Shown here piece by piece: positions 1 to 64,000 of a stretch of 64,000 bases of DNA (positions are counted from its first letter, which is position 1; the number at the start of each line of letters is the position of its first letter). The DNA is taken from contig NZ_JAOBWS010000013.1 of NCBI RefSeq assembly GCF_025245835.1, positions 1 to 64,000 of the forward strand. Direction: 5' to 3'. Position numbers and translations under genes: made by a program. Under the pieces are notes generated by a model. That model had not been told where the DNA came from. It ran no database searches and saw only the letters and a list, made by a program, of their open reading frames with translations. The stretch is from Rheinheimera sp. 4Y26. GTDB taxonomy: Bacteria > Pseudomonadota > Gammaproteobacteria > Enterobacterales > Alteromonadaceae.

Positions 1-75
1 TGGAATTGGTAGACACACTAGCTTCAGGTGTTAGCGCTTCGCGGCGTGGGGGTTCGAGTCCCCCCCTAGGCACCA
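1..75 (+). tRNA. tRNA-Leu (CAG), 5' end outside window
   Basis: The sequence is identical to the full tRNA-Leu copy at 123-207 from its D-arm to the encoded CCA. The anticodon loop reads CTTCAGG, giving anticodon CAG. The T-arm GGTTCGAGTCC and the variable arm typical of a class II tRNA are present. By alignment to the second copy, about ten 5' nucleotides lie before the window. Confidence 0.95.
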
Positions 76-122
76 AAGTCGCAGACAAATAAAAGTCGTA
101 TTGCAAAATACGCAAAACACTT

Positions 123-207
123 GCCTCGGTGGTGGAATTGGTAGACACACTAGCTTCAGGTGTTAGCGCTTCGCGGCGTGGGGGTTCGAGTCCCCCCCTA
201 GGCACCA
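123..207 (+). tRNA. tRNA-Leu (CAG)
   Basis: Complete 85-nt class II tRNA with encoded CCA, anticodon CAG, and a long variable arm around TTCGCGG. It is a tandem copy of the gene at 1-75 with a 47-nt spacer. As written, the acceptor stem pairs GCCTCGG with CCTAGGC, leaving a C-U mismatch at position 5:68; the 5' half of the other copy is not visible for comparison. Confidence 0.96.
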
Positions 208-210
208 AAT

Positions 211-240
211 AATCCAGCTTTATGCTGGATTTTTTGTTTT
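211..240 (+). terminator. Rho-independent terminator of the tRNA-Leu pair
   Basis: Eight-base-pair stem AATCCAGC/GCTGGATT with a 5-nt loop followed by a T-rich run, directly after the second tRNA. The next 185 bases hold no gene I can support. Confidence 0.85.
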
Positions 241-424
241 TATACGCGGCAAAAATTTCTCTTTATTATTCCCCTGAATACCCTCTGTACCTGCATTGGC
301 GTCGTCACTATGGCGACTGGCAAAAATTTTTGCCGCACAGATACTTTTTGTCACAATTTGTTCCGTCATCTGATAAAGCCTGTGCCGGCACTGCGGTATA
401 CACTCAAAGCTGTATGAACTGCAG

Positions 425-1639
425 TTGAGGTGTGTGATGCCCCTATTCATTCATCGGTCAGCCATCAAAATTTTATCCACCACTTTGTTGTTGTTTCTGA
501 CTGCCTGTCAGCAGGTGCCTGTGACACAGGAGCAGCAGCTTGCCGGGCTTTTGCTATTACAGGACAACGAGTTCCAGCCAATAACAACGCCTGTTGAAAC
601 CGAAGAACAAATTTTTGCCTTGCCGCACACTGTCGTCGAGCAGGCGCGTCAACAGGTTTTAGCTTATCAGTTCGCCGACGAACGCAGCCTGGCACTGCTG
701 ACCTTTATTTTTGGCAGTGACGGCGACCCGCTGGAGTATGTGAATAATGCCACACTCACAGCCACTGATACTTATCAGAAAAAACAAGCTAATTGTCTTT
801 CTTTGACCATTTTGGCTTATAGTCTGGCGCAACAACTTGGGTTTGATGCATATTTTCAGGATGTTGATGTGCCTGAGTATTGGGTTACCCGTTCAGGGAA
901 CAGTATGTTAAACGGCCATGTGAATCTGATGATTTACCCTATTAAAATCAGCAGTTCTATCCAGCAAATTGTCGTGCTGAGAAACAATGGTTACCTGATT
1001 GATTTTGATATGGCACCGCAGCGGGCAAAACAACAAGCACAGCGGATTTCCGAGCAGACGATAGTGGCGATGTTTTATAACAATAAAGCCGCAGATGCGA
1101 TGATGAATAATCAATATGATCTGGCTTACCATTATCTGAAAGCTGCTATCGCCAAAGCACCACAACTGGCACAGAACTGGAACAACCTGGCGGTGTTATA
1201 TCGGAAAAAAGAGCTGTTAACGCAGGCAGAGCAGGTGTATTTGTATAGTTTGCGTCTGGAGCCGGAGCACACCAATACCATGTCAAATCTGGCGATGTTG
1301 TATGAACTGACCGGAAGAGTGCAGGAGGCCGCCGTACTGGACGCCAAAGTAGCCAAAAAACGGCTGAGTAATCCTTATTTTTTTATTATGCAAGGCAATG
1401 AAGCACTGGAGCGCCATGAGGCCGATGATGCCATTAAACACTTCCGGCGCAGTCTGAAATTACAACCCCATGTGCCAGAGGCTTATTTTGGACTGGCGCG
1501 CAGTTATCTGCTGAAGCAGGATCTGGTCAAAGCCAGTGGTTATCTGCAAACGGCCAAACGTTATTCCGACTCTGCTACTGAGCAGCGGCGTTATCAATAT
1601 AAGCTGGATATGCTCAATGCAGTGGCAAAACAAGATTAA
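425..1639 (+). CDS. TPR-repeat lipoprotein with transglutaminase-like N-terminal domain
   Basis: The N-terminus is a signal peptide ending in the lipobox LTAC (residues 25-28), so the protein is probably a lipoprotein. A segment near residues 115-165 has an NCLSL cysteine and a GHVNL histidine in the spacing expected for a transglutaminase-like core. The C-terminal half holds several tetratricopeptide-like helix pairs (AWNNLAVLYRKK, TMSNLAMLYELTG, AYFGLARSYLL). Such proteins usually act as envelope scaffolds; no substrate can be named. An in-frame ATG lies at 437. The 3' end overlaps the start of the M28 peptidase gene, suggesting translational coupling. Confidence 0.8.
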   Translation: MRCVMPLFIHRSAIKILSTTLLLFLTACQQVPVTQEQQLAGLLLLQDNEFQPITTPVETEEQIFALPHTVVEQARQQVLAYQFADERSLALLTFIFGSDGDPLEYVNNATLTATDTYQKKQANCLSLTILAYSLAQQLGFDAYFQDVDVPEYWVTRSGNSMLNGHVNLMIYPIKISSSIQQIVVLRNNGYLIDFDMAPQRAKQQAQRISEQTIVAMFYNNKAADAMMNNQYDLAYHYLKAAIAKAPQLAQNWNNLAVLYRKKELLTQAEQVYLYSLRLEPEHTNTMSNLAMLYELTGRVQEAAVLDAKVAKKRLSNPYFFIMQGNEALERHEADDAIKHFRRSLKLQPHVPEAYFGLARSYLLKQDLVKASGYLQTAKRYSDSATEQRRYQYKLDMLNAVAKQD

Positions 1640-2675
1640 CCCTGACCTTTCCTTCAAGTGCCAGCGCCATCGTCTGGCGCTTTTATTTGTATGGTTCTTT
1701 ACATTTTCAGTTGTGCTGCTCCCCGGGGGAGCAGTGGCCGCAGTGCAACAATCCGCACAGTTCGCCATGCCCGGCCAATTGGCCGGCGCGAATGCCCAGG
1801 ATGTGCTGTTTGAGCAGGCCTGGCAGGACTTACAACTGTTATCCGCCGATGAAATGGCCGGGCGCAGCAGTGGCAGTGAGGGCAGTGTGCTGGCACAACA
1901 ATATCTGCAACAACGTTTTGCCGACCTTGGTTTAGTTGCCTTGACCGACAATTACCGCCAGCCCTTTCGTTATAACCTTGGTTTTAGTCAGCAGCATGGG
2001 GTGAATCTGATTGGACTGAAACAAGGTTGCCGTTATCCGGATATTTATATTGTGGTCACAGCACATTACGATCACCTGAAACCCCAGGGGAAACGGATTT
2101 TTAATGGCGCAGATGACAATGCCTCGGGCGTGGCCGGGATGTTATATCTTGCCGCTATGCTGCAAAGCCAGTGCCCGGCTTATTCTTATCTTTTTGTTGC
2201 CACAGACGCGGAAGAGCATGGGCTCGATGGAGCCAAAGCCTTTTTAGCGCAGCCACCGGTCAGCCCCGCAAAAATGTTGTTAAATATCAATCTCGATATG
2301 ATTGGCCGCGGTGAAAGAAACAATAAGTTGTACCTGCTTGGTAAACGCAGTTTGCCCGTCATTTTACAAATGCCACGCACTGAAAAAAACGGCGTCCGAC
2401 TGGTGCTGGCCAGTGACCGGCGGCCAGAGAGCAGAGGCAGCGCCAGCGTGGACTGGAGTAATGCCAGCGATCATGGGGTATTCAGGCGGGCCGGTATTCC
2501 TTATTTATATTTTGGCGTGGATCTTCATGCCGATTATCACAGCCCCAATGATGACTGGCAGCGGATTGATGCCGGTTTTTTTCAGGCGGCTTTAAGCCAA
2601 ATTGCTGGCACTGTGCTTTGGCTGGAGCAACAAAGCCCGGCACAGTTACAGTATCCGCGCAACAGTACAAACTAA
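1617..2675 (+). CDS. M28-family zinc metallopeptidase, secreted
   Basis: The protein has an N-terminal hydrophobic signal segment ending near GGAVA and all the family M28 (aminopeptidase Y/IAP) zinc-ligand motifs in order: AHYDH, NGADDNASG, DAEEHG, NLDMIGR and DLHADYHSPND. The paired aspartate, glutamate and histidine ligands support an active di-zinc aminopeptidase. I chose ATG 1617, which overlaps the upstream stop by 23 bases, because the more upstream open frame only adds residues before the signal peptide. The 3' end overlaps the convergent photolyase gene by 4 bases. Confidence 0.9.
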   Translation: MQWQNKINPDLSFKCQRHRLALLFVWFFTFSVVLLPGGAVAAVQQSAQFAMPGQLAGANAQDVLFEQAWQDLQLLSADEMAGRSSGSEGSVLAQQYLQQRFADLGLVALTDNYRQPFRYNLGFSQQHGVNLIGLKQGCRYPDIYIVVTAHYDHLKPQGKRIFNGADDNASGVAGMLYLAAMLQSQCPAYSYLFVATDAEEHGLDGAKAFLAQPPVSPAKMLLNINLDMIGRGERNNKLYLLGKRSLPVILQMPRTEKNGVRLVLASDRRPESRGSASVDWSNASDHGVFRRAGIPYLYFGVDLHADYHSPNDDWQRIDAGFFQAALSQIAGTVLWLEQQSPAQLQYPRNSTN

Positions 2676-4264
2676 ACTGAGTCTTCAGTAAACATCAGCA
2701 GCTGTTGTGGCTGTCCGGCTGCCTGTGCCAAAGCCCCGCCGGTTCTGGTGGTCCGAACCGGTCTTTTACGACTGGCGTGACGCTGTACCAGTTGTTGCTG
2801 CTGTGCACGCCACTGTGTTTTGTCCTGAAGTGCCGACCAGGTCGATAGTTTTGCTCTGGCTTCGCGCATCGCTTGTTCCAGCTGCACTATCGGCATCGGA
2901 TAATCGCTGCCAAGCATTACACCATAACGCCGTTGTAACTGTGCCGGTAACAGCCATGGGCTATGCAACCAGTCATCCGGTAGCTGCGTAAGTTCAGGAC
3001 ACCAGCGCCGGATAAAATGCCCCTGGGGATCTTTTTGCTGGCTTTGTTTCAGCGGGTTATAGATGCGGTTTGGATTCATCGAAGTAGTACCGGACTGCAT
3101 CTGAATTTGCGGGTAGTGAATACCGGGTTCGTAATCAACAAAACATTGCGCCAGAAACAGCGCCGTTGGCCGCCAATGTAACCACAGATGATAAGACGCA
3201 AAAGCCACCAGCATGGCGCGGCCACGAAAATGCAACCAGCCGGTGCTCAGTAAACAGCGAATAGCAGCGTCTATCAGCGGGTAGCCGGTTTGACCGGCAC
3301 AAAAAGCAGCAAATTTTTCTCTGGAAAAATCCAGCTCGCGCATGCCATCAAAACCCGGATGCATATTGGTCATTTCAATCACCGGCTCATCTTCGAGCTT
3401 TTGCATAAAGTGACAATGCCAACGCAGCCTGCTGAAAAAAGCCTGCAGTGCAGTTTTGTGGGCGCCGGGCTGCAACTGCTGCATTTGTTGTACAGACTGC
3501 TGCTGCAAAGCGCGCATGCTCAGCATGCCGTAGCTTAAATAAGGGCTCAGCCGCGAGCAGCTTTGGCCTGCTTTGGCGGCAAAGGAAATATGTTTTTGAT
3601 AGTTATTTGAGCGGCTTGCAAAAAAACTATGCAGGGTGTCGGGCAGGTTAGAGGCCTGCTGCATGCTGTGGCAGGGCGGTAAATCATGGCGTCTGGTTGG
3701 CGCAAGCTCAGTCAGTGTCTGCTTAAGGTCAGCCTCGGCTTGTAGTTGCGCAGAATGTGGTGTTAAAACAGGTGCCAACACAGGCACGAGCGCTGTTGGT
3801 GGTTTTTCCTGCGATGACTTTAGCCAGTCGTCGGCCTGATGAAACCAATGATCGCGGTTGGAAAGTGGCCGGAAAATGGCAAACTGACGAAACTGATGCC
3901 AGGCCACACCATGTGCTTTAAGTGCCTGAGCCACAGCCAAATCGCGCTGATAACTCCATAAGTTGCCGGTTTCTTCGTGGCTGAATACCGCAGTTGCCTG
4001 ATATTGCTGACAAAGCTGCACTAACACTTTGCTGGCCGGGCCACGCTGCAGCAATAAAGGTTGCCCAAGCGAGCGCAGCTGTTTGTCCAGCTCCAGCAAA
4101 GCACCTTTGATAAATTGCCAGTGACGCAGCGAAGTATCAGGCTGCTGCCAGTAGTCGGGTTCAATAATATAAAGTGGCAACACAGGCCCGTGTTTGGCGG
4201 CAGCGCTCAGCGCGGCATGGTCGTTAATCCGTAAATCACGTTTAAACCACAAAATACTGATCAT
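2672..4264 (-). CDS. Deoxyribodipyrimidine photolyase/cryptochrome family protein
   Basis: 530 residues. The N-terminal alpha/beta antenna domain begins with the photolyase signature LWFKRDLRINDHA. The C-terminal FAD-binding half carries conserved motifs (GYPLIDAAIR, STGWLHFRGR, YNPLKQSQQKDP, FIRRWCPEL). The usual job is light-driven cyclobutane dimer repair or blue-light sensing; which one cannot be settled from sequence alone. It is the last gene of a three-gene minus-strand run; its ATG overlaps the upstream stop (ATGA), so translation is probably coupled. Confidence 0.9.
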   Translation of the reverse strand: MISILWFKRDLRINDHAALSAAAKHGPVLPLYIIEPDYWQQPDTSLRHWQFIKGALLELDKQLRSLGQPLLLQRGPASKVLVQLCQQYQATAVFSHEETGNLWSYQRDLAVAQALKAHGVAWHQFRQFAIFRPLSNRDHWFHQADDWLKSSQEKPPTALVPVLAPVLTPHSAQLQAEADLKQTLTELAPTRRHDLPPCHSMQQASNLPDTLHSFFASRSNNYQKHISFAAKAGQSCSRLSPYLSYGMLSMRALQQQSVQQMQQLQPGAHKTALQAFFSRLRWHCHFMQKLEDEPVIEMTNMHPGFDGMRELDFSREKFAAFCAGQTGYPLIDAAIRCLLSTGWLHFRGRAMLVAFASYHLWLHWRPTALFLAQCFVDYEPGIHYPQIQMQSGTTSMNPNRIYNPLKQSQQKDPQGHFIRRWCPELTQLPDDWLHSPWLLPAQLQRRYGVMLGSDYPMPIVQLEQAMREARAKLSTWSALQDKTQWRAQQQQLVQRHASRKRPVRTTRTGGALAQAAGQPQQLLMFTEDSV

Positions 4265-5763
4265 GGGTTTTGCAGCTGTTGTTGTAGTTTCTCCAGGCTG
4301 CTGTGCCAGTCTGGCCGTGCCGGCGGTAGACCAAGCTGTGCCGCATAAGGTGCTGCGATGCTACTGACATAAGGCAAATGTGCTGCCATGCCCAAAGAAC
4401 GGAGTTCAGGCAACTGGCTGCGGATAAAGACAGCAGCCGGATCGTACTGCAGCGCTTGTTTCAGTTGATTAAAATAACGGCCGGGGGCTGTGCCGGCGCC
4501 GGCAATATAAGCCCAGTTGCCCCAGTTGCTGGCCACGTCATAATCCAGCAGCTGTTGTTCAAAAAAAGCCGCACCAAAACGCCAGTCCAGCGCCAAATCA
4601 TAAATCAGGTAACTGGCCACCAGTTGCCGGCCACGGTTGGACATCAGGCCGGTTTGTAATAAAAAACGCATATTGGCATCCACCAGTGGCACACCGGTTT
4701 GCCCCTGACACCAGAGCTGAAATTTCAGTTGTTGCAGTGCCATATCGCCTTGAGATTCCGGCACCGGATGGCGGCCAAGCCCTTGCCGTCGAAAAAGCGC
4801 AGCGCCAAATTTGCGCTGGTGCCAGCGAAAATATTCGCGCCATAACAGTTCGAACTTCAGCCAGTAAGTCGAGTCGTTGGCGCCCAGGCTCTGCTCCAGC
4901 TGACAAATCTGTTGCCACACCCAACGCACTGACAAGCTGCCATGACTGAGCGCTGTAGATAAAAAGCTGGCGTAGCCCGGGGTTTGACCCGGCGGCACCA
5001 TAGCGCCGTCGGCAGCCACATCACAAAACTGATTCCGGCTTTGTTTGTAGTGGTAAATGGCTTTATTTTCATAAAGATAAGCAAGAAACTGTGCTTGCTG
5101 CTGGCGCCCGGCGGCAATGTGGATGTTGTGCGGTTTGGGGCATAACAACAACTGCTGTTGCCAGTTTGCTTCCAGCGTCAGCAGCCAGGCTGCGCTTTCT
5201 TTGGTTTTTGCCAGCTCAGTGGCGCCCAGCCAGCGTCCGCTGATATTGTTGTCAGCACAAGCTGAGCTGACCCGGAGCTCAGGCTCACGCGCTTTTCTAA
5301 ACTGGCTAAAACTGTCGGGAAAGGCGGCAAGTTCAGGTCGCAAGCTGTCGCCAAGCAGTGAATTTAAATCAACACAAGACACTGGCACATAGTGTGCGGC
5401 CAGTTGCTGCAGCTGCCGCTCTTCTTCGGCAACAGGCTCTGCCATGGTTACTGCGCTGATGCCAAGGGTCTTTATCAGCTGTGGCAGTAGCTCGGTGCTG
5501 TCGGCCAGCACACAGAGAAGGGGCAGCTGTAACTTTGCCAGTTGTAACCTGAAATCCTCAACCAGCCACAGCTGATGGCCAAGTCGTAGCCGGCTGGCTC
5601 TTGTGATGCCAAATTGGCTGCCAAAAAATTGTTTTTTCTCCAGCAGCACCAGTGCGATGCAGTCGTCCTGTTGCTGCAACAGTGCGATGCAGTCGTCCTG
5701 TTGCTGCAACAGTGGATTGTCAGTCAGTCGCAGTGCCTGATTTAGCATTACCAGACGGGTCAT
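4261..5763 (-). CDS. Cryptochrome-DASH-like photolyase family protein
   Basis: 500 residues. It starts with the cryptochrome-type LRLTDNPLL motif. The FAD domain contains GVPLVDANMRFL, TGLMSNRGRQLVASYL, a GNWAYIAGAG segment and YFNQLKQALQYDP, which match CRY-DASH proteins (repair of single-stranded or looped DNA lesions, or light sensing). A 30-bp tandem duplication repeats ten residues (CIALLQQQDD) near residues 18-38, inside the antenna domain. It lies 2 bases after the upstream gene and overlaps the downstream one by 4. Confidence 0.87.
   Translation of the reverse strand: MTRLVMLNQALRLTDNPLLQQQDDCIALLQQQDDCIALVLLEKKQFFGSQFGITRASRLRLGHQLWLVEDFRLQLAKLQLPLLCVLADSTELLPQLIKTLGISAVTMAEPVAEEERQLQQLAAHYVPVSCVDLNSLLGDSLRPELAAFPDSFSQFRKAREPELRVSSACADNNISGRWLGATELAKTKESAAWLLTLEANWQQQLLLCPKPHNIHIAAGRQQQAQFLAYLYENKAIYHYKQSRNQFCDVAADGAMVPPGQTPGYASFLSTALSHGSLSVRWVWQQICQLEQSLGANDSTYWLKFELLWREYFRWHQRKFGAALFRRQGLGRHPVPESQGDMALQQLKFQLWCQGQTGVPLVDANMRFLLQTGLMSNRGRQLVASYLIYDLALDWRFGAAFFEQQLLDYDVASNWGNWAYIAGAGTAPGRYFNQLKQALQYDPAAVFIRSQLPELRSLGMAAHLPYVSSIAAPYAAQLGLPPARPDWHSSLEKLQQQLQNP
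5651..5710 (-). repeat. Exact 30-bp tandem duplication inside the CRY-DASH gene
   Basis: Two perfect adjacent copies of a 30-bp unit (5651-5680 and 5681-5710) beginning AGTGCGATGC. The unit is a multiple of three, so the reading frame is kept and ten residues are duplicated. Perfect identity suggests a recent slippage event. Confidence 0.97.
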
Positions 5764-5765
5764 GC

Positions 5766-7289
5766 TCAGAGTTTTTCCAGTTTGATTAAAAGTTCAGCCG
5801 CATAATCACGAATGGCCTGTTGTGAATCGGCCGGTTTGCGCCGCCATTGCTGATACGCCAGTTGCATCCTGGCATTGCCGGCCAGTTTGTCTTCGTTGCG
5901 GGCCAGAAAATCCCAATACAGTGCATTAAAAGGGCAGGCGCCTTCACCCGTGACCTTTTTCACCTGATAACTACAGTGCTGACAATAGTTGCTCATGCGC
6001 TGAATATAATTGCCGCTGGCAGCATAGGGTTTAGACGCCAGCACACCGCCATCGGCAAACAGCGCCATACCGCTGGTGTTGGGCAGCTGCACCCACTCAA
6101 AAGCATCGGCATACACCGACAGATACCAGTCATTCATCGCCTCTACCGACAAACCGGCCAACAGTGCAAAGTTGCCGGTGATCATCAGCCGCTGAATATG
6201 GTGGGAATATGCATATTGCCGGGTGTGGTCAATAGCCTGCTGCATACAACGCATTTTGGTATTGCCATGCCAGTAATAGGCAGGGAGGGCGCGCTCGGCA
6301 GCAAAAAAGTTCAGCGTTTTATAATCCGGCATCAGCAACCAGTACAAACCGCGCACATATTCGCGCCAGCCAATCAATTGTCGGATAAAACCTTCGGCCG
6401 CATTCAGTGGTACCTTGCCTTCCCGATAAGCCAGCTCCACTTTCTGACACATCCAGCGCACATCCAATAAACCAATGTTCAGATAAAGCGCGCTGACGCT
6501 GTGAAATAAAAACGGCTGATCAAGCTGCATTGCGTCCTGATACTGGCCAAACAGCGGCAATTGCTGACTGACAAAATCAAGAAAAACCGCCCTGGCGTCC
6601 TTGCCAGTGACGGCGAGAGAAAAGGTGTCTGCATCGCCCATATGCTGACTAAATTCACGTTTGACCAGCGCAATCACTTCAGTGGTGATGTGGTCCTGCT
6701 GCACAGCGCTGGGGGTGGGGAGTTGCAGGTGGTCCGGACAACTTTGTCTGTTGTCATGGTCAAAATTCCATTTGCCACCTTCGGGCTCGCTGCCGTTCAT
6801 CAAGAGGCCGGTGTAACGGCGCATTTCACGGTAAAAATATTCCATCCTGAACTGACTGCGGCCGTCTGCCCAGCGTCTGAACATCTCGGTACTGGCAATA
6901 AAACGATCGTCCGGCAACACTGTCACCGGCTTTTTTAACAGCGCTGGCCAGGTTGAGATTTCCTGCGCCAGCCGGTATTCAGCCGCTTCAGTCAGCAATA
7001 CTTCTGTCAGTTGTGGCTGCTGGCTCAGCGTCGTGGCGACGGATTCATATAAAGACGAAATCCGCTCTTCATACTGAAAATACTTTACCTCCATACCCTG
7101 GGCGCGCAGGCTGGCGGCAAAGTGACGCATTGCACTGAAAATCAGCACTATTTTATGCTGGTGATGGCGTACATAACCGGCTTCTGCCTGTACTTCTGCC
7201 ATTAGCACCAGATCGCCGCTTTGCCATTGCCTTAAGCTGGCAAGGGCCGGACTTAGTTGATCACCCAAAATCAGAATCAGTTTTGCCAT
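5766..7289 (-). CDS. Photolyase-related protein of the DPRP/FeS-BCP ((6-4) photolyase-like) group
   Basis: 508 residues from ATG 7289, beginning MAKLILILGDQLS, the hallmark start of the photolyase-related (PF04244) family. The C-terminus has the cysteine set expected for a [4Fe-4S] cluster (MRCMQQ; NYCQHCSY; GACPFN) and a conserved YSHHIQRLMI segment. This group repairs (6-4) photoproducts in characterised members. A TTG seven codons upstream is possible but less likely. It is the first gene of the photolyase run and has a 180-bp divergent promoter region shared with the zrgA-like gene. Confidence 0.88.
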   Translation of the reverse strand: MAKLILILGDQLSPALASLRQWQSGDLVLMAEVQAEAGYVRHHQHKIVLIFSAMRHFAASLRAQGMEVKYFQYEERISSLYESVATTLSQQPQLTEVLLTEAAEYRLAQEISTWPALLKKPVTVLPDDRFIASTEMFRRWADGRSQFRMEYFYREMRRYTGLLMNGSEPEGGKWNFDHDNRQSCPDHLQLPTPSAVQQDHITTEVIALVKREFSQHMGDADTFSLAVTGKDARAVFLDFVSQQLPLFGQYQDAMQLDQPFLFHSVSALYLNIGLLDVRWMCQKVELAYREGKVPLNAAEGFIRQLIGWREYVRGLYWLLMPDYKTLNFFAAERALPAYYWHGNTKMRCMQQAIDHTRQYAYSHHIQRLMITGNFALLAGLSVEAMNDWYLSVYADAFEWVQLPNTSGMALFADGGVLASKPYAASGNYIQRMSNYCQHCSYQVKKVTGEGACPFNALYWDFLARNEDKLAGNARMQLAYQQWRRKPADSQQAIRDYAAELLIKLEKL

Positions 7290-7469
7290 AACAATCAGAC
7301 TGGCACTCAAAGCAACAAGATATTGACATTACGCACCAACCCGCCGGAAAGATCAGACCGGATAAACTGATTTTGCCGGTGGCTGGTCTTAGCATATTGC
7401 GCGGCCGATTGCAGTGTGTTTCTGTTGCGGTATGATTCGGCCAGAATGATTGCTGCACAGGAGATAACA

Positions 7470-8012
7470 ATGAACACTAATCGGAGCAAAAAATGTTGGT
7501 CGGGCGCGCTGAGCATAGTCGTCATGGCCTCAATGATGTTAGGCGCAGGGCTGGCACAGGCGCAGCAACATAACGAACATGGTGCCCATCAGCATGGCAA
7601 AGCCAGCCTGACATTTGTGCTGGATGGTAATGAAGCTGAGCTGGTGTTAACTACTGCGGCGGCCAATATTGTTGGTTTTGAGCATAAAGCCAGTACTGAT
7701 GCTGAAAAACAGCAACAACAGCAGCAGCTGGAGATGCTCAAAAGTGGCAGCTGGTTTGCGCTTGCCGAAGCAGCCAATTGCAGTATCAGCGGGCATAATT
7801 TCCGCGAAGAGCAGGGTGAAGCCAATCATGCTGATTTATATGTAGATTTTCAGATTTTATGTCAGGCTCCATTAAAATTGTCCGACATCAGTTTTAGCCT
7901 GTTTAGCCAAAGCCCGGCGCTGGAAAGTATTGATGTGCAATATCTGGTAAATGGTGAGGCTGCTGTGGCTGAGTTGTCTGCAAAAAATGCGGTGTTGAAA
8001 TTAATCCGCTGA
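7470..8012 (+). CDS. zrgA: ZrgA-family (DUF2796) periplasmic metal-binding protein
   Basis: 180 residues. The start ATG 7470 follows a CAGGAG Shine-Dalgarno sequence. The N-terminal signal peptide ends at LAQAQ, followed by a histidine-rich stretch (HNEHGAHQHGK) typical of ZrgA/DUF2796 proteins. From memory, the family takes part in an alternative zinc uptake system with an ABC ATPase and permease, both of which follow at 8768-10779. A Cys pair (NCSISGH, LCQAP) is also present. The link to zinc is inferred from family and neighbours. Confidence 0.82.
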   Translation: MNTNRSKKCWSGALSIVVMASMMLGAGLAQAQQHNEHGAHQHGKASLTFVLDGNEAELVLTTAAANIVGFEHKASTDAEKQQQQQQLEMLKSGSWFALAEAANCSISGHNFREEQGEANHADLYVDFQILCQAPLKLSDISFSLFSQSPALESIDVQYLVNGEAAVAELSAKNAVLKLIR

Positions 8013-8095
8013 TAACAATAGAAAAGTATTGTTGTCGTTTTGCCGGTAAATACCGGCTTTGCAGTTGAGTACAGCTAAAGTGCCGTCAAAACAAT

Positions 8096-8123
8096 AAAAA
8101 AGCCTGATATAAATCAGGCTTTT
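8096..8123. terminator. Bidirectional terminator between convergent genes
   Basis: Inverted repeat AAAAAGCCTGAT / ATCAGGCTTTTTT with a short loop, A-rich on the left and T-rich on the right. It can end transcription of both the zrgA-like gene and the convergent DUF3299 gene. Confidence 0.9.
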
Positions 8124-8158
8124 TTATGTATCCGGTTTTTGCCTGGGGCTGTGATTTG

Positions 8159-8728
8159 TTATTCGTACACATACTCACTGATTTTGTCGGCTTTAATGCT
8201 GTACGCCGAATTGGCCAGATCGTGGCTCATGGTTTCAGTGGTTAAGGTGCCTTCGAGCCAGAAAGGGTTGTAAATCATATCTGCCTTTAAACCTTTGGCA
8301 TTGGTGACAAAAATAATCTGGTTTGGTGGTGGTGGTGGCACGTGAATACAGGCACCAAAATAAGGCACCAGGAAAAAAGCGGTAATGTTTTGGTCGGCAT
8401 CATATTCAATAGGCACCACAAAACCCGGGATCCGCACTTTTTTGCCGTTGAGCTCACTGCGCACTTTGGCGGACTGCAGCACTTCGGCCCAGGCCTGGCT
8501 GGCCGGATCATCTTTATTCAGTTTATTAATGGCAGAACCACCGCCTTCGCCGCCTTCATGGCTGACTTCCGGCAAGGCTTCCATTTTGGCCAAATCTTCC
8601 GGGGGTAATAAATCAGTCCATTCCAGCGTTTGCACTGCTTGTGCGCTGGCTGCTTGTTCGCTTGTGGCGGCAGAAGTCTGGAATGCGACCAGACTCAGGA
8701 ATAATCCCATCAACAACGGCTTGAACAT
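8159..8728 (-). CDS. DUF3299 periplasmic protein
   Basis: 189 residues with a cleavable signal peptide (QTSAA). The core contains VRIPGFVVPIEYD, FFLVPYFGACIHVPPPPPNQ and an MIYNPFWLEG region, characteristic of DUF3299. The molecular function is unknown. DUF3299 proteins commonly sit beside zrg-type ABC genes, as here, where it lies between the metal-binding protein and the divergent ATPase, so a role in metal transport is likely. Confidence 0.82.
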   Translation of the reverse strand: MFKPLLMGLFLSLVAFQTSAATSEQAASAQAVQTLEWTDLLPPEDLAKMEALPEVSHEGGEGGGSAINKLNKDDPASQAWAEVLQSAKVRSELNGKKVRIPGFVVPIEYDADQNITAFFLVPYFGACIHVPPPPPNQIIFVTNAKGLKADMIYNPFWLEGTLTTETMSHDLANSAYSIKADKISEYVYE

Positions 8729-8767
8729 TGGAGCTTACTCTCGCGCTTATGTTATAAAGTAATAATT

Positions 8768-9532
8768 GTGCCGTATCATATCACTTTGCCGAGAATGCTT
8801 GTGCCTGCAAAACCGAATTTTCCCGCGCTTGAACTCAAAAATTTTTATTTCAGTTACCAGGGGCCAACCGCTTTTAGCCTGCAGTTACCTGATCTGCAGC
8901 TTGAGGTCGGGCAGCATTTATTTATCCGTGGAGCTTCGGGTTCAGGTAAAACCACTTTGCTGAATTTATTGTCCGGTATTCACCCGTTAAGCCGCGGAGA
9001 GATCCGGATCCATGGCGCTTTATTTCAGCCACAAAAAGCCGCCCGCCGTGATTTGATGCGCGCCAGAGATATTGGCGTGGTGTTTCAGCAATTAAATCTT
9101 ATCAGCTATTTGTCGGTGCTGGATAACGTGTTGCTGGCGGCGGAATTTGCCGGCAGTCGCGCTGCGGCCACAATACAGAGAGCGCAGATGTTGTTGACTG
9201 CCCTTGGCCTTGAGGCCGCATTGTGGCGGCAAAGTGCGGTGAACCTGAGTGTGGGTCAGCAACAAAGAGTGGCTATTGCCAGAGCCTTGCTGAATGAACC
9301 GGCGCTGCTGATTGCCGATGAACCGACCTCGGCGCTGGATGCCGACAACAGAGATGCTTTTATCCGCCTGATGCTGAGCGAAGCAAACCGCTGCGGCACC
9401 ACAGTGCTGTTTGTCAGCCATGACGCTCAGCTTGCCCGTTATTTTCAATGGCAATTACGGATGGATAAGCTGGCTGATGGTATTCAACCGCTGGCGGCAG
9501 CACGGCAGACGGAGGACAGCTTATGTTGTTAA
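8768..9532 (+). CDS. ABC transporter ATP-binding protein (zrg/MacB-like type)
   Basis: 254 residues. Walker A GASGSGKTT, signature LSVGQQQRVAIARAL and Walker B LLIADEPTSALD are all intact, with the VSHD switch histidine. The listed start is GTG 8768; an ATG at 8795 would also give a complete domain. The gene overlaps the permease by 10 bases, so the two form one transporter. Its neighbours suggest metal uptake, but FtsX-type pairs can also act as mechanotransmission or export systems. Confidence 0.88.
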   Translation: MPYHITLPRMLVPAKPNFPALELKNFYFSYQGPTAFSLQLPDLQLEVGQHLFIRGASGSGKTTLLNLLSGIHPLSRGEIRIHGALFQPQKAARRDLMRARDIGVVFQQLNLISYLSVLDNVLLAAEFAGSRAAATIQRAQMLLTALGLEAALWRQSAVNLSVGQQQRVAIARALLNEPALLIADEPTSALDADNRDAFIRLMLSEANRCGTTVLFVSHDAQLARYFQWQLRMDKLADGIQPLAAARQTEDSLCC

Positions 9533-10779
9533 AACTGGCCAGACAAAGTTTATGGCACAGGCGCGGCACAGTGCTGATGACCTTGTTGTCGCTGACCATC
9601 AGTATTGCGTTATTGCTGGGCATTGATCATCTACGCCTCGAAGCCAAACGCAGTTTCACCAGCACAGTGTCGGGCACAGATTTAATTGTCGGTGCGCGCT
9701 CAGGCCAGCTGAATTTATTGTTGTATTCGGTATTCCGCCTTGGCAATGCTACCAATAACATCAGTTATCAGCACTATCAGCAGCTATCTTCACATCCACA
9801 GGTGGCCTGGGCTATTCCAATGGCACTGGGTGATTCACACCGAGGTTTTCGGGTGATAGGTACCAATGGCGATTATTTCCGTTATTTCCGTTATGGACAG
9901 CAGCAATCCCTGAGCTTTGCAAAAGGTGAAGCCTTCAGCACTGTGTATCAGGTGGTGCTGGGGGCAACAGTTGCGGAAAAACTGGGGTATCAGCTTGGCG
10001 ATCAAATCATTTTGTCGCATGGCGTGGGTGCAGTCAGTTTTACCCAGCATAAAGATCAGCCCTTTGCCGTGGTGGGTATTCTGGCGGCAACAGGCACGCC
10101 GGTGGATCAGAGTGTGCACGTCAGCCTGGAAAGTATTGAAGCCATTCACCTTGGCTGGCAGGGCGGCGCGCCGGGTTTTGGCAAAAAGCCCAAACTAAAC
10201 GACACCCAACTGCAACAGCTTGAGCCTAAGGTGCTGACCGCTTTTATGCTGGGGTTAAAATCCAAAGTGGCTACTTTTGCTATTCAGCGGCAAATTAATG
10301 AATTTAAAGCCGAACCATTAACCGCCATCTTGCCAGGAGCAGCTCTTGCTGAACTCTGGCAAATGCTGGCCATGGTGGAAAACATGTTATTGCTGGTGAC
10401 CTTACTGGTGCTGATTGCGGCCTTGATTGGGATGGTCACCACTTTGCTGGCGGCAATGAAAGAGCGGCAACGGGAAATGGCGATTTTACGGGCCGTTGGC
10501 GCAAGGCCATGGCAGCTATTTTGTCTTATTCAGCTGGAAGTTTTTTGTATCAGTCTGGCCAGTATCGGCAGCGCTTTATTGCTGCTTTGTGGCTCGTTAG
10601 CGGTGTTACAGCCGCTTCTGAGCAGCAGTTATGGTCTGGTGATTTCCTGGTTGCCCTGGCATGGTCATACCGCAGCTTTATTGGCGGCACTGCTGGCACT
10701 GGCGTTATTGTTGGGGGCAATTCCGTCTTATCTGACTTACCGGCAAAGTTTGGCACAGGGCCTGACGGTGCGTTTGTAA
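9523..10779 (+). CDS. FtsX/MacB-type ABC transporter permease
   Basis: 418 residues with one N-terminal membrane segment (MTLLSLTISIALLLGI), a long periplasmic domain (about residues 45-270) and three C-terminal membrane segments. The FtsX-family motif MKERQREMAILRAVGARPWQ lies between TM2 and TM3. It is the partner of the ATPase encoded directly upstream. Confidence 0.87.
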   Translation: MLLKLARQSLWHRRGTVLMTLLSLTISIALLLGIDHLRLEAKRSFTSTVSGTDLIVGARSGQLNLLLYSVFRLGNATNNISYQHYQQLSSHPQVAWAIPMALGDSHRGFRVIGTNGDYFRYFRYGQQQSLSFAKGEAFSTVYQVVLGATVAEKLGYQLGDQIILSHGVGAVSFTQHKDQPFAVVGILAATGTPVDQSVHVSLESIEAIHLGWQGGAPGFGKKPKLNDTQLQQLEPKVLTAFMLGLKSKVATFAIQRQINEFKAEPLTAILPGAALAELWQMLAMVENMLLLVTLLVLIAALIGMVTTLLAAMKERQREMAILRAVGARPWQLFCLIQLEVFCISLASIGSALLLLCGSLAVLQPLLSSSYGLVISWLPWHGHTAALLAALLALALLLGAIPSYLTYRQSLAQGLTVRL

Positions 10780-10859
10780 GCTGTTGGACCTATTCTAACC
10801 GCTTGGTTGTTCAGGGAACTTTGCTATAGTAAGGCATCGGAATAAAGCGAAGCGGACGC

Positions 10860-12515
10860 ATGACAAACGCAAAAGAAAAGCTCGAGCAACAAATGGCTCT
10901 GTTGCACCAGCAATATCTGGATCGATTACAACAGGAATTGCCACAGTTGCAGCAGCAGCTGGACCAACTGGATACAACTGCGGATTGGCGTCCGCTGGTT
11001 GCTAAACTGCTGGCAAGTTTTCACACTCTGGCAGGTTCTGCCGGCACCTTTGGTTTTCATGAGCTGGGCCAGTCTGCCAAGGCGCTTGAGCTGCAGGCTA
11101 AAAACTGGCTGGCTGATACCAATGCCCCTGCGGCTGAGCAAATCGACAGTTTCCGCCATATTTTTTCCCAGTTGCGCCAGCAAAAACGCCTGGTGGTGCA
11201 GCAGCGGCAGCAGTTACCTGTTGCCGCCAAAAGTAACGAGAAAAAACAAACGCTGATTTATCTGCTGGAAGATGAAGGTGATACAGCGCGGCATTTGTGC
11301 CTGACTTTATCCACTTTTGGTTATGTGGTGGAGTGGTTTAAACAAAGCCATTTGTTGCAGGCTGCACTACTGCGAAAGTTACCTGATGCATTGATCATCG
11401 ACATAGAGTTGCCTGAAGAAACTGAGAGTGGCCTTAGTTTTGTTGAACGTATGCAGCAACAGTTGCCGGAGCAGTTACCACTTTTTGTGATCAGTGGTCA
11501 TGATCATTTTGATTTTTACCTCAAAGCGGTGCGCTGTGGCGCTTTGGGTTATTTTGTAAAACCTATTAATGCCCAGGCTTTGGAAGCGCGCTTACAGCGA
11601 TTGTTGGCCGGCAGGCAGCGCGATGCATTCAGAGTGCTGATTGTCGATGACGACCAACTGCTGGCTAAGCATTATGCGCTGGTGCTTGAAACGGCGGGTT
11701 TGCGTGCTGAGATCCTGAATGATCCGGCAGATATTTTTGCCGGTTTACGTAAATTCCACCCAGATGTGATTCTGCTCGACGTCAATATGCCGCAATGCAC
11801 AGGGCCTGAGCTGGCGCAACTTATCCGGTTACAGGATGAGTGGCTGGGGGTGCCTATTATTTATTTATCTTCGGAAACCGACAGTGAGCGGCAGCTGGCG
11901 GTGTTGATCAAAGCGGGTGATGACTTCCTGACCAAACCTATCAGCGACAATGCGCTGGTGGTGGCTATTTTTGCCAGAGCTCAGCGTGCCCGTCAGCTGG
12001 CCGAAGTGATGACCAAAGACAGCCTGACCGGCTTATTACAACACGCACATATAAAAGAGCGTCTGGCAACTGAGCTGGAACGCAGTGACAGGGCGCAGCA
12101 GCAGGTCAGTGTGGTGATGCTGGATATCGACCACTTTAAAAAGGTCAACGACAATTATGGCCATTTAACCGGCGATCAGGTGATTACCAGCCTGGCGAAT
12201 CTGTTAAAACAGCAGTTGCGTAAAACCGACATGATAGGCCGTTACGGCGGTGAAGAGTTTTTGCTGGTATTGCCGGATTGTCCGGTGGAAAAAGCTTTTA
12301 GTGTCATTGATAAACTGCGTGAGTCTTTTGCCGGTTTCCCTTTTAGTTTTGATAACCACACCTTTTATTGCACTTTTAGCGCAGGTATTGCCTGTGGCAA
12401 CGGCCACCTGCAGCCTGATCTGGTGATAGAGCAGGCTGATCAGGCGTTGTATCAGGCGAAAACCAATGGCCGCAATCAGGTCAGGATTTTTGCAGCGCCA
12501 GTAGCTGATGAATAG
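10860..12515 (+). CDS. Hpt - REC - REC - diguanylate cyclase (GGDEF) protein
   Basis: 551 residues. The N-terminal Hpt domain has the phosphoryl-accepting SFHTLAGSAGTFG motif (His near residue 55). Two receiver domains follow (IYLLEDEGD..IIDIELP and VLIVDDDQ..ILLDVNMP). The C-terminal GGDEF domain has an active RYGGEEF site and an intact inhibitory RxxD site (RKTD) five residues before it. It should make cyclic di-GMP under phosphorelay control with product feedback. Its 3' end overlaps the convergent hybrid kinase gene by 35 bp, so the two are likely partners. Confidence 0.92.
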   Translation: MTNAKEKLEQQMALLHQQYLDRLQQELPQLQQQLDQLDTTADWRPLVAKLLASFHTLAGSAGTFGFHELGQSAKALELQAKNWLADTNAPAAEQIDSFRHIFSQLRQQKRLVVQQRQQLPVAAKSNEKKQTLIYLLEDEGDTARHLCLTLSTFGYVVEWFKQSHLLQAALLRKLPDALIIDIELPEETESGLSFVERMQQQLPEQLPLFVISGHDHFDFYLKAVRCGALGYFVKPINAQALEARLQRLLAGRQRDAFRVLIVDDDQLLAKHYALVLETAGLRAEILNDPADIFAGLRKFHPDVILLDVNMPQCTGPELAQLIRLQDEWLGVPIIYLSSETDSERQLAVLIKAGDDFLTKPISDNALVVAIFARAQRARQLAEVMTKDSLTGLLQHAHIKERLATELERSDRAQQQVSVVMLDIDHFKKVNDNYGHLTGDQVITSLANLLKQQLRKTDMIGRYGGEEFLLVLPDCPVEKAFSVIDKLRESFAGFPFSFDNHTFYCTFSAGIACGNGHLQPDLVIEQADQALYQAKTNGRNQVRIFAAPVADE

Positions 12516-15500
12516 TATCCAATAATTGTGGAATGGCATGCTGACCTTTAGCCAGCACAGCCTCCACTCTGGCACATTGTTCTGCAGTCACCTGCTCTGA
12601 CGACCAGACCAGCACCGGAACATGCTGATGTTGTTTAGCGATGAGCGGCAACAGCTCCCAACCTGAACCATCCGGTAAACCTAAATCCAGTACCACCAGA
12701 TCAAAATGTTGCTGTTGCAATAACCGGCTGGCTTCTTCCACCGAGCCAGCACTGACGGTGCAGGCTTCATCGATGGTAAGCTGCTGCAGCGAGCTCAGCG
12801 CCGGATCATCTTCTACATGTAAAATTTTGGCTTTGGCCGGGCTGAGCAAATTGTGCAGCTTGTCCAGTAACACATCAGGTTGCAGCGGTTTGGTCAGCCA
12901 GTCAAAAGCGGTAAAGCCGGTATAGAGCGTTTGTCCTTCCTGTTTTTCCACCGAAATCACCAGAATCGGCAAGTTGGCGGTCTGACGCTGGCTGCGCAGT
13001 TCACTGATAAAGGCTGCAGCATGGCCATCCGGCAGATGCATATCCAGCGTCATGGCAACAAAACTGCGTAAACTCAAAGCTCTTCTGGCGCTCGCCAGAT
13101 TATGGGCCGTGCTGACCAGATAACCCGAGGTTTCCAGCAGCATTTTTATGTAACCGGCAACGGCCGGATCGTCTTCCACCACCAGTACAGCATCGCGGTG
13201 CAAGCTGTTGCCAGGCTGCAGAGTCGGGAAATAAAGTGCAAAACAACTGCCACCTTCCGGGCGTTTGTGATAACTGATATGGCCGAGCATGCGCTCAGTC
13301 AGCTCTTTGACAATAGCAAGACCAAGGCCTGTGCCTTCTTTGCTGCGGGCGTCAGCTGAATCAGCCTGAGAGAATTTTTCAAACATCCGTAGTTGGAACT
13401 CAGGACTGATGCCAGGGCCTGCATCCAGTACCTCAATCATCACTTCAGTGTTTTTCTGGCTGAGTTTTACCAGTATTTCACTGCCGGCAGGGGAGAACTT
13501 GGCTGCGTTTGACAATAAATTGGCCATGATTTGATGAAAGCGCATCGGATCAAGCTGCACAGCACCATCTGTATCTGCTTCCAACCTGATTCGGGCCTGA
13601 TATTTGTCCGCATAAGGTTGGTTATGTAACACACTTTGTTCCAGTAATTCTTTGATAGAGCAGGTCGAAAACTCAAACTGCATTTTACCGGCCACCAGTT
13701 TATCAATGTCGAGCAAATCGTTAATCAGCTGGCTGAGTTTGTTACTGTTCTCCTGTGCTATGGCCAGCATATTCTGCATGGTTTTTGGCACTTCGCCCAA
13801 AGCGCCGCCGCTAATCAGCCCAAGCGCACCGGAAATGGCAGTGAGCGGGGTACGAAGTTCATGGCTGACGGTAGAGACAAACTGATTTTTCATCTGCTCT
13901 ATGCGTTTGTGCTCGGTAATATCCTGAATAATGGACCAGCTTTGTTGTTCGCCACTGGCACTTTGAATAAGCACACCACTTTGTACCACAGGCACCAGAT
14001 GGCCATCCTGATGCAGCAGTTCTTTTTCATAAGGACCATAACGGCCGGTTTGTTGTAACGAAGTTAATTGTTGTTGTTCCTGTTCGTCGTAACTGGCAGG
14101 GGTCAGATCGGCAAAACGGCTATGGATCAGGCTGTGGTGGTCATAGCCCAGCATATGTTGCAGTTCAGGGTTGGCGTCCAGAATAACGCCATCATCAAAC
14201 CGGCTTAGCACTATGGCAAGAGGAGCCAGCTGGTACAAAGACGATAGTTTTTGTTCACTGGCCCGCAGTGCCAGCTGTGCTTCTTTTTGCGCTGTGATAT
14301 CCCAGATAAAACCGTCGATATAGAGCAGCTGATTGTTTTGATCAAAAATGCCGCGACCAAGCTCCTGCACCCAACGGATTGAACCATCGGCGTGACGAAT
14401 ACGATATTCAACGCTAAAACGGCTGTGATTGGCCAGCTCACGTTCCACCACCACTCTGTTGTTCTGACTGTCTTCCGGCAGCGTAATGCCGGCGAAGCTG
14501 GTGACTTTATTGCGGATAAAGTTTTTTGCCGGATAACCTGTCAGTTTTTCCACTTCATCACTGATAAACAACATGGTCCAGTGCGCATCATTAATACAGC
14601 GATACACCACGCCCGGCAGGTTCTCCAGCATAGAGCGGTGCCTTTGTTCACTGAGTAACAAAGCATGGTTCAGTTGCTCCAGCTGGGTAATATCAACAGC
14701 CACGCCCATATAACCCAGTACGCTGCCATCGTCGTTGCGCATCACAGACACACTGAGCCGAACCTGTTTCCGTTCACCATTTTTACAGATGTAGGTCCAT
14801 TGCCGGGTTTCACCGGAGCCACGCCGCGCCGCATAAACAAAGGTATCAAAACCGCTGATGTTTTCCTGGAACTGTTTACTCAGTTGTTCGGCGCGGCGGG
14901 TAATTTCGGCGGCATCATGAAATAACGCCGGGCTTTGTTTACCCACCAGTTCGGTGGCGCTGTAACCCAGCATGCGCTCGGCACCTGTGTTAAACAGCTG
15001 AATAATGCCGTTGGGGTCTGTTGAAATCATTGCGACTTCGGTTGAGGAATCCACCACAGCCTGCAGCCAGGAGCGGCTTGCCATCAGCTCAGCTTCGCGT
15101 TTTTTGTCCTGGCTGATATCGGTATGGGTACCAAACATTAATAACGGCTTGCCGCTTTGATCCCAGCTGGTCACCCGGCCTACAGCGTGGATCCAGACCC
15201 AGTGCCCAAGCTGATGGCGCATGCGAAATTTCACATCATAAAATGGCAATAAACCGGCAAAATGCTGCTGTAACAGCTCAGTTGATGGCTGCAGGTCGTC
15301 CGGGTGTAACAAGCGCTCCCAGGTGGCAATGGTGGTGTGAGACTCTTGTGGCAGTCCCAGCATCTGGTACCAGCGGGCGTTGTAAATAGTGACGCCGGTC
15401 TGAATATTCCATTCCCAGGTGCCGAGGTTGGTGCCCTGAATAATAGCGTCCAGCCGGTCACGCTCTTGCTGGGTTTTTTGTTGTTGCTGATGGCTTTCGG

Positions 15501-16335
15501 TAATGTCGGTGCCAACAATCACCACATGTTCAACCTCAGCCTGAGAGGATTTTTGCGGCACAAAACACAGGCTCAGAATGCGGCCGTTGCGCTCAGGGGT
15601 TATATATTCAACCTGTTCACCGGCAAAACAACGTGCAAGCGAAGGTGCCAGTTCATCACTGAACTCTTTGCCAAAAACCTCCTCAATAGTGCGTCCGACC
15701 GCCTGTTCCGGCTTTACATCAAACCAGGCGGAATATTTGGCATTACAAAATACATAACGTTGTTGCCGGTCAATTTGGCCCAGCAGCACAGGCACATGCT
15801 CAGTGACTGTTGTTAAAGTTTGTTGTTGCTGTGCTTTTTCCCGCGCCAGCAAACGGTTTTGCATCAAACTAACGGCTTGTTTGGCCAATAATTTCAGCGC
15901 TTCTTTTTGCGCCTCTGTCAGCTCACGGGGACTGGTATCTATTACACACAAAGTGCCGACGGAAAGGTCGGGCTTGACCAGCAGCGGGGCACCGGCATAA
16001 AAGCGGATGCCGTTGGGTTTGGTCACTAGTGGGCTATCTGCAAAACGCGGGTCTAATAAGGCGTCTGGTACGTATGTCAGCTGATCCGGCTGCAAAATAG
16101 CATGAGCACAAAACGAAACATCTCTCCTTGTCTCGTTTTCCGCCATATTCAGTTTGGCTTTAAACCACTGACGATCTTTATCTATCAGGCTGATAAGAGA
16201 AGTGTGCGACTGGCAAATCAGCGCAGCTAAGCGGGTTAAAGCATCAAAGTCCGGATCGGCCTGAGTATCAAGAATTTGCAGCTGATACAGGAAATTCAGG
16301 CGTTCGGCTTCATTATGGGGTAAAGCAGGTTTCAT
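12481..16335 (-). CDS. GAF/multi-PAS hybrid sensor histidine kinase with two receiver domains
   Basis: 1284 residues from ATG 16335 (a GTG five codons upstream is possible). Order: GAF domain (about 20-165), a chain of about five PAS/PAC domains (about 185-810), HisKA with VSTVSHELRTPL (His near 825), an HATPase with DAGPGIS and GTGLGLAIVKEL, then two receiver domains (VLVVEDDP..TLDMHLPDG and ILHVEDDP..VLDLGLPDG). There is no transmembrane segment, so it is a cytoplasmic sensor, probably of redox or small ligands. A C-terminal Hpt is missing; the convergent gene encodes one. Confidence 0.92.
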   Translation of the reverse strand: MKPALPHNEAERLNFLYQLQILDTQADPDFDALTRLAALICQSHTSLISLIDKDRQWFKAKLNMAENETRRDVSFCAHAILQPDQLTYVPDALLDPRFADSPLVTKPNGIRFYAGAPLLVKPDLSVGTLCVIDTSPRELTEAQKEALKLLAKQAVSLMQNRLLAREKAQQQQTLTTVTEHVPVLLGQIDRQQRYVFCNAKYSAWFDVKPEQAVGRTIEEVFGKEFSDELAPSLARCFAGEQVEYITPERNGRILSLCFVPQKSSQAEVEHVVIVGTDITESHQQQQKTQQERDRLDAIIQGTNLGTWEWNIQTGVTIYNARWYQMLGLPQESHTTIATWERLLHPDDLQPSTELLQQHFAGLLPFYDVKFRMRHQLGHWVWIHAVGRVTSWDQSGKPLLMFGTHTDISQDKKREAELMASRSWLQAVVDSSTEVAMISTDPNGIIQLFNTGAERMLGYSATELVGKQSPALFHDAAEITRRAEQLSKQFQENISGFDTFVYAARRGSGETRQWTYICKNGERKQVRLSVSVMRNDDGSVLGYMGVAVDITQLEQLNHALLLSEQRHRSMLENLPGVVYRCINDAHWTMLFISDEVEKLTGYPAKNFIRNKVTSFAGITLPEDSQNNRVVVERELANHSRFSVEYRIRHADGSIRWVQELGRGIFDQNNQLLYIDGFIWDITAQKEAQLALRASEQKLSSLYQLAPLAIVLSRFDDGVILDANPELQHMLGYDHHSLIHSRFADLTPASYDEQEQQQLTSLQQTGRYGPYEKELLHQDGHLVPVVQSGVLIQSASGEQQSWSIIQDITEHKRIEQMKNQFVSTVSHELRTPLTAISGALGLISGGALGEVPKTMQNMLAIAQENSNKLSQLINDLLDIDKLVAGKMQFEFSTCSIKELLEQSVLHNQPYADKYQARIRLEADTDGAVQLDPMRFHQIMANLLSNAAKFSPAGSEILVKLSQKNTEVMIEVLDAGPGISPEFQLRMFEKFSQADSADARSKEGTGLGLAIVKELTERMLGHISYHKRPEGGSCFALYFPTLQPGNSLHRDAVLVVEDDPAVAGYIKMLLETSGYLVSTAHNLASARRALSLRSFVAMTLDMHLPDGHAAAFISELRSQRQTANLPILVISVEKQEGQTLYTGFTAFDWLTKPLQPDVLLDKLHNLLSPAKAKILHVEDDPALSSLQQLTIDEACTVSAGSVEEASRLLQQQHFDLVVLDLGLPDGSGWELLPLIAKQHQHVPVLVWSSEQVTAEQCARVEAVLAKGQHAIPQLLDTIHQLLALQKS

Positions 16336-16414
16336 AAACAGAAAGTACACCGGACATAGGTCATTCCAGTGTACGCTGATTTTTTAGCTGCGTGGGCAGC
16401 ACAGTGGAAAAAAA

Positions 16415-16876
16415 CTAGGGTTGGGCTGCCGCTGGTGCTGTTGCTTTGGCTCTTTCATCCAGTAGTTTGCGCGCCTGCTGCTTTTCGTGTTGTTGTTTGA
16501 TCCGCAATAAAGCGGCATAAAGCTGGGCCGAATTAAAAGCTTTGGCCGGATCTATCAAGTCGCTGACATCTGTGCCCGACTGCTGTTGTAACGCCAGTAA
16601 CAGTGGCATATGGTTGGCACGAATAAGCTCGGCGCGCATATCCAAATCTTCACTACCGTCGGAAATGCTGTAGCTTTTCATCAGTAAATCAATGGTTTCT
16701 ATTTGCCTGGCCGTGGAATTTTGCTGCTGTTGTAATTGAGTCTGCTGGCTGGCCAGCCATTGTTGCTGCAGCTTGTTCAGGCTTTCCATATGCCAGATAT
16801 AAAACAACATAGACGCGGCGCTGATACCAAGGGCAAAACCCCAGATAAAACCATTTTGAGCACGAATAAAAGACAT
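16415..16876 (-). CDS. Membrane-anchored coiled-coil protein of unknown function
   Basis: 153 residues. One N-terminal membrane segment (FIWGFALGISAASMLFYIW) is followed by a glutamine-rich coiled coil (residues 30-65) and a helical domain ending in an Ala/Pro tail. I do not recognise a family. Next upstream in the same orientation is another small anchored coiled-coil protein (17126-17464), so the two may work together. The 249 bases between them contain no convincing gene. Confidence 0.6.
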   Translation of the reverse strand: MSFIRAQNGFIWGFALGISAASMLFYIWHMESLNKLQQQWLASQQTQLQQQQNSTARQIETIDLLMKSYSISDGSEDLDMRAELIRANHMPLLLALQQQSGTDVSDLIDPAKAFNSAQLYAALLRIKQQHEKQQARKLLDERAKATAPAAAQP

Positions 16877-17125
16877 GAAAATTTCCCTGCAGGCGGGGCA
16901 GCAGAGGCTGCCGGAACAAGATAAAGCGACTGCTTTGTCAGGCGCCCATCATCATGGGCTGCCATGGTGCTGTCAACCCGGCGATGTACATTTCGCGTTT
17001 AACTGCTGCAAAACTGCGCGTAGTGGGGGTTTGCGCTCTGCCGTCCTGATGACGTTTATGCCGCAAGGTGATGTTGCACCGGCCATATACTGATGCATTT
17101 CAGCAACTTTGCCATAGAGCTGGTG

Positions 17126-17464
17126 TTAACGGTTGCTGATGCGGCTGATAGTGGCGGCAGCAGATGCAGTGATGGTTTTTTCCACACTGCTGTTGCGCTG
17201 CGGTTCAGTAGCCTGGCGTTGTGACATTTGTTTGGCAATGTCCTGTAATAACTGCAGAATTTCTTCCTGACGCTGCTGCTGCGCCTGTCGGGCCTGTTGG
17301 TTCTGATGTCCTTGCTGAAACAGCTCATCTGCCTCAATATTTTGCACCGACAATCGCAAAGTTCGGCTCTCATCGACTAAGTCGGTCAGTTTTATTGAGA
17401 TAACAATCAGGGTGATAGTGGCAACAGCGAGTAAAAACAGTATAAAAATCTGAACCAATTCCAT
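17126..17464 (-). CDS. Small membrane-anchored coiled-coil protein of unknown function
   Basis: About 112 residues. A single N-terminal membrane helix (FILFLLAVATITLIVISI) is followed by a Gln-rich coiled coil (residues 45-85) and a polar tail. Two ATGs are possible; the second (17464) is preferred because an AAGGA Shine-Dalgarno lies about 7 bases before it but touches the first (17473). The family was not recognised. Confidence 0.6.
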   Translation of the reverse strand: MELVQIFILFLLAVATITLIVISIKLTDLVDESRTLRLSVQNIEADELFQQGHQNQQARQAQQQRQEEILQLLQDIAKQMSQRQATEPQRNSSVEKTITASAAATISRISNR

Positions 17465-17660
17465 GGTGTACATCCTTGATAAAACCCAAAACAGGGATAA
17501 AGGTTTATAACACTGTTATTCCGCCTGCGGCAATGCCAGAGTCGACAACTGGTGTTTTTTGCTGGATTAGCGGGTTGGGAGTTCTGATTTGTGGCAGTTT
17601 GGTTGGCGAGTGCGGGGATAAAGGACTTCGTTGTATAAAGATGCGCTGATAAAGCTAAAA

Positions 17661-17710
17661 CACCAATAAAACAAAAGGCCACCCGGAGGTGGCCTTTTGT
17701 TTTATTGGTG
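17661..17710 (-). terminator. Displaced native terminator of ssrA
   Basis: A perfect 23-bp inverted repeat (17661-17683 and 17688-17710) with a 4-nt loop and T-rich descending arm on the minus strand. One arm overlaps the attL core, which is the 3' end of tmRNA. Read on the minus strand, this hairpin directly follows the CCA end of the tmRNA copy, so it was the ssrA terminator before the element integrated. Confidence 0.8.
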
Positions 17711-17731
17711 GAGCTGGGGGGATTTGAACCC
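17706..17731. repeat. attL: 26-bp copy of the tmRNA 3' end
   Basis: Exact 26-bp direct repeat of 60716-60741, starting TGGTGGAGC. It corresponds to the T-arm and acceptor end of tmRNA, a common tyrosine-integrase target. It marks the left junction of the element inserted in ssrA. Confidence 0.93.
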
Positions 17732-17813
17732 ATAATATTCATATTTATCTCAGTATGTTGGAAGCAAATAAATACTAAATTGCTTAATTCTAGAAACCCA
17801 CCAATAAGTTGAA

Positions 17814-18485
17814 CTAGCACTCAAGTAGTCCAGCATCAACGATGTCTTCAAGTAAAAAAACGACTTCTGTTTTTAAGCATGCAAACGGATATGAGCCGGC
17901 TTTATCTTTGCAAAGAGCGACTAACTTACTTGCATTGTAAATTGCTACCTTGTAGCGCCTTACTAACAAGCTAAAATCTTCATTATTTCTAACTCTATGT
18001 AGATATTGTTTTACGTAGTTGTTTTTGTTTTCAAGTATTTTTTCTAGGTCATTTGTTTTTGTTATATCAATGTAATGCAATATGAGCCATAAATCGAAGC
18101 AAGGATTGGAGCATATTGTAATGTAATTCTTTTGGCGGCACTCTTTTATATTGATTAATGTATTTTTTATGTGGTTTGCCTGAAAATTACTGTCGTGATC
18201 AAATATTACATATGAGCATTCTTTTGTTTTTCTAAATTTGCTAACTCCGCTTGCAATATATTCATTTAGATCTCTGCATATGTGGGTTATCGCGCTATGG
18301 TTTACATTTGTTTTCTTTACGACATGAAGTCGATAATATTTATCAAATTGCCTTGGGATTATTTTTTTTAACGATTCAAAATATAATATTTCATCTTGCC
18401 CTTCGGCTGATAGTACGAAGCAGCAAGGGTCTAATTGTTTTTTATTAAGCTTTCTAGCTGAGGATATTTGGCTTATTTTATTCAT
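17814..18485 (-). CDS. RloB-like (Toprim-fold) effector of a two-gene defence module
   Basis: 223 residues from ATG 18485, which overlaps the upstream ATPase stop by 8 bases (ATGAATAA). Toprim-type acidic motifs are visible: AEGQDEILYFE near the N-terminus and IFDHDSN near residue 85, followed by SNPCFDLWLILHY, typical of RloB proteins. RloB with an upstream ATPase matches the RloA/RloB and AbiL arrangements, thought to act by abortive infection. The gene is clearly richer in AT than the host flank. Its nuclease function is inferred, not proven. Confidence 0.8.
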   Translation of the reverse strand: MNKISQISSARKLNKKQLDPCCFVLSAEGQDEILYFESLKKIIPRQFDKYYRLHVVKKTNVNHSAITHICRDLNEYIASGVSKFRKTKECSYVIFDHDSNFQANHIKNTLINIKECRQKNYITICSNPCFDLWLILHYIDITKTNDLEKILENKNNYVKQYLHRVRNNEDFSLLVRRYKVAIYNASKLVALCKDKAGSYPFACLKTEVVFLLEDIVDAGLLEC

Positions 18486-19821
18486 TACTGGTGCGCTCAA
18501 CTATCGGGATTGCTCCAAATAAGCCATTTAAATATGCACTACGTATATCTTTATCATGTCTTGTAGAATAATCATTCAGTGAGTAAAGAGACGTAGATTG
18601 ATTCCATTCTTTCTGTGCAAACCAAATTTCATCTCGTCTTATGAGTTTTAGATCTAGCAATTCGGACTGGTGGGTAGTTACAATGAACTGCCCCGCATGA
18701 GTGTCAGTGCTAAGAAATTTCTCTAAGAAAAGTTTTGATAAATTCGGATGCAGACTTCTGTCAAATTCATCTACTATAAACGTTGGTTTCAATACGTTCT
18801 TAAGCGCTTCAGAATTTGATAGTACAGGTATTAAGTCTAATAATCTCACTGTTCCATCGGATTCTTCTGACGTAGAAAAGTCAAATTGATTACCATGAAT
18901 GTCTTTGTGTTTTAATATTATTTCATGGATATCAATTTCGTCACCATTTTTCGTTGCTGTGTATTCGCGAAAATTGTTTTCAAACTTAATTGGTTGGTCA
19001 AGAATTTCGATTTCTTTTTTTATCTTGTTTATTAATGATGGGCTAAATAATGATGATTCAACCTTTTCTATGTTTAGACTATCTATGCCAGTATCAAAAT
19101 CTTTTATATTGGCTGTGTAAGAGTTTATAGTTCCATCCTGAACATCATCGGTAAGCCCTCCATAACGACTATTGGGGAATACGATTACTAGGCAATATTT
19201 AAAGTAAAAGAATGCTGCTCTTAGGTAAGACGTAAAATTTTGAGGTAAATCCTTTTGTATTTTTCCGTTCTGACTAACAAAATTTATGATTGATGTGTTT
19301 TCTGGCGCATACTTTGACAATGCACTTATGAAGTTAAGAGTTTCACTATCTGTTATTATGTCGGAGTTGAACTCGTGAAAATCTTTGTCTGATTTTCGCT
19401 CATATATAATTTTCTCGCGATTTTTCTCAATATAAGAAAGTCGTTCGTAGAGGATTCTATCCTTATTCACCTCGAATGTTAGAGCTAAATGGAATGAATC
19501 GATCGTAAACTCAATGTAGAATGAAGCGCTTTCTTTTGGGGTTTTAGTTACCTTGAACGGAGTGAAATCAATTTTTTCGTCACTGGCTTTAGAACTCGTT
19601 ATCAAGTTCTGAACAAAATCTATTGCTTTAACGATGTTTGATTTCCCAGATGCGTTTGCACCATATATCAAACTGGTTTTGAGAACTTTTAGATCTAAAT
19701 TCGATTTAATCGGTTGTACCACATGTGATTTATGGTTTCTTAAGCGAGGAGCTGGCCGGAGGTTTAGCTCAATGGGATCACATATAGAACGAAAATTTTC
19801 TGCTCTAAAACAGACTAACAT
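18478..19821 (-). CDS. AAA (OLD/RloA-like) ATPase of the defence module
   Basis: 447 residues. Walker A GANASGKSN near residue 55, an ABC/SMC-like signature ESDGTVRLLDLIPVL, Walker B FIVDEFDRSLHP and a sensor VTTHQSELL place it in the AAA_15/AAA_21 overcoming-lysogenization-like ATPases. The middle is a long insertion rich in Lys, Asn and Ile. It is the probable sensor or regulator of the RloB-like protein, being first in the two-gene operon. The 284 bases upstream contain the integrase 3' flank and an inverted repeat. Confidence 0.87.
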   Translation of the reverse strand: MLVCFRAENFRSICDPIELNLRPAPRLRNHKSHVVQPIKSNLDLKVLKTSLIYGANASGKSNIVKAIDFVQNLITSSKASDEKIDFTPFKVTKTPKESASFYIEFTIDSFHLALTFEVNKDRILYERLSYIEKNREKIIYERKSDKDFHEFNSDIITDSETLNFISALSKYAPENTSIINFVSQNGKIQKDLPQNFTSYLRAAFFYFKYCLVIVFPNSRYGGLTDDVQDGTINSYTANIKDFDTGIDSLNIEKVESSLFSPSLINKIKKEIEILDQPIKFENNFREYTATKNGDEIDIHEIILKHKDIHGNQFDFSTSEESDGTVRLLDLIPVLSNSEALKNVLKPTFIVDEFDRSLHPNLSKLFLEKFLSTDTHAGQFIVTTHQSELLDLKLIRRDEIWFAQKEWNQSTSLYSLNDYSTRHDKDIRSAYLNGLFGAIPIVERTSNE

Positions 19822-20038
19822 AACACCCTCAATGGATAACGAGAAAATTTCACGTTAAATATAGAGCATGATTGCTCTGTTTACTAGCATTTAATCAAGC
19901 TTTGGTTTCTTAATTCAGAGTTTAAACGTCGTTAAGGCAATATTTTAAACTTTCGACCTTCAAAAGTTCAGGTTTTAAGACTTTTCCAAATTGGGTTAGG
20001 GTCAATGCACTTCGTACAATGACTATATACATTAGCCA

Positions 20039-20078
20039 CCACGGGTGCCCCGCCGCTAAGCGCGGTTCCTCCCCGTGG
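20039..20078. repeat. Inverted repeat after the integrase gene
   Basis: CCACGGG at 20039-20045 pairs with CCCGTGG at 20072-20078, enclosing a smaller CCGC/GCGG hairpin. It lies between the integrase stop and the ATPase promoter. It could be a terminator or an arm-type site near attL; there is no U-tract. The rest of 19822-20105 shows nothing else. Confidence 0.45.
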
Positions 20079-20105
20079 CAGCTGCCTGCTGCTGATTAAA
20101 ATTAT

Positions 20106-21194
20106 TTAGTCAATCCATTGTGCGTAAATGGTTCGGATCATGCCCCAATCTTTATGCCCCATTTGTTTTGCCAGCCAACTTGGATCGCGTTTGGCCGTTA
20201 GCATAGTGGAAGCATAGGTATGACGACAGGTGTATGGCCGTTGATAGGGCACGCCTGCTGCCTTAAGTGCTGGCTTCCAGTGTCTTTCCCGTGGTACGCC
20301 ATCATATTTCCAAGGCTTCATGGTGGACGGATCGAGAAAAACCCGTTCATAATGGCTGAGATTTGGGTGATAGTTGCGAATATTCAGCAACACCCGCAGC
20401 GCCCTGTCATCTAAATGGTGGGTTCGGTCTGAGCTTTCGGTTTTAGTGCCAGCCAGCTTGCCATTGACGATGGATTGCCGGATATAAATACGCTGTTTAT
20501 CAAAATCGACATCTTGCCAGCGTAAGCCCAACTGTTCGCCTGTTCTGAGGCCAGTGCTAAATGCAAAGATGTAAAAATCACGGGCTATCGGATTGGCTAT
20601 TGCATTAATAATTGCTTCGCGCTGTTCTGGCTTAAACGGATTAACCCTTTTGGTTCGGCGTGGCAGTGGTTCGCATTTTTCAATCGGATTGGATTCGATA
20701 ATGCTGTCGTTAAATTGCTCTTTAAAAATGCCATGCATAATGGAGCGTACTTCATTAACAGACTTTGGCGACAGCGTTGAAGCAGCAGCCCAAGTTTTGA
20801 ACATTGATGGTTTAAAGTCGGCAAGCGTGATACTGCCAAAATTAGGCAAAACATGCGTGTTCACTTTGCTGACGTAGCCACGGTAAGTACTACGTGTCCA
20901 GTTTTTGCTTTTGTGTTTAAACCAAATTTCAACAGATTGCCTGATGGTGATATGGGCTGCTTTATTCGGGCTGTGTTTCAGCGCGCGTGGGCTGTTTGGG
21001 AAATGACTGCTGTAGTCAAATTTGCCCATATCAATTTCGTAGATGATTTGTTCACGTTTGACCGCAGCCTCTTTTAATCGGGTTTTGGTGGGCGTACAGC
21101 GGATGGTTTCACGGCAGCGCTCGCCATTAAACATAAAATCAATGCGGATAGAACTTTCACTGGCGTAGATGCCTTTAAATTCAGTTGGTTTCAT
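20106..21194 (-). CDS. int: Tyrosine recombinase (phage integrase)
   Basis: 362 residues: an N-terminal arm-binding part, a SAM-like core-binding domain (about 75-165) and a catalytic domain. Catalytic residues visible are the first Arg in STGLRTGEQLGLRW, the second Arg in RPYTCRHTYAS and the nucleophile Tyr in IYAQWID at the C-terminus. The usual box II His is Tyr here, as in many phage integrases. It sits on the attL side of the element and is expected to recombine the 26-bp ssrA sites. Confidence 0.93.
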   Translation of the reverse strand: MKPTEFKGIYASESSIRIDFMFNGERCRETIRCTPTKTRLKEAAVKREQIIYEIDMGKFDYSSHFPNSPRALKHSPNKAAHITIRQSVEIWFKHKSKNWTRSTYRGYVSKVNTHVLPNFGSITLADFKPSMFKTWAAASTLSPKSVNEVRSIMHGIFKEQFNDSIIESNPIEKCEPLPRRTKRVNPFKPEQREAIINAIANPIARDFYIFAFSTGLRTGEQLGLRWQDVDFDKQRIYIRQSIVNGKLAGTKTESSDRTHHLDDRALRVLLNIRNYHPNLSHYERVFLDPSTMKPWKYDGVPRERHWKPALKAAGVPYQRPYTCRHTYASTMLTAKRDPSWLAKQMGHKDWGMIRTIYAQWID

Positions 21195-21197
21195 GGC

Positions 21198-21407
21198 TTA
21201 TCTCCCTGTGCCTATCCATTGTTGCAAAGCGGCCATGTCAATAAAGATCCGGCCGTTTCGTTTAACCCAATGAACATCCATACGGATTTTGCCTTTGACG
21301 CGCAGTGCATTGATTGCGTCTTTTGTCCAACCGATAAGCTCTGCACATTTTTCTACGGTGACCCAACGGATAGCCGTTGTTTGTGGGTCTGAAATTTGAT
21401 TTTGCAT
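21198..21407 (-). CDS. Excisionase-like winged-helix DNA-binding protein
   Basis: 69 residues from ATG 21407, preceded by GAGGAATAGG as a ribosome binding site. The sequence (TVEKCAELIGWTKDAINAL..GKI..DVHWVKRNGRIFID) is a MerR/Xis-like winged helix. It ends 3 bases before the integrase start, the usual int-xis coupling. The open frame extends further upstream to 21773, but that part lacks coding character and a ribosome binding site. Confidence 0.78.
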   Translation of the reverse strand: MQNQISDPQTTAIRWVTVEKCAELIGWTKDAINALRVKGKIRMDVHWVKRNGRIFIDMAALQQWIGTGR

Positions 21408-21769
21408 ATACCTATTCCTCAAGACGCGCCTATAGCGCGCGACTTGTTTCAAAGCCAAATGGAACAAGCTAAAAAAGCCTGAATTAAGTTTTTTGGGATT
21501 TAAAATGCAGCGGAAAGTAGGTTTATTTGAGAGTATGCGCCGAACACCATCTGTTTGAGAGCAGACGTTTTTGTGTCTGAACTCATGGGCTATTTCGATT
21601 ACGCTACTTAAGTTAAGTATGAGTTTAGTTAGTAGATCCGAGCCCAGGTAATTTGAATAAAACCCTAAATCAGGTTGGTGGCTAGTTAGGCAATGGGCAA
21701 TTTTCGGACGAGCTGCAGATGCGAAACTAATGCAAGCTGCAGTTTCTGTCAACGGAAGCTTCGGAAAAA
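21408..21769. other. Non-coding 362-bp stretch between xis-like gene and small ORF
   Basis: No supported gene. It contains a GC-rich hairpin around 21424-21442 (CGCGC..GCGCG) just upstream of the xis-like gene and otherwise AT-rich sequence. It may hold the int-xis promoter. Confidence 0.4.
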
Positions 21770-22009
21770 TCATTCGTTGATTATCCGATAGTGACGGTTA
21801 AATTCAGACTTGGTGAACTGGCAAACGCGGTCAATAAACTTCACGACCATTTCAACTTCTTCGTTTAAGGTCAATACACCGCAGATAATTCCAAGGTTTT
21901 CCGGCAGGAACTTATCACCACGATCTTGTTTGATGACTGTGAGGTTTAGCAGTAATACCACTTCATTTACGGTAAAACTGGTGCTTGGGGTATTCATCTT
22001 TTTATTCAT
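21770..22009 (-). CDS. Small hypothetical protein of the ssrA element
   Basis: 79 residues from ATG 22009 (ATG 21997 also possible). It is a mixed helical protein with FTVNEVVLLLNLTVI and a C-terminal FIDRVCQFTKSEFNRHY. I do not recognise a family. It begins 17 bases after the rep stop in the same orientation, so it is probably co-transcribed with rep. Confidence 0.5.
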   Translation of the reverse strand: MNKKMNTPSTSFTVNEVVLLLNLTVIKQDRGDKFLPENLGIICGVLTLNEEVEMVVKFIDRVCQFTKSEFNRHYRIINE

Positions 22010-22025
22010 TTTTTCATCCGTACAG

Positions 22026-23549
22026 TTATTTACACAAGTCCAAGGTTGCCACCTCACTCGACAGCACCAGCCCACCTAAAGGCGGGTTGGTGCTATCTCG
22101 GCTCGGCGGCGCAGATGACAAAGACCATCTGCGCGTGCGGGTTTTAATAGTGATACCAAGCAGCGACAGACCCGACAGCGCAGGTTTTCGTAATTCCTGA
22201 TAGCGGTTTAGTGGGCAGCTTTGAATTTCTCCGCTTTGGTAGTCGATAGATTCAGTGGCGCGGATTTCGTAATAGGGGCTTATCAGATGCGCTTTGCGTG
22301 GTGTATCAACGGCATTCATGGCAATACAAAACGCAGCCCAGTTCGAGGCGTCGGCAGCAGCATGGGCTGCATTAAATTCTTCTGTTTGATTTTCGGTTTG
22401 TTTTAGACGACGAAGCTCGCGCCAAACTGTGACACTAGGGCCACCAATTTGCTGAAACTGGCGAATACCGGCAGCCTTTGACCATGCGTTAATTCTTGCT
22501 GCAGCTAAGTTTGATGGCTGACCACTGGTGTCGGTTCCAACCTCAAAGCCGTCGATGTTCTTGGCGATGTACTTAGCGATATATCCGGCAGCACTGCCTT
22601 TGTTGGGGTCAATATCAATAAACTTAACCCGATACTGTTTTGCGCCTTTTTCATCGGGCGAATCTTGCAGGCCGTAATGGGTGACAATCTCTTTAAATGT
22701 TTTGATCTGCTCGACTGGCATAAACAACAGCAAATGCCAGTGTGGTGTGCCGTCGTGATGCGGTTCTACTACCCGAAAGCCATAGGGCTTAATTTCGTCG
22801 CGATCAAACTTGGCGCGACATAGCTGCCAAACGTGGTTTAGGTAGTCCTGTGCATCGTTGATGCTAGAACCGTCATAATTTGGGTTCGGAATTCCGCTTG
22901 CATTGGTGGCGTGCATTCTTGATGGCGTGGTTAAAGTGACAAATACCGCCGCATGCTGACAATACTGGGCGACTTCTTCAAAACCACGAATTCTGACCAT
23001 CAATTCATGACGACGGATCACCGGATTACTAATGTTGTGCTGTGCGATTTCTGCCAAAGAAATACTGAAACCTTCGTCATTCTGCAAATAGCTGTTTTGC
23101 ATATATTGCTGACTTAGTTGCTGGTTCTGCTTATAGCGATGTAACGACACATCGCCGCAATACACGGCACGACGTTTTGACACATAACCTAATGCACGTT
23201 CAACTTGGTTAATCAGCGAGGCCGTTTTACGGCGAATACGGCGCAACCAGAATTTGGCATCCTGCAGGCGGTTTTTAATTTCCTGTTCGGTGTAGGCAAG
23301 TTTGCCAAGCTGGTATTTTTCAAAGTGGTTAATTGCGGTGCTGAGGTCGGCAGTTTTGCAAAAGTCAGCTTGTGTAATGGCAAAGGCTTTTAGTCTGGCA
23401 TGGTCGATAGAAAAGTCTAAATCTGCAATCACCATGTTCTGATGGATGGTGTTCAGTAAATACAGCGCGTGGTTTTCTTCAACCAGCTGCTGATCAGCGA
23501 GGTATTTTTGCAGTATTTCGCGGCTGGTAAAACTTGCGGGGGAGGGCAA
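22026..23549 (-). CDS. HUH replication endonuclease (phage GPA/Rep family)
   Basis: 507 residues from TTG 23549. It has the HUH metal motif in PHHDGTPHWHLLLF (near residue 265) and the two-tyrosine motif YIAKYIAKNIDG (near residue 323), as in P2 gpA-type rolling-circle initiators. Upstream of TTG the same frame stays open into the prophage without ATG or GTG and encodes a Cys/His repeat (NFCHPSANFC), so the true start is uncertain. The prophage inserted about 90 bp upstream of the TTG and may have removed its promoter. Role: nicking and replication of the excised element. Confidence 0.85.
   Translation of the reverse strand: MPSPASFTSREILQKYLADQQLVEENHALYLLNTIHQNMVIADLDFSIDHARLKAFAITQADFCKTADLSTAINHFEKYQLGKLAYTEQEIKNRLQDAKFWLRRIRRKTASLINQVERALGYVSKRRAVYCGDVSLHRYKQNQQLSQQYMQNSYLQNDEGFSISLAEIAQHNISNPVIRRHELMVRIRGFEEVAQYCQHAAVFVTLTTPSRMHATNASGIPNPNYDGSSINDAQDYLNHVWQLCRAKFDRDEIKPYGFRVVEPHHDGTPHWHLLLFMPVEQIKTFKEIVTHYGLQDSPDEKGAKQYRVKFIDIDPNKGSAAGYIAKYIAKNIDGFEVGTDTSGQPSNLAAARINAWSKAAGIRQFQQIGGPSVTVWRELRRLKQTENQTEEFNAAHAAADASNWAAFCIAMNAVDTPRKAHLISPYYEIRATESIDYQSGEIQSCPLNRYQELRKPALSGLSLLGITIKTRTRRWSLSSAPPSRDSTNPPLGGLVLSSEVATLDLCK
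22064..22134. repeat. Two hairpins in the 3' coding end of rep
   Basis: First: 13-nt arms 22064-22076 and 22081-22093 (GCACCAGCCC / GGGTTGGTGC, two imperfect pairs) with a TAAA loop. Second: perfect 9-bp arms GCGCAGATG / CATCTGCGC at 22109-22117 and 22126-22134. P2 is known to keep its nick origin inside gene A, so this could be the replication origin; that is inference. Confidence 0.55.
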
Positions 23550-23556
23550 CTTGCGG

Positions 23557-23598
23557 CAAAAGTTGGCGCTGGGATGACAAAAGTTGGCACTGGAGTGA
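23557..23598. repeat. 21-bp tandem repeat upstream of rep
   Basis: Two adjacent 21-bp units (23557-23577 and 23578-23598) beginning CAAAAGTTGGC, matching at 18 of 21 positions. In the rep frame each encodes a (S/P)SANFC-like unit with His. They could be iteron-like sites or a coding repeat in the rep N-terminus. Confidence 0.7.
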
Positions 23599-23636
23599 CA
23601 ATTTCCAGACGTGTCTGGACTGCTGTAGCCAAAGTC

Positions 23637-23641
23637 ATTGG
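23637..23641. repeat. Left 5-bp target duplication ATTGG
   Basis: ATTGG directly precedes the prophage left end and is repeated at 60636-60640 directly after the right end. Five-base duplications are the normal product of MuA-type transposition. Confidence 0.92.
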
Positions 23642-23994
23642 TGTAACCAACCGTATGGATTGATAAATATAGATAAAAACCGGGAATAGGTGAAATAACG
23701 CGGGATTTGGTGGGAAAGCCTGATGTAATAAGGCTTCTAACGTTATTTAATGCATGTTTAAGCTATCAGCAAATCGGATCCAGAAATCAGAAGTTTGAAA
23801 AAAAGTATGCCCTTATCGTGAAACCTAAAATCAATCAGAATGATAAATCGAAAAGCTCAAATTGCTACCTGAATTAACCCGCAAGCCAGCACTATCAACG
23901 CATTCAAGCTCTACTTACCAATAAAACACGCAGTTGAGCAAAAAGAATTGGATCTGATCCGATTATTTTACCGAATCAGATCTGCAGATCCGAT
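23642..23994. other. Prophage left end (attL region, transposase binding)
   Basis: Starts TGTAACCAACCG. The first 27 bases match the inverted right end at 20 positions, sharing the block ATGG.TTGA.AAAT, probably transposase site L1. The rest of the 353 bp has no gene. A long inverted repeat with GGATCTGAT/ATCAGATC (about 23950-23990) just after the repressor stop may be its terminator. Confidence 0.8.
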
Positions 23995-24636
23995 TTAATT
24001 TCCAATGTCTTTTGAAATATTGACCACCTGGCCAACGATCTCAAAACTTGATTGCTCATCAAGCTTAATTTCCATTGGGGGATATACAGGGTTATCGCTG
24101 AGTAGAATCCAAGAGGATGCTTTAACCTGCATTCTCTTTACCCATAGCGAATCCTCAAACCTTATAACGTAAATGTGCCCATCAATAGGTCTTTTGCGGC
24201 TGGTATTGATTACCAGGGTATCGTTGTTGTGGATAGTAGGCTCCATACTGTCGCCTTTGGCCCAAACAATCACTAAATCACTTTCTTTAAAGCCCCTGTA
24301 TTGCAACCACTTCTTGCGGTATGCCAGGAATCTGGAAGGGGCCTCATTCTCAAATGCAGTAGAACCATGCCCGGCAGAGACCTGCACAGAGTAACCAGGA
24401 ATAAGCACAAACTCATGCATAAACTGGCTTACGTCATCTGCTTTCACGTCAGATTTTTGATTAGTCGCTAACACCGTTTCAGGCAGCAGATATTCGACCC
24501 CAGGGCCACGCACACCATCATGCTTTCTGACTAACCATCCCTCTTTTTTTGCCTTTTTATGAACCCCAGGGACGGAAGAAGGCATTCCCTGCAATTCAGT
24601 TATTTGTTTTGGGGTTAACCAACACTCTGTGCTCAC
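23995..24636 (-). CDS. Mu-type repressor with LexA-like S24 peptidase domain
   Basis: 213 residues from GTG 24636, supported by AGAGG seven bases upstream. The N-terminus (CWLTPKQITELQGMP..GPGVEYLLPETV) is the Mu-type winged helix also seen in the transposase. The C-terminus is an S24 domain with Ser in GDSMEPTIH and Lys in LWVKRM, plus an Ala-Gly pair (VSAGHGS) suitable for self-cleavage. It should hold lysogeny and be inactivated by RecA after DNA damage, unlike the repressor of Mu itself. Confidence 0.9.
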   Translation of the reverse strand: MSTECWLTPKQITELQGMPSSVPGVHKKAKKEGWLVRKHDGVRGPGVEYLLPETVLATNQKSDVKADDVSQFMHEFVLIPGYSVQVSAGHGSTAFENEAPSRFLAYRKKWLQYRGFKESDLVIVWAKGDSMEPTIHNNDTLVINTSRKRPIDGHIYVIRFEDSLWVKRMQVKASSWILLSDNPVYPPMEIKLDEQSSFEIVGQVVNISKDIGN

Positions 24637-24827
24637 AAATGCCTCTGGTTTATAAATGGTTAATCATTCGGTTAATAATTAAATTTCTTTATAAAACAAA
24701 GTTTTATAAGAAATAAACAGAAATCTTGAAATGAACCGATTGATAAACCGAAGTTTATATATAAACTAATAAGCAACTACGCTTAGTAGAACTGTTAAAA
24801 GGTTAATTGAAATTGCGGAGAATTGGA
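24637..24827. promoter_or_regulatory. Early control region between repressor and ner
   Basis: Divergent 191-bp region with repeated TCGGTT/AACCGA motifs (near 24673, 24735 and 24747) and a strong AT-rich palindrome AGTTTATATATAAACT. A promoter for the early operon can be proposed with TTGATA (24740-24745) and TAAACT (24762-24767), spaced 16 bp. The AACCGA repeats overlap it and are likely repressor or Ner operators. Confidence 0.55.
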
Positions 24828-25046
24828 ATGGAAAGCAAAGACTGGCACAGAGCTGATGTGATCTCCTCCCTTAAAAAGGCAGGCTGGTCAATGGCGTCTT
24901 TATCCAGAAAGCATGGATTGCAAAGCGGCACCCTTTACAACGTATTGGTTACTCATTGGCCCAAGGGAGAGCGGTTGGTTGCCGATGCTATTGGTACTGA
25001 ACCGGAAATTATTTGGCCAAGTCGCTACGCTCGGAAGTTGAAATAA
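24828..25046 (+). CDS. ner: Ner-like transcriptional regulator
   Basis: 72 residues from ATG 24828 with GGAG upstream. The helix-turn-helix (DVISSLKKAGWSMASLSRKHGLQSGTLYNVL) and the tail (AIGTEPEIIWPSRY) match the Ner/SfsB family. In Mu, Ner shuts down early and repressor transcription. Its TAA overlaps the transposase ATG (TAATG). Confidence 0.9.
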   Translation: MESKDWHRADVISSLKKAGWSMASLSRKHGLQSGTLYNVLVTHWPKGERLVADAIGTEPEIIWPSRYARKLK

Positions 25047-27283
25047 TGTCTAAGAACTGGTTTTCAGCAGCCGAACTGGCAGGCTCTCCAGGCATGCCAA
25101 AAACTGAGCGGGCAGTGTTGCTGCGCGCCACAAAACAATCCTGGGAGCAACGGCCAAAATTAAAAGGTAAAGGTGTTGAATTCAACATTAATAGCCTGCC
25201 ACAGGAAACCGTTGAGTTTTTAAACTCAGGAAAAGAATTAACTGGTGATGTTGCGCCTGTATACCAACAGTTTGTAAGTCAGATAGATGCAGAGGAAAAC
25301 GCTCGTACAAAGAGGAAACAGCGTGAATCAGAAAGGCTTTTACGTGAGCTGAGTTCTCTTTCAGAAGAAAAACAAAATCTGGCGCAGGCCAAATTATGTT
25401 TGCTTCAGGTCATGGATAAATTTGTTGCTCCTTTTGCAAAAAAGCGCCAGGGCACAACTGGTGAAAATCAGTTTTGTGAACAGTACAACAAGGGCCTGAT
25501 TGCAGTGGATGCGTGGATCAAAACACTAATTCCATCGGTAAGCCCAGTAACTTTAAGGCGTTGGAAATCGACTGCAGCAAAAGATGGTGTTGCCGCGCTG
25601 GCTGGTAAATACAAAAGTGCAGTTACCAGCAAATTCGACAAGCACACAGAACTAACGCAGTTCGTATTAGCTGTTGTAACAGCTAAACCACATTTTGCTG
25701 ATAAGCCAAAAGAAGTACATAACCTTATCTCTGTAAAAAAAGCTGAGAGCTTCCCTCATTGGCCCACAGTGTCAGTAAGTTCAGTTGCGAGGCATTTAAA
25801 GAAGGTAAAAGAACAACTCGTTACTGAGTTGGCTTATGCAACCAACCCGCGCGAGTTCAATAACTCACATAGGCCGCTATTTGGCACGATGTATCCATGG
25901 GTATCAGGTCCAAATCAAGTTTGGGAGCTTGATTCTACGCCTACGGATGTGCAGCTAAACGTTAATGGCAAAGCTCGTCGCTATAGCATTATCGGCGCAA
26001 TAGACGTTTTTACTCGCCGTTTAATGCTGACGTTAATGCCAACATCAAACAGCGAAGGCATTTGTCTGTTAATGCGAAAGTGCCTTTTGACCTGGGGCAT
26101 TCCAGAGCCGGAAAGTCTGATCCGTACAGACAATGGTAGTGATTATGTGAGTAAAAAAACCTCTGGTTTGTTCAATATGTTGAATCTTAATCAGAGCAAA
26201 GCCACTGCTTTTAGCGGTTGGGAAAAACCGTTTATTGAACGTGCTTTTAAAACCATAAGCCATGGCTTGATGGAGAAATTGCCTGCTTATGTTGGTCATA
26301 ACGTTGCAGATAAAAAACGCCTGCAGGATATGCAGAGTTTTGCTGAAAGTATCGGTTCAGAACGGCGCAACCGTGAGCGTAAGTTGTTGGAGTTGTCACT
26401 AACGCCTGGTGAGCTGCAAGAAATCCTCGATGATTATTTGACCTATGACTACCACCATAAACCTCACTCTGGTTTAGCTGGTAAATCACCATTACAGGTT
26501 TATGCAGAATCAGGTTACCGCCCGCAACTGCCTGAAAATCCACATAGCTTGGACTTGCTGCTTAATTTTGCCGGAACAGCAACAGTAGTGCGTGGCGGTG
26601 TATCAATTATGGGCATCAGATTTACTGCTCCTGAACTGATGGAAAGCACTTGGAACAGAAAAGAGGTTCGAGTGTTCCTTGATCCGTCAGATGTCGGCAG
26701 AGCAACACTTTATCCGGTGGATGCGTGGGGCGAGACCTATGTGGAAGCAGTAAACATGGACCTTATTGGTCGTGATATTGACCCAGCTGAATTCAGAGAG
26801 CGCCGTAAAAATGCCATGAAAGGTTTGCGCGATTTTAAAAGAACTGCCGAAACGTTGCAGCAGCAATTTGGCATCAACCAACTGGCAGCAGTAGAGCTAG
26901 CTCAGAAGAAATTAGCCAATCAGGCAATTGTTGGTTTTAACCCTACACAAGTCGATACCTCCAATGCCGCACTAAGCGCATTGAGTAAAAGTGCGACCAG
27001 TCTGTTAGCCAGTAAGTCTGAGAGTAGTTATTCAGAAGAGGAATTGTTGGCTATCAGTGCCCGACGTGACGAATTGGAGCGACGCAAAGAAGTACTCAAC
27101 GAGCAATCAAGCAAAGTGCTTCGAACTGAACACGAACAAGCGGAATGGCTCACAAGAGAGAGCTTGATTAGGGAGCTAACTGAACGCGAACAAGACTGGC
27201 TACATAAGTTCCGGCTAACCCACACCATGACCAGAAAACGATTAGACAGAATTTTAGAAGAGGGTAGACGCGCCAACGGTTAA
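25046..27283 (+). CDS. MuA-type DDE transposase
   Basis: 745 residues from ATG 25046. The N-terminal Mu-type winged helix (NWFSAAELAG..MP) is followed by HTH domains and an rve catalytic core with Asp296 (ELDSTPT), Asp362 (RTDNGS) and Glu398 (PFIERAF), the exact D(35)E spacing. Then come the Mu transposase beta-barrel domain and a C-terminal region (about 590-745) rich in charged coiled coil that should bind MuB. It carries out integration and replicative transposition at the ends 23642 and 60635. Confidence 0.95.
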   Translation: MSKNWFSAAELAGSPGMPKTERAVLLRATKQSWEQRPKLKGKGVEFNINSLPQETVEFLNSGKELTGDVAPVYQQFVSQIDAEENARTKRKQRESERLLRELSSLSEEKQNLAQAKLCLLQVMDKFVAPFAKKRQGTTGENQFCEQYNKGLIAVDAWIKTLIPSVSPVTLRRWKSTAAKDGVAALAGKYKSAVTSKFDKHTELTQFVLAVVTAKPHFADKPKEVHNLISVKKAESFPHWPTVSVSSVARHLKKVKEQLVTELAYATNPREFNNSHRPLFGTMYPWVSGPNQVWELDSTPTDVQLNVNGKARRYSIIGAIDVFTRRLMLTLMPTSNSEGICLLMRKCLLTWGIPEPESLIRTDNGSDYVSKKTSGLFNMLNLNQSKATAFSGWEKPFIERAFKTISHGLMEKLPAYVGHNVADKKRLQDMQSFAESIGSERRNRERKLLELSLTPGELQEILDDYLTYDYHHKPHSGLAGKSPLQVYAESGYRPQLPENPHSLDLLLNFAGTATVVRGGVSIMGIRFTAPELMESTWNRKEVRVFLDPSDVGRATLYPVDAWGETYVEAVNMDLIGRDIDPAEFRERRKNAMKGLRDFKRTAETLQQQFGINQLAAVELAQKKLANQAIVGFNPTQVDTSNAALSALSKSATSLLASKSESSYSEEELLAISARRDELERRKEVLNEQSSKVLRTEHEQAEWLTRESLIRELTEREQDWLHKFRLTHTMTRKRLDRILEEGRRANG

Positions 27284-27354
27284 CAAAGGTGCGTCTCCCG
27301 GCAACCGGCCAAGCTGTACCAGAGCAAGGCCACTTACAACACGGAGTATAACGG

Positions 27355-28080
27355 ATGAAACATAAAACGGTAGAAGTAAAAAATGTGCTGCGAACGCAGG
27401 CTATGTTTGAAAACCTGCAATCCCGCAGCATGATCACCCCTGGGATTGGGTTGATTCATGGCCCATCTGGGTTCGGCAAAACCACGACAGTGACTTACAT
27501 GTTTAACGAATTAACCTTGTCAGGCCATCAGCCTTTATATGTTCGTTGCTATGCCACCGACACAGCCAGCAGCATCCTTGCAAGGATTATGAATGAAATG
27601 GGCGCTGACCCAATGTTCCCTCTTCGCAAAATGGTCGATTACATCATTCGTAATATGAATGAGAAAGGGCTGGCGTTATTTGTCGATGAAGCTGATCACA
27701 TTGTTGGCCAGGCAAAAACGATGGAAACCATCCGAGATTTATATGACAGCACAGAACAGCCAGTAGTGCTTATTGGTATGGAGGAAATTGCACGTCGAAT
27801 CTCACACCGCAAGCAGCTTTTTAACCGCATCAGTGAATGGGTTGAATTTAAGGCCGCTGATATTGAAGACGTTAATTTGTTTGCCATTGAGCTGCTTGAT
27901 GAAAGAGTAAAAGTGGCAGAAGACCTGCTCGAATACATCCGCTCAAAGTCAGCTGGTGAAGTGCGCCGCATCTTAATCGCTTTAGAAAAGATTGAGCGTG
28001 CTGCATTGGCTAGTGATGAAGATTATGTCGATTTGCATAGCTGGGGAGACCGTCCTTTGTTCTTGAGTCATCGCCGTTAG
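27355..28080 (+). CDS. MuB-type AAA+ ATPase, transposition target selection
   Basis: 241 residues. Walker A GPSGFGKTT and Walker B ALFVDEADH are intact, with sensor segments (VVLIGMEEIAR) and a C-terminal helical domain. It is shorter than Mu B because the N-terminal HTH appendage is missing, as in B3/D3112-like phages. It follows the transposase by 71 bases. Confidence 0.9.
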   Translation: MKHKTVEVKNVLRTQAMFENLQSRSMITPGIGLIHGPSGFGKTTTVTYMFNELTLSGHQPLYVRCYATDTASSILARIMNEMGADPMFPLRKMVDYIIRNMNEKGLALFVDEADHIVGQAKTMETIRDLYDSTEQPVVLIGMEEIARRISHRKQLFNRISEWVEFKAADIEDVNLFAIELLDERVKVAEDLLEYIRSKSAGEVRRILIALEKIERAALASDEDYVDLHSWGDRPLFLSHRR

Positions 28081-28095
28081 ACCGAGGATATTCAG

Positions 28096-28674
28096 ATGAA
28101 TAAACACGAATTAGCGTGGAACTATATGAAACAAAAGGATTGTTTTTTGGTTTCTGAAGTAGCTAATGCAGTGGATATGGATATCGAACTCTGCCGTAAA
28201 TCAATTAAAAGACTTGAAGAAAAAGGCTGTGTGCAAGTGATTAGTGGTATTGGCGTCGCAGGGCGTCCCTTTGTCTACAAAGTGATAGCCAGCAACGATG
28301 CCAAACCCCAGTTTGGTCGGGGTGGGACAGTTGGAAATAAGCGGCTGAGAAAAGGCAAAACTGGGCAGCAGTTAATTTGGAATAGCCTCCGAATTAACCG
28401 CGTTGCCACTGTCAGCATGATTGTGGCTGTGACTCAGGTCTCCGAACGGACTGTCTATCGCTATTTAAATTCATTAGAAAAAGCGGGTTATGTCAGCTGT
28501 CGACGTCCCAGCCGCGAAAACAAAAGCAATCAGGAGCGAATTGGTGAAGAGGGGGCTTGGGTATTGCGTCGTGAAACTGGCCCTAAAGCACCTATTTTGC
28601 GACGGAGTGAGGGATTTTGGGATCAAAACGAACAGAAGCTTTATCCCTTCCAGCAAGTTGGAGGTCAGGAATGA
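28096..28674 (+). CDS. Early protein with two winged-helix motifs
   Basis: 192 residues. Two helix-turn-helix-like segments are visible: CFLVSEVANAVDMDIELCRKSIKRLE near the N-terminus and RVATVSMIVAVTQVSERTVYRYLNSLEKAGY near residue 115. It is probably a DNA-binding early regulator. The family was not recognised beyond that. Its stop overlaps the next ATG (ATGA). Confidence 0.7.
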   Translation: MNKHELAWNYMKQKDCFLVSEVANAVDMDIELCRKSIKRLEEKGCVQVISGIGVAGRPFVYKVIASNDAKPQFGRGGTVGNKRLRKGKTGQQLIWNSLRINRVATVSMIVAVTQVSERTVYRYLNSLEKAGYVSCRRPSRENKSNQERIGEEGAWVLRRETGPKAPILRRSEGFWDQNEQKLYPFQQVGGQE

Positions 28675-29165
28675 AGTGGCTTGCTGTGTTACGTGAGCAA
28701 GTTGATCTTAATGGCCAGCGCAGTGTCGCTGACAAATTAGGGATCAGCAATACCACAGTAAGCCAGGTAGTAAACGAAAAATACCCTGGTGATATGGCGA
28801 GGATTCAGGCTCTTGTCGAAAGCGTGTTTTTGAAAAAAACAGTTATTTGCCCGGTGCTTGGTGAAATTGCATGGCACGAATGCCATCGCCATCAGAAAAA
28901 TGAGTTTACAAGTAACCCTCAGAAGCTGCGGCTATATCGGTCATGTCGAAGTGGATGTGAAAACTCTGATTTGCCTGTTACTCAAAATGTACAGCTTGAT
29001 GCATTAGCAAACCGAGGCACTTCAAGTGCTAAGTACGATGCCAGTGCGGTGATTAACAGGCTTACCAGGCAAGCTGAAAATGAGGGGAGTCGCGCACGTT
29101 TATTGGAGTTGCTGCAAGACGAGCTGCATAGCCTGGCTGCCAAATATAACAAGTTATTGAAGTGA
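28671..29165 (+). CDS. Early HTH protein
   Basis: 164 residues from ATG 28671, with GAGGTCAGGA as binding site. It has an N-terminal XRE-like HTH (QRSVADKLGISNTTVSQVVNEKYPG), a Cys/His segment (CPVLGEIAWHECHRHQ..CRSGCENS) that may bind zinc, and a C-terminal helical tail. It is similar in layout to regulatory early proteins of transposable phages. The target is unknown. Confidence 0.72.
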   Translation: MKWLAVLREQVDLNGQRSVADKLGISNTTVSQVVNEKYPGDMARIQALVESVFLKKTVICPVLGEIAWHECHRHQKNEFTSNPQKLRLYRSCRSGCENSDLPVTQNVQLDALANRGTSSAKYDASAVINRLTRQAENEGSRARLLELLQDELHSLAAKYNKLLK

Positions 29166-29167
29166 GA

Positions 29168-29443
29168 ATGCACATGAACAAAGCAAACGAAATCAAGCTG
29201 GCGTTGCGTGATGCAACTAACGCAGTAAACCGGTTGGACAAGTGCGGCTACCAGGTGATTGGTATCAGCTTAAACCAGTCAACACCGGTGATCACCATCA
29301 ATACACCGCCCAAGCACCGCATTCTGAATGGGGCTGAAGTGCTATGTGTGAAAGAAAGGGGCAATGCGCCGGAGCGTATCCAGTCAGCCAGATTTGAAGG
29401 CTGTTTGGTGACCTGGAAAGCAGACCCGTTAAGTATTCAATAA
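29168..29443 (+). CDS. Small early protein, unknown function
   Basis: About 91 residues. Starts at GTG 29162, ATG 29168 and ATG 29174 are all in frame; an AAGTGAG motif favours 29168. The sequence contains an NRLDKCGYQVIGISLN segment and a strand-rich C-terminus. No family is recognised. It overlaps or abuts the upstream gene, which supports co-translation. Confidence 0.6.
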   Translation: MHMNKANEIKLALRDATNAVNRLDKCGYQVIGISLNQSTPVITINTPPKHRILNGAEVLCVKERGNAPERIQSARFEGCLVTWKADPLSIQ

Positions 29444-29483
29444 CTGATTTAACCCACCAAATACCATCGCAAGAGGATTCCCC

Positions 29484-30131
29484 ATGGATACATCTACACA
29501 AGTTGCAGCTCATGCAGCATTAATTCCTGCCGGCTACTGGCAGGACGCTAAAGGCTCTTTAATTCCGGAGTCGATGATTAAACCTATTGACCGTGAGCGC
29601 GATAGTTTAGTGAAGGCACTGGTGGCTAAGGCCACTGAGTTAAGCAAGTTTATGGCGGCTTTTAAAGCTGAAGCTTTTGGCGACATTCAGGCGTTTATTG
29701 ACCTATCGCTGGAGCAATACGACACCAGCATGGGCGGCAAAAAAGGCAATGTAACGCTGTATACCTTTGATGGCCGTTACAAAATTCAACGAGCTATTCA
29801 GGAGCATATTAGCTTTGACGAGCGCCTGCAGGCCGCCAAAGCCTTAATTGACGAATGCCTGAAAGATTGGACTGCACAGGCGGCGCCCGAGCTAAAGGCT
29901 ATTGTGAACGGCGCTTTTGATGCCGACAAACAAGGCAATATCAGCACCGGCCGTGTACTGGGTTTACGCCGGCTGGATATTAAAGACGAGCGCTGGGTGA
30001 AGGCCATGCAGGCCATTAGTGAAGCCGTGCAGGTGGTTGGCAGCAAGTCATACATCAGGGTTTATGAGCGTATTGGCGACACCGATCAATACCGCGCCAT
30101 TCCACTGGATATTGCGGCGGTGCAGGTATGA
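29484..30131 (+). CDS. DUF3164 family early phage protein
   Basis: 215 residues with DUF3164 features: an N-terminal GYWQDAKGSLIPESMIKPIDRERD, the TSMGGKKGNVTLYTFDG core and a GRVLGLRRLDIKDERW segment. It is common in the early regions of Mu-like phages of Gammaproteobacteria. The function is unknown. The stop overlaps the next gene by 4 bases. Confidence 0.87.
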   Translation: MDTSTQVAAHAALIPAGYWQDAKGSLIPESMIKPIDRERDSLVKALVAKATELSKFMAAFKAEAFGDIQAFIDLSLEQYDTSMGGKKGNVTLYTFDGRYKIQRAIQEHISFDERLQAAKALIDECLKDWTAQAAPELKAIVNGAFDADKQGNISTGRVLGLRRLDIKDERWVKAMQAISEAVQVVGSKSYIRVYERIGDTDQYRAIPLDIAAVQV

Positions 30132-30331
30132 GCCAAACAGTCAAAAAGCAGACCCTGCGCCCAACAGATGAAGCAATAGCGCAAGAAATTGCGGTGTCGC
30201 TGAGCATTCACGAGCAGTACACCACCAACCATCCAGGTGAAACCTTTGAGCAAGGCGTAGCGGCAGCACTGCTTTGGGTGTTGGGTAATGGCGAGCTGCC
30301 AAACGGGGAGGCGACAGGGTGGATCAACTAA
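30128..30331 (+). CDS. Small early phage protein
   Basis: 67 acidic residues (PTDEAIAQEIAVSL, TFEQGVAAALLWVLGNGELP). The start ATG overlaps the upstream stop (ATGA). No family is recognised. The gene order argues that it is real. Confidence 0.65.
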   Translation: MSQTVKKQTLRPTDEAIAQEIAVSLSIHEQYTTNHPGETFEQGVAAALLWVLGNGELPNGEATGWIN

Positions 30332-30546
30332 CACAGGCCCTGTGGGAATTGCGTCAGCACATGGTTGCACTCTGTGCAACCTACCAACTGGACGTTTGGC
30401 CAACCGTGCCAGGTTATGAAAGCCTGATTAAAGGCATAGAGCAAAGCGCCGGACTTGAAGAAGAGCAGCTGCTGTTCTGGTTTGAAAACAACTGCGAGAG
30501 TCTGGAACAACTGCAGGAATATATCCGAACCCACAAGTCGAACTAA
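30319..30546 (+). CDS. Small early phage protein
   Basis: 75 residues from a GTG-region start at 30319, overlapping the preceding gene by 13 bases; GGGGAGGCG lies just upstream. Acidic and helical (GLEEEQLLFWFENNCESLEQLQEYI). The family is unknown. Confidence 0.6.
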   Translation: MDQLTQALWELRQHMVALCATYQLDVWPTVPGYESLIKGIEQSAGLEEEQLLFWFENNCESLEQLQEYIRTHKSN

Positions 30547-30627
30547 AGCGAAACAGCCCGGTATTGGTGACCGGGTTGTCTATCTAGCGTCGTGGCTGGG
30601 TACTGAAGAGCAGCGAAAAGGTTGTAT

Positions 30628-31212
30628 ATGTTCGAATCAAAAAAATCATCGCGTAAGTGGTTAATTCAGATGATCCACATAGCCAAAAGCAATTTGCAAA
30701 TGGCCGATGAAAGCTACAGGGCCTTATTGGCGCACCACGGCAAAGGCAAAACAAGCAGTATCAACTTATCGGTAACTGAGCTGCAAACAGTGCTGGATGC
30801 CATGGTTAAACTGGGTTTTAAAGCCGAATTAAAACCGGCAAAAAACGGTGTTAAAAAGCGCTTAAGCCCAGCTACAAAAACAGCTGTAAAGGATGAACGC
30901 GCTGTAATGCGTGCCATTTGGATTTTTATGGCCAAGGCCGGTTTTATTGATGATGGCAGCGAAGTCGCACTGAATGCCTGGGTAAAACGCATGACTGCCC
31001 AGCAGAACGGCGGCGAGGGTATTGCCGAAGTTCAATGGTTGCAGGGTGCTGACGCCTCAAAAATGCTTGAGTCATTAAAACGCTGGTGCCGCCGCTGTAT
31101 GTATGAAGCATTACAGCGCCAGGGCGTTGAGGTTTACCAGCAGGCCAGTTACCAGGTGTTGCTTGACAAATGGCACCGGGTGCATGGCCAAACACAGGAG
31201 CAACAGCCATGA
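30628..31212 (+). CDS. gemA: GemA/gp16-like regulatory protein (DUF1018)
   Basis: 194 residues from ATG 30628 with AAAAGG upstream. Features of the Mu gp16/GemA family: a RKWLIQMIHIAKSNLQMADESYRALL N-terminus, a SPATKTAVKDERAVMRAIWI middle and a CRRCMYEALQRQG C-terminus. In Mu, GemA alters host gene expression and DNA supercoiling. It is the early-middle gene before mor. Confidence 0.87.
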   Translation: MFESKKSSRKWLIQMIHIAKSNLQMADESYRALLAHHGKGKTSSINLSVTELQTVLDAMVKLGFKAELKPAKNGVKKRLSPATKTAVKDERAVMRAIWIFMAKAGFIDDGSEVALNAWVKRMTAQQNGGEGIAEVQWLQGADASKMLESLKRWCRRCMYEALQRQGVEVYQQASYQVLLDKWHRVHGQTQEQQP

Positions 31213-31691
31213 AATTAGGTCGTTGCCCTGTCTGTCACAGCCATTTGCACCTGGACCAACTGGTGCAGGATGAGTCTGGCCGCCAGTTGTTGGGCTTGGT
31301 ATCAAAACTGGGCTATCGCTTAGGGCCGGTACTGGTTAGTTACATTGGTTTGTTTCGTCCGGCTAAACAGGATTTATCCAATAGCCGCGCCTATAACCTG
31401 GCACTTGAGGCTTTGGAGCTAACCAGCAATCAGCCACTACTGGCCGAAGCTATGCGTGAGACAGTGCAAAGCATACATTCCAAGCGCCATCAGGGTGACA
31501 ATAAACCTATGGCCAACCACAACTATTTAAAGCGGGTGTTGGAAGCAAAAGCACAGGCACCGGTGGTGCAGCATTCACCCAGTATGGAAATAAAACATCA
31601 GCATCAGCTATCAGCAGAAGAAGATAAGCGCCTGTTTGAGCAGCGTATTCAGCAGCTGGGCGGCAGAGTAATTACAAAGGTGGACTTATGA
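31209..31691 (+). CDS. Phage protein with N-terminal zinc-ribbon half
   Basis: 160 residues from ATG 31209 (ATGA overlap). A CPVCHSHLHL motif at the N-terminus could bind metal with its histidines. The remainder is helical with a basic middle and an acidic C-terminus. It sits between GemA and Mor, where transposable phages often keep small regulators. The function is unknown. Confidence 0.68.
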   Translation: MKLGRCPVCHSHLHLDQLVQDESGRQLLGLVSKLGYRLGPVLVSYIGLFRPAKQDLSNSRAYNLALEALELTSNQPLLAEAMRETVQSIHSKRHQGDNKPMANHNYLKRVLEAKAQAPVVQHSPSMEIKHQHQLSAEEDKRLFEQRIQQLGGRVITKVDL

Positions 31692-32110
31692 GTGAGCAGC
31701 AGTTAGACGCCTTTTCTACACCGGAAGAGCTGCAGGATTTACTGCAGCAACTGGAGAGTTTGCCTGACGAACAGCGCCAGGATGTTGTCAAGCGCATTCC
31801 GGCAATGCTGCAAAGCCTGATGGCCTTATTTGCCAGCGAACTGCGTAGTAAAGGAGCCAAGGAACCTGAGCGGTTGGCTGAACACCTGGTAATTTGCCTG
31901 GCAAACTACTTTGGTGGCATGCAGCTGTATTTACCACGTAATGACAAGCTGGCGCTGGAGCTTAGAAATATCCGGATTTACCAGCAACACCGGGGCGGCA
32001 ATACTGAGCAGTTGGCACGCCAGTATGGCCTAACCTCAATTCAGATTTACCATATAGTTCGTGAGCAGACTACGGCCGAGCGGGCACGGCGGCAGCTGAA
32101 TATTTTTTAA
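31688..32110 (+). CDS. mor: Mor-type transcriptional activator
   Basis: 140 residues. The C-terminal HTH (NTEQLARQYGLTSIQIYHIVREQ) and the dimerisation part (LVICLANYFGGMQLYLPR) match the Mor/C family. It should turn on the middle/late promoter. No second Mor/C-like gene (C) is visible, so this protein may drive the late operon alone. It overlaps the upstream stop by 4 bases. Confidence 0.9.
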   Translation: MSEQQLDAFSTPEELQDLLQQLESLPDEQRQDVVKRIPAMLQSLMALFASELRSKGAKEPERLAEHLVICLANYFGGMQLYLPRNDKLALELRNIRIYQQHRGGNTEQLARQYGLTSIQIYHIVREQTTAERARRQLNIF

Positions 32111-32227
32111 TATAGGAAACGTCAATCCATCATTGAGTTTTACATGTTGTAACCGAAGATTTTTTAAAACGCTCATCACAACACTATAACGTCTAAAAAT
32201 TAATCTCTACATTAATTGACTAAATAC

Positions 32228-32378
32228 GGGGACCTAAGGTAAATTCCCATTGGGAACTCCTGTGATGGAGCCCCCCTACATCTTGATGTAGAGCTCTTTC
32301 TCAGAAAAGTGTGACTCGAAATGGTCGAGTTAAAAAGTGGTTGCAGCGTAAGCTGCTTTCTTGCTTTGGTTTTTCTGA
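32228..32378 (+). ncRNA. Predicted structured RNA between mor and the DUF4760 gene
   Basis: A dense series of perfect short hairpins: TTCCC/GGGAA (32244-32256), CTCC/GGAG (32257-32270), CTACAT/ATGTAG with CTTG tetraloop (32276-32291), then an 8-bp closing stem TCAGAAAA (32301-32308) / TTTTCTGA (32371-32378). The closing stem encloses ACTCGA/TCGAGT (32314-32330) and GCAGC/GCTGC with a GTAA GNRA-type tetraloop (32343-32356). The enclosed pair forms a three-way junction. A TTGACT box lies at 32216. No family match is known to me. Confidence 0.5.
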
Positions 32379-32503
32379 AGACTTTGATTAAACTAAAATG
32401 AATACACGGTACAATTCGTGTAATTCAAAATAATAAAAAATATCACCAACGATTCGATAGGATTGTCGAAAAGTTAAATTTCATGAAATTGGAGAAAATC
32501 GCC

Positions 32504-32554
32504 ATGACAGTAGTGAATAAATTAAATTATTTAGTAGGTTACGGATTAGGTTGA
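32504..32554 (+). CDS. 16-residue peptide MTVVNKLNYLVGYGLG
   Basis: A short frame with ATG 32504, GGAG nine bases upstream and stop TGA. It is preceded by a perfect 14-bp palindrome (32477-32490) and followed 26 bases later by a strong terminator. The C-terminal half is hydrophobic and glycine-rich. It could be a leader peptide controlling the DUF4760 gene, a signalling peptide or a small toxin. There is no homology evidence; support is the ribosome binding site and context. Confidence 0.45.
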   Translation: MTVVNKLNYLVGYGLG

Positions 32555-32579
32555 TAAATCTCAATCTTAATACTACCCT

Positions 32580-32610
32580 CTAAGGTCCCATTTTGGGACC
32601 TTAGTTTTTT
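32580..32610 (+). terminator. Strong Rho-independent terminator before the DUF4760 gene
   Basis: Perfect 10-bp stem CTAAGGTCCC/GGGACCTTAG with a 5-nt loop and six T. It ends the RNA/peptide unit or works as an attenuator, because the next gene starts only 37 bases later. AGGTCCC in the stem is complementary to GGGACCT at 32229-32235 in the structured leader. Confidence 0.93.
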
Positions 32611-32646
32611 GTAAGTCTGATTAAGTTAAAAGCAGGGAGTTGCATA

Positions 32647-33579
32647 GTGATTAAGAATGTTGCGGTTTGTTCGTTTGGCATATCCATTTTTAGCGCACTG
32701 ATATACGCATTTATTTATTTTTACCATCCTGATTTTACCACAGTTAGTAATAACACAAATGCGAGAGACTCACTGCTGGATGTCATGCAGTTCATCACAT
32801 TTGCGTCACTTGTAACGGCTGCAGTTCCACTCACATGTTTGAGACTAGCGAAAGCTTATCCAGAGTCAGTTAGGCTGTTAAAGGTCTTTGGGGTCATAAT
32901 TATTGTAGAATTGATTATTGGTTATTTAATAATCAAGTATAACCCGCTCTTTCAAACGGCCCTGTCAATTTTGGTTTCATCATCTGTAATAGCGATGGGC
33001 TGGTGGATTCAAAACATTAACCATGCTAACAACGCAAGAAAATCGCACACTTTGAATATTATTATGCAGTCCCGAATGAGTGCATCCTATTTAGATCGAT
33101 TAGCGGCATTTACCAAAGTATATCGGGGTAACCGCTTTATTTCTAAGGAATTAGCGGTATTAGGTGACGTTACAACCACAACTGACGAAAGATCGTTTTC
33201 TAACCTGCCTAAAAATATTCGTGATGCGTATGACGGAGTTTGTTACCTGCTTAATTATTATGAGTTTTTAGCCCAAGGGGTTAAAGCACGTGATTTGGAT
33301 GAAAACTTAGTTCTGCAATGTTTCAGTTCATTTATGCAGGTTATTGAGTTGAAAGCATTTTTCATCATAAAGTTAGCAAGGGAAAAGGATAAAAGTTATT
33401 TCGAAGGATTAATTTGGGTACTTGAGCGATGGGGGATGTCTTCTTTTAATGTCAACCTTGCTAAGTCAAGCCCTGAAGGGGATTTGGGGGTGCAAATACC
33501 GAGCAATATAGATGAGTTAATTAGTAAAAGAAAAAAGAAAAAGCCCAAAACGCACTCTAGGACGTTACCTGCCAATTGA
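32647..33579 (+). CDS. DUF4760-like membrane protein, prophage cargo
   Basis: 310 residues from GTG 32647, supported by GGGAG seven bases upstream. Three to four N-terminal hydrophobic segments (about 5-28, 48-70, 80-105, 107-122) precede a cytoplasmic helical domain (about 130-270) with the DUF4760-like core SHTLNIIMQSR..RDAYDGVCYLLNYYEFLAQGV and a basic tail (KRKKKKPK). AT-rich, unlike the phage operon around it. The position between mor and the lysis genes suggests a lysogenic-conversion gene, perhaps for superinfection exclusion; the function is unproven. Confidence 0.7.
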   Translation: MIKNVAVCSFGISIFSALIYAFIYFYHPDFTTVSNNTNARDSLLDVMQFITFASLVTAAVPLTCLRLAKAYPESVRLLKVFGVIIIVELIIGYLIIKYNPLFQTALSILVSSSVIAMGWWIQNINHANNARKSHTLNIIMQSRMSASYLDRLAAFTKVYRGNRFISKELAVLGDVTTTTDERSFSNLPKNIRDAYDGVCYLLNYYEFLAQGVKARDLDENLVLQCFSSFMQVIELKAFFIIKLAREKDKSYFEGLIWVLERWGMSSFNVNLAKSSPEGDLGVQIPSNIDELISKRKKKKPKTHSRTLPAN

Positions 33580-33653
33580 AATTTGGCGAAATACACTTAG
33601 AGACGTAATGAAATTAGCAAAACTCTTTAAGTGAAGTCCATTATGACCAACAA

Positions 33654-33689
33654 CTAATCTGCGGTTAACCCCCATTAACCGCAGATTAG
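33654..33689. terminator. Perfect 15-bp hairpin after the DUF4760 gene
   Basis: Arms 33654-33668 and 33675-33689 (CTAATCTGCGGTTAA and its complement) with a 6-nt loop. There is no T-run, so it may be a weak terminator or an operator for the late operon. The late lysis gene starts 5 bases after it. Confidence 0.6.
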
Positions 33690-33693
33690 GCCG

Positions 33694-34128
33694 ATGTCCC
33701 AGCCCTTAAAACTCCGTTTAAAAACCTTTTCATTCCCACATGGCACTTATGGCGAGTTGTTTAATGCAACTACCGGCGAAAGGCTTTGTGTAACTGCTGA
33801 ATGCCCCTGGCTAAACAACGAAGTTGGCCGCAGCTGTGTGCCGGCAGGTGACTATGTTGTATCGGCCCATGTAAGCCCACGTTTTGGTAGATGCCTGATT
33901 ATTAGCGCACCTTCACTTGGTGTTACTCCTGCAGGCCCAAGCCTTCGCACCCACTGTTTATTTCATGCTGCCAACCGGCCATCAGAGCTAAAAGGTTGTA
34001 TTGCACCAGGTAATTATTTTGGTGCCATCGACAACGATTGGGCCGTGATGGAGTCGCGCAAAGCTCTTGAAAAGCTGCTGGTACTGGTCGGCAACGATGA
34101 AGTGCAACTTCGGATTGAGCGGTATTAA
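33694..34128 (+). CDS. DUF5675 family protein, probable endolysin-like lysis gene
   Basis: 144 residues. Motifs GTYGELFNATTGERLCVTAECPWLNNEVGRSCVPAGDY and HAANRPSELKGCIAPG fit DUF5675, a fold related to L,D-transpeptidase-like domains, found at the lysozyme position of many phages. A role in cell-wall opening is inferred from its place beside the holin-like gene. No classical glycosidase motif is present. Confidence 0.78.
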   Translation: MSQPLKLRLKTFSFPHGTYGELFNATTGERLCVTAECPWLNNEVGRSCVPAGDYVVSAHVSPRFGRCLIISAPSLGVTPAGPSLRTHCLFHAANRPSELKGCIAPGNYFGAIDNDWAVMESRKALEKLLVLVGNDEVQLRIERY

Positions 34129-34130
34129 CT

Positions 34131-34406
34131 ATGGGTCGCAATGCTGACTGGAGTTACCAGCGTGGCCGCCAGGCAAGGTTTGAAGCCGAAAAGGCGGTAT
34201 ATACCGGTTCAGTTTCCTCTGCAGAAAAGCCGGCTTTACATAGCCGCGACGCCACCATGCAAGCCATGTTCGACAAGGGCTGGCACAGTCCAACCCCAGT
34301 TGAAATCCAGCAATTTATTAACCCTCCCCAGTCTATCGGCGAACAACTCAGAGCCAACAAGCGTCTGCGGGAAATTCTGAAATTAGGAGCAGTTGAATGT
34401 CGATAG
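34131..34406 (+). CDS. Small late phage protein
   Basis: 91 residues, polar, with GRNADWSYQRGRQARFEAEKA at the N-terminus. It begins two bases after the DUF5675 stop and overlaps the holin-like gene by 10. No family is recognised. The tight spacing supports it. Confidence 0.62.
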   Translation: MGRNADWSYQRGRQARFEAEKAVYTGSVSSAEKPALHSRDATMQAMFDKGWHSPTPVEIQQFINPPQSIGEQLRANKRLREILKLGAVECR

Positions 34407-34975
34407 CACTGATTACCAGCATAGCCACCATGGCTATTCGCCAGGGGCCAAACGTGATCCGGGGTATTGCCTCGCTGTTTGGTGGCAACGATACCGCAAG
34501 CAAAGTGGCCGATATTGTGGAGCAAGTTGGCAATATTGCAGGGCTGAGCCCAGAGCAAAAGATTGCTAAAACAGCAGAGAAAATTGCTGCCATGCCACCT
34601 GAAGTTTTATTGGGTCTGGAGCAGCTGAAAATTGAACTGGAAAAAGAACAGACTCGACGCCAGGAGCTGGCTTACAGCGATCAGCAAGCAACCCATAAAG
34701 AAACGCAGCTCACTATCCGAAACGGTGACAACGCCACCGATGAATATGTGCGCCGCACCAGGCCATTAATGGCTCGGCAGTCATTTTATATAGGCTCGCT
34801 GTACGTCATTGCGATGGAATTGTTGCTGGCCTTTGGTAAAAGCAGCACAGGTGCAGACTGGGCTATGGCTTTGGCCATTTATACCCCTGCACTCAGTTAC
34901 ATGGGCCTGCGAACACTAGACGGCTTTGCTCCCTTTGGTAAAAGCAGTGCACAAAAACCAGGTAAACCGGCATGA
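34397..34975 (+). CDS. Holin-like (3TM-type) lysis protein
   Basis: 192 residues. A helical N-terminal domain with a central coiled coil (ELEKEQTRRQELAYSDQQATHKE) is followed by membrane segments (FYIGSLYVIAMELLLAF, MALAIYTPALSYMGL). The TRRTRPLMARQSF-type motif before the membrane part matches phage 3TM holins. It should permeabilise the inner membrane at lysis. Confidence 0.72.
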   Translation: MSIALITSIATMAIRQGPNVIRGIASLFGGNDTASKVADIVEQVGNIAGLSPEQKIAKTAEKIAAMPPEVLLGLEQLKIELEKEQTRRQELAYSDQQATHKETQLTIRNGDNATDEYVRRTRPLMARQSFYIGSLYVIAMELLLAFGKSSTGADWAMALAIYTPALSYMGLRTLDGFAPFGKSSAQKPGKPA

Positions 34976-35205
34976 CAGATTTAATTGACCGCGCTGCCGA
35001 ACTGGAGCAGCAGCAGCGCGAACAGGCGCTGCAATCGGCTCTTAGCAAACCGCTTGAATCTCAGGAAATAGACGAACTGGGCAATTATTACTGTAACGAT
35101 TGTGGCATTCAAATCCCGCCCAAACGCATTGCAGCTGTGCCAACGGCCGTGTGCTGCATTGACTGTCAAACCATCCGTGAACGCATAGGAAAACACTTTG
35201 TTTGA
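34972..35205 (+). CDS. TraR/DksA-type C4 zinc-finger protein
   Basis: 77 residues. N-terminal helix, then a zinc finger CNDCG..CCIDCQTIRER typical of the short phage/plasmid TraR family. Such proteins bind RNA polymerase through the secondary channel and modulate transcription in place of DksA/ppGpp. Overlaps both neighbours. Confidence 0.88.
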   Translation: MTDLIDRAAELEQQQREQALQSALSKPLESQEIDELGNYYCNDCGIQIPPKRIAAVPTAVCCIDCQTIRERIGKHFV

Positions 35206-35536
35206 TGACATCAATTACAGCGGTGCCAAGTTTTGGTTAGACCTTGCTCAGGTTGTTTTTACCGCCTTGATTGGCCTTTATGTGCTGGTAAGTAAACCCA
35301 CCAAGCAAAACAAACAGGCCACAGCGGCTCTGAAAGAAACAGTGGAAGCTCAGGAAAAACGCCTGGGCACACTGGAGTTAAAGATGGAGTACATACCGGA
35401 CCAGGACGAATTTCACAAACTGGATAAAAAAGTGTCCGAGCTGGTCGGCAAAATCGGCAACGTGCATGACCGGATGCGAAGTGTCGACCAAAAGCTGGAT
35501 TTATTAATTGAGAACGAACTTAGAGGGAAATCCTGA
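35198..35536 (+). CDS. DUF2730 family phage protein
   Basis: 112 residues from TTG 35198 with AGGA upstream. One N-terminal membrane segment (DLAQVVFTALIGLYVLV) followed by a coiled coil. The DUF2730 family occupies this place in Mu-like phages (compare Mu gp25). It may act in lysis as a spanin-like or anchor protein; the function is unproven. Confidence 0.8.
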   Translation: MFDDINYSGAKFWLDLAQVVFTALIGLYVLVSKPTKQNKQATAALKETVEAQEKRLGTLELKMEYIPDQDEFHKLDKKVSELVGKIGNVHDRMRSVDQKLDLLIENELRGKS

Positions 35537-35826
35537 TGTTGCAGGAATTGATGACCGAACATCAGCGGCTGGCCATTTTACGCCTGCTGGCTGAGGATTC
35601 CGGGTATGACCTGAATGAATCCATTTTGCATGATGGTGTGAACGCGCTGGGGCTTGATATCAGCAGGGACCAACTGCGGACGCAATTAGCCTGGCTGAGT
35701 GAGCAGGGCTGTGTGCAGCTTGACAAGGTTGGCTCTGTGCAGGTAGCAAAACTAACCGAACGTGGTTTAGACGCAGCCAATGGCCGTGCCCGCATTCCTG
35801 GGATCAAACGCCCAACGCCAAAATAA
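35536..35826 (+). CDS. Winged-helix phage protein (VpaChn25_0724-like / Mu gp26 position)
   Basis: 96 residues. The winged-helix-like pattern (HQRLAILRLLAEDSGYDLNESILHDG..LRTQLAWLSEQGCVQL..VAKLTERG) matches a small family seen just before the DUF3486 gene in Mu-like phages. It is probably regulatory or part of packaging. It starts directly at the upstream stop. Confidence 0.78.
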   Translation: MLQELMTEHQRLAILRLLAEDSGYDLNESILHDGVNALGLDISRDQLRTQLAWLSEQGCVQLDKVGSVQVAKLTERGLDAANGRARIPGIKRPTPK

Positions 35827-35837
35827 AAGGTGCCCCA

Positions 35838-36419
35838 ATGAATGATAAAGTCACCAGGGGCCGTCGCAGCAAAATCCATCTGTTACCCGAAGAGATCCGG
35901 CGCGAGCTGGACAGCAAGCTGCGTGATGGCCGCCTGACCCAGCAAGATGTGCTGGATTACATCAACGACCTAATTGAACAAAGCCAGTTACCAGAAGAAG
36001 AAAAGACAGAGCTGAAAATAAGCCGTTCTGGCCTGAACCGTTACGCCACTCACTTAGAAACCATCGGCAAAGATATCCGGGAACTGCGCGAAGTCAGTAA
36101 CGCCCTGGTGGCGCAGCTTGGCGACAAACCCACAGGTGATGTCAGCAAGATGATCCTGGAGATTGGCCGCACTCAGTTATTCAAAGCCATGATGCAGCAG
36201 TCCAGCGCTGAGGAAATGGATATTGGTCTGATTAAAGACGCCATGTTAGCCGCCCAGCGACTGGAAGCGGCGGCAATGCAAAGCCATAAGCGTGAAAAAG
36301 AAATCCGGCAGTTGTTTGCAGCTGAAGCGGCCGAAGCTGCTGAAAAGGTAGCGAAACAGGCTGGCTTAACCGCAGATGGTGTGGCTGCTCTTAAACGTGA
36401 AATTTTGGGGATCGCCTGA
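35838..36419 (+). CDS. Small terminase subunit-like protein (DUF3486, Mu gp27)
   Basis: 193 residues with the DUF3486 signature RGRRSKIHLLPEEIRRELDSKLRDGRLTQ. Predicted to recognise DNA for headful packaging together with the large subunit that follows with a TGATG overlap. Helical throughout with a basic N-terminus. Confidence 0.88.
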   Translation: MNDKVTRGRRSKIHLLPEEIRRELDSKLRDGRLTQQDVLDYINDLIEQSQLPEEEKTELKISRSGLNRYATHLETIGKDIRELREVSNALVAQLGDKPTGDVSKMILEIGRTQLFKAMMQQSSAEEMDIGLIKDAMLAAQRLEAAAMQSHKREKEIRQLFAAEAAEAAEKVAKQAGLTADGVAALKREILGIA

Positions 36420-38044
36420 TGAAACTGCCCAATGCTGTTGCCAGCGTGGCTGCCGCTGCAGTGTTAGCAGTAACGCCTATAGCTCAGGCCGTGGCTGAAT
36501 CTGTTGATCATCATGTAAGCCAGCTCAGTCAGTTTAATCCGGCAGAGGTGCTGCTGGGCTACCAAAAACGCTGGGTGGCAGATGAAAGCCCACTCAAAAT
36601 TGCTGAGAAAAGCCGGCGAACTGGTATCACCTGGGCTGAAGCCTGTGATGCCGTATTGTGTGCATCAACGAGGCGTCAGGATGGTGGCTGCAACCATTTT
36701 TATGTGGGCAGCAACAAAGAAATGGCCCGCGAGTTTATTGAAGCGGCTGCCATGTGGGCGCGGGTTTTTAATAAAGCCGGCTCTGAAATTCAGGAAGAAG
36801 TGTTTGTGGACGGTGGTCAGGAAGGCAAAGAGATCCTGACCTTTGTGGTGCATTTTGCCAGTGGTTATAAAATCCAGGCGCTAAGCTCCAATCCATCAAA
36901 CCTGCGTGGTATGCAGGGCAATGTCACCATTGATGAAGCAGCATTCCATGAGCGTCTGGCAGAAGTATTAAAAGCCGCCCTGGCATTGACCATGTGGGGC
37001 AGCAAAGTCCGTTTAATCAGCACTCACAACGGTATTGAAAACCTGTTTAATCAACTGGTGCAGGACAGCCGCGCCGGCAAAAAACGTTATTCGGTGCATA
37101 CCATAACGCTTGATGATGCCTGTAAAGACGGCCTTTATCAGCGTATTTGCCAGACACGCAAACTGCCCTGGACACAGGAAAAAGAAGACGAATGGAAAGC
37201 GGGTTTGTTAAAGGACACCGCGACTGAAGAAGACGCCCTGGAAGAATATTACTGCGTGCCCAAAGCTGGAGCCGGTATCTACCTCAAGCGCACGCTGATA
37301 GAGCGTGCCATGGTCAAAGACCGCAGTATTCCGATTGTGCGTTTTACGGCCCCCAAAGACTTTGAACTGAAATCAGAAGTTGAGCGCCAACGCATTGTCA
37401 GCGAATGGCTTGAAAACAACGTGCTGTATTTACTGGAGCAGTTGCCTAAAGACTGCCGGCATGTTTTTGGTGAAGACTTTGCCCGCAAAGGCGACTTGTC
37501 GGTATTTGTGCCGCTGACTATCCGGCCCGACTTAACCAAACGGGTGCCTTTTGTAGTGGAAATATCCAACGGCACCTATGAAGCACAGCGCCAGATTTTA
37601 ATGTTTATTCTGGAGCGCCTGCCACGCTTTACCGCTTCGGCCTTTGATAGCACCGGTAACGGCGGTTATCTGGCTGAATCTGCCAGGCTGAAATTTGGCA
37701 CTGAAATGGTGGATTGCGTAATGCTGAGCCAAGCCTGGTATCGCGAATGGATGCCCAAGCTTAAAGCTGAGTTTGACGATGGCTTTATCGAAATTCCTCG
37801 CCACCAGGACATCATCGACGATCTTTGCAAAATCCAGATGAGAAACGGTGTGCCGCAAATTGAAAAAGGATCCGGCAAGGGGAGTGATGGCCAGCAGCGC
37901 CACGGCGACTTTGCAGTAGCTCTTGCCATGGCCGTGCGCGCCAGCTGGATGGAAGGCGGCGAAATCGACTTTACCTCTATTACAGCACTCACTCAAAACA
38001 AAGATGCCCCCTCAGAAATGCAATCCGCAGCAGGATGTTGGTAA
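36419..38044 (+). CDS. Large terminase subunit (Mu gp28-like)
   Basis: 541 residues. ATPase motifs: an adenine-binding/Walker A-like EKSRRTGITWAE near residue 65, Walker B around GNVTIDEAAFHE near residue 170, coupling motif LISTHNG, and nuclease-domain acidic residues (FGEDFARKGDLS, TAFDSTGNGGYL-like). It packages DNA starting at the prophage ends. The first 28 residues are hydrophobic and alanine-rich, resembling a signal peptide, which is unusual for a terminase; no later ATG precedes the ATPase core. Confidence 0.9.
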   Translation: MKLPNAVASVAAAAVLAVTPIAQAVAESVDHHVSQLSQFNPAEVLLGYQKRWVADESPLKIAEKSRRTGITWAEACDAVLCASTRRQDGGCNHFYVGSNKEMAREFIEAAAMWARVFNKAGSEIQEEVFVDGGQEGKEILTFVVHFASGYKIQALSSNPSNLRGMQGNVTIDEAAFHERLAEVLKAALALTMWGSKVRLISTHNGIENLFNQLVQDSRAGKKRYSVHTITLDDACKDGLYQRICQTRKLPWTQEKEDEWKAGLLKDTATEEDALEEYYCVPKAGAGIYLKRTLIERAMVKDRSIPIVRFTAPKDFELKSEVERQRIVSEWLENNVLYLLEQLPKDCRHVFGEDFARKGDLSVFVPLTIRPDLTKRVPFVVEISNGTYEAQRQILMFILERLPRFTASAFDSTGNGGYLAESARLKFGTEMVDCVMLSQAWYREWMPKLKAEFDDGFIEIPRHQDIIDDLCKIQMRNGVPQIEKGSGKGSDGQQRHGDFAVALAMAVRASWMEGGEIDFTSITALTQNKDAPSEMQSAAGCW

Positions 38045-39615
38045 TGCAAACAGATAAAAATGGCACCACGTACCGGGTGCGCGAAAAACAGAAACAAACC
38101 GATAACAGCCCACGCATTATGCAGTTGCGCCGCGAGTTCGCTGAGCATCCAAGCCGTGGTTTAACGCCTGTTACCCTTGCGGCCATTATGACCGACGCCG
38201 AGCAGGGCAATTTGCTGGGCCAGTGTTACCTGGCTGAAGATGTTGAAGAAAAAGACGGCCATATCTATGCCGAATTGTTTAAACGCCGGATGGCGTTAAC
38301 CAGTGTGCCTTTCAGAGTAGAGCCACCCCGTAATGCCAGCGCCCAGGAAAAGAAAGACGCTGCCAATTACAACGATGTGCTGACCGATATCCCTAACTTT
38401 GAAGATGTGCTGTTTAACATGGCCGACGGCATATTGAAGGGTTTTAGCAATATAGAGTTTCACTGGGAGCGGTATCACGACTTCCGGTTGCCGGCTGATT
38501 TTCAGCACCGGCCTGCCACCTGGTTTCAGTTGTCGCCGCATAATCAGGATAAGCTGGTGCTTCGAAATGGCACGGTTGAAGGCGAAGCCCTTGAGCCGTT
38601 TGGCTGGATCCAACACCGGCATGCTGCCAAAAGTGGCTATGTGGCAAGGTCTGGTCTTATCCGGCAACTTGCCTGGCCCTTTATCTTTAAAAATTACTCA
38701 GTGCGCGATTTAGCTGAGTTCTTAGAGATTTATGGTATTCCGATCCGCATTGGTAAATATCCGGCAGGCGCTAGCCCCGATGAAAAGAACCGGTTGCTGC
38801 AGGCTGTGTGGAGTGTTGGCCATAACAGCGCCGGCATTATGCCCAAAGGCATGGAAATGGACTTTATTGAAGCGGCCAAAGGCGGTGGTGAGCCGTTTAT
38901 GACCATGATGTCTTGGTGTGAGCGTATTCAATCCAAGGTGATTTTAGGTCAGACGCTAACGGCTCAGGTCGATAGTTCCGGCAGTCAAGCCCTGGGCAAT
39001 GTGCATAACGAAGTGCGGCTGGATATCCGCAACCATGACTTACGCCAGCTGGCCAGCACGCTTAACCGCGATTTGCTTTGGCCTATGCATATGCTCAATG
39101 GCAAGTCTTATAACGGCGATCCACGCCGGTTGCCGCAAATTAAGTTTGATATTGAAGAAGCTGAAGACATTAAGCTCTTTAGCGAATCATTACCGGCCTT
39201 GGTTGGCCTGGGTATGAAAATCCCTTCAGCCTGGGCACATGGCAAATTGTCTATCCCACAGGCAGAAAATGGCGAAGCAGTGCTGGGCGTCGCTGCAGCA
39301 CCTGCAGTGCCTGCGCCTTCAGATAAAACAGCTGCACTGCGGTTAGCCATTGCCAGCCTGAAAGCAGAAGTCCCGGAAAAGGATTTAGCCGACCAGTTTG
39401 CGGCGCAGTTGAGAGTAAAGTCAGCGCCGGTAATGCAAAAGCTATTAAAACCGGTAGAAGAGTTAGTGGCCAACGCCACAAGTCTGGAAGATTTGCTGCA
39501 ACAGCTGCTTCAACTTGAAGGTAAGCTGGATGAGTCTGAACTTGCCGAAGTGATGCAACTGGCGCTCAGTACTGCTGAATTGGCGGGCCGTTTTGATGTT
39601 GCTGCAGGTAACTGA
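38044..39615 (+). CDS. Portal protein (DUF935, Mu gp29-like)
   Basis: 523 residues from ATG 38044 (AGGA seven bases upstream); ATG 38035 is also in frame. DUF935 hallmarks include FEDVLFNMADGILKGFSNIEFHW and YGIPIRIGKYPAGAS. It forms the dodecameric vertex for DNA entry. The Ala/Glu-rich C-terminus may bind scaffold. Confidence 0.92.
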   Translation: MQTDKNGTTYRVREKQKQTDNSPRIMQLRREFAEHPSRGLTPVTLAAIMTDAEQGNLLGQCYLAEDVEEKDGHIYAELFKRRMALTSVPFRVEPPRNASAQEKKDAANYNDVLTDIPNFEDVLFNMADGILKGFSNIEFHWERYHDFRLPADFQHRPATWFQLSPHNQDKLVLRNGTVEGEALEPFGWIQHRHAAKSGYVARSGLIRQLAWPFIFKNYSVRDLAEFLEIYGIPIRIGKYPAGASPDEKNRLLQAVWSVGHNSAGIMPKGMEMDFIEAAKGGGEPFMTMMSWCERIQSKVILGQTLTAQVDSSGSQALGNVHNEVRLDIRNHDLRQLASTLNRDLLWPMHMLNGKSYNGDPRRLPQIKFDIEEAEDIKLFSESLPALVGLGMKIPSAWAHGKLSIPQAENGEAVLGVAAAPAVPAPSDKTAALRLAIASLKAEVPEKDLADQFAAQLRVKSAPVMQKLLKPVEELVANATSLEDLLQQLLQLEGKLDESELAEVMQLALSTAELAGRFDVAAGN

Positions 39616-41042
39616 TGGCAGCAGTAAAACCAACAGCCCATTACGGCAGCCTGCCATTTAAAGAGGCCATTGCCTATTTCAGGGCAAAGCTCAACCTGCC
39701 AAGTGAGCGCTGGGCTGATGTTTGGCGTGAACAGCATGACGCCGCCTTTATGGTAGCTGGTGCAATGAAGTCAGACTTACTGGCCGATTTACGCCAGGCG
39801 GTTGATGCAGCAATAGCGGAAGGGCGCAGTTTAAAGTGGTTTCAAAGCGAGTTTAAAAACATTGTTAAACGCACTGGCTGGGAGCATAACGGTGATGCTG
39901 CCTGGCGGGCGCGGGTTATTTACGATACCAACATGCGCCAGGCTTATAACGCCGGCCGTTACCAGCAACTGCAGCAGTTCGAGTTCTGGCGATATGTGCA
40001 TGGCGATAGCCGTTACCCAAGGCCGGACCATCAAAAACACCACAACTTGGTACTGCCTAAAACAGCAGCTTTTTGGCAGATATGGTTTCCGCAAAATGGC
40101 TGGGGCTGTAAATGCAAAGTCATTGGCGAGACAAAACAAAGCATTGAACGCAAAGGTTTAAAGGTATCTAACGAGCCGGAAATTCCTATGCGGGATTGGG
40201 TTGATAAAAAGACCGGCGAAGTTCACCAGGTGCCAAAAGGCATTGATCCAGGCTTTGACTATGCGCCCGGAGCCAGCAAGCCAAGCGAACAAATCAAACA
40301 GCAGTTGGCCGATAAACAACCTCTTGCTGAGCGCTTACCAGAACGTCTGGCACCATCAGCTTTTAGCACTGTACCTGGTGTGAATATCCATCGTCTGAAT
40401 GAAAAGCTGACCGAACTTGCAGCAACCTCAGCTGGCCCGCAAGTACAGCAGCTGTCGCAGTTCCTGCACAAACACGATATTAAAACGCTGTTTATCACTC
40501 AGGCGCAGATGAATCCAAAGGCGATAGCGCCGACCAAGATATTGTCTGATGTTAATGATTACCTGGACGCAAAGACGGAGTTTCACCCTCTGCAGCGCTT
40601 AACCACCAAAGGTTACTTATATGCCAATGGGTTTACCTCAAGGAGTTTTAATCATGTAGTTGTCAAAACAAACGCTGGCAACGCTTTAAGCAGGGCTGCA
40701 ATTAATGAAATGCGCCGGGCTGTGGATTTGGCAATTATTAATAAACAGAGCGACAAAGCAGCCTGGACTTTATCCGATATCATCAGAAAGCAGGTGACAG
40801 ATGGTAGCGACGGCGCGGTGCTGTCGGATTGGCTCCATGAAATGGGCCATCAGTTGCACTACAAAACCGGACTAGCAAAAAGCGGTATCTCTGACTGGGT
40901 GACGGTTTACAGCACCGAAAACTTTAAAGAGTGGCATGCAGAGCACTTTGTTATGTGGCTTTTAAACCGTAAAGCACTGGCGGCCTGGCGTGAAGATGTT
41001 GCACTATACTTTGACCAATTAATGAAACAGGCGTTGAACTGA
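39615..41042 (+). CDS. MuF head morphogenesis protein with C-terminal HExxH (zincin-like) domain
   Basis: 475 residues. The N-terminal half carries the MuF domain: RARVIYDTNMRQAYNAGRY, WRYVHGDSRYPRPDHQ and NGWGCKCKV. The C-terminal half (about 250-475) is not in Mu F and has HEMGH at residues 408-412 plus a downstream EWHAEHF (Glu439, Glu443), the layout of a zinc metallopeptidase. MuF proteins with variable C-terminal toxin domains are known in temperate phages, so this is probably a MuF polymorphic toxin injected with the genome; the activity is inferred. A 90-residue gene follows and may encode immunity. Confidence 0.85.
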   Translation: MAAVKPTAHYGSLPFKEAIAYFRAKLNLPSERWADVWREQHDAAFMVAGAMKSDLLADLRQAVDAAIAEGRSLKWFQSEFKNIVKRTGWEHNGDAAWRARVIYDTNMRQAYNAGRYQQLQQFEFWRYVHGDSRYPRPDHQKHHNLVLPKTAAFWQIWFPQNGWGCKCKVIGETKQSIERKGLKVSNEPEIPMRDWVDKKTGEVHQVPKGIDPGFDYAPGASKPSEQIKQQLADKQPLAERLPERLAPSAFSTVPGVNIHRLNEKLTELAATSAGPQVQQLSQFLHKHDIKTLFITQAQMNPKAIAPTKILSDVNDYLDAKTEFHPLQRLTTKGYLYANGFTSRSFNHVVVKTNAGNALSRAAINEMRRAVDLAIINKQSDKAAWTLSDIIRKQVTDGSDGAVLSDWLHEMGHQLHYKTGLAKSGISDWVTVYSTENFKEWHAEHFVMWLLNRKALAAWREDVALYFDQLMKQALN

Positions 41043-41314
41043 TGTCGATAGAAGACGCGATTAAAAAGGCAATGGCCGGTGATTTTGGCCCTCAGGAAAA
41101 AACGCCTGTGTCAGACAAGGCCCGTGAGATATTCCGCTCAGAAAGACCATTTAAGGAGCGGTGGGATTTGATCTCAGCGCTTGAAGCTGAGCTTGACCAA
41201 GCCAATAAAGAAGACTGCTCCCGTTATGGCAGTATCATTGAAGGCATGCATGCTGATGCAGAAACTGCCGAAGATATCCGTTATATGAATGCGGAGGCAA
41301 GTTGGCAGGAATAA
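41042..41314 (+). CDS. Small protein after the MuF-zincin gene, candidate immunity or morphogenesis factor
   Basis: 90 acidic residues (EKTPVSDKAREIF, SALEAELDQANKEDCSRYGSIIEGMHADAETAED). The start overlaps the MuF stop (TGATG). No family is recognised. The place directly behind a putative toxin domain and the acidic charge make it a candidate inhibitor, but a structural role cannot be excluded. Confidence 0.6.
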   Translation: MSIEDAIKKAMAGDFGPQEKTPVSDKAREIFRSERPFKERWDLISALEAELDQANKEDCSRYGSIIEGMHADAETAEDIRYMNAEASWQE

Positions 41315-41748
41315 CCTTTTCAGCTCAGCTTACTGGTGTATCTGAGTTAGTCGACACACTCAATAAACTGATGGCCAACACGAAGAACCTGCATCCGGCT
41401 CTGGCTCAGGTTGGTGAATATCTGCTGGAGTCTCACCAGGCACGCTTTCAACTGGAAGTTGCACCGGATGGCACCCCATGGGCACCACTGGCACCAGAAA
41501 CTTTAGCCCGCAAAAAAGGTGAAGACAGGATCCTGCAGGACCAAGGCACACTGCGTGACACCTTAAGTTATGACGTCAGTGCCAATGAGCTGTTTTTTGG
41601 CTCCAATCTGGAATATGCAGCAACCCATCAATTTGGCCGTGAAGAGGATGGCATTGAAGCCAGACCTTTTATCGGCTTTAGCGAAGGCCCATGGCAAGAT
41701 AGTGTGGAAATCTTGGTGATTTTACGGGAACACCTTACCAATCGTTAA
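41302..41748 (+). CDS. Phage virion morphogenesis protein (Mu gpG-like)
   Basis: 148 residues from TTG 41302, supported by a perfect GGAGG five to six bases upstream. The core APDGTPWAPLAPETLARKKG..ILQDQGTLRDTLSY..YAATHQFG defines the gpG/tail-completion family. It joins head and tail. The 3' flank has an inverted repeat AAAACGCC/GGCGTTTT (41748-41806) that may end the operon before the KAP gene. Confidence 0.9.
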   Translation: MAGITFSAQLTGVSELVDTLNKLMANTKNLHPALAQVGEYLLESHQARFQLEVAPDGTPWAPLAPETLARKKGEDRILQDQGTLRDTLSYDVSANELFFGSNLEYAATHQFGREEDGIEARPFIGFSEGPWQDSVEILVILREHLTNR

Positions 41749-41864
41749 AAACGCCTGTATCGTGTTTACAGCCTCTTTATCTTAAGTGTTGGCATAATGG
41801 CGTTTTGTTGGAATTAATGCGGCTGACGTCGATTTAAATGGTCTTTAAACGATAGGATGTTGAA

Positions 41865-43130
41865 ATGGATGATTCGGGAATTGTTGATGTATATGACCGC
41901 AGTGATTTTGCATCGACGTTGGTCAATATAGTCACTTCAAAAGTTGAAAGTCCATTTTGTATCGGACTAGATGCCAAATGGGGAAATGGTAAAACGGCGT
42001 TTGTTAATTACTTTTTGAAACCAGCATCAGATAGCATAACTCTGCCAATTGTTATATTTGATTGCTTTGAGCAAGAAAGGTCAGGTGATCCATTCATCAG
42101 CATAACTCAGCATATACTTCAGGCTTTTCCCCAAAATTCAAAGGTTGATATTCACGACGCTCGGGAAAAAGTGGTCATGACGGCAAAAAAAGTTGCGTCT
42201 GCAAGTGGGGCAATTCTTTTTAAGGCATTGGCAAGGACTGTACTTAGGCAAGATGCAGATGAAGTTTTGAATACGTTTTTAAATGAAGAACAAGCAAAAA
42301 TCATAAGTGATGAAACAACTGTTGCCATGGAGAATTACGTATCCGAGAAGCTGAGAAATGGATTGCAAGAAAAAGCTGCAAAGGAGAGTTTTCGGACTGC
42401 AGTTTTAGAGTTAGCTGAGAAATTATCGAAACATGGCAAAATTTTAGTTGTAATCGATGAACTTGATAGATGCCGTCCCGAATTTGCTTTAGAAGTTTTG
42501 GAATCAACTAAACATATTTTGAACGCAAAAGGTTTAGTGTTTGTCATTGCATACCATAAAGAGCAAATGCACACACTAATCAGACATCAATTTGGTAGTG
42601 ATATAGATGCTGGTCAATATCTTCACAAATTCATTAATCTAGATTTAATACTGCCTATTACCAAAATTAGAGATAGTGATACTCATTTTGGAAGCTTAGT
42701 GAAACAGTTTTTCCGGCCATTCACCATCAATGAACGGACTGTCGCGGAATTCAGCAGCATCCTTAGAACCTTGAATATTTTTTACTCATTTGAGGCTCGA
42801 ACAATTGAAAAAATATGCACCACTTTCGCTTTGTGTGAGGGAGGCAGGTTAGACCTTAGGCTTCAAATACTAATCGTAGTTTGGTCTATTAAGCATCCTG
42901 ATTTATTCAAATTAATTTTGCTTGGGACTTCCTTTCCACCAGAAGCTACTCAAGAACTGATGATTGAACCAATTTCTAAACTTCTCAATTTTGAGAGAAG
43001 CCAAAGCCCTATGGACCCTATCGCTCCAGCAACCTACATCAACACATTACTTGCAGGAACTAATGGAAATGACATAAGCCATTTCAATCGTGTTTGTCAT
43101 TTTGCAAATTTAGTAAATCAATACAAATAA
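41865..43130 (+). CDS. KAP-family P-loop NTPase, prophage cargo
   Basis: 421 residues. Walker A KWGNGKTAF near residue 38, Walker B ILVVIDELDRCRP near residue 200, and the KAP-like FVIAYHKEQMHTLI and GQYLHKFINLDLILPI segments. No obvious membrane insertion, unlike many KAP NTPases. AT-rich with its own 116-bp leader and a terminator, and it interrupts the structural operon. KAP NTPases are frequent in anti-phage systems, so a superinfection-defence role is plausible but unproven. Confidence 0.82.
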   Translation: MDDSGIVDVYDRSDFASTLVNIVTSKVESPFCIGLDAKWGNGKTAFVNYFLKPASDSITLPIVIFDCFEQERSGDPFISITQHILQAFPQNSKVDIHDAREKVVMTAKKVASASGAILFKALARTVLRQDADEVLNTFLNEEQAKIISDETTVAMENYVSEKLRNGLQEKAAKESFRTAVLELAEKLSKHGKILVVIDELDRCRPEFALEVLESTKHILNAKGLVFVIAYHKEQMHTLIRHQFGSDIDAGQYLHKFINLDLILPITKIRDSDTHFGSLVKQFFRPFTINERTVAEFSSILRTLNIFYSFEARTIEKICTTFALCEGGRLDLRLQILIVVWSIKHPDLFKLILLGTSFPPEATQELMIEPISKLLNFERSQSPMDPIAPATYINTLLAGTNGNDISHFNRVCHFANLVNQYK

Positions 43131-43177
43131 CTAGCAAACTGCTTTAATCAGAAAACTGAATAAATGCGATCAAAATC

Positions 43178-43207
43178 AGCCCAGTGAGTTATTAACCCTG
43201 GGCTTTT
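43178..43207 (+). terminator. Terminator after the KAP gene
   Basis: AGCCCA (43178-43183) pairs with TGGGCT (43199-43204), loop 15 nt, followed by TTTTA that merges with the protease start codon. It isolates the KAP unit from the head genes. Confidence 0.6.
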
Positions 43208-44323
43208 ATGTTTTCCAAATCCGCTTTATCCATCGCTGTTTTATCTGCTGCCGGTAGCACCAGTCCGCTGGGTTATGCCGTTCTGACGGCAGAGCTTGCC
43301 GGTGGTGACGATTGGGCACAGTTGCTACCAGATGGCGAGTTTTCCGCAGTTGATGGCCGCCCGCATGATGTTCCTGGCGGCAAGTGGCGCATGAATGCCC
43401 AGGTGGCAGAACGCCTGATTGCCCAAGCTGCCCTTCGCAAAAATGACCTGCTGATCGACTACGAACACCAAACCTTAACAGCTGCCGAAAAAGGTATCCA
43501 GGCACCGGCATCCGGCTGGTTCCGTGCAATGGAGTACCGGCCAGGCAAAGGGCTTTATATCAAGCCCAGCTGGACCCCAAAAGCTCAGGCGTTTATTGAC
43601 GGCAAAGAGTATCGCTATCTTTCGGCTGTGTTCCCTTACGACACCACCACTGGCGAGCCAACAGCAATTCTGATGGCGGCGCTAACCAACAATCCTGGCG
43701 CTGACGGAATGGAGGCGCTTGCCTCTCTCGCGGCCCGGTTTGAACAACCCAACCACGGAGATAAAACCATGTCCGATTTGCTGATCCAGCTTTTGGCAAA
43801 GCTTGGCATTGAGCTAAAAGCAGGGGACACCCTGACCGATGCTCAAGCCCAGACTGCGCTGGATGCTGTTAACGACTTGCAGGCCAAAGCAGGCAACGTT
43901 GCTGCCTTAACTGCAAAAATTGAAACCCTTGAATCTGCCGGCGCCGGAAATATCGACCTTGCGCAATACGTGCCCATTGCACAGTACAACGCCGCTATTG
44001 GCCAGGTTGCAGCACTGACAGCTACCACGGCCAGCTTAACCGTTGAGCAAGTAATTGCTCAGGCTGAAAAGGACGGCAAGCTCATTTTGGCCTCAGAAAA
44101 AGATTACCTGGTAAGCCTGGGTAAACAAAATATGGCCGCGCTTACGGCACAGCTTAATGCCCGCCCTGTGATTGCTGCATTAACCGCAAAACAATCCGAG
44201 CAACGCAGCAAGCCGGATGCCCAGGACAAATCACCGGTAGCGGCTTTAACCGCTGACCAGAAATTAATTGCGGACCAGATTGGCGTCTCACATGACGAGC
44301 TGGCCAAGGAATTAGGAGCTTAA
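43208..44323 (+). CDS. Head maturation protease/scaffold (Mu gpI-like)
   Basis: 371 residues. The N-terminal protease half has WAQLLPDGEFSAVDGRP, LLIDYEHQT and APASGWFRAMEYRPGKGLY, as in Mu gpI. The C-terminal half is Ala/Gln-rich scaffold. An internal in-frame ATG at 43769 with CGGAG eight bases upstream would give a separate scaffold like Mu gpZ. The start ATG lies inside the terminator tail, so the ribosome binding site (CCCTGGG) is weak. Confidence 0.9.
   Translation: MFSKSALSIAVLSAAGSTSPLGYAVLTAELAGGDDWAQLLPDGEFSAVDGRPHDVPGGKWRMNAQVAERLIAQAALRKNDLLIDYEHQTLTAAEKGIQAPASGWFRAMEYRPGKGLYIKPSWTPKAQAFIDGKEYRYLSAVFPYDTTTGEPTAILMAALTNNPGADGMEALASLAARFEQPNHGDKTMSDLLIQLLAKLGIELKAGDTLTDAQAQTALDAVNDLQAKAGNVAALTAKIETLESAGAGNIDLAQYVPIAQYNAAIGQVAALTATTASLTVEQVIAQAEKDGKLILASEKDYLVSLGKQNMAALTAQLNARPVIAALTAKQSEQRSKPDAQDKSPVAALTADQKLIADQIGVSHDELAKELGA
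43769..44323 (+). CDS. Internal-start scaffold protein (Mu gpZ-like)
   Basis: 184-residue C-terminal part of the protease gene read from its own ATG. CGGAG (43756-43760) gives a good ribosome binding site in a stretch that is otherwise coding. Beginning MSDLLIQLLAKLGIELKAGD, the protein is helical and Ala-rich. Mu uses the same nested I/Z arrangement. Confidence 0.65.
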   Translation: MSDLLIQLLAKLGIELKAGDTLTDAQAQTALDAVNDLQAKAGNVAALTAKIETLESAGAGNIDLAQYVPIAQYNAAIGQVAALTATTASLTVEQVIAQAEKDGKLILASEKDYLVSLGKQNMAALTAQLNARPVIAALTAKQSEQRSKPDAQDKSPVAALTADQKLIADQIGVSHDELAKELGA

Positions 44324-44327
44324 GCAC

Positions 44328-45254
44328 ATGGCAATGGTTAACTCAGCAACCTTAAACGCGATGCGGGTCGCATTTAACAAAGTATTTGAGCAAGGCAAAA
44401 CCCGCGCAAACCCACAGTACAAAGCAGTTGCTACCGTTGTGCCAAGCACCACTAAAAGTAACACCTATGGCTGGTTAGGTCAGTGGCCAGGCTTTCGTGA
44501 ATGGGTAGGTGATCGTGTTATTAACTCGATGAAAGAACACGGTTACGCCATTCAGAACAAAGACTTTGAAAGCACTGTAGGCGTTGACCGCAACGACATT
44601 GAAGATGACAACCTGGGCGTTTACAACCCGATGTTTGACGAAATGGGTTATGCCTCGGAAGTTTTCCCGGACGAGCTGGTATTTCCGTTACTCAAAGCCG
44701 GCTTTACCACGCTGTGTTATGACGGCCAAAACTTCTTTGACACTGACCACCCGGTTAATGCCAAAGTTGATGGCTCCGGTGCTGACACCTCAGTGTCTAA
44801 CGTAATTATTGATGGTGCTTATGTTGGTCAGCCGTGGTTCCTGCTGGATGTGAGCCGCTCCCTCAAACCTCTGGTGTACCAGGAACGCAAAAAGCCGCAA
44901 TTTGTGGCCATGGATAATCCGAATGACGAGCAGGTATTTACCAAAAAACTGCTGCGTTACGGTGTCGACCTGCGCTCTAACGCTGGTTACGGCTTCTGGC
45001 AAATGGCCATTGGCGTCAAAAAAGAGCTGACCTACGCCACGCTTTGGCAGGCCATCGAAATGATGAGCGATTTTAAAGCTGACGGCGGCAGGCCACTTGG
45101 TCTTGGCAAAAACAAACTGTTGCTGGTTGTCCCGAATAGCAAACAGAAAATTGCCAATCAGATCAAAGCCCGCGATTTGATTGATGACGGTGGTGTAACT
45201 GTCAGCAACGACCTCAAAGACAAGTTTGACGTTTTAGTCGCCGACTTCCTGTAA
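44328..45254 (+). CDS. Major head protein (Mu gpT-like)
   Basis: 308 residues. Mu T-family motifs: TYGWLGQWPGFREWVGDR, IQNKDFESTVGVDRNDIEDDNLG and YDGQNFFDTDHP. It forms the capsid lattice. The gene starts 4 bases after the protease stop with a GGAG binding site. Confidence 0.95.
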   Translation: MAMVNSATLNAMRVAFNKVFEQGKTRANPQYKAVATVVPSTTKSNTYGWLGQWPGFREWVGDRVINSMKEHGYAIQNKDFESTVGVDRNDIEDDNLGVYNPMFDEMGYASEVFPDELVFPLLKAGFTTLCYDGQNFFDTDHPVNAKVDGSGADTSVSNVIIDGAYVGQPWFLLDVSRSLKPLVYQERKKPQFVAMDNPNDEQVFTKKLLRYGVDLRSNAGYGFWQMAIGVKKELTYATLWQAIEMMSDFKADGGRPLGLGKNKLLLVVPNSKQKIANQIKARDLIDDGGVTVSNDLKDKFDVLVADFL

Positions 45255-45295
45255 TCCATTGATAGCTCCGGTTAGCGCCGGGGCCGGAGAACATT

Positions 45296-45736
45296 ATGAG
45301 TAACAAAATCATTCTGGTGACCGCTTTGGCGGCAAGCTTTCGACGTGCAGGACTTGGCTTTACCGACCAGGGCACCTGTTTATGCCGCGAACAACTTACT
45401 GATGAACAGTACCAGCAAATCATCGGTGAAAAACGTTTGTCGGTACGTGAAGTTGCTCCGCACGAGATACCTGAAACAGCAGACACCAGCGCGATCCGCT
45501 GGCTACTGGATGGCGACGGGCAAACAGGCAAAACAGACAGCACGCAAATTACGCTGGTAACAGTAGCAACCTTTGCTGAGGCATTTGCTCAGCTGGACCC
45601 ATCTAATCCGGACCACTTTACCGGCGGTGGTAAACCGCAACTGGACCCACTGAGCAAGATGCTTGGCAGAGCGGTGAGCGGTGCTGAGCGTGACAGCGAA
45701 TGGGATGCCTTTAAAGCTGCCGGAGCTACTGCCTGA
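45296..45736 (+). CDS. HI1506-like head-region protein
   Basis: 146 residues. The N-terminus (FRRAGLGFTDQGTCLCREQLTDEQYQQIIGEKRLSVRE) matches the FluMu N-terminal/HI1506 domain found between head and connector genes of Mu-like phages. The function is unknown; perhaps head decoration or stabilisation. Stop and next ATG overlap by one base. Confidence 0.82.
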   Translation: MSNKIILVTALAASFRRAGLGFTDQGTCLCREQLTDEQYQQIIGEKRLSVREVAPHEIPETADTSAIRWLLDGDGQTGKTDSTQITLVTVATFAEAFAQLDPSNPDHFTGGGKPQLDPLSKMLGRAVSGAERDSEWDAFKAAGATA

Positions 45737-46152
45737 TGTATTGCGATCTGACAGAACTGCAAAGCCGCTTTGGTCTGGACGAGATAAATCAGCTGATTGA
45801 TCCGGACGGCACAGGCGCTGTTGAAGCAATTGCTTTGGCAGAGCTGACGACAGCCAGCGCCACTATCGACAGTTATCTGACAGGTCGCTATCCGCTGCCA
45901 CTGAACGTGGTGCCGGTGATTCTGGTTGGTATTTGTGCCGACTTAACCCGGTATGCGCTTTATCGCAATGCTGTGCCGGAGCTGGTTAAAGAGCGCTACC
46001 TGGCAGCAATTCGCTGGTTACGCGATGTTGCGGACGGTAAAGCATCCCTTGGCTTAAGTACCGCCCATGAGGCACCGGCTACAGATGCGGCCATTGAAAT
46101 TAAGAGCGGTGGCAACGTCTGGCAGCGCGATATCAGTAAAGGGTTTATCTGA
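45736..46152 (+). CDS. gp36-like head-tail connector protein (DUF1320)
   Basis: 138 residues with the DUF1320 pattern YCDLTELQSRFGLDEINQLID..ATIDSYLTGRYPLPL..DLTRYALYRN. It is likely part of the neck. It overlaps the next gene by one base. Confidence 0.9.
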   Translation: MYCDLTELQSRFGLDEINQLIDPDGTGAVEAIALAELTTASATIDSYLTGRYPLPLNVVPVILVGICADLTRYALYRNAVPELVKERYLAAIRWLRDVADGKASLGLSTAHEAPATDAAIEIKSGGNVWQRDISKGFI

Positions 46153-46589
46153 TGATTTTAGCCGCCATTGCACAGCTCCTTCGGGACTATAAACCAGCCG
46201 GTCAGGCCGTTTTTGGTCAGGTAGGCAGCGCATTTAATGTTGCTGCTGCGATGAAAGACGGCCTGGTTAAACCACGCCAGGTGTATGTCATTCCATTGCC
46301 TTCAGGCTTTGGTAACGGCACTCAGGACCTTGGCCCGCTGATGCAGCAGTGCCGGTTTGAGTTTGGCGTGGTGGTTGGCATTAAAGCTGTGGATGACCCC
46401 AAAGGTGAAAAAGGCCCGGCGGTGATGGATGAAACCACAAAAGCAATCACGGCCTGTTTGCTGGGGAAGTGTCCGGTGCAACACGCTGACCGGATTGAAA
46501 TCACCAGGGCAGAACCTATTGGCATTAAAGAAAACGCGATCTGGATGTTGTACCGATTCAAAACAACGGTGCCAGTGCACCAGGAGTAA
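46152..46589 (+). CDS. gp37-like tail terminator/neck protein
   Basis: 145 residues. FGQVGSAFNVAAAMKDGLVKPRQVYVIPLP and a C-terminal RAEPIGIKENAIWMLYRFKT match the Mu-like gp37 family (tail terminator position). It is followed by a very small gene. Confidence 0.85.
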   Translation: MILAAIAQLLRDYKPAGQAVFGQVGSAFNVAAAMKDGLVKPRQVYVIPLPSGFGNGTQDLGPLMQQCRFEFGVVVGIKAVDDPKGEKGPAVMDETTKAITACLLGKCPVQHADRIEITRAEPIGIKENAIWMLYRFKTTVPVHQE

Positions 46590-46592
46590 ACC

Positions 46593-46715
46593 ATGACCAC
46601 ACATCATCAGGGAGGCCGTCGCTATGTATTAGATGGCAAAGAGGTCTCCCAGGAACAATACCAAAAGGCCAAAAGCAAGCAGCAAAAACCTGCTCCGGCC
46701 GAGACTCAGGAGTAA
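46593..46715 (+). CDS. Small basic protein between gp37 and tail tube
   Basis: 40 residues with GGRRYVLDGKEVSQEQYQKAKSK. The ATG lies 3 bases after the gp37 stop and the stop lies 3 bases before the tube ATG; CAGGAG upstream serves as binding site. Mu-like phages often carry such a short gene here. The function is unknown. Confidence 0.7.
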   Translation: MTTHHQGGRRYVLDGKEVSQEQYQKAKSKQQKPAPAETQE

Positions 46716-46718
46716 GCA

Positions 46719-47669
46719 ATGACTTTACGTGCTGAAGAAGAATACATGCTGTTTAAGCTCAATCCGGGCGCTTATGGTACAGACCAGGCGTTGGTGGCAG
46801 CTGATGCAATTGCTGTTTTTGACGTTGGTTACAGTCAGGAATTTACCAAAGAGCAGATGAAAGAAGCTTTGGGTTTTCCAGGCTCACCATTTGAAAAAAT
46901 TACCGGTGGTTATCAGCAGCTGACGTTTAAGTGTTATGTGCGTGGTGCATCTGATGGCCAGGTTGATACGCCTGTGCCTTACGGCCCGCTGCTGCGTGCT
47001 GCCGGTAATAGTGAAACGGTAGAGCTGACTGGTGTTTCTTATGCGCCGGTCACTCAGAACTTTGAGCACGGCACCCTCTGGTATTACGTCGGTGGTGCCA
47101 ACGGTGTACTGCACAAGATGATTGGCGTGCGTATGTCGGCCAAGTTTGTCTCCAAAGTCGGCGGCCTGGACTATTGGGAATTCACGGCCATGGGGCTTGA
47201 TGTTGACCCGGTAGCCGCAGGGGCATTGCCTGACGTCGACTGGTCTGGCTTAACAGTGCCAATGCATACAGCTGCCAACACAGTGCAGACCATGACTTTG
47301 TTTGGTGCTGCAGTTGGTATGGCCACTTTAACCATTACGCCAGGCAACACCTTCAGCCACATGCATGTGACGAATCAGGAAGAAATCGCATTCGAAGCGC
47401 GAAATGGCTCTGTTGATATTTCCATCGTTGAGCCGGATCCAACAGTGGTGAACTACTGGTTAAAAGCCAAAAAAGGCGACCAGGGCGCACTTGCTTACCA
47501 GCGCGGCAAAACGGCCTCTAACGGCGGTGACATTGTGGCGTGGAATATCCCGAATCTGCAGCTGGCATCGGCAACCCGCCGTAATGACGCTGGCCGCCTG
47601 TATCTGGATTTAAAGCTGAACATTAAGCCACTGACCAAAAACAGCGATTACGTGTTCCAGACGAAGTAA
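46719..47669 (+). CDS. Tail tube protein (siphophage type)
   Basis: 316 residues, beta-rich. GAYGTDQALVAADAIAVFDVGYSQEFTKEQ, LRAAGNSETVELTGVSYAPV and ASATRRNDAGRLYLDLKL fit major tail tube proteins of non-contractile transposable phages. The lack of a sheath gene before it supports siphovirus morphology. Confidence 0.82.
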   Translation: MTLRAEEEYMLFKLNPGAYGTDQALVAADAIAVFDVGYSQEFTKEQMKEALGFPGSPFEKITGGYQQLTFKCYVRGASDGQVDTPVPYGPLLRAAGNSETVELTGVSYAPVTQNFEHGTLWYYVGGANGVLHKMIGVRMSAKFVSKVGGLDYWEFTAMGLDVDPVAAGALPDVDWSGLTVPMHTAANTVQTMTLFGAAVGMATLTITPGNTFSHMHVTNQEEIAFEARNGSVDISIVEPDPTVVNYWLKAKKGDQGALAYQRGKTASNGGDIVAWNIPNLQLASATRRNDAGRLYLDLKLNIKPLTKNSDYVFQTK

Positions 47670-47730
47670 TCCTTTGTGGCAAGGATGCCTTTAACCGCTT
47701 TTTAAAACCCATTAAAAACCGAGGTAAACA

Positions 47731-48162
47731 ATGAAAAAGTTTCAAATCAGCGCATTACAACAGCGCCAGTTTAAAGCGCCGGTAACAGTCAAACTGGCCA
47801 GTGACGAAGTTGGTAAAAAAGGTGAAATGCAGTACGACACTATCCATTTTGTGGTCCGTTTTCGCTCAGTTCCTGGTGATGAAGCACGCAAAAACTTGCT
47901 GCGGGTAGAAGAGTTGCGTAACCAGGGCAACAGCCTGGAAGAAGTGCTGACCGAAAGCCTGAACCAGAGCAAAAGTTATGTTCTAGGCATTGAAAAACAC
48001 CCTGAGCATCCATTCCCATTCCTTGATGGCGAAAACGACGCAGAAAGTTCCCCTGAGCTGATTGAGCAGCTTCTTAACGTGCGTGAAATCCGCGAAGCCA
48101 TTGAAAAAACCTACGGCGAAGCCCGTAGTGGCGAGTTGCTGGCAAAAAACGCCAAGAAGTAG
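47731..48162 (+). CDS. Tail assembly chaperone, frame-0 product (G-like)
   Basis: 143 residues, acidic toward the C-terminus (ENDAESSPELIEQ). Located between tail tube and tape measure, the usual place of G/GT chaperones. The last codons contain A AAA AAC (48144-48150), a -1 slippery heptamer in the correct phase, and the downstream frame has no stop, so a longer fusion is predicted. Confidence 0.85.
   Translation: MKKFQISALQQRQFKAPVTVKLASDEVGKKGEMQYDTIHFVVRFRSVPGDEARKNLLRVEELRNQGNSLEEVLTESLNQSKSYVLGIEKHPEHPFPFLDGENDAESSPELIEQLLNVREIREAIEKTYGEARSGELLAKNAKK
48144..48150 (+). promoter_or_regulatory. Predicted -1 programmed frameshift site A AAA AAC
   Basis: Frame-0 codons are GCA AAA AAC, giving the X XXY YYZ heptamer. 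After a -1 slip translation continues CGC CAA GAA GTA GCC and reaches the frame of the next ORF (48204-48515) without a stop. Known from established G/GT tail chaperones. Confidence 0.75.
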
Positions 48163-48515
48163 CCAGGTGGTGGGCGTCCGGGGCAGTTAATAAAAAAGAT
48201 GCGGTGGCCGAGCGGATGCGTTTGGCTGGCGCGCCCCAGGACGTCATTGACCAGGTAATTAAGCAAAACAACGGTGCACCTGAAATTCAGCCTGCCAACT
48301 TGCTTATTACCAGGTTGTTTTTCGCCTGCGCTACCCAGTGGAATTATGCCGGTATGTCCGGCAGCCGGACGGGCTTGAACTACGGTGCTGTTGATGTCCG
48401 GGCAGCAAAAATACCTGAATACCAGGCATTAGATCTGGATGACCAGGAATGGTTGTGGGAAGGCTTGCAGCAAATGGAAGCTGAAGCCCTGAAGGTGTGG
48501 CAGGAAAAGGATTAA
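48150..48515 (+). CDS. Tail assembly chaperone -1 frame extension (T-like, DUF1799-like)
   Basis: The extension frame opens at 48150 after the slip; a GTG at 48204 could start it separately but lacks a good binding site. It contains ARWWASGAVN, MRLAGAPQDVIDQVI and a C-terminal YGAVDVRAAKIPEYQALDLDDQEWLWEGLQQMEAEAL, like the DUF1799/GT part of phage chaperones. The frame-shifted protein joins 47731 to 48515, about 261 residues, and would recruit the tape measure protein. Confidence 0.75.
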   Translation, partial: RQEVARWWASGAVNKKDAVAERMRLAGAPQDVIDQVIKQNNGAPEIQPANLLITRLFFACATQWNYAGMSGSRTGLNYGAVDVRAAKIPEYQALDLDDQEWLWEGLQQMEAEALKVWQEKD

Positions 48516-48595
48516 CCGGGATTTTTAAACAACCAAACCAAAAACGCTGCCACACAAAGCCCAATCACCAAAAACACAGTAAGTAAAAAATCCAT
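48512..48595 (-). CDS. 27-residue single-membrane-span peptide on the opposite strand
   Basis: A minus-strand frame from ATG 48595 to TAA 48512 encoding a nearly pure transmembrane helix (DFLLTVFLVIGLCVAAFLVWLF) ending KNPG. AAGG lies nine bases upstream. It fills the 113-bp gap between chaperone and tape measure, overlapping the chaperone stop by 4 bases. It could be a small membrane protein or toxin-like peptide, or chance; length and membrane character resemble type I toxins. Confidence 0.4.
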   Translation of the reverse strand: MDFLLTVFLVIGLCVAAFLVWLFKNPG

Positions 48596-48628
48596 TAATC
48601 CATACCTTATCCGGGAAAAAGCTGCAGT

Positions 48629-51600
48629 ATGAATGACTTAGTTCTCGCGCTCAAGTTAACCACTTCGGGTGGTCAGCTGGTGGTCAAAGACTTGTCCACA
48701 GTGACACAGGCCAGTAAAAAGGCTGAGCAAGCGATTGACGGTTTAAGTCAGGCTGGTGCTCAGTCAGCTTCCGGTTTAGGCAAAACAACGCAAGGCAGCC
48801 AGCAATTAGGCCAGGAGGCCAAAAAAACAGCCGCAGAGCTTGATGGCATGCGCGGCCGTATGTTGGCGCTGGCAGGAGTTGGCGCCGCTCTTTTTGCATC
48901 CCTGCAGGCGTTTTCGGGTGTAAAAGCCCTGATTGACAGAGCCGATGATTTTAACGTTCTGCAGCAGCGGATCCGTACAGCAACCAATGAAACCCAGGAT
49001 TACAACCAGGTCAGCGCTGAGATGTTTGATATTGCTCAGCGCAATGGTGCCGCTCTTGGCACAACAGTTGAGCTGTTTCAGCGTTTATCCACCTCCCGCA
49101 AAGATTTAAAAGCCACCAATGGCCAGATGCTGGAATTTACCGATGCCGTACAAAAGCTGGGTGTAATTGGTGGTTCAAGCACACAGGCACTGGATGCAGG
49201 CTTGATGCAGTTAGCCCAGGGATTATCTGGTGGTGTGCTTCGGGCAGAAGAATTTAACTCACTCCTTGAAAACATTCCTGAAGTTGCCGCCCGTATCGGT
49301 AAGGGCATGGATGATATTGGCAAATCAGAAAACGAGCTTGGCCTTGGTGACCTTAGAAATCTTGTCCTAGAGGGCAGGTTATTATCTGAAGATGTGCTGC
49401 AGTCTATCCTGGTGCAACTGCCGGAAATCGAAAAGCAGTTTGCAACTATGCCTGTAAGTGTCGGCCGTGCCGGCACAATGGTAGATAACAGTTTTTCAGC
49501 CGCCTTAAGCCGGCTTGATACCATCACCGGCACCACCCAAGCCTGGGCAGAAATACTGGTCAAAATATCCAACTCATTGGATGACATGAGTGCCGCCGAG
49601 CTGCAAGACACTGCAGCCGCTTTAATGGCCGTGGCTGGTGGTGCTGCTGCATTAGTGATGTTGACCCGTTACAACATTGGCCTGAAAGCCATTGCTGTAA
49701 GCGGTGCCGGTGTAATTGCGTCGACAGTACAGCAAACTGCAGCCCTGATGGGTGTTGCCGACGCTTCTTCTGTTGCAACCCGGCAAATTACCTTATTAGG
49801 TGTTGCAAGCACTGCTACCAGTCGCGCTATGGCTTTGCTTGGCGGCCCAATCGGCCTTGCATTACTTGTTGCTGGTGCGATTTATCAGTTTGCAAATAAC
49901 AGTGAGTTGGGCGCTGAAAAGGCAGATTTATTAGCCGAGCGTCTGAACAAATTATCAGGTGCATATGGCGAAGTTTCTAAAGCCAAAATTCAGGAAGCCG
50001 TTGCAAGTAATACAGCTGAGTTAAAAACAAGTGCTGACCGCATTGCTGAAATCACCAGCAAGATGGTCAGTATTCGCAAGGCGATTGAATTAAATCCAGC
50101 CAGCAACGCTGCCAGGGCAGGTCACAAAGAACTTGGCCAGTTAAAGCAAGAACTGGCAGAGCTGAACGCACAGCAAAAGGTATTGTTAGAAGACAGTGCC
50201 AAACTTGGTCAGCTTTTTTTCGACTTTTCTGCAGCCACGGATCCATTTGCCGAAAGTGCCGCCAAAGCCTCTGACGAACTGCTGAAGTTATATAACGCAC
50301 AAATGTTAAATGCTCAGGCTGTTGACGCCCAGGGCCGTGCTTTAAACGATGTTGATTTAGATCTCTTTAAAACCCGTTTTAAAGAAGCGACCAGCTTACC
50401 CAAAGATGCCGAAGCAGCCATTAAATCATTTGCAAAAACGGCAGAAGCGGCGGCGCAATTGGCAGCTAATGATAAGTATTTGGCTGGTCTGAAAGAAGAA
50501 GTTCGCCTGCAACAAATCCGCCTGACATTAGGTGAAGCCGAATACGAGCTAGCCAAAGCTGTGAGCAGCCAGAAAATGACAGATACGGCTCAGCTCAAAC
50601 TGCTCAAAGACACACTGACATTACAGCGCCAGATCGCACAGACCAAAAACAATCAGGACGCTTTAAAAGCATTAAAGGCCGAAAACGATTTACTGCAAGT
50701 ACGCCTGACCAAAGGCGAAAAAGAGTACCAGCTGCAAAAGATGATCCGTGACCTGAAAGTATCGGATCCGGCTTTGATTAAACAGCTTGATGCTGAAATC
50801 GAACGTCAGCGTTTACTGAATGAGCAGCTGGATGTTCGTCAATATCTGACTGATGGCAGCTATGAAGAAGTACTGGACGGTCTGACCAAAATTGGTGATG
50901 CCGGAAGTAGCGTAGGCAATGCGTTAGTTGACAGTTTCGGCTCTGTTGCAGACCAGTTTGCCCGCATGGCTGAGCAGCAAGATGAATTTGCCCGCAAGTT
51001 TATTACCCTACATGAAGCACGCAAAAAAGCTGAAAAAGAGGTGGATCCGGAGCGCAGAGCCAAGGCCCTGAAAAAAGCGGATGCCACTGAACGCGCATTG
51101 ATGGAAGACCAAACCCGGCTGCAAATGGGAAATTATGCCGATTTAGCCGGCGCTGCCAGCAAGATGTTCAGCGAGCAGAGTAAAGGCCGTCAGGTCATGC
51201 ACAAGCTGGAAGTGACTTTTGCTGCCATCGAAACTGCTTTAGCCCTTAAAAAAGCCGCAGCCAATGCCATTGCTGCCATTACCAACCAGGGCGCTGGCGA
51301 CCCTTACACTGCTTTTGCCCGGATTGCCGCCATGGCGGCCATTATGGCTGGGCTTGGTGTCTTTAACGGTTCTGCTTCTGGCGGCGGTGTCAGTGCTGAA
51401 GAGCGCCAAAAAACACAAGGCACCGGCACTGTGCTGGGTGATTCCGATGCTAAATCTGAATCTATTGCCAATGTGCTTGGGCGCATTGAAGACCTTGAAC
51501 TCGACCAGTACGCCGAACTGCGCTCAATCAATAACAGCATCCGCGAACTATCTGCCGGCATTAAGAATCTGGCGGTGAACCTTGTTGCAAGTTACGGCCG

Positions 51601-54250
51601 CTTTAACGAATCCAATTACCCTGGCGAACTGGGTAAAGACTACAACCTGCTACTTGGCTCTAATGTGGCTGCCTTTACTACCGGCGGTTTAGTGGGTGTT
51701 GCTGTGGACAAGCTGCTGGGCGGGCTGGTTGGCAACATTACGAATAAGCTTTTAGGCGGTTTGTTTGGCAGTAAAAAAACAGAGCTTTTGGACAGTGGCA
51801 TTAGCTTTGCCAGCCAACAGTTGGGAGACATTTTATCCAGTGGTTTAGTGAACGCCACGGTGTATGACGTGATTAAAACCACGAAAAAGAAACTGTTTGG
51901 CCTGAGTAAATCCAGCTCTGAAAAAACCGAATACCGCGCCATGGACGAAGCAGTAAAAGCAGAGTTTGGCCGTATCTTTTCGCACATGGGTAAATCCATT
52001 ACTGAAGCGGTAGAGCTTTTGGGCTTAGAAACCGGCAAATCCCTGGAAGGCTTTGTGATTAATCTGCCGAACCTGTCTTTTAAAGACCTGAGCGGCGATG
52101 AAATTGAAAAAGAGTTGCAGGCGATGTTCAGCCAGCAAGGCGATTTAATGGTGCAGTATTTGCTGCCTGGCATTGCTGAATTTCAGAAAATGGGCGAAGG
52201 GCTTTACGACACGCTGCTGCGCGTTGCTCAAGAACAGGCCGTATTTAACTCAGCTCTTGATAACCTTGGCCATCAGCTCAGCCGGTTCTCTGGCGTGACC
52301 AAAGAAATGGAAGTGCAAATTGCTCAGTCCATTATTGAAATGATGGGTGGCATTGAGCAGTTCCAGTCATTAACGGCTGATTATTTTGCCGAGTTCTACT
52401 CCGAAGCAGAGCAGCTGGCCGCAGCCACTCAGTCTGCCCAGGCGCAGTTTGCCAGCCTTGGTCAAACTATGCCGGCCAACCGCGAAGCCTTTAAAGCCAT
52501 GGTGGAAAGCCTTGATTTAACCACAGAGTCAGGCCAGCAAATGTATGCGGCATTGATGGCACTGTCGCCTTTAATGGACCAGATATTTGACGACCAGGAG
52601 CGCCGCGCTAAAGAGTTGGCCAACTTTAACAAAGGCATTGGTGATGAACTGGCCAAGCTTGATATGTCCGACCTTGAGCGCAACCTGTTTGATTTAAAAG
52701 CCTGGTATGACGCACAAATTAAAGAAGCGGCAGAGCTTGGTGCTGACACCACACTGCTGGAAACCTTATATGCCCGCAAACGTGATGCACTGATTAACGA
52801 CACCTTTAATACGCTGGTGGATGCCATTACCCAGGCAAGCCAGGGCATTGATAATGCCATCCGGGATATTCGCCGCAGCATGGAGGGCTGGAGTGAAACA
52901 GATTATCAAAACAGCCAGGTCAATCAGCTGCGCAGCCGACTTGGCAGCGGCGACATTAACGCTCAAATCAAGAATATTCAGGCCCTGCAAGGCGCTATTG
53001 TCAGCCGTTATCAGGCGGAAATGGCAGTAAACAACAACTTAATGCAGCAGGCGCAGTCGGCACTGGATAACCTCAACGCCAGCTGGGGCGAGCTGACTTC
53101 GCAGCTGACCGGTGTGCGTAGCGCCATCTCTTCGGCCATTTTGGATTTACGCCGCCAAAGCAGCGGCTGGAATGAAGTGGGCTACCAGTCCGGACAAATT
53201 GGCCAGTTGCGCGGCAAGTTAGGTGCCGGCTCAGTGCTGGACCAAATTAATGTGGTTGGCCAACTGCAGCAAGCCATTATGGACCGTTACAACGCTGAGC
53301 TTGCAGCAAACCAGCAAATGCAATCGGCCGCCCAGGAACGCTACGAAGCCGACGTTGCCGCGCACGATGCACTGCGCGACGCTGCCCGTCAGTTACTGGC
53401 TGCAGCCGATGCACTATTGCTGTCGGACTATTCGCCGGCCCTGATGGGCGAGCAATTTAAAGAGGCGCAAAAGCAATTTAATAGCCTGTTAAACAGGGCT
53501 AAAAGTGGTGATACCGACGCAATGCAAAGTCTGCAGTCAGCAGGCTCCAGTTACCTGGATTTAGCGCGGGATTACTTTGCCAGCGGCAGCTCTGAATATG
53601 CAGCCATCTTTGATGAAGTGCAAAAGGCTTACCGTGGCTTTGGTGGAGCAGCAAATGCGGCTGAGCCTGCAGTGCCCCGTGCTGTGCTGCAATACCAGGA
53701 ATCGGATGCGCAGCTGCAGCAGCAAACTATTGCTGAGCTGGAAGCCCTGCAAACCCTGCTTGACGAGCTGGAAAAACAAGCGCTGGCAGAAAAAACAGCG
53801 GCCGAAGAAAAAGCCAAGGCAGAACTTGCCGCTTACCAGGCAAAACAACTTGAGCTGCAACTGGGCGCTATTGCTGAGCTGACCGACTTGCAAACCATGC
53901 TGGCCGATTTGGAAGCGCAAGCCGCAGCCCAGCGTGATGCGCAACTGGCTGCAGCACAGCAACAGGTTGATGCCATTGTGGCGCTCGAAGATGGCTTTGG
54001 TGAAATTGTAGATGCTATCCGAAGCATTCCGCCCCCGGTCATCATTATTAACCCGCCTGCAGTACCACCAACCGGCACCGGCAATGCCAATGCCAGCGGT
54101 ACTGATAACAGTGCTGTGGTTGCTTTGCTTGAGCAGCAACTGCAACAACAGCAACAGGCCAATGCCAGGCAGCAACGCCAGATGGCGGCAATGCAGGATG
54201 ATTTACAGCGCACGCAAGCCATGCTGTATGAAAACCGGAGGCTGGCATGA
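48629..54250 (+). CDS. Tape measure protein
   Basis: 1873 residues. The N-terminal tape-measure domain (about 95-300) has ELFQRLSTSRKDLKATNGQ and LSGGVLRAEEFNSLLENIPEVA. Long coiled coils, glycine/alanine-rich membrane-like segments (about 325-430, 890-920) and a repeated C-terminal module follow: RDIRRSMEGW..Q.NQLRSRLG near 1412 and LDLRRQSSGW..Q.GQLRGKLG near 1505. At about 1.5 Angstrom per residue the tail would be near 280 nm. Overlaps the next gene by 4 bases. Confidence 0.95.
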   Translation: MNDLVLALKLTTSGGQLVVKDLSTVTQASKKAEQAIDGLSQAGAQSASGLGKTTQGSQQLGQEAKKTAAELDGMRGRMLALAGVGAALFASLQAFSGVKALIDRADDFNVLQQRIRTATNETQDYNQVSAEMFDIAQRNGAALGTTVELFQRLSTSRKDLKATNGQMLEFTDAVQKLGVIGGSSTQALDAGLMQLAQGLSGGVLRAEEFNSLLENIPEVAARIGKGMDDIGKSENELGLGDLRNLVLEGRLLSEDVLQSILVQLPEIEKQFATMPVSVGRAGTMVDNSFSAALSRLDTITGTTQAWAEILVKISNSLDDMSAAELQDTAAALMAVAGGAAALVMLTRYNIGLKAIAVSGAGVIASTVQQTAALMGVADASSVATRQITLLGVASTATSRAMALLGGPIGLALLVAGAIYQFANNSELGAEKADLLAERLNKLSGAYGEVSKAKIQEAVASNTAELKTSADRIAEITSKMVSIRKAIELNPASNAARAGHKELGQLKQELAELNAQQKVLLEDSAKLGQLFFDFSAATDPFAESAAKASDELLKLYNAQMLNAQAVDAQGRALNDVDLDLFKTRFKEATSLPKDAEAAIKSFAKTAEAAAQLAANDKYLAGLKEEVRLQQIRLTLGEAEYELAKAVSSQKMTDTAQLKLLKDTLTLQRQIAQTKNNQDALKALKAENDLLQVRLTKGEKEYQLQKMIRDLKVSDPALIKQLDAEIERQRLLNEQLDVRQYLTDGSYEEVLDGLTKIGDAGSSVGNALVDSFGSVADQFARMAEQQDEFARKFITLHEARKKAEKEVDPERRAKALKKADATERALMEDQTRLQMGNYADLAGAASKMFSEQSKGRQVMHKLEVTFAAIETALALKKAAANAIAAITNQGAGDPYTAFARIAAMAAIMAGLGVFNGSASGGGVSAEERQKTQGTGTVLGDSDAKSESIANVLGRIEDLELDQYAELRSINNSIRELSAGIKNLAVNLVASYGRFNESNYPGELGKDYNLLLGSNVAAFTTGGLVGVAVDKLLGGLVGNITNKLLGGLFGSKKTELLDSGISFASQQLGDILSSGLVNATVYDVIKTTKKKLFGLSKSSSEKTEYRAMDEAVKAEFGRIFSHMGKSITEAVELLGLETGKSLEGFVINLPNLSFKDLSGDEIEKELQAMFSQQGDLMVQYLLPGIAEFQKMGEGLYDTLLRVAQEQAVFNSALDNLGHQLSRFSGVTKEMEVQIAQSIIEMMGGIEQFQSLTADYFAEFYSEAEQLAAATQSAQAQFASLGQTMPANREAFKAMVESLDLTTESGQQMYAALMALSPLMDQIFDDQERRAKELANFNKGIGDELAKLDMSDLERNLFDLKAWYDAQIKEAAELGADTTLLETLYARKRDALINDTFNTLVDAITQASQGIDNAIRDIRRSMEGWSETDYQNSQVNQLRSRLGSGDINAQIKNIQALQGAIVSRYQAEMAVNNNLMQQAQSALDNLNASWGELTSQLTGVRSAISSAILDLRRQSSGWNEVGYQSGQIGQLRGKLGAGSVLDQINVVGQLQQAIMDRYNAELAANQQMQSAAQERYEADVAAHDALRDAARQLLAAADALLLSDYSPALMGEQFKEAQKQFNSLLNRAKSGDTDAMQSLQSAGSSYLDLARDYFASGSSEYAAIFDEVQKAYRGFGGAANAAEPAVPRAVLQYQESDAQLQQQTIAELEALQTLLDELEKQALAEKTAAEEKAKAELAAYQAKQLELQLGAIAELTDLQTMLADLEAQAAAQRDAQLAAAQQQVDAIVALEDGFGEIVDAIRSIPPPVIIINPPAVPPTGTGNANASGTDNSAVVALLEQQLQQQQQANARQQRQMAAMQDDLQRTQAMLYENRRLA

Positions 54251-55680
54251 GTTTCAGCCAATGGATCAAAACACCAGGTGTCGACCGCTGCTATTTAGTG
54301 GAGTTTCAGGCGCGCCAGGCAGGCGAGCTGGTGACCGTGCGCCGTTCAACGCACCCATACCGTACCGGGCCATTGGATGTGCCGGCATTTACACCTTACC
54401 TGGACACCATTTTATCTGTGGGCAGCTGGGGCCGCGAACTGACCGAACTCTTTACCGGTTATAGCACTACCGCCAAGACCAGCATTGAGCTGTATCTGGA
54501 TGATGAATTACTGGCGTTAATTGAGTCTGCCAACGTTGGCGGCCTGCCGGTAACCATTCGTTGTGGTGATGCCGGCTGGCCTTTGGCTGATTTTGGCTTG
54601 GTGGTGTCTGCCACGGCGGATGCGTTAGTGGCCACCAGTTTTGATACTGCCCAGCTGACCTTGCGCGATAGTGCAGAGCTGCTGCGCCGGCAATTACAAA
54701 ACACCTTAATTAGTGTGGGGCCAAACCTTGGCAAGCCTGTGCCTATTTGCCTGGGCCGCTGTTTTAATATCAGCCCGGTACTGATTAATGAAGCCACCAA
54801 AACTTACCAGGTACATGACGGCGCTATTCAGGCCATTACTGCAGTGCGTGAAAATGGCGTGGCCATTCCATTTACTGCCAATGTGGCTGCAGGCACGTTC
54901 TCGCTGACCAACAATGCCAAGGGCAGAGTAACCGCTGACGTGGATGGCGCCAAAGTGTCGGATGTTTGGCTGCAAACCGCTGCACAGATGATCACCTACC
55001 TGGTTGGCCGCTTTGGTATCGCAGAGCCAGCCGGCTTAAGTGCGCTGCCGGCATATCAGCTGGGCCTTTATGTTTCGGCTGAAAAGCAGCTGGCCACAGT
55101 GCTTGATGACATCAGTGCCAGTGTTGGCGCTGCCTGGTATTACAGCAGAACCGGTCAGTTGCAGTGGCTGTTTTTTAACGGCCCGACTGAGCCAGTGGCC
55201 ACTCTTCACGCTGATGATATTGAAGACAACACCTTATGGCCGCGCCGGCGGATTGCGCCGGCTAAAACCGTCAAACTGGGTTACCGGCGCAACTGGACAC
55301 CACAGGCAGATGGCCTGGCAGGCTCAGTGCGTGAAACCACGCCAGCCCTGGCCACAACGTATGAACAGGAAGAATCTGCCTATACCGCGCCAAATGCCGG
55401 CGTAACGGGCAATTTTCCGGATGCAGCTGACGTTACGGCCAGCACGCTGATTGTCACGCTTGCCGATGCCACAACAGAAGCCAACAGGCGTGCTGCCTGG
55501 TCAGCTGTTCCCCGCACTGTGTTTGAGTTTTCGGCTTTTGCCGCTCCTTTTAACCTCGATTTAGGCCAAACCGTGACTATTGAATATCCACGCTATTTTT
55601 CTGAAGGCGGCCATGCGGTGATCACCAGGCTTAGGGATGACTTATTAACTGACACCTGCGTACTGGAGGTAGTCCGTTGA
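54247..55680 (+). CDS. Tail tip/hub protein
   Basis: 477 residues, beta-rich, starting FSQWIKTPGVDRCYLVEFQ. The order after the tape measure and segments such as LGKPVPICLGRCFNISPVLI and TVKLGYRRNW fit a distal tail/hub protein of transposable siphophages. The enzymatic role is unknown. Overlaps both neighbours. Confidence 0.7.
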   Translation: MSFSQWIKTPGVDRCYLVEFQARQAGELVTVRRSTHPYRTGPLDVPAFTPYLDTILSVGSWGRELTELFTGYSTTAKTSIELYLDDELLALIESANVGGLPVTIRCGDAGWPLADFGLVVSATADALVATSFDTAQLTLRDSAELLRRQLQNTLISVGPNLGKPVPICLGRCFNISPVLINEATKTYQVHDGAIQAITAVRENGVAIPFTANVAAGTFSLTNNAKGRVTADVDGAKVSDVWLQTAAQMITYLVGRFGIAEPAGLSALPAYQLGLYVSAEKQLATVLDDISASVGAAWYYSRTGQLQWLFFNGPTEPVATLHADDIEDNTLWPRRRIAPAKTVKLGYRRNWTPQADGLAGSVRETTPALATTYEQEESAYTAPNAGVTGNFPDAADVTASTLIVTLADATTEANRRAAWSAVPRTVFEFSAFAAPFNLDLGQTVTIEYPRYFSEGGHAVITRLRDDLLTDTCVLEVVR

Positions 55681-56522
55681 ATAATGTCCGCATGATCATG
55701 AACAACAAATGGGACGGCGCCGCACTTGCCATCAGTACAGGAACGGCCATTGGTTCACTGCCACTTTCCAACAGCCAGGTTTATGGCCGCAGCAAGACCA
55801 CAGGCGTTATGCCGGATGAAAACGGCTTATCGGTCATCAAATTTGACCTGCAGGAATTAACGCTGTTAAACGGCCTGGTGCTGTACCGACACTTCCTCAG
55901 TAATGGCGCCAAGTGGCAGGTGGAGCTTTTTGAAGGCCCGGATTGTACTGGCGTCAAACTTTATGACAGCACCTTATTGGATGCTATCCCAACCAAAACC
56001 CTGGGCGAGCTGGATTGGTTAGTTGATCCGCTGGTGTCCAGTGCCTTTGATAACTGGCCGTTTCGTTTCTCTCAGTTGTGGTTTGCCGAAACCTTTGCGC
56101 TTTCTGGTCGCATTACCTTGCTGGACAGTGCCAGCAAAGATGGCATTCACGAATTTGACCGGGTTTATCTTGGCCAGGCATTTACGCCTTCGGTGAACTT
56201 CAGCTGGTCTTCTGAATTTGCCTGGCAAACCACAGCACAGCAAAAAGTGACAGCTGCAGGCTCTGTATTTGCAGCAGCTAAACCAAAAACAAGGCAGCTG
56301 GCACTGTCCATGGACTACATACCGGAAACCGAGCGCCCGCATATTTCAGCAGCCATTCAACACGTTGGTTTAAGCCGTGATTGGTTTATCAGCCTTTATC
56401 CGGGCACAGGTGGCATCAAAGAAATTGAACATGCAATGGCCGCTAAATTCACAGCGCTGCCGCCAATCTCCAACAACTTTTTTAATAACTACACGGCCAA
56501 GTTTTTGGTTCGGGAGGCATAA
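55677..56522 (+). CDS. Tail tip protein
   Basis: 281 residues from TTG 55677, with GGAGG seven bases upstream and a TTGA overlap with the previous stop. Beta-sandwich-like composition (carbohydrate-binding-like LVLYRHFLSNGAKWQVELFEG). It belongs to the tail tip module. No precise family is recognised. Confidence 0.65.
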   Translation: MNNVRMIMNNKWDGAALAISTGTAIGSLPLSNSQVYGRSKTTGVMPDENGLSVIKFDLQELTLLNGLVLYRHFLSNGAKWQVELFEGPDCTGVKLYDSTLLDAIPTKTLGELDWLVDPLVSSAFDNWPFRFSQLWFAETFALSGRITLLDSASKDGIHEFDRVYLGQAFTPSVNFSWSSEFAWQTTAQQKVTAAGSVFAAAKPKTRQLALSMDYIPETERPHISAAIQHVGLSRDWFISLYPGTGGIKEIEHAMAAKFTALPPISNNFFNNYTAKFLVREA

Positions 56523-56933
56523 ATGACAGCTCCACTTTCACCACCTGGCGTGGTGTTTTCGGCAGCGAATAAAGGCGGGGATTATCTTGCCAAATTGCAG
56601 CTATTGGCCCAGGGCGTTGATACAGCGGTTAACGCTTTTAATGCTCAGCTTGAAGCCGCTGAAACTGCAGATCAAATCCGGCTGGCCACTGCACAAATCA
56701 AAAACGATGTGCAGGTTATCCAGACAGAAATAAACCAGGCTCTGGCAGCGGCTTATGCCGCCATTGGCACAGCAGGCGACACCGCAACTTATGCCACTCA
56801 GCTTGTGACTGCTCGCCTGATTGGCCAAAAGCCATTTGATGGCACAGCGAACATCCAGCTCGACACCGGGGACATCACAGGGCTTCAGGAAAAGCTTGAT
56901 GACATTGAATTAACTGCATTGATGGGGCTGTAG
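56523..56933 (+). CDS. Tail fibre-adjacent protein
   Basis: 136 residues. Central coiled coil (VNAFNAQLEAAETADQIRLATAQIKNDVQVIQTEINQAL) and a fibre-like QKPFDGTANIQLDTGDITGLQEKLDDIEL C-terminus resembling phage tail-fibre repeats. It probably connects fibre to tip. It begins at the base after the previous stop. Confidence 0.65.
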   Translation: MTAPLSPPGVVFSAANKGGDYLAKLQLLAQGVDTAVNAFNAQLEAAETADQIRLATAQIKNDVQVIQTEINQALAAAYAAIGTAGDTATYATQLVTARLIGQKPFDGTANIQLDTGDITGLQEKLDDIELTALMGL

Positions 56934-56934
56934 C

Positions 56935-58935
56935 ATGACGATTGCAACAACAAATTTAAAAGCACAGGTTCAGGCAAGAATTGATGCTGCGACAGGCGCA
57001 ACAAGCCTGAAAGACCTGGCGGCCATTCGTATGGCGGCTGAAGGATTGGGCTGCAACGAATCTAATACCGACACTCTTATTGCTGCAAAGTTAGCGGCAA
57101 TGAATGGCGAAACACTGTTAAAGGATATGCTCCTGGGACGGAAGGCCAGTGAACTCCCACAAGGAACGGTGCTGTATTCGGCTCCATTTGATGTAAGCGC
57201 CGGCGACGATATTTATATTGATGTGCTGGGTAAGTTAAAGAAAAAGCAGCATCCAGTGAAGATGGCGGTGGTAGCCTCTGGCGTTAACCAGTATCTGAAT
57301 TCTTCCAGTTCATTCCGCACTTACCTTAATACACATCGTGGCGGCCAGCCTGGCGGTAGTACTGACCTTTGGTGTTTTAGCTACACATTACAAGATGGCA
57401 ATATCATGTTTGGTGCGTTAACCGGAAGCGCATCAACTAATGCGCTTTGCCACACCTTTATCGTGAATCCTACGGACATGGCGGTGCTGAGCTATCAGGC
57501 AGTGAATATTTCCTATGGTTCCGGCAACTCTTCTAACTTCAGGGGAGTCGGTCTTCGTGAAGTTTCAGCTAACACATTTCGTCTGTATTTTGCGGCAGCA
57601 TCAAGTGGTGAGTCGAACCCTGTTTCAATAACCTTTAATACTCTGACTTATAACCCTGCAACCAAGGCTGTCACTACAGCTGCTGGCACTACAATTCAGA
57701 CATCGCCTGGTGGTGCTTTCGATTCGGTGTCGAATAAACAAGGTGACCGCTATGTGCTGATGCACACAAGCATTTACACCTATTGTTTGGATATGCAAAA
57801 CGGCACTGTAAACACTTATTCTGGTATTTCAGGTGTTACAGGTCTTAGTCAGGTCGTTCAGTTCGATGTTGACAGCGTTGGATATGAATACGCATTAGTT
57901 TTGGTCGGTGCCACGCCAAAGCTCCTTAAAGCTGGCGTCGACTCGGTGCTTGATATTCCTGCCAACCTTGCTGCTGACGGATGTGTCGGAACCGGCTGGG
58001 TTAAAACCAGAATTGGAGCTGGCGCTTACATTACCCGCAATCAAACCACCAAAGTTATGAAACTTGTGAAGTTCAGCGCTGACTACACAACCTGCGTTAT
58101 TTACACCCTGTCATCTAACTACGAAGGCACTAACGCATCAAATAACGGCGAAGCTGTTTATAAAAAAGGAGACCGTTATTGGTTCATACCTAACAACCTG
58201 GCCACATCAGCTGTCTCATTCCTTTGGGATGGTGTGAATGCTCCCACCGGTTTTATGGTGTCTCCAAATGTATCGCCCTGGGATGCTCCTTATCTCGGTG
58301 GCAGGGGCAAGGTTGTTGCATCTTCAGCAGATACTTTAGTGAACATGGCCGGAGTGATCACAAGTAACAGCGGCGGTGTTCTGGCTTATGGCGCTTACAT
58401 ACAGTTGTGTGATGCAGCAGAGTCATTTTCTACCAGGGCAACTAAGGTTGGCACCGCTATTACTGATGCAGACGCCAATAACCTTTTTGAGCTGCAACTG
58501 AATGCTAAAACAACTTTTGTTACCTCTTCGCTGACAACTGATCCTGAGCGGATTAGTCATGGTGGATTGGTTACAAAACTTGAGAAGTGCCGGCCTCAAA
58601 AAGTCGAACTGATGAACGAATCGAGTGCTGCGCTTAGCCAAAGCAATATTGGTGACGCAATAGACTGCAGCACGGCACTCAGCACATCAGGCATTCAAAA
58701 TATATCGTTTGGCAAAGGCGCATTAGTTCTCAACGAAGCAGACACAGAGACAACCTGGCGTGTCACATTCGAAACCGGGCCGACGCAAGGAGGTATCTCA
58801 GCAACTCACTTAAATGGTTACCGCCAAACAGTTGGCTCTACTACTGCGCTTGTAGCGGCACGTATCAACTCACCAAAACCAGTGCTGGTGTCCACCTATG
58901 GCGCAACGGTTCTGACAGGAGAAACACCCGTATGA
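56935..58935 (+). CDS. Putative tail fibre/receptor-binding protein
   Basis: 666 residues, Thr/Ser/Asn-rich with many short strands, the usual composition of a fibre. The N-terminus is helical (TTNLKAQVQARIDAATGATSLKDLAAIRMAAEGLG), likely attaching to the upstream protein. The C-terminus is the probable receptor-binding part. The gene after it resembles a fibre chaperone. The family is not recognised precisely. Confidence 0.72.
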   Translation: MTIATTNLKAQVQARIDAATGATSLKDLAAIRMAAEGLGCNESNTDTLIAAKLAAMNGETLLKDMLLGRKASELPQGTVLYSAPFDVSAGDDIYIDVLGKLKKKQHPVKMAVVASGVNQYLNSSSSFRTYLNTHRGGQPGGSTDLWCFSYTLQDGNIMFGALTGSASTNALCHTFIVNPTDMAVLSYQAVNISYGSGNSSNFRGVGLREVSANTFRLYFAAASSGESNPVSITFNTLTYNPATKAVTTAAGTTIQTSPGGAFDSVSNKQGDRYVLMHTSIYTYCLDMQNGTVNTYSGISGVTGLSQVVQFDVDSVGYEYALVLVGATPKLLKAGVDSVLDIPANLAADGCVGTGWVKTRIGAGAYITRNQTTKVMKLVKFSADYTTCVIYTLSSNYEGTNASNNGEAVYKKGDRYWFIPNNLATSAVSFLWDGVNAPTGFMVSPNVSPWDAPYLGGRGKVVASSADTLVNMAGVITSNSGGVLAYGAYIQLCDAAESFSTRATKVGTAITDADANNLFELQLNAKTTFVTSSLTTDPERISHGGLVTKLEKCRPQKVELMNESSAALSQSNIGDAIDCSTALSTSGIQNISFGKGALVLNEADTETTWRVTFETGPTQGGISATHLNGYRQTVGSTTALVAARINSPKPVLVSTYGATVLTGETPV

Positions 58936-59324
58936 TGATTTTTAACCGAGCTGCAGAAAATGCGACTGACCTTCTAACGAATACTGAAGCCCCGAAAATT
59001 AGCGAAACAGACTTAGGTCGACGCATTACCGTTAATGCCTTTTGGGGCCGTTTTTCATTTGAAGAATCCGTTGCTTTTGAAAACGCTTTGTCATCGAGTG
59101 CCGAGCTGCGAGTGCTTGATAAAAGGCTGGCTGCAGTTGTTGCCACATATGTTGATTTAAATGATCCAATGTATGAAACGGTAGCAATGCCGGCATTGGT
59201 AGCTGCAGGCATTTTGAGTTCAGAGCGTCCTGGAGCGATTTTATCTGCCCCAACTCAGTGGAAAGAACTGCCCCCATCTATCCAGCAGAGTTTTATTGAT
59301 GCTGGTTATCAAATCGACGTTTAA
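58932..59324 (+). CDS. Small protein after the fibre gene, possible fibre assembly factor
   Basis: 130 residues from ATG 58932 (ATGA overlap). Helical, with RRITVNAFWGRFSFEESVAFENAL and a C-terminal QWKELPPSIQQSFIDAGY. The position argues for tail fibre assembly or attachment. No clear family. Confidence 0.6.
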   Translation: MMIFNRAAENATDLLTNTEAPKISETDLGRRITVNAFWGRFSFEESVAFENALSSSAELRVLDKRLAAVVATYVDLNDPMYETVAMPALVAAGILSSERPGAILSAPTQWKELPPSIQQSFIDAGYQIDV

Positions 59325-59338
59325 ATAGGTTTTGAAAC

Positions 59339-59770
59339 ATGCTGAAACTAGCTTTTTATAAAGGCCAAAAACGTTTCGTTAACTTCGCTATCAGTAAAGC
59401 CACTGGCGGCCCATATTCGCATGTGGAAGTGATTATTAAAGAGTTGGGGAATGGATTTTGCCTTTGCTTATCATCGTCAATGATGGATGGCGGGGTGCGA
59501 ATTAAAGTTATCTGCTTGCAAACAGAGGACTGGGAGATAGTTAATTCTGGTATCGCGGGCGTGAGTGAAAGTGATGCCTGGGAATGGTTCTACAAATACC
59601 ACCGTTGCACGTATGACTACTATGGTGCGTTACGCCATAAACTTCACTGGCTGGATGAAGTGGAAGACAAGTTTTATTGCAGCGAAGTGGTATGCCACCT
59701 TTTTAAACTCGAACATCCACAGCTCAATCCAAATCAGCTGTATAAGCACATTAAAGCCTTAGTGGTGTAG
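59339..59770 (+). CDS. Permuted papain-like (YiiX/NlpC-type) hydrolase
   Basis: 143 residues. The catalytic set of permuted papain-fold enzymes is visible: His in GGPYSHVEV near residue 29 and Cys in FYCSEVVCHLF near residue 115, with a preceding DYYGALRHK. Such enzymes are amidases, peptidases or lipid hydrolases; in a phage this could cut cell wall during entry. It ends the late operon. Confidence 0.75.
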   Translation: MLKLAFYKGQKRFVNFAISKATGGPYSHVEVIIKELGNGFCLCLSSSMMDGGVRIKVICLQTEDWEIVNSGIAGVSESDAWEWFYKYHRCTYDYYGALRHKLHWLDEVEDKFYCSEVVCHLFKLEHPQLNPNQLYKHIKALVV

Positions 59771-59777
59771 CAAGCAC

Positions 59778-59820
59778 CCTCCAGCTGAGGTATAGATAAA
59801 GCTTCAGCTGGAGGTTTTTT
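59778..59820 (+). terminator. Late-operon terminator overlapping the SRAP ribosome binding site
   Basis: 11-bp stem CCTCCAGCTGA (59778-59788) / TCAGCTGGAGG (59804-59814) followed by six T and then ATG 59821. The descending arm contains GGAGG, exactly six bases before the ATG, so the hairpin can hide the binding site of the SRAP gene. Confidence 0.85.
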
Positions 59821-60516
59821 ATGTGCGGAAGACTAAACGTATCAGATGACCCACTGGTCATTGGCCTGATGGGGGCGCTGGGAATGCCGCTCTTTGAAAA
59901 AGAACGTTACCCATTGCGTACCGGGCGATTTATCAAAGCAACGAATGTAGTGTCTATCGTGCTTGAAGAGCATGGCCAGCGCAGATTGCAAGATGCTATT
60001 TGGTGGTTGTTACTAGAACCAACCGAAACAGGCTTTAAGCCCTCACAATACACTTCATTTAACACCCGTTACGATAAGCTCAACGTCAAAGGCAGCGCTG
60101 GATATATTCCTTACCGCAAACAACGTTGCATTATTCCGGCATCAGGCTTTGGCGAAACCGAAGTGAGTAATGGCAAAACCTTATACACGGACTTTATTGG
60201 GAATGAGGCGATTGCCTTTGGTGGCCTATACAGAACTTGGGTGCATAAGGACACCGGAGAGATGGTTTACTCTTGCTCAGTGATCACCTTACCACCACAC
60301 CCAAAACTAAAGCCTTATCACACCAAAGCAATGCCATTAATGTTGCCAAAAGGCATCATGGACGATTGGCTTTCACCAGGTGTTACTAACACAGACCTTT
60401 TTAATGACCTTTTAAAGCCGGTATTAAGGGTTGATTTAAAGGGTATTACGATAGATAAACCAAGCCACCACCAGCAGATTGGAGAATCCTTTGAGTTGGC
60501 AAAGGATAATGATTAG
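59821..60516 (+). CDS. SRAP (HMCES/YedK-type) abasic-site crosslinking protein
   Basis: 231 residues starting MCGRLN, so after Met removal the catalytic Cys is N-terminal. Family motifs NTRYDKLN, RCIIPASGFGETE and PHPKLKPYHTKAMPLMLP are present. SRAP proteins form a covalent bond with abasic sites in single-stranded DNA and protect it. In a phage it could guard replicating DNA. It is the last gene of the prophage, 119 bases before the right end. Confidence 0.88.
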   Translation: MCGRLNVSDDPLVIGLMGALGMPLFEKERYPLRTGRFIKATNVVSIVLEEHGQRRLQDAIWWLLLEPTETGFKPSQYTSFNTRYDKLNVKGSAGYIPYRKQRCIIPASGFGETEVSNGKTLYTDFIGNEAIAFGGLYRTWVHKDTGEMVYSCSVITLPPHPKLKPYHTKAMPLMLPKGIMDDWLSPGVTNTDLFNDLLKPVLRVDLKGITIDKPSHHQQIGESFELAKDND

Positions 60517-60584
60517 GGCGTTTGCATCAAATTGGGGCAGGGGAAATCACTTGGTTTGATAAAATTAAACCGTTTAATCTGACA

Positions 60585-60635
60585 AATTTGTCAAACCATA
60601 TGACGCGAATTTGTCAAACCATGCGGCGCGCTACA
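60585..60635. other. Prophage right end with tandem transposase sites
   Basis: Two exact copies of AATTTGTCAAACCAT at 60585-60599 and 60608-60622, spaced 23 bp as in Mu R1/R2, then GCGGCGCGCTACA to the terminus. The inverted terminal 27 bases match the left end at 20 positions. Confidence 0.88.
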
Positions 60636-60640
60636 ATTGG
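60636..60640. repeat. Right 5-bp target duplication ATTGG
   Basis: Matches 23637-23641. Joining the two flanks restores a continuous element sequence, GTCATTGGCGACAAGG. Confidence 0.92.
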
Positions 60641-60682
60641 CGACAAGGTGTAGTTTTAAACTATTGGATTTAAAGGAGATTT

Positions 60683-60710
60683 GAGAAGCGGCGCAGCTTG
60701 CGCCGCTCTC
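60683..60710 (-). terminator. Element-supplied hairpin now downstream of ssrA
   Basis: 12-bp stem (GAG, bulged A, AGCGGCGCA / TGCGCCGCT, CTC) six bases after the tmRNA 3' end on the minus strand. The U-tract is poor. It probably replaces the displaced ssrA terminator or protects the 3' end. Confidence 0.55.
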
Positions 60711-60715
60711 ATTTG

Positions 60716-60741
60716 TGGTGGAGCTGGGGGGATTTGAACCC
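60716..60741. repeat. attR: 26-bp tmRNA 3' end
   Basis: Exact copy of 17706-17731. It restores an intact ssrA after integration. Confidence 0.93.
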
Positions 60742-61073
60742 CCGTCCGAAAAACCTACGTCTTCAGTACTACATGCTTATCCATTCATTTGGTTAACCCT
60801 ATGAGCGCCGAATGGCAGGCTATCGTCGGGCGAGTCCGATTGGTTTTAGCATCTTGGCTCCGGACAAAGCCGCCATGCGATCCTGTTAGGGGTGATCTCC
60901 CAAAATCCCGGCTTACAGGCATGCGCGGGGGGGAGAGCATCTACTGCTTATTAGGCAGCGATTGCGTATGTTTCGTCGTTTGCGACTACTTTTTTGCGGC
61001 TTTTTACGAGGCCAACCGCCCCTCGGCATGCACTTAGGAGTTCGTGAATCCCGTCGAATCCAGTATCAGCCCC
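60716..61073 (-). ncRNA. ssrA: tmRNA
   Basis: About 358 nt. The 5' end reads GGGGCTGATACTGGATTCGA and the 3' end ends in CCACCA with a T-arm GGTTCAAATCC. The tag reading frame is GCA AAC GAC GAA ACA TAC GCA ATC GCT GCC TAA, giving ANDETYAIAA (60954-60983). It rescues stalled ribosomes with SmpB, encoded just upstream. The 3' end is the attachment site of the mobile element. Confidence 0.96.
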
Positions 61074-61110
61074 GAATTCTTCGTGAAGCGAACGCTTCAG
61101 TAACCTGGGC

Positions 61111-61139
61111 ATTCTACGCCCTGACACCGGTAGCGGCAA
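61111..61139 (-). promoter_or_regulatory. ssrA promoter
   Basis: Minus-strand TTGCCG (61134-61139) and TAGAAT (61111-61116) with a 17-bp spacer, followed by a GAAGCG/CGCTTC leader hairpin before the mature 5' end at 61073, which RNase P would remove. Confidence 0.8.
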
Positions 61140-61229
61140 GCAATGCTTTGATGCTTTGCTGCTTTATCCGGCGCCTTATTTACTAAATGGCGATTGTTTC
61201 GCCAGTTTCAAGCGCCAAAAGAAAAAATT

Positions 61230-61712
61230 TTAGCGTTTGCTGTGTTTCATCATCCGTTCTTTTTCGCGTGACCAGTCGCGGTCTTTAATATCGTCGCGTT
61301 TATCAAATTCACGTTTACCCTTGGCGAGATAAAATTCCAGTTTCACCCAGGGGCCTTTCCAGTACATGGACGTTGCTATCAGGGTAAAACCGTCGCGCTC
61401 TACCGCACCAATCAGTTTGTTCAGTTCGCGCTTGTTCAGCAGTAATTTGCGCGAGCGCTCGGGGTCGCACACCACATGGCTGGACGCACTGTTTAGTGGG
61501 GTAATCACAGCGCCAAATAAATAAGCTTCGCCATTTTTCAGGATGACATAAGAGTCAGTCAGATTGGCTTTGCCCTGGCGAATACTTTTAATTTCCCAGC
61601 CCTGCAATGCCATACCGCCTTCAAAACGGTCCTGCAGAAAATAGTCGTGCCTGGCTTTTCTGTTGGTAGCAATGGTGCCACCTGTATTGGTTTTATTCGA
61701 TTTTTTACTCAT
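61230..61712 (-). CDS. smpB: SsrA-binding protein SmpB
   Basis: 160 residues, normal length. Conserved [40 protein letters not shown] and a basic C-terminal tail ending MMKHSKR that enters the ribosome decoding channel. It binds the tRNA-like part of tmRNA. Adjacent to ssrA and divergent from ratA. Confidence 0.97.
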
Positions 61713-61829
61713 GCTTGCTCAAAATGCGCTTGAAAGTGCGACATGGCGAAAAGGGGAGAGCCATGGCGTTGAAACTTGTTACAGGTGCAGATTCTGCTAC
61801 AATCGCCGACCTGATTCAGGGGAGTGAGT

Positions 61830-62273
61830 ATGCCACAAATTGAACGCAGCGCGTTGGTTTTTTATAGCTGCCAGCAGATGTTTGAGCTGGTGACCGATGT
61901 GCCGTCCTACCCGCAGTTTTTGCCAGGTTGTAGTGCCGCTCAGGTGCTTTCCTTTGATGGAAATATTCAAACCGCCAGTTTGCAGGTGTCTAAAGCCGGC
62001 ATCAGCAAAAGTTTTACCACCCGTAATACGCTGGTGCCGTACAGCCGTTTGGATATGCAGTTAGTTGATGGGCCTTTTAAGTTTTTGCGGGGCGGTTGGC
62101 AGTTTATTCCGTTAAGTGACGATGCCTGCAAAGTGGTGCTGGCGCTGGAGTTTGAGTTTTCCAGCAAGTTGGTGGAATTTGCTTTTGGCAAAATTTTTAA
62201 TGAACTAACGATGGCGATGGTGCAGGCTTTTACTCAGCGTGCCAAACAGGTGTATGGAGAACAATATGGCTGA
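61830..62273 (+). CDS. ratA: RatA/Coq10-type START-domain protein
   Basis: 147 residues from ATG 61830, with GGGGAG upstream; the GTG 61824 is an alternative. [34 protein letters not shown] is the family signature and the C-terminal helix [13 protein letters not shown] is conserved. Members bind ubiquinone; E. coli RatA has also been described as a ribosome-association inhibitor. It overlaps rnfH by 8 bases. Confidence 0.94.
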
Positions 62274-62610
62274 TCAGATTGCAGTTGAAGTGGCCTATGC
62301 CTTGCCGCAGCGGCAAAGTTTGTTGAGTTTGACGGTAGCTGTAGACAGCACTGTGCAACAAGTAATTGAATACAGTGGCATTTTAAAGACGCACCCTGAA
62401 ATTGATCTGAGTAAAAATAAAGTCGGGATCTGGAGTCGTACCGTTAAACTGGATGAGCGGGTAAGAGCCGGCGATCGGATTGAAATTTACCGGCCTCTGA
62501 TTGCCGATCCAAAAGATATGCGCAGACGCCGCGCCGAAAAAGCGAAAGAAGAAGGCAGAGCTGATAAGACCACAGGTGGCCGGCCGCAACAGCATCATCA
62601 GGACGATTGA
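62266..62610 (+). CDS. rnfH: RnfH family ubiquitin-like protein
   Basis: 114 residues from ATG 62266 (GGAG upstream). Contains [16 protein letters not shown], an ubiquitin-like core, [24 protein letters not shown] and a basic tail. It forms the usual pair with ratA. The function is not well known. Confidence 0.94.
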
Positions 62611-62727
62611 GCATTAAATTGCGGGCAAAGCTTGTCTTTGTTGCTGCTGAGTGGCTGGCAGCATCAGCTTCATCATCAAACCCGCTATCCGACCGGCATC
62701 GGGCAGGCAACAAGCACGGATAAACAA

Positions 62728-62755
62728 AAAGGACATCAGAGATGTCCTTTGTTGT
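62728..62755. terminator. Terminator between rnfH and bamE
   Basis: AAAGGACATC/GATGTCCTTT (62728-62737 and 62741-62750) with a 3-nt loop and flanking A and T runs, serving both convergent genes. The rest of the 255-bp gap holds nothing else that I can support. Confidence 0.88.
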
Positions 62756-62865
62756 TTGTTGCGCAAGCAAGGTATTTGCACTTTTGACCGGCTTATATCC
62801 AGGCTTCGTTTGGTGCTTGAGTTCCAATTAACAGCAAACTCAGCGTGAAACTAATGCTGTTTCTG

Positions 62866-63234
62866 TTATTGGTCTAATGGTGTATTAAAATCTTTTGGTA
62901 CTTCAAAATCACCGGTCATTTTGACCAGCTTGTTATCTTCGAAATTTAACACCAGTTGTTTTTCAAAATCACGTTTACCATTGCCGCTTTTCAGTGAGTA
63001 AAAATAGTGCCAAACGTTATCGTCAAAGCTGTTTTCGGCCACCGGGTTACCAAGCACAAACTGCACTTGCTCTTTGGTCATTGCAATACGTAATTTATCA
63101 ATGTCTTTTTGTTCCAGAAAGTTGCCTTGTGGCACATCAATCCGGTAAATCCAATTGCTGCAGGCCGACATTGACAGGGCACAACAGGCGGCAACCAGCC
63201 ATTTGCTGATTGATTTTGAGAATACAGCTGCCAT
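62866..63234 (-). CDS. bamE: Outer-membrane assembly lipoprotein BamE
   Basis: 122 residues from ATG 63234, chosen because GAAGAG precedes it at good spacing; ATG 63246 is in frame too. Lipobox SMSAC, then YRIDVPQGNFLEQKDIDKLRIAMTKEQVQFVLGNP, the BamE/SmpA core, and WHYFYSLKSG. Part of the BAM complex. Lies after recN as in many Gammaproteobacteria. Confidence 0.95.
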   Translation of the reverse strand: MAAVFSKSISKWLVAACCALSMSACSNWIYRIDVPQGNFLEQKDIDKLRIAMTKEQVQFVLGNPVAENSFDDNVWHYFYSLKSGNGKRDFEKQLVLNFEDNKLVKMTGDFEVPKDFNTPLDQ

Positions 63235-63308
63235 AACACTCTTCATTTTTTTTAGTAAGGCCTGCATCATACCGCAAGCATGGGGGGAGATTAAACCCTC
63301 CATCTGAC

Positions 63309-64000
63309 TCAGGGAGTACATAAAAGTTCGCGGGCATTGGCAATTGCGCTGGCACTGACATTTTCACCGGCCAACAAACGGGCAATTTCCTGCACCCGTT
63401 CATCGTCCTGTAAAGTACGCATCCGCGTTTCGGTATGCACACCGTCGGTATATTTTTCGACAAACATTTGCTGGTGACCCTGGCTCGCCACTTGTGGTAA
63501 GTGGGTGACACAAATCACCTGAGTAGCAGCCCCCAGCTGACGCAATAAACGGCCAACGCCAGCAGCCACAGGGCCGCTGATGCCAACGTCCACTTCATCA
63601 AAAATTAAGGTGGGGGTGGTGACTTTATCGGCCAGGATCACCTGAACAGCCAGGCTGATGCGGGATAATTCTCCGCCTGATGCGACTTTGTGCATCGCTT
63701 GCAGCGGCTGACCCGGGTTGGTGCTGACCAAAAACTCGATATGGTCGCAGCCCAGGGCGTTGGCTTTATCCAGCGGCAGTTGCTGCAGCATGATTTCAAA
63801 ACGGGCATTGTGCATACTGAGTTCAGCCATGCTGCGCTCAATTTTATGGCTCAGTTCCAATGCGGCCTGTTGCCGCTGCTGACTGAGTTTGTCGGCCGCT
63901 TCGCTGTAGCTGCGCGCTGCCCGGGCTATGGCTAATTCCAGCTCAGCCAGTCTATCGTCATCACCGGCCAGTTGTTGCAGTTGCTGCGCTAGATGCTGAT
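63309..64000 (-). CDS. recN: DNA repair protein RecN, C-terminal part (5' end outside window)
   Basis: The last ~230 residues of the SMC-like ATPase: end of the coiled coil, signature KVASGGELSRISLAVQVIL, Walker B LIFDEVDVGISG and the H-loop CVTHLPQVASQ. The reading frame continues without a stop to the window edge. RecN helps double-strand break repair and is an SOS gene. Confidence 0.95.
   Translation of the reverse strand, partial: QHLAQQLQQLAGDDDRLAELELAIARAARSYSEAADKLSQQRQQAALELSHKIERSMAELSMHNARFEIMLQQLPLDKANALGCDHIEFLVSTNPGQPLQAMHKVASGGELSRISLAVQVILADKVTTPTLIFDEVDVGISGPVAAGVGRLLRQLGAATQVICVTHLPQVASQGHQQMFVEKYTDGVHTETRMRTLQDDERVQEIARLLAGENVSASAIANARELLCTP

What the first reader, a model, noticed from the sequence alone, without database searches (positions are those of the whole stretch)
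17706..60741. A 6.0-kb ssrA-integrated mini-element uncovered by removing a nested prophage
The 26-bp tmRNA repeats and the integrase belong to an older element, not to the transposable phage. Removing 23642-60635 plus one ATTGG leaves 6,037 bp: defence pair, int, xis-like, small ORF, HUH rep, all on one strand. This is a compact, nearly minimal replication-and-integration unit devoted to carrying a defence module. It has no capsid or conjugation gene, so it probably depends on a helper phage or replicates as a plasmid. It may be an undescribed satellite type.
Basis: partly seen in the sequence, partly recalled or inferred. Interest (0 to 1): 0.8.

Follow-up and report, generated by a model that had tools for sequence, protein, structure and literature searches.

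The report
tmRNA mini-elements that split their replicase
A small defence-carrying mobile DNA element sits at the end of a bacterial RNA gene, and comparison with its relatives suggests that inserting into the chromosome cuts the start off its own replication gene, so that it could copy itself only after it jumps out.

Summary
Exact 26-bp tmRNA repeats lie at 17706 and 60716. A Mu-like phage (23642-60635) is nested in a 6,037-bp element with an AbiL/RloA-RloB-like pair, integrase, excisionase, small ORF and P2-gpA-type HUH Rep.

It is not a decayed P2 prophage. I found 20 rep-positive ssrA loci in 11 genera. Fifteen have both ends (4.1-9.1 kb), with varying, partly defence- or toxin-like cargo. 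No capsid or conjugation gene was recognised in the cargo scanned, except filamentous-phage genes beside one relative that has lost its far end.

Unexpected result: the attachment core lies inside rep's reading frame. In 17 of 19 other loci rep is open for 547-622 codons from the core, in one fixed frame, without ATG before codon 84. At the far end, 15 of 15 elements have an in-frame start 1-12 codons before the core (other frames: 2 and 3 of 15). Integration thus separates rep's start from its body. I infer that Rep is made only from the excised circle.

Here the Mu-like phage also interrupts rep, so this copy is probably replication-dead. The transfer route is unknown. tmRNA-site defence islands moved by a jumbo phage are already published.

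The parts
17706..17731 (-). distal att copy; first bases of the rep frame read G|GGT TCA AAT ...
   Evidence: exact 26-bp repeat; frame analysis
17731..17742 (-). start half of split rep: in-frame ATG codons at 17742-17740 and 17733-17731, running into the att core (and here on into host DNA)
   Evidence: ORF 17407-17820(-) contains ...MNIMGSNPPSST...
17663..17708 (-). terminator-like hairpin directly behind the distal att, probably the displaced original ssrA terminator (inference)
17814..18500 (-). RloB / AbiLii-like protein, 228 aa (cargo)
   Evidence: PF13707 E=9.9e-21; PADLOC AbiLii E=1.3e-13
18478..19821 (-). AAA_21 ATPase, AbiLi-like, 447 aa (cargo)
   Evidence: PF13304 E=4.4e-26; PADLOC AbiLi E=3.7e-74
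20106..21194 (-). tyrosine integrase, 362 aa
   Evidence: PF12167, PF14659, PF00589
21198..21407 (-). excisionase-like protein; the start near 21407 is my choice, the ORF list gives 21198-21773
   Evidence: phrog_9668 excisionase E=7.9e-11; upstream part not alike in L001 (by eye)
21770..22006 (-). conserved small ORF ('orf78'), function unknown
   Evidence: no Pfam or PHROG match; 15-sequence alignment, 7 invariant columns
22026..23641 (-). rep body, phage-distal piece: P2-gpA-type HUH Rep with HWH and YxxxY motifs; open frame up to the target duplication
   Evidence: PF05840 E=2.6e-82; motifs; frame
23642..60635 (+). nested Mu-like phage, 36,994 bp, inserted inside the rep frame
   Evidence: TG...CA ends, 5-bp duplication; Pfam
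60636..60740 (-). rep body, N-terminal piece directly behind the tmRNA end (att core plus about 27 codons), open in the rep frame
60716..60741 (-). proximal att copy = tmRNA 3' end
60716..61073 (-). host ssrA (tmRNA) gene

Best explanation
This is a member of a family of small (4-9 kb) integrative elements that use the tmRNA 3' end as attachment site and share a core: HUH Rep, orf78, excisionase, integrase. They carry a slot of exchangeable, often defence-like cargo. The attP core lies within the 5' coding part of rep. In the chromosome, the start codon (with whatever promoter and ribosome site it uses) stands at the far end, and the rep body stands behind ssrA without a usable start. Excision by Int/Xis would rejoin them, so Rep, rolling-circle replication and spread are confined to the excised circle. 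Shown by sequence: family, order, fixed frame across the core, in-frame start at the far end. Inferred: silence of Rep when integrated, rolling-circle replication, dependence on a helper for transfer. In this genome a Mu-like phage has in addition landed inside rep, so the element is probably immobilised while its defence pair could still work.
For: Twenty rep-positive ssrA loci, 11 genera, 3 families. Order tmRNA-rep-orf78-xis-int is found in most; L002 lacks int/xis, L106 is decayed, L043 and L103 show no orf78 match. Rep frame open 547-622 codons from the core, same frame, in 17 of 19 non-window loci, no ATG before codon 84, other frames closed by codon 77; core-to-HUH-motif distance constant at 325-357 codons. 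In-frame start at the distal att in 15 of 15 loci with a distal att, nearest 1-12 codons before the core (ATG 11, TTG 2, GTG 2); other frames 2/15 and 3/15 (Fisher p 4.5e-8, loci not independent). Coding signal behind the core: third-position excess in 8 of 8 pairs, no indels in the alignments (95/85/140 over 7 of the 8 pairs, p 3e-4). Mobility and cargo exchange: L049/L050 core 88.5-91.7% identical, neighbouring host DNA 67.6%; L044/L045 94.4% up to the cargo, then unalike.
Against: No expression, excision or transfer data. GTG or TTG codons occur in frame after the core, as near as codon 9 (L046), 19 (L040) and 27 (L041, L042), so a shortened Rep from the integrated form cannot be excluded. 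L103 departs: its core-crossing frame (146 codons) overlaps the rep ATG in another frame. L106 has a frameshifted, broken rep. L002, L003, L037, L046, L106 show no distal att at 4 mismatches or fewer (L037 is cut by its contig end). L043 and L044 lack a ribosome-site-like sequence before the start. L206, without rep, also has an in-frame ATG at its distal att (and one in another frame), so a start there alone proves little.
Confidence: 0.75

Rival explanations
1. Satellite of filamentous phages: the circle is replicated by its own HUH Rep to single-stranded DNA and packaged by a helper inovirus, as RS1 uses CTXphi (RS1 recalled and seen as a passage).
For: Best-ranked phage record for Rep is Shewanella inovirus Dolos (34.5% over 93%); Vaf1 and a Vibrio Tubulavirales phage are also high. 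L003 carries Phage_DNA_bind, DUF2523 and Zot genes beyond rep-orf-xis-int at ssrA. A Shewanella satellite-plasmid of an inovirus, pDolos, is mentioned in print (passages).
Against: Zot near the core in 1 of the 17 ssrA loci tested with the L003 Zot query, and a divergent Zot would be missed; none in the own genome; 2 of 22 genus genomes have Zot. L003 has no distal att, so its inovirus genes may be a neighbour. P2-like phages and a corticovirus carry related Reps.
Confidence: 0.3
2. Satellite or hitchhiker of tailed (including jumbo) phages, like the tmRNA islands I23/I44/I55 or PICMI.
For: Same attachment gene, integrase plus AlpA-like or excisionase gene, defence cargo and no transfer genes as in I55-type islands, which a jumbo phage transduces (PMC12595487). 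PICMI is of similar size and minimal content (PMC10803314).
Against: No terS, capsid-remodelling or packaging gene recognised, but PICMI lacks these too. Size and gene order differ from I55; PICMI uses prim and fis.
Confidence: 0.35
3. Decayed P2-like or inovirus prophages that happen to keep int and rep.
For: Rep is of the P2 gpA family. L002, L106 and L206 are visibly decayed. L003 has an inovirus module.
Against: Open rep frames in 17 of 19 other loci, intact att pairs in 15 of 20, same order in divergent hosts, core more alike than host DNA in L049/L050.
Confidence: 0.08
4. The open frame across the att core is a by-product of the tRNA-like 3' end lacking stops, not a split gene.
For: Loci are related; tmRNA ends are conserved. 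Some GTG/TTG starts exist behind the core.
Against: Other frames close within 10-77 codons; the third-position excess lies behind the core; starts at the far end are in the rep frame in 15 of 15 loci; the frame is closed in L206, which has lost rep.
Confidence: 0.1

Closest known systems
tmRNA-integrated islands I23/I44/I55 of Pseudomonas, transduced by a jumbo phage (PMC12595487)
   Same: integrate directly behind tmRNA, direct repeats, tyrosine integrase, AlpA, defence cargo, no transfer genes, inovirus Gp2-like protein in many
   Different: less than 20 to more than 70 kb; IntY at one end and alpA at the other; no att-split rep mentioned in the sections I read. Whether their integrase is related to ours was not tested
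PICMI, phage-inducible chromosomal minimalist islands (PMC10803314)
   Same: about 6.7 kb, int + AlpA + replication gene, defence cargo, no capsid remodelling
   Different: prim (primase) not HUH Rep; integration at fis is called a hallmark; complete ones only in Vibrio by that paper
SSV-type 'suicidal' integrases of archaea (PMC8371274, passages)
   Same: attP inside a coding gene, which is fragmented on integration
   Different: the split gene is the integrase, not the replication initiator; the review states this is found only in archaea for integrases
Integration-dependent immunity of mycobacteriophage BPs (PMC4557955, passages)
   Same: attP within a regulatory gene so that integration changes its product
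   Different: repressor loses its C-terminus and becomes the prophage form; here the initiator loses its start
Shewanella inovirus Dolos (OP867012) and its satellite-plasmid pDolos
   Same: Dolos Rep is the best-ranked phage match (34.5%); an inovirus satellite is known in this group (passages)
   Different: Dolos has coat, Zot and SSB genes and no annotated integrase; the pDolos sequence was not seen
P2-like phages (gpA)
   Same: Phage_GPA Rep
   Different: no structural genes found; xis and int lie downstream of rep on the same strand, unlike P2 order (recalled)

Membership tests
PICMI | int, alpA and prim present together | tested here: not met
   Phage_GPA Rep, no primase among element proteins; definition from PMC10803314 section 10
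PICMI | integration next to fis | tested here: not met
   tmRNA 3' end in window and relatives
I55-type tmRNA islands | integration behind tmRNA with direct repeat | tested here: met
I55-type tmRNA islands | intY near one end and alpA near the other, shared ~18-kb region with YqaJ and HTH genes | tested here: not met
   int and xis adjacent; whole element 6 kb
I55-type tmRNA islands | integrase of the IntY clade | not tested
   no IntY sequence was fetched
P2-like prophage | capsid, tail and terminase genes with the same int/rep at ssrA | tested here: not met
   24 non-L003 cargo proteins in Pfam, 37 proteins in PHROGs (top 25 of 45 families visible): no structural family
Inovirus (filamentous phage) | Zot/pI, coat and SSB genes in the element | tested here: not met
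   absent in the window element; no match to the L003 Zot query in 16 of 17 ssrA loci scanned; present beside the L003 core
Phage satellite | packaging and transfer by a helper phage | not testable with these tools
   needs induction and particle sequencing
HUH rolling-circle initiator of the P2 gpA family | GPA domain with HUH and two-tyrosine motif | tested here: met
   PF05840 E=2.6e-82; PHWH and YIAKYIAK motifs
AbiL-type (RloA/RloB-like) defence pair | AbiLi ATPase with AbiLii | tested here: met
   PADLOC AbiLi E=3.7e-74, AbiLii E=1.3e-13; activity not tested

The most novel reading that the evidence does not exclude
A broad family of bacterial integrative satellites uses integration itself as the replication switch: the attachment site is built into the coding region of the HUH initiator, so the chromosomal form cannot make Rep and the circle can. 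The single-stranded circle is then passed on by a filamentous helper phage, and one lineage (L003) sits next to a filamentous morphogenesis module.
Probability: 0.25. Interest if true: 0.85.

Novelty: new variant of a known kind. Interest (0 to 1): 0.66.

Why it matters
A replication initiator that is whole only in the excised molecule would be a very simple lysogeny-like switch without a repressor. It parallels archaeal suicidal integrases and mycobacteriophage integration-dependent immunity, but in a different gene. It also offers one reason why a 4-kb element can live with almost no regulatory genes, and gives a signature (rep frame open into the tmRNA end, start at the far end) by which such defence-carrying elements can be found and delimited in other genomes.

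Tried and rejected
PICMI membership was considered and rejected. Decayed P2 prophage was rejected as above. IMG/VR as a sign of packaging: the window Rep found one relative, L086, next to another Mu-like phage. The L041 query found 4 loci at 27-40%; the L044 query kept the best 80 of 598 at up to 39%, one of them the same contig as L086; the L049 query found none. I did not inspect those other loci. The rep and int of the window have only matches under 60% in phages (324 and 854 records) and, for rep, in plasmids (69 records); for int one of 126 plasmid records is at 60-80%, not inspected. The AlphaFold model of orf78 was poor (mean pLDDT 56.3), so no fold search was run. The promoter scan gave no more sites than shuffles (13 against 14.0). 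The best-of-several starts per element has better ribosome-site pairing than other start-like codons (p 2.7e-4), but picking the best favours this. Ten paper searches showed no paper on an att-split rep; most hits were seen as listings only.
Full report
Observation. The 26-bp repeat is exact at 17706 and 60716, the latter being the 3' end of the tmRNA gene. A Mu-like phage of 36,994 bp with TG...CA ends and an ATTGG target duplication and Mu-type transposase, portal, F, protease, gpT and tape-measure genes lies between. Without it the element measures 6,037 bp. Its genes, all on the minus strand, are an RloB/AbiLii-like protein, an AAA_21/AbiLi-like ATPase, a tyrosine integrase, an excisionase, a small conserved ORF and a P2-gpA-type HUH Rep.

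Relatives. The Rep query found 3 relatives in the named genome collection, all Rheinheimera and all at ssrA without the Mu-like phage: L001 (92%), L002 (84%), L003 (79%). In whole genomes, 75 of 395 genomes of the family sample had a Rep match at E<=1e-40. I looked only at the loci returned: 17 of the 29 non-own loci and 1 of the 29 non-own loci have a tmRNA within about 1.5 kb, and of 5 regions fetched after the class-wide search one has it (L103). With the window this gives 20 rep-positive ssrA loci in genus groups g1, g11, g16, g18, g27, g29, g39, g46, g50, g117 and g214 and families f1, f7, f93. In the genus, 6 of 22 genomes carry the integrase.

Architecture. Most loci show tmRNA, rep, orf78, xis, int, then cargo, then a second copy of the tmRNA end. 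Exceptions: L002 has lost int and xis; L106 has a broken rep; in L043 and L103 no orf78 was matched; L037 ends at its contig end. Fifteen of 20 have a distal att at 4 mismatches or fewer. The lengths run from 4,056 bp (L039, with one 70-aa ORF besides the core) to 9,071 bp (L001), the window being 6,011 bp without its phage. Cargo differs even between near relatives: L044 and L045 are 94.4% identical across host flank and core, then diverge at the cargo. L049 and L050 have a core 88.5-91.7% identical but adjacent host DNA only 67.6% identical, which suggests exchange between hosts.

Cargo. Pfam on 24 cargo proteins outside L003 found SRAP, a nucleotidyltransferase/HepT pair, a HAD hydrolase, an IrrE-like peptidase and a ParE toxin, weak sub-cutoff matches, and no family for the others. 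PADLOC on 37 proteins gave PDC-M18A for L001; PD-Lambda-2_B, 'Hydrolase', type II methyltransferase, PDC-S04 and PDC-S16 matches occur among the others, but the output does not say in which. PHROGs on the same 37 showed no structural family among the 25 of 45 families displayed. So 'no capsid or conjugation gene' holds for what was scanned and shown, not for every ORF.

Split rep. In 17 of 19 non-window loci the rep frame is open for 547-622 codons from the att core, always in the same frame, with the first ATG at codon 84 or later and the HUH motif 325-357 codons behind the core; the other two frames close after 10-77 codons. L103 differs (a 146-codon core-crossing ORF overlaps the rep ATG in another frame) and L106 is frameshifted. 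At the far end, reading toward the core, all 15 elements with a distal att have a start codon in that same frame, the nearest 1-12 codons away: ATG in 11, TTG in L039 and L040, GTG in L103 and L107. The other frames have one in 2 and 3 of 15; counting ATG only, 0 and 1. L206, an ssrA element that has lost rep, was left out of the count; its frame closes 11 codons from the core although its far end still has an ATG in that frame and one in another. Behind the core, substitutions favour third codon positions in 8 of 8 pairs compared, with no gaps in the alignments. A repeated C-H-x-x-A-N-F-like motif is seen by eye in this stretch in several loci. The simplest reading is that attP lies inside the coding start of rep, so that integration parts start from body.

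Limits of that reading. GTG or TTG codons occur in frame behind the core as early as codon 9, so a shortened Rep from the integrated form is possible. Loci are related, so the p values overstate. No transcription, excision or protein data exist here.

The window copy. Both pieces of the rep body, behind the tmRNA (60636-60740) and from 23641 inward, are open in the rep frame; the Mu-like phage lies between them. The element is therefore probably unable to replicate, while the defence pair could still be expressed. In the lake-type viral contig L086 the same core genes stand directly beside the left end of another Mu-like phage, which also enters the 5' part of rep, about 120 bp further in (read by eye, far end and duplication not checked).

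Transfer. Rep's best-ranked phage match is the Shewanella inovirus Dolos (34.5% over 93%), followed by P2-like phages, with Vibrio inoviruses and a corticovirus also high. L003 has a helix-destabilising protein, DUF2523 and Zot beyond its int, but no distal att within what was searched, so these may belong to a neighbour. The own genome has no Zot. A filamentous helper, a tailed-phage helper (as for I55 and PICMI) and other routes remain open.

Known systems. PMC12595487 (passages plus sections 5 and 6) describes 23-55-kb tmRNA islands with integrase, AlpA, inovirus Gp2-like protein and defence genes moved by a jumbo phage; PMC10803314 (abstract, sections 7 and 10) describes PICMI. Split genes by integration are known for archaeal integrases (PMC8371274, passages) and mycobacteriophage repressors (PMC4557955, passages). 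I found no description of an att-split replication initiator in ten searches. I therefore call it a new variant of a known kind.

Noticed in passing
30546-30619 (+): Type II hammerhead ribozyme (59.1 bits, gathering 37) inside the early region of the Mu-like phage, just before an ORF at 30622.
   Followed up: no
59821-60516 (+); L001 9950-10630; L002 14304-15107: SRAP/HMCES-like peptidase at the right end of the Mu-like phage; related genes stand next to int in the ssrA element L001 and near the ssrA locus of L002.
   Followed up: partly
L035 (G000:C11:478000-497000), 6278-12928: A second GPA-rep locus in the same genome: int 411 aa, rep 644 aa, a tRNA-Arg about 1 kb beyond. Similar int/rep pairs near tRNA-Arg in L051-L053 and tRNA-Met in L055.
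   Followed up: partly
L086 about 9998-10001: A second Mu-like phage end inside the 5' part of rep of the same element family, in the same orientation, about 120 bp from the site used in the window.
   Followed up: partly
L003 15579-18467: Filamentous-phage genes (Phage_DNA_bind, large surface-type protein, DUF2523, Zot) directly beyond the ssrA core genes in Rheinheimera riviphila KYPC3.
   Followed up: partly
60692-60716: Perfect GC-rich inverted repeat directly behind the tmRNA end that also lies in the rep reading frame; may serve ssrA as a terminator after integration.
   Followed up: no
L206 9322-12248: ssrA element in the genus that lost rep: only int and cargo remain, one cargo protein (181 aa) looking by eye like an ADP-ribosyltransferase.
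   Followed up: no
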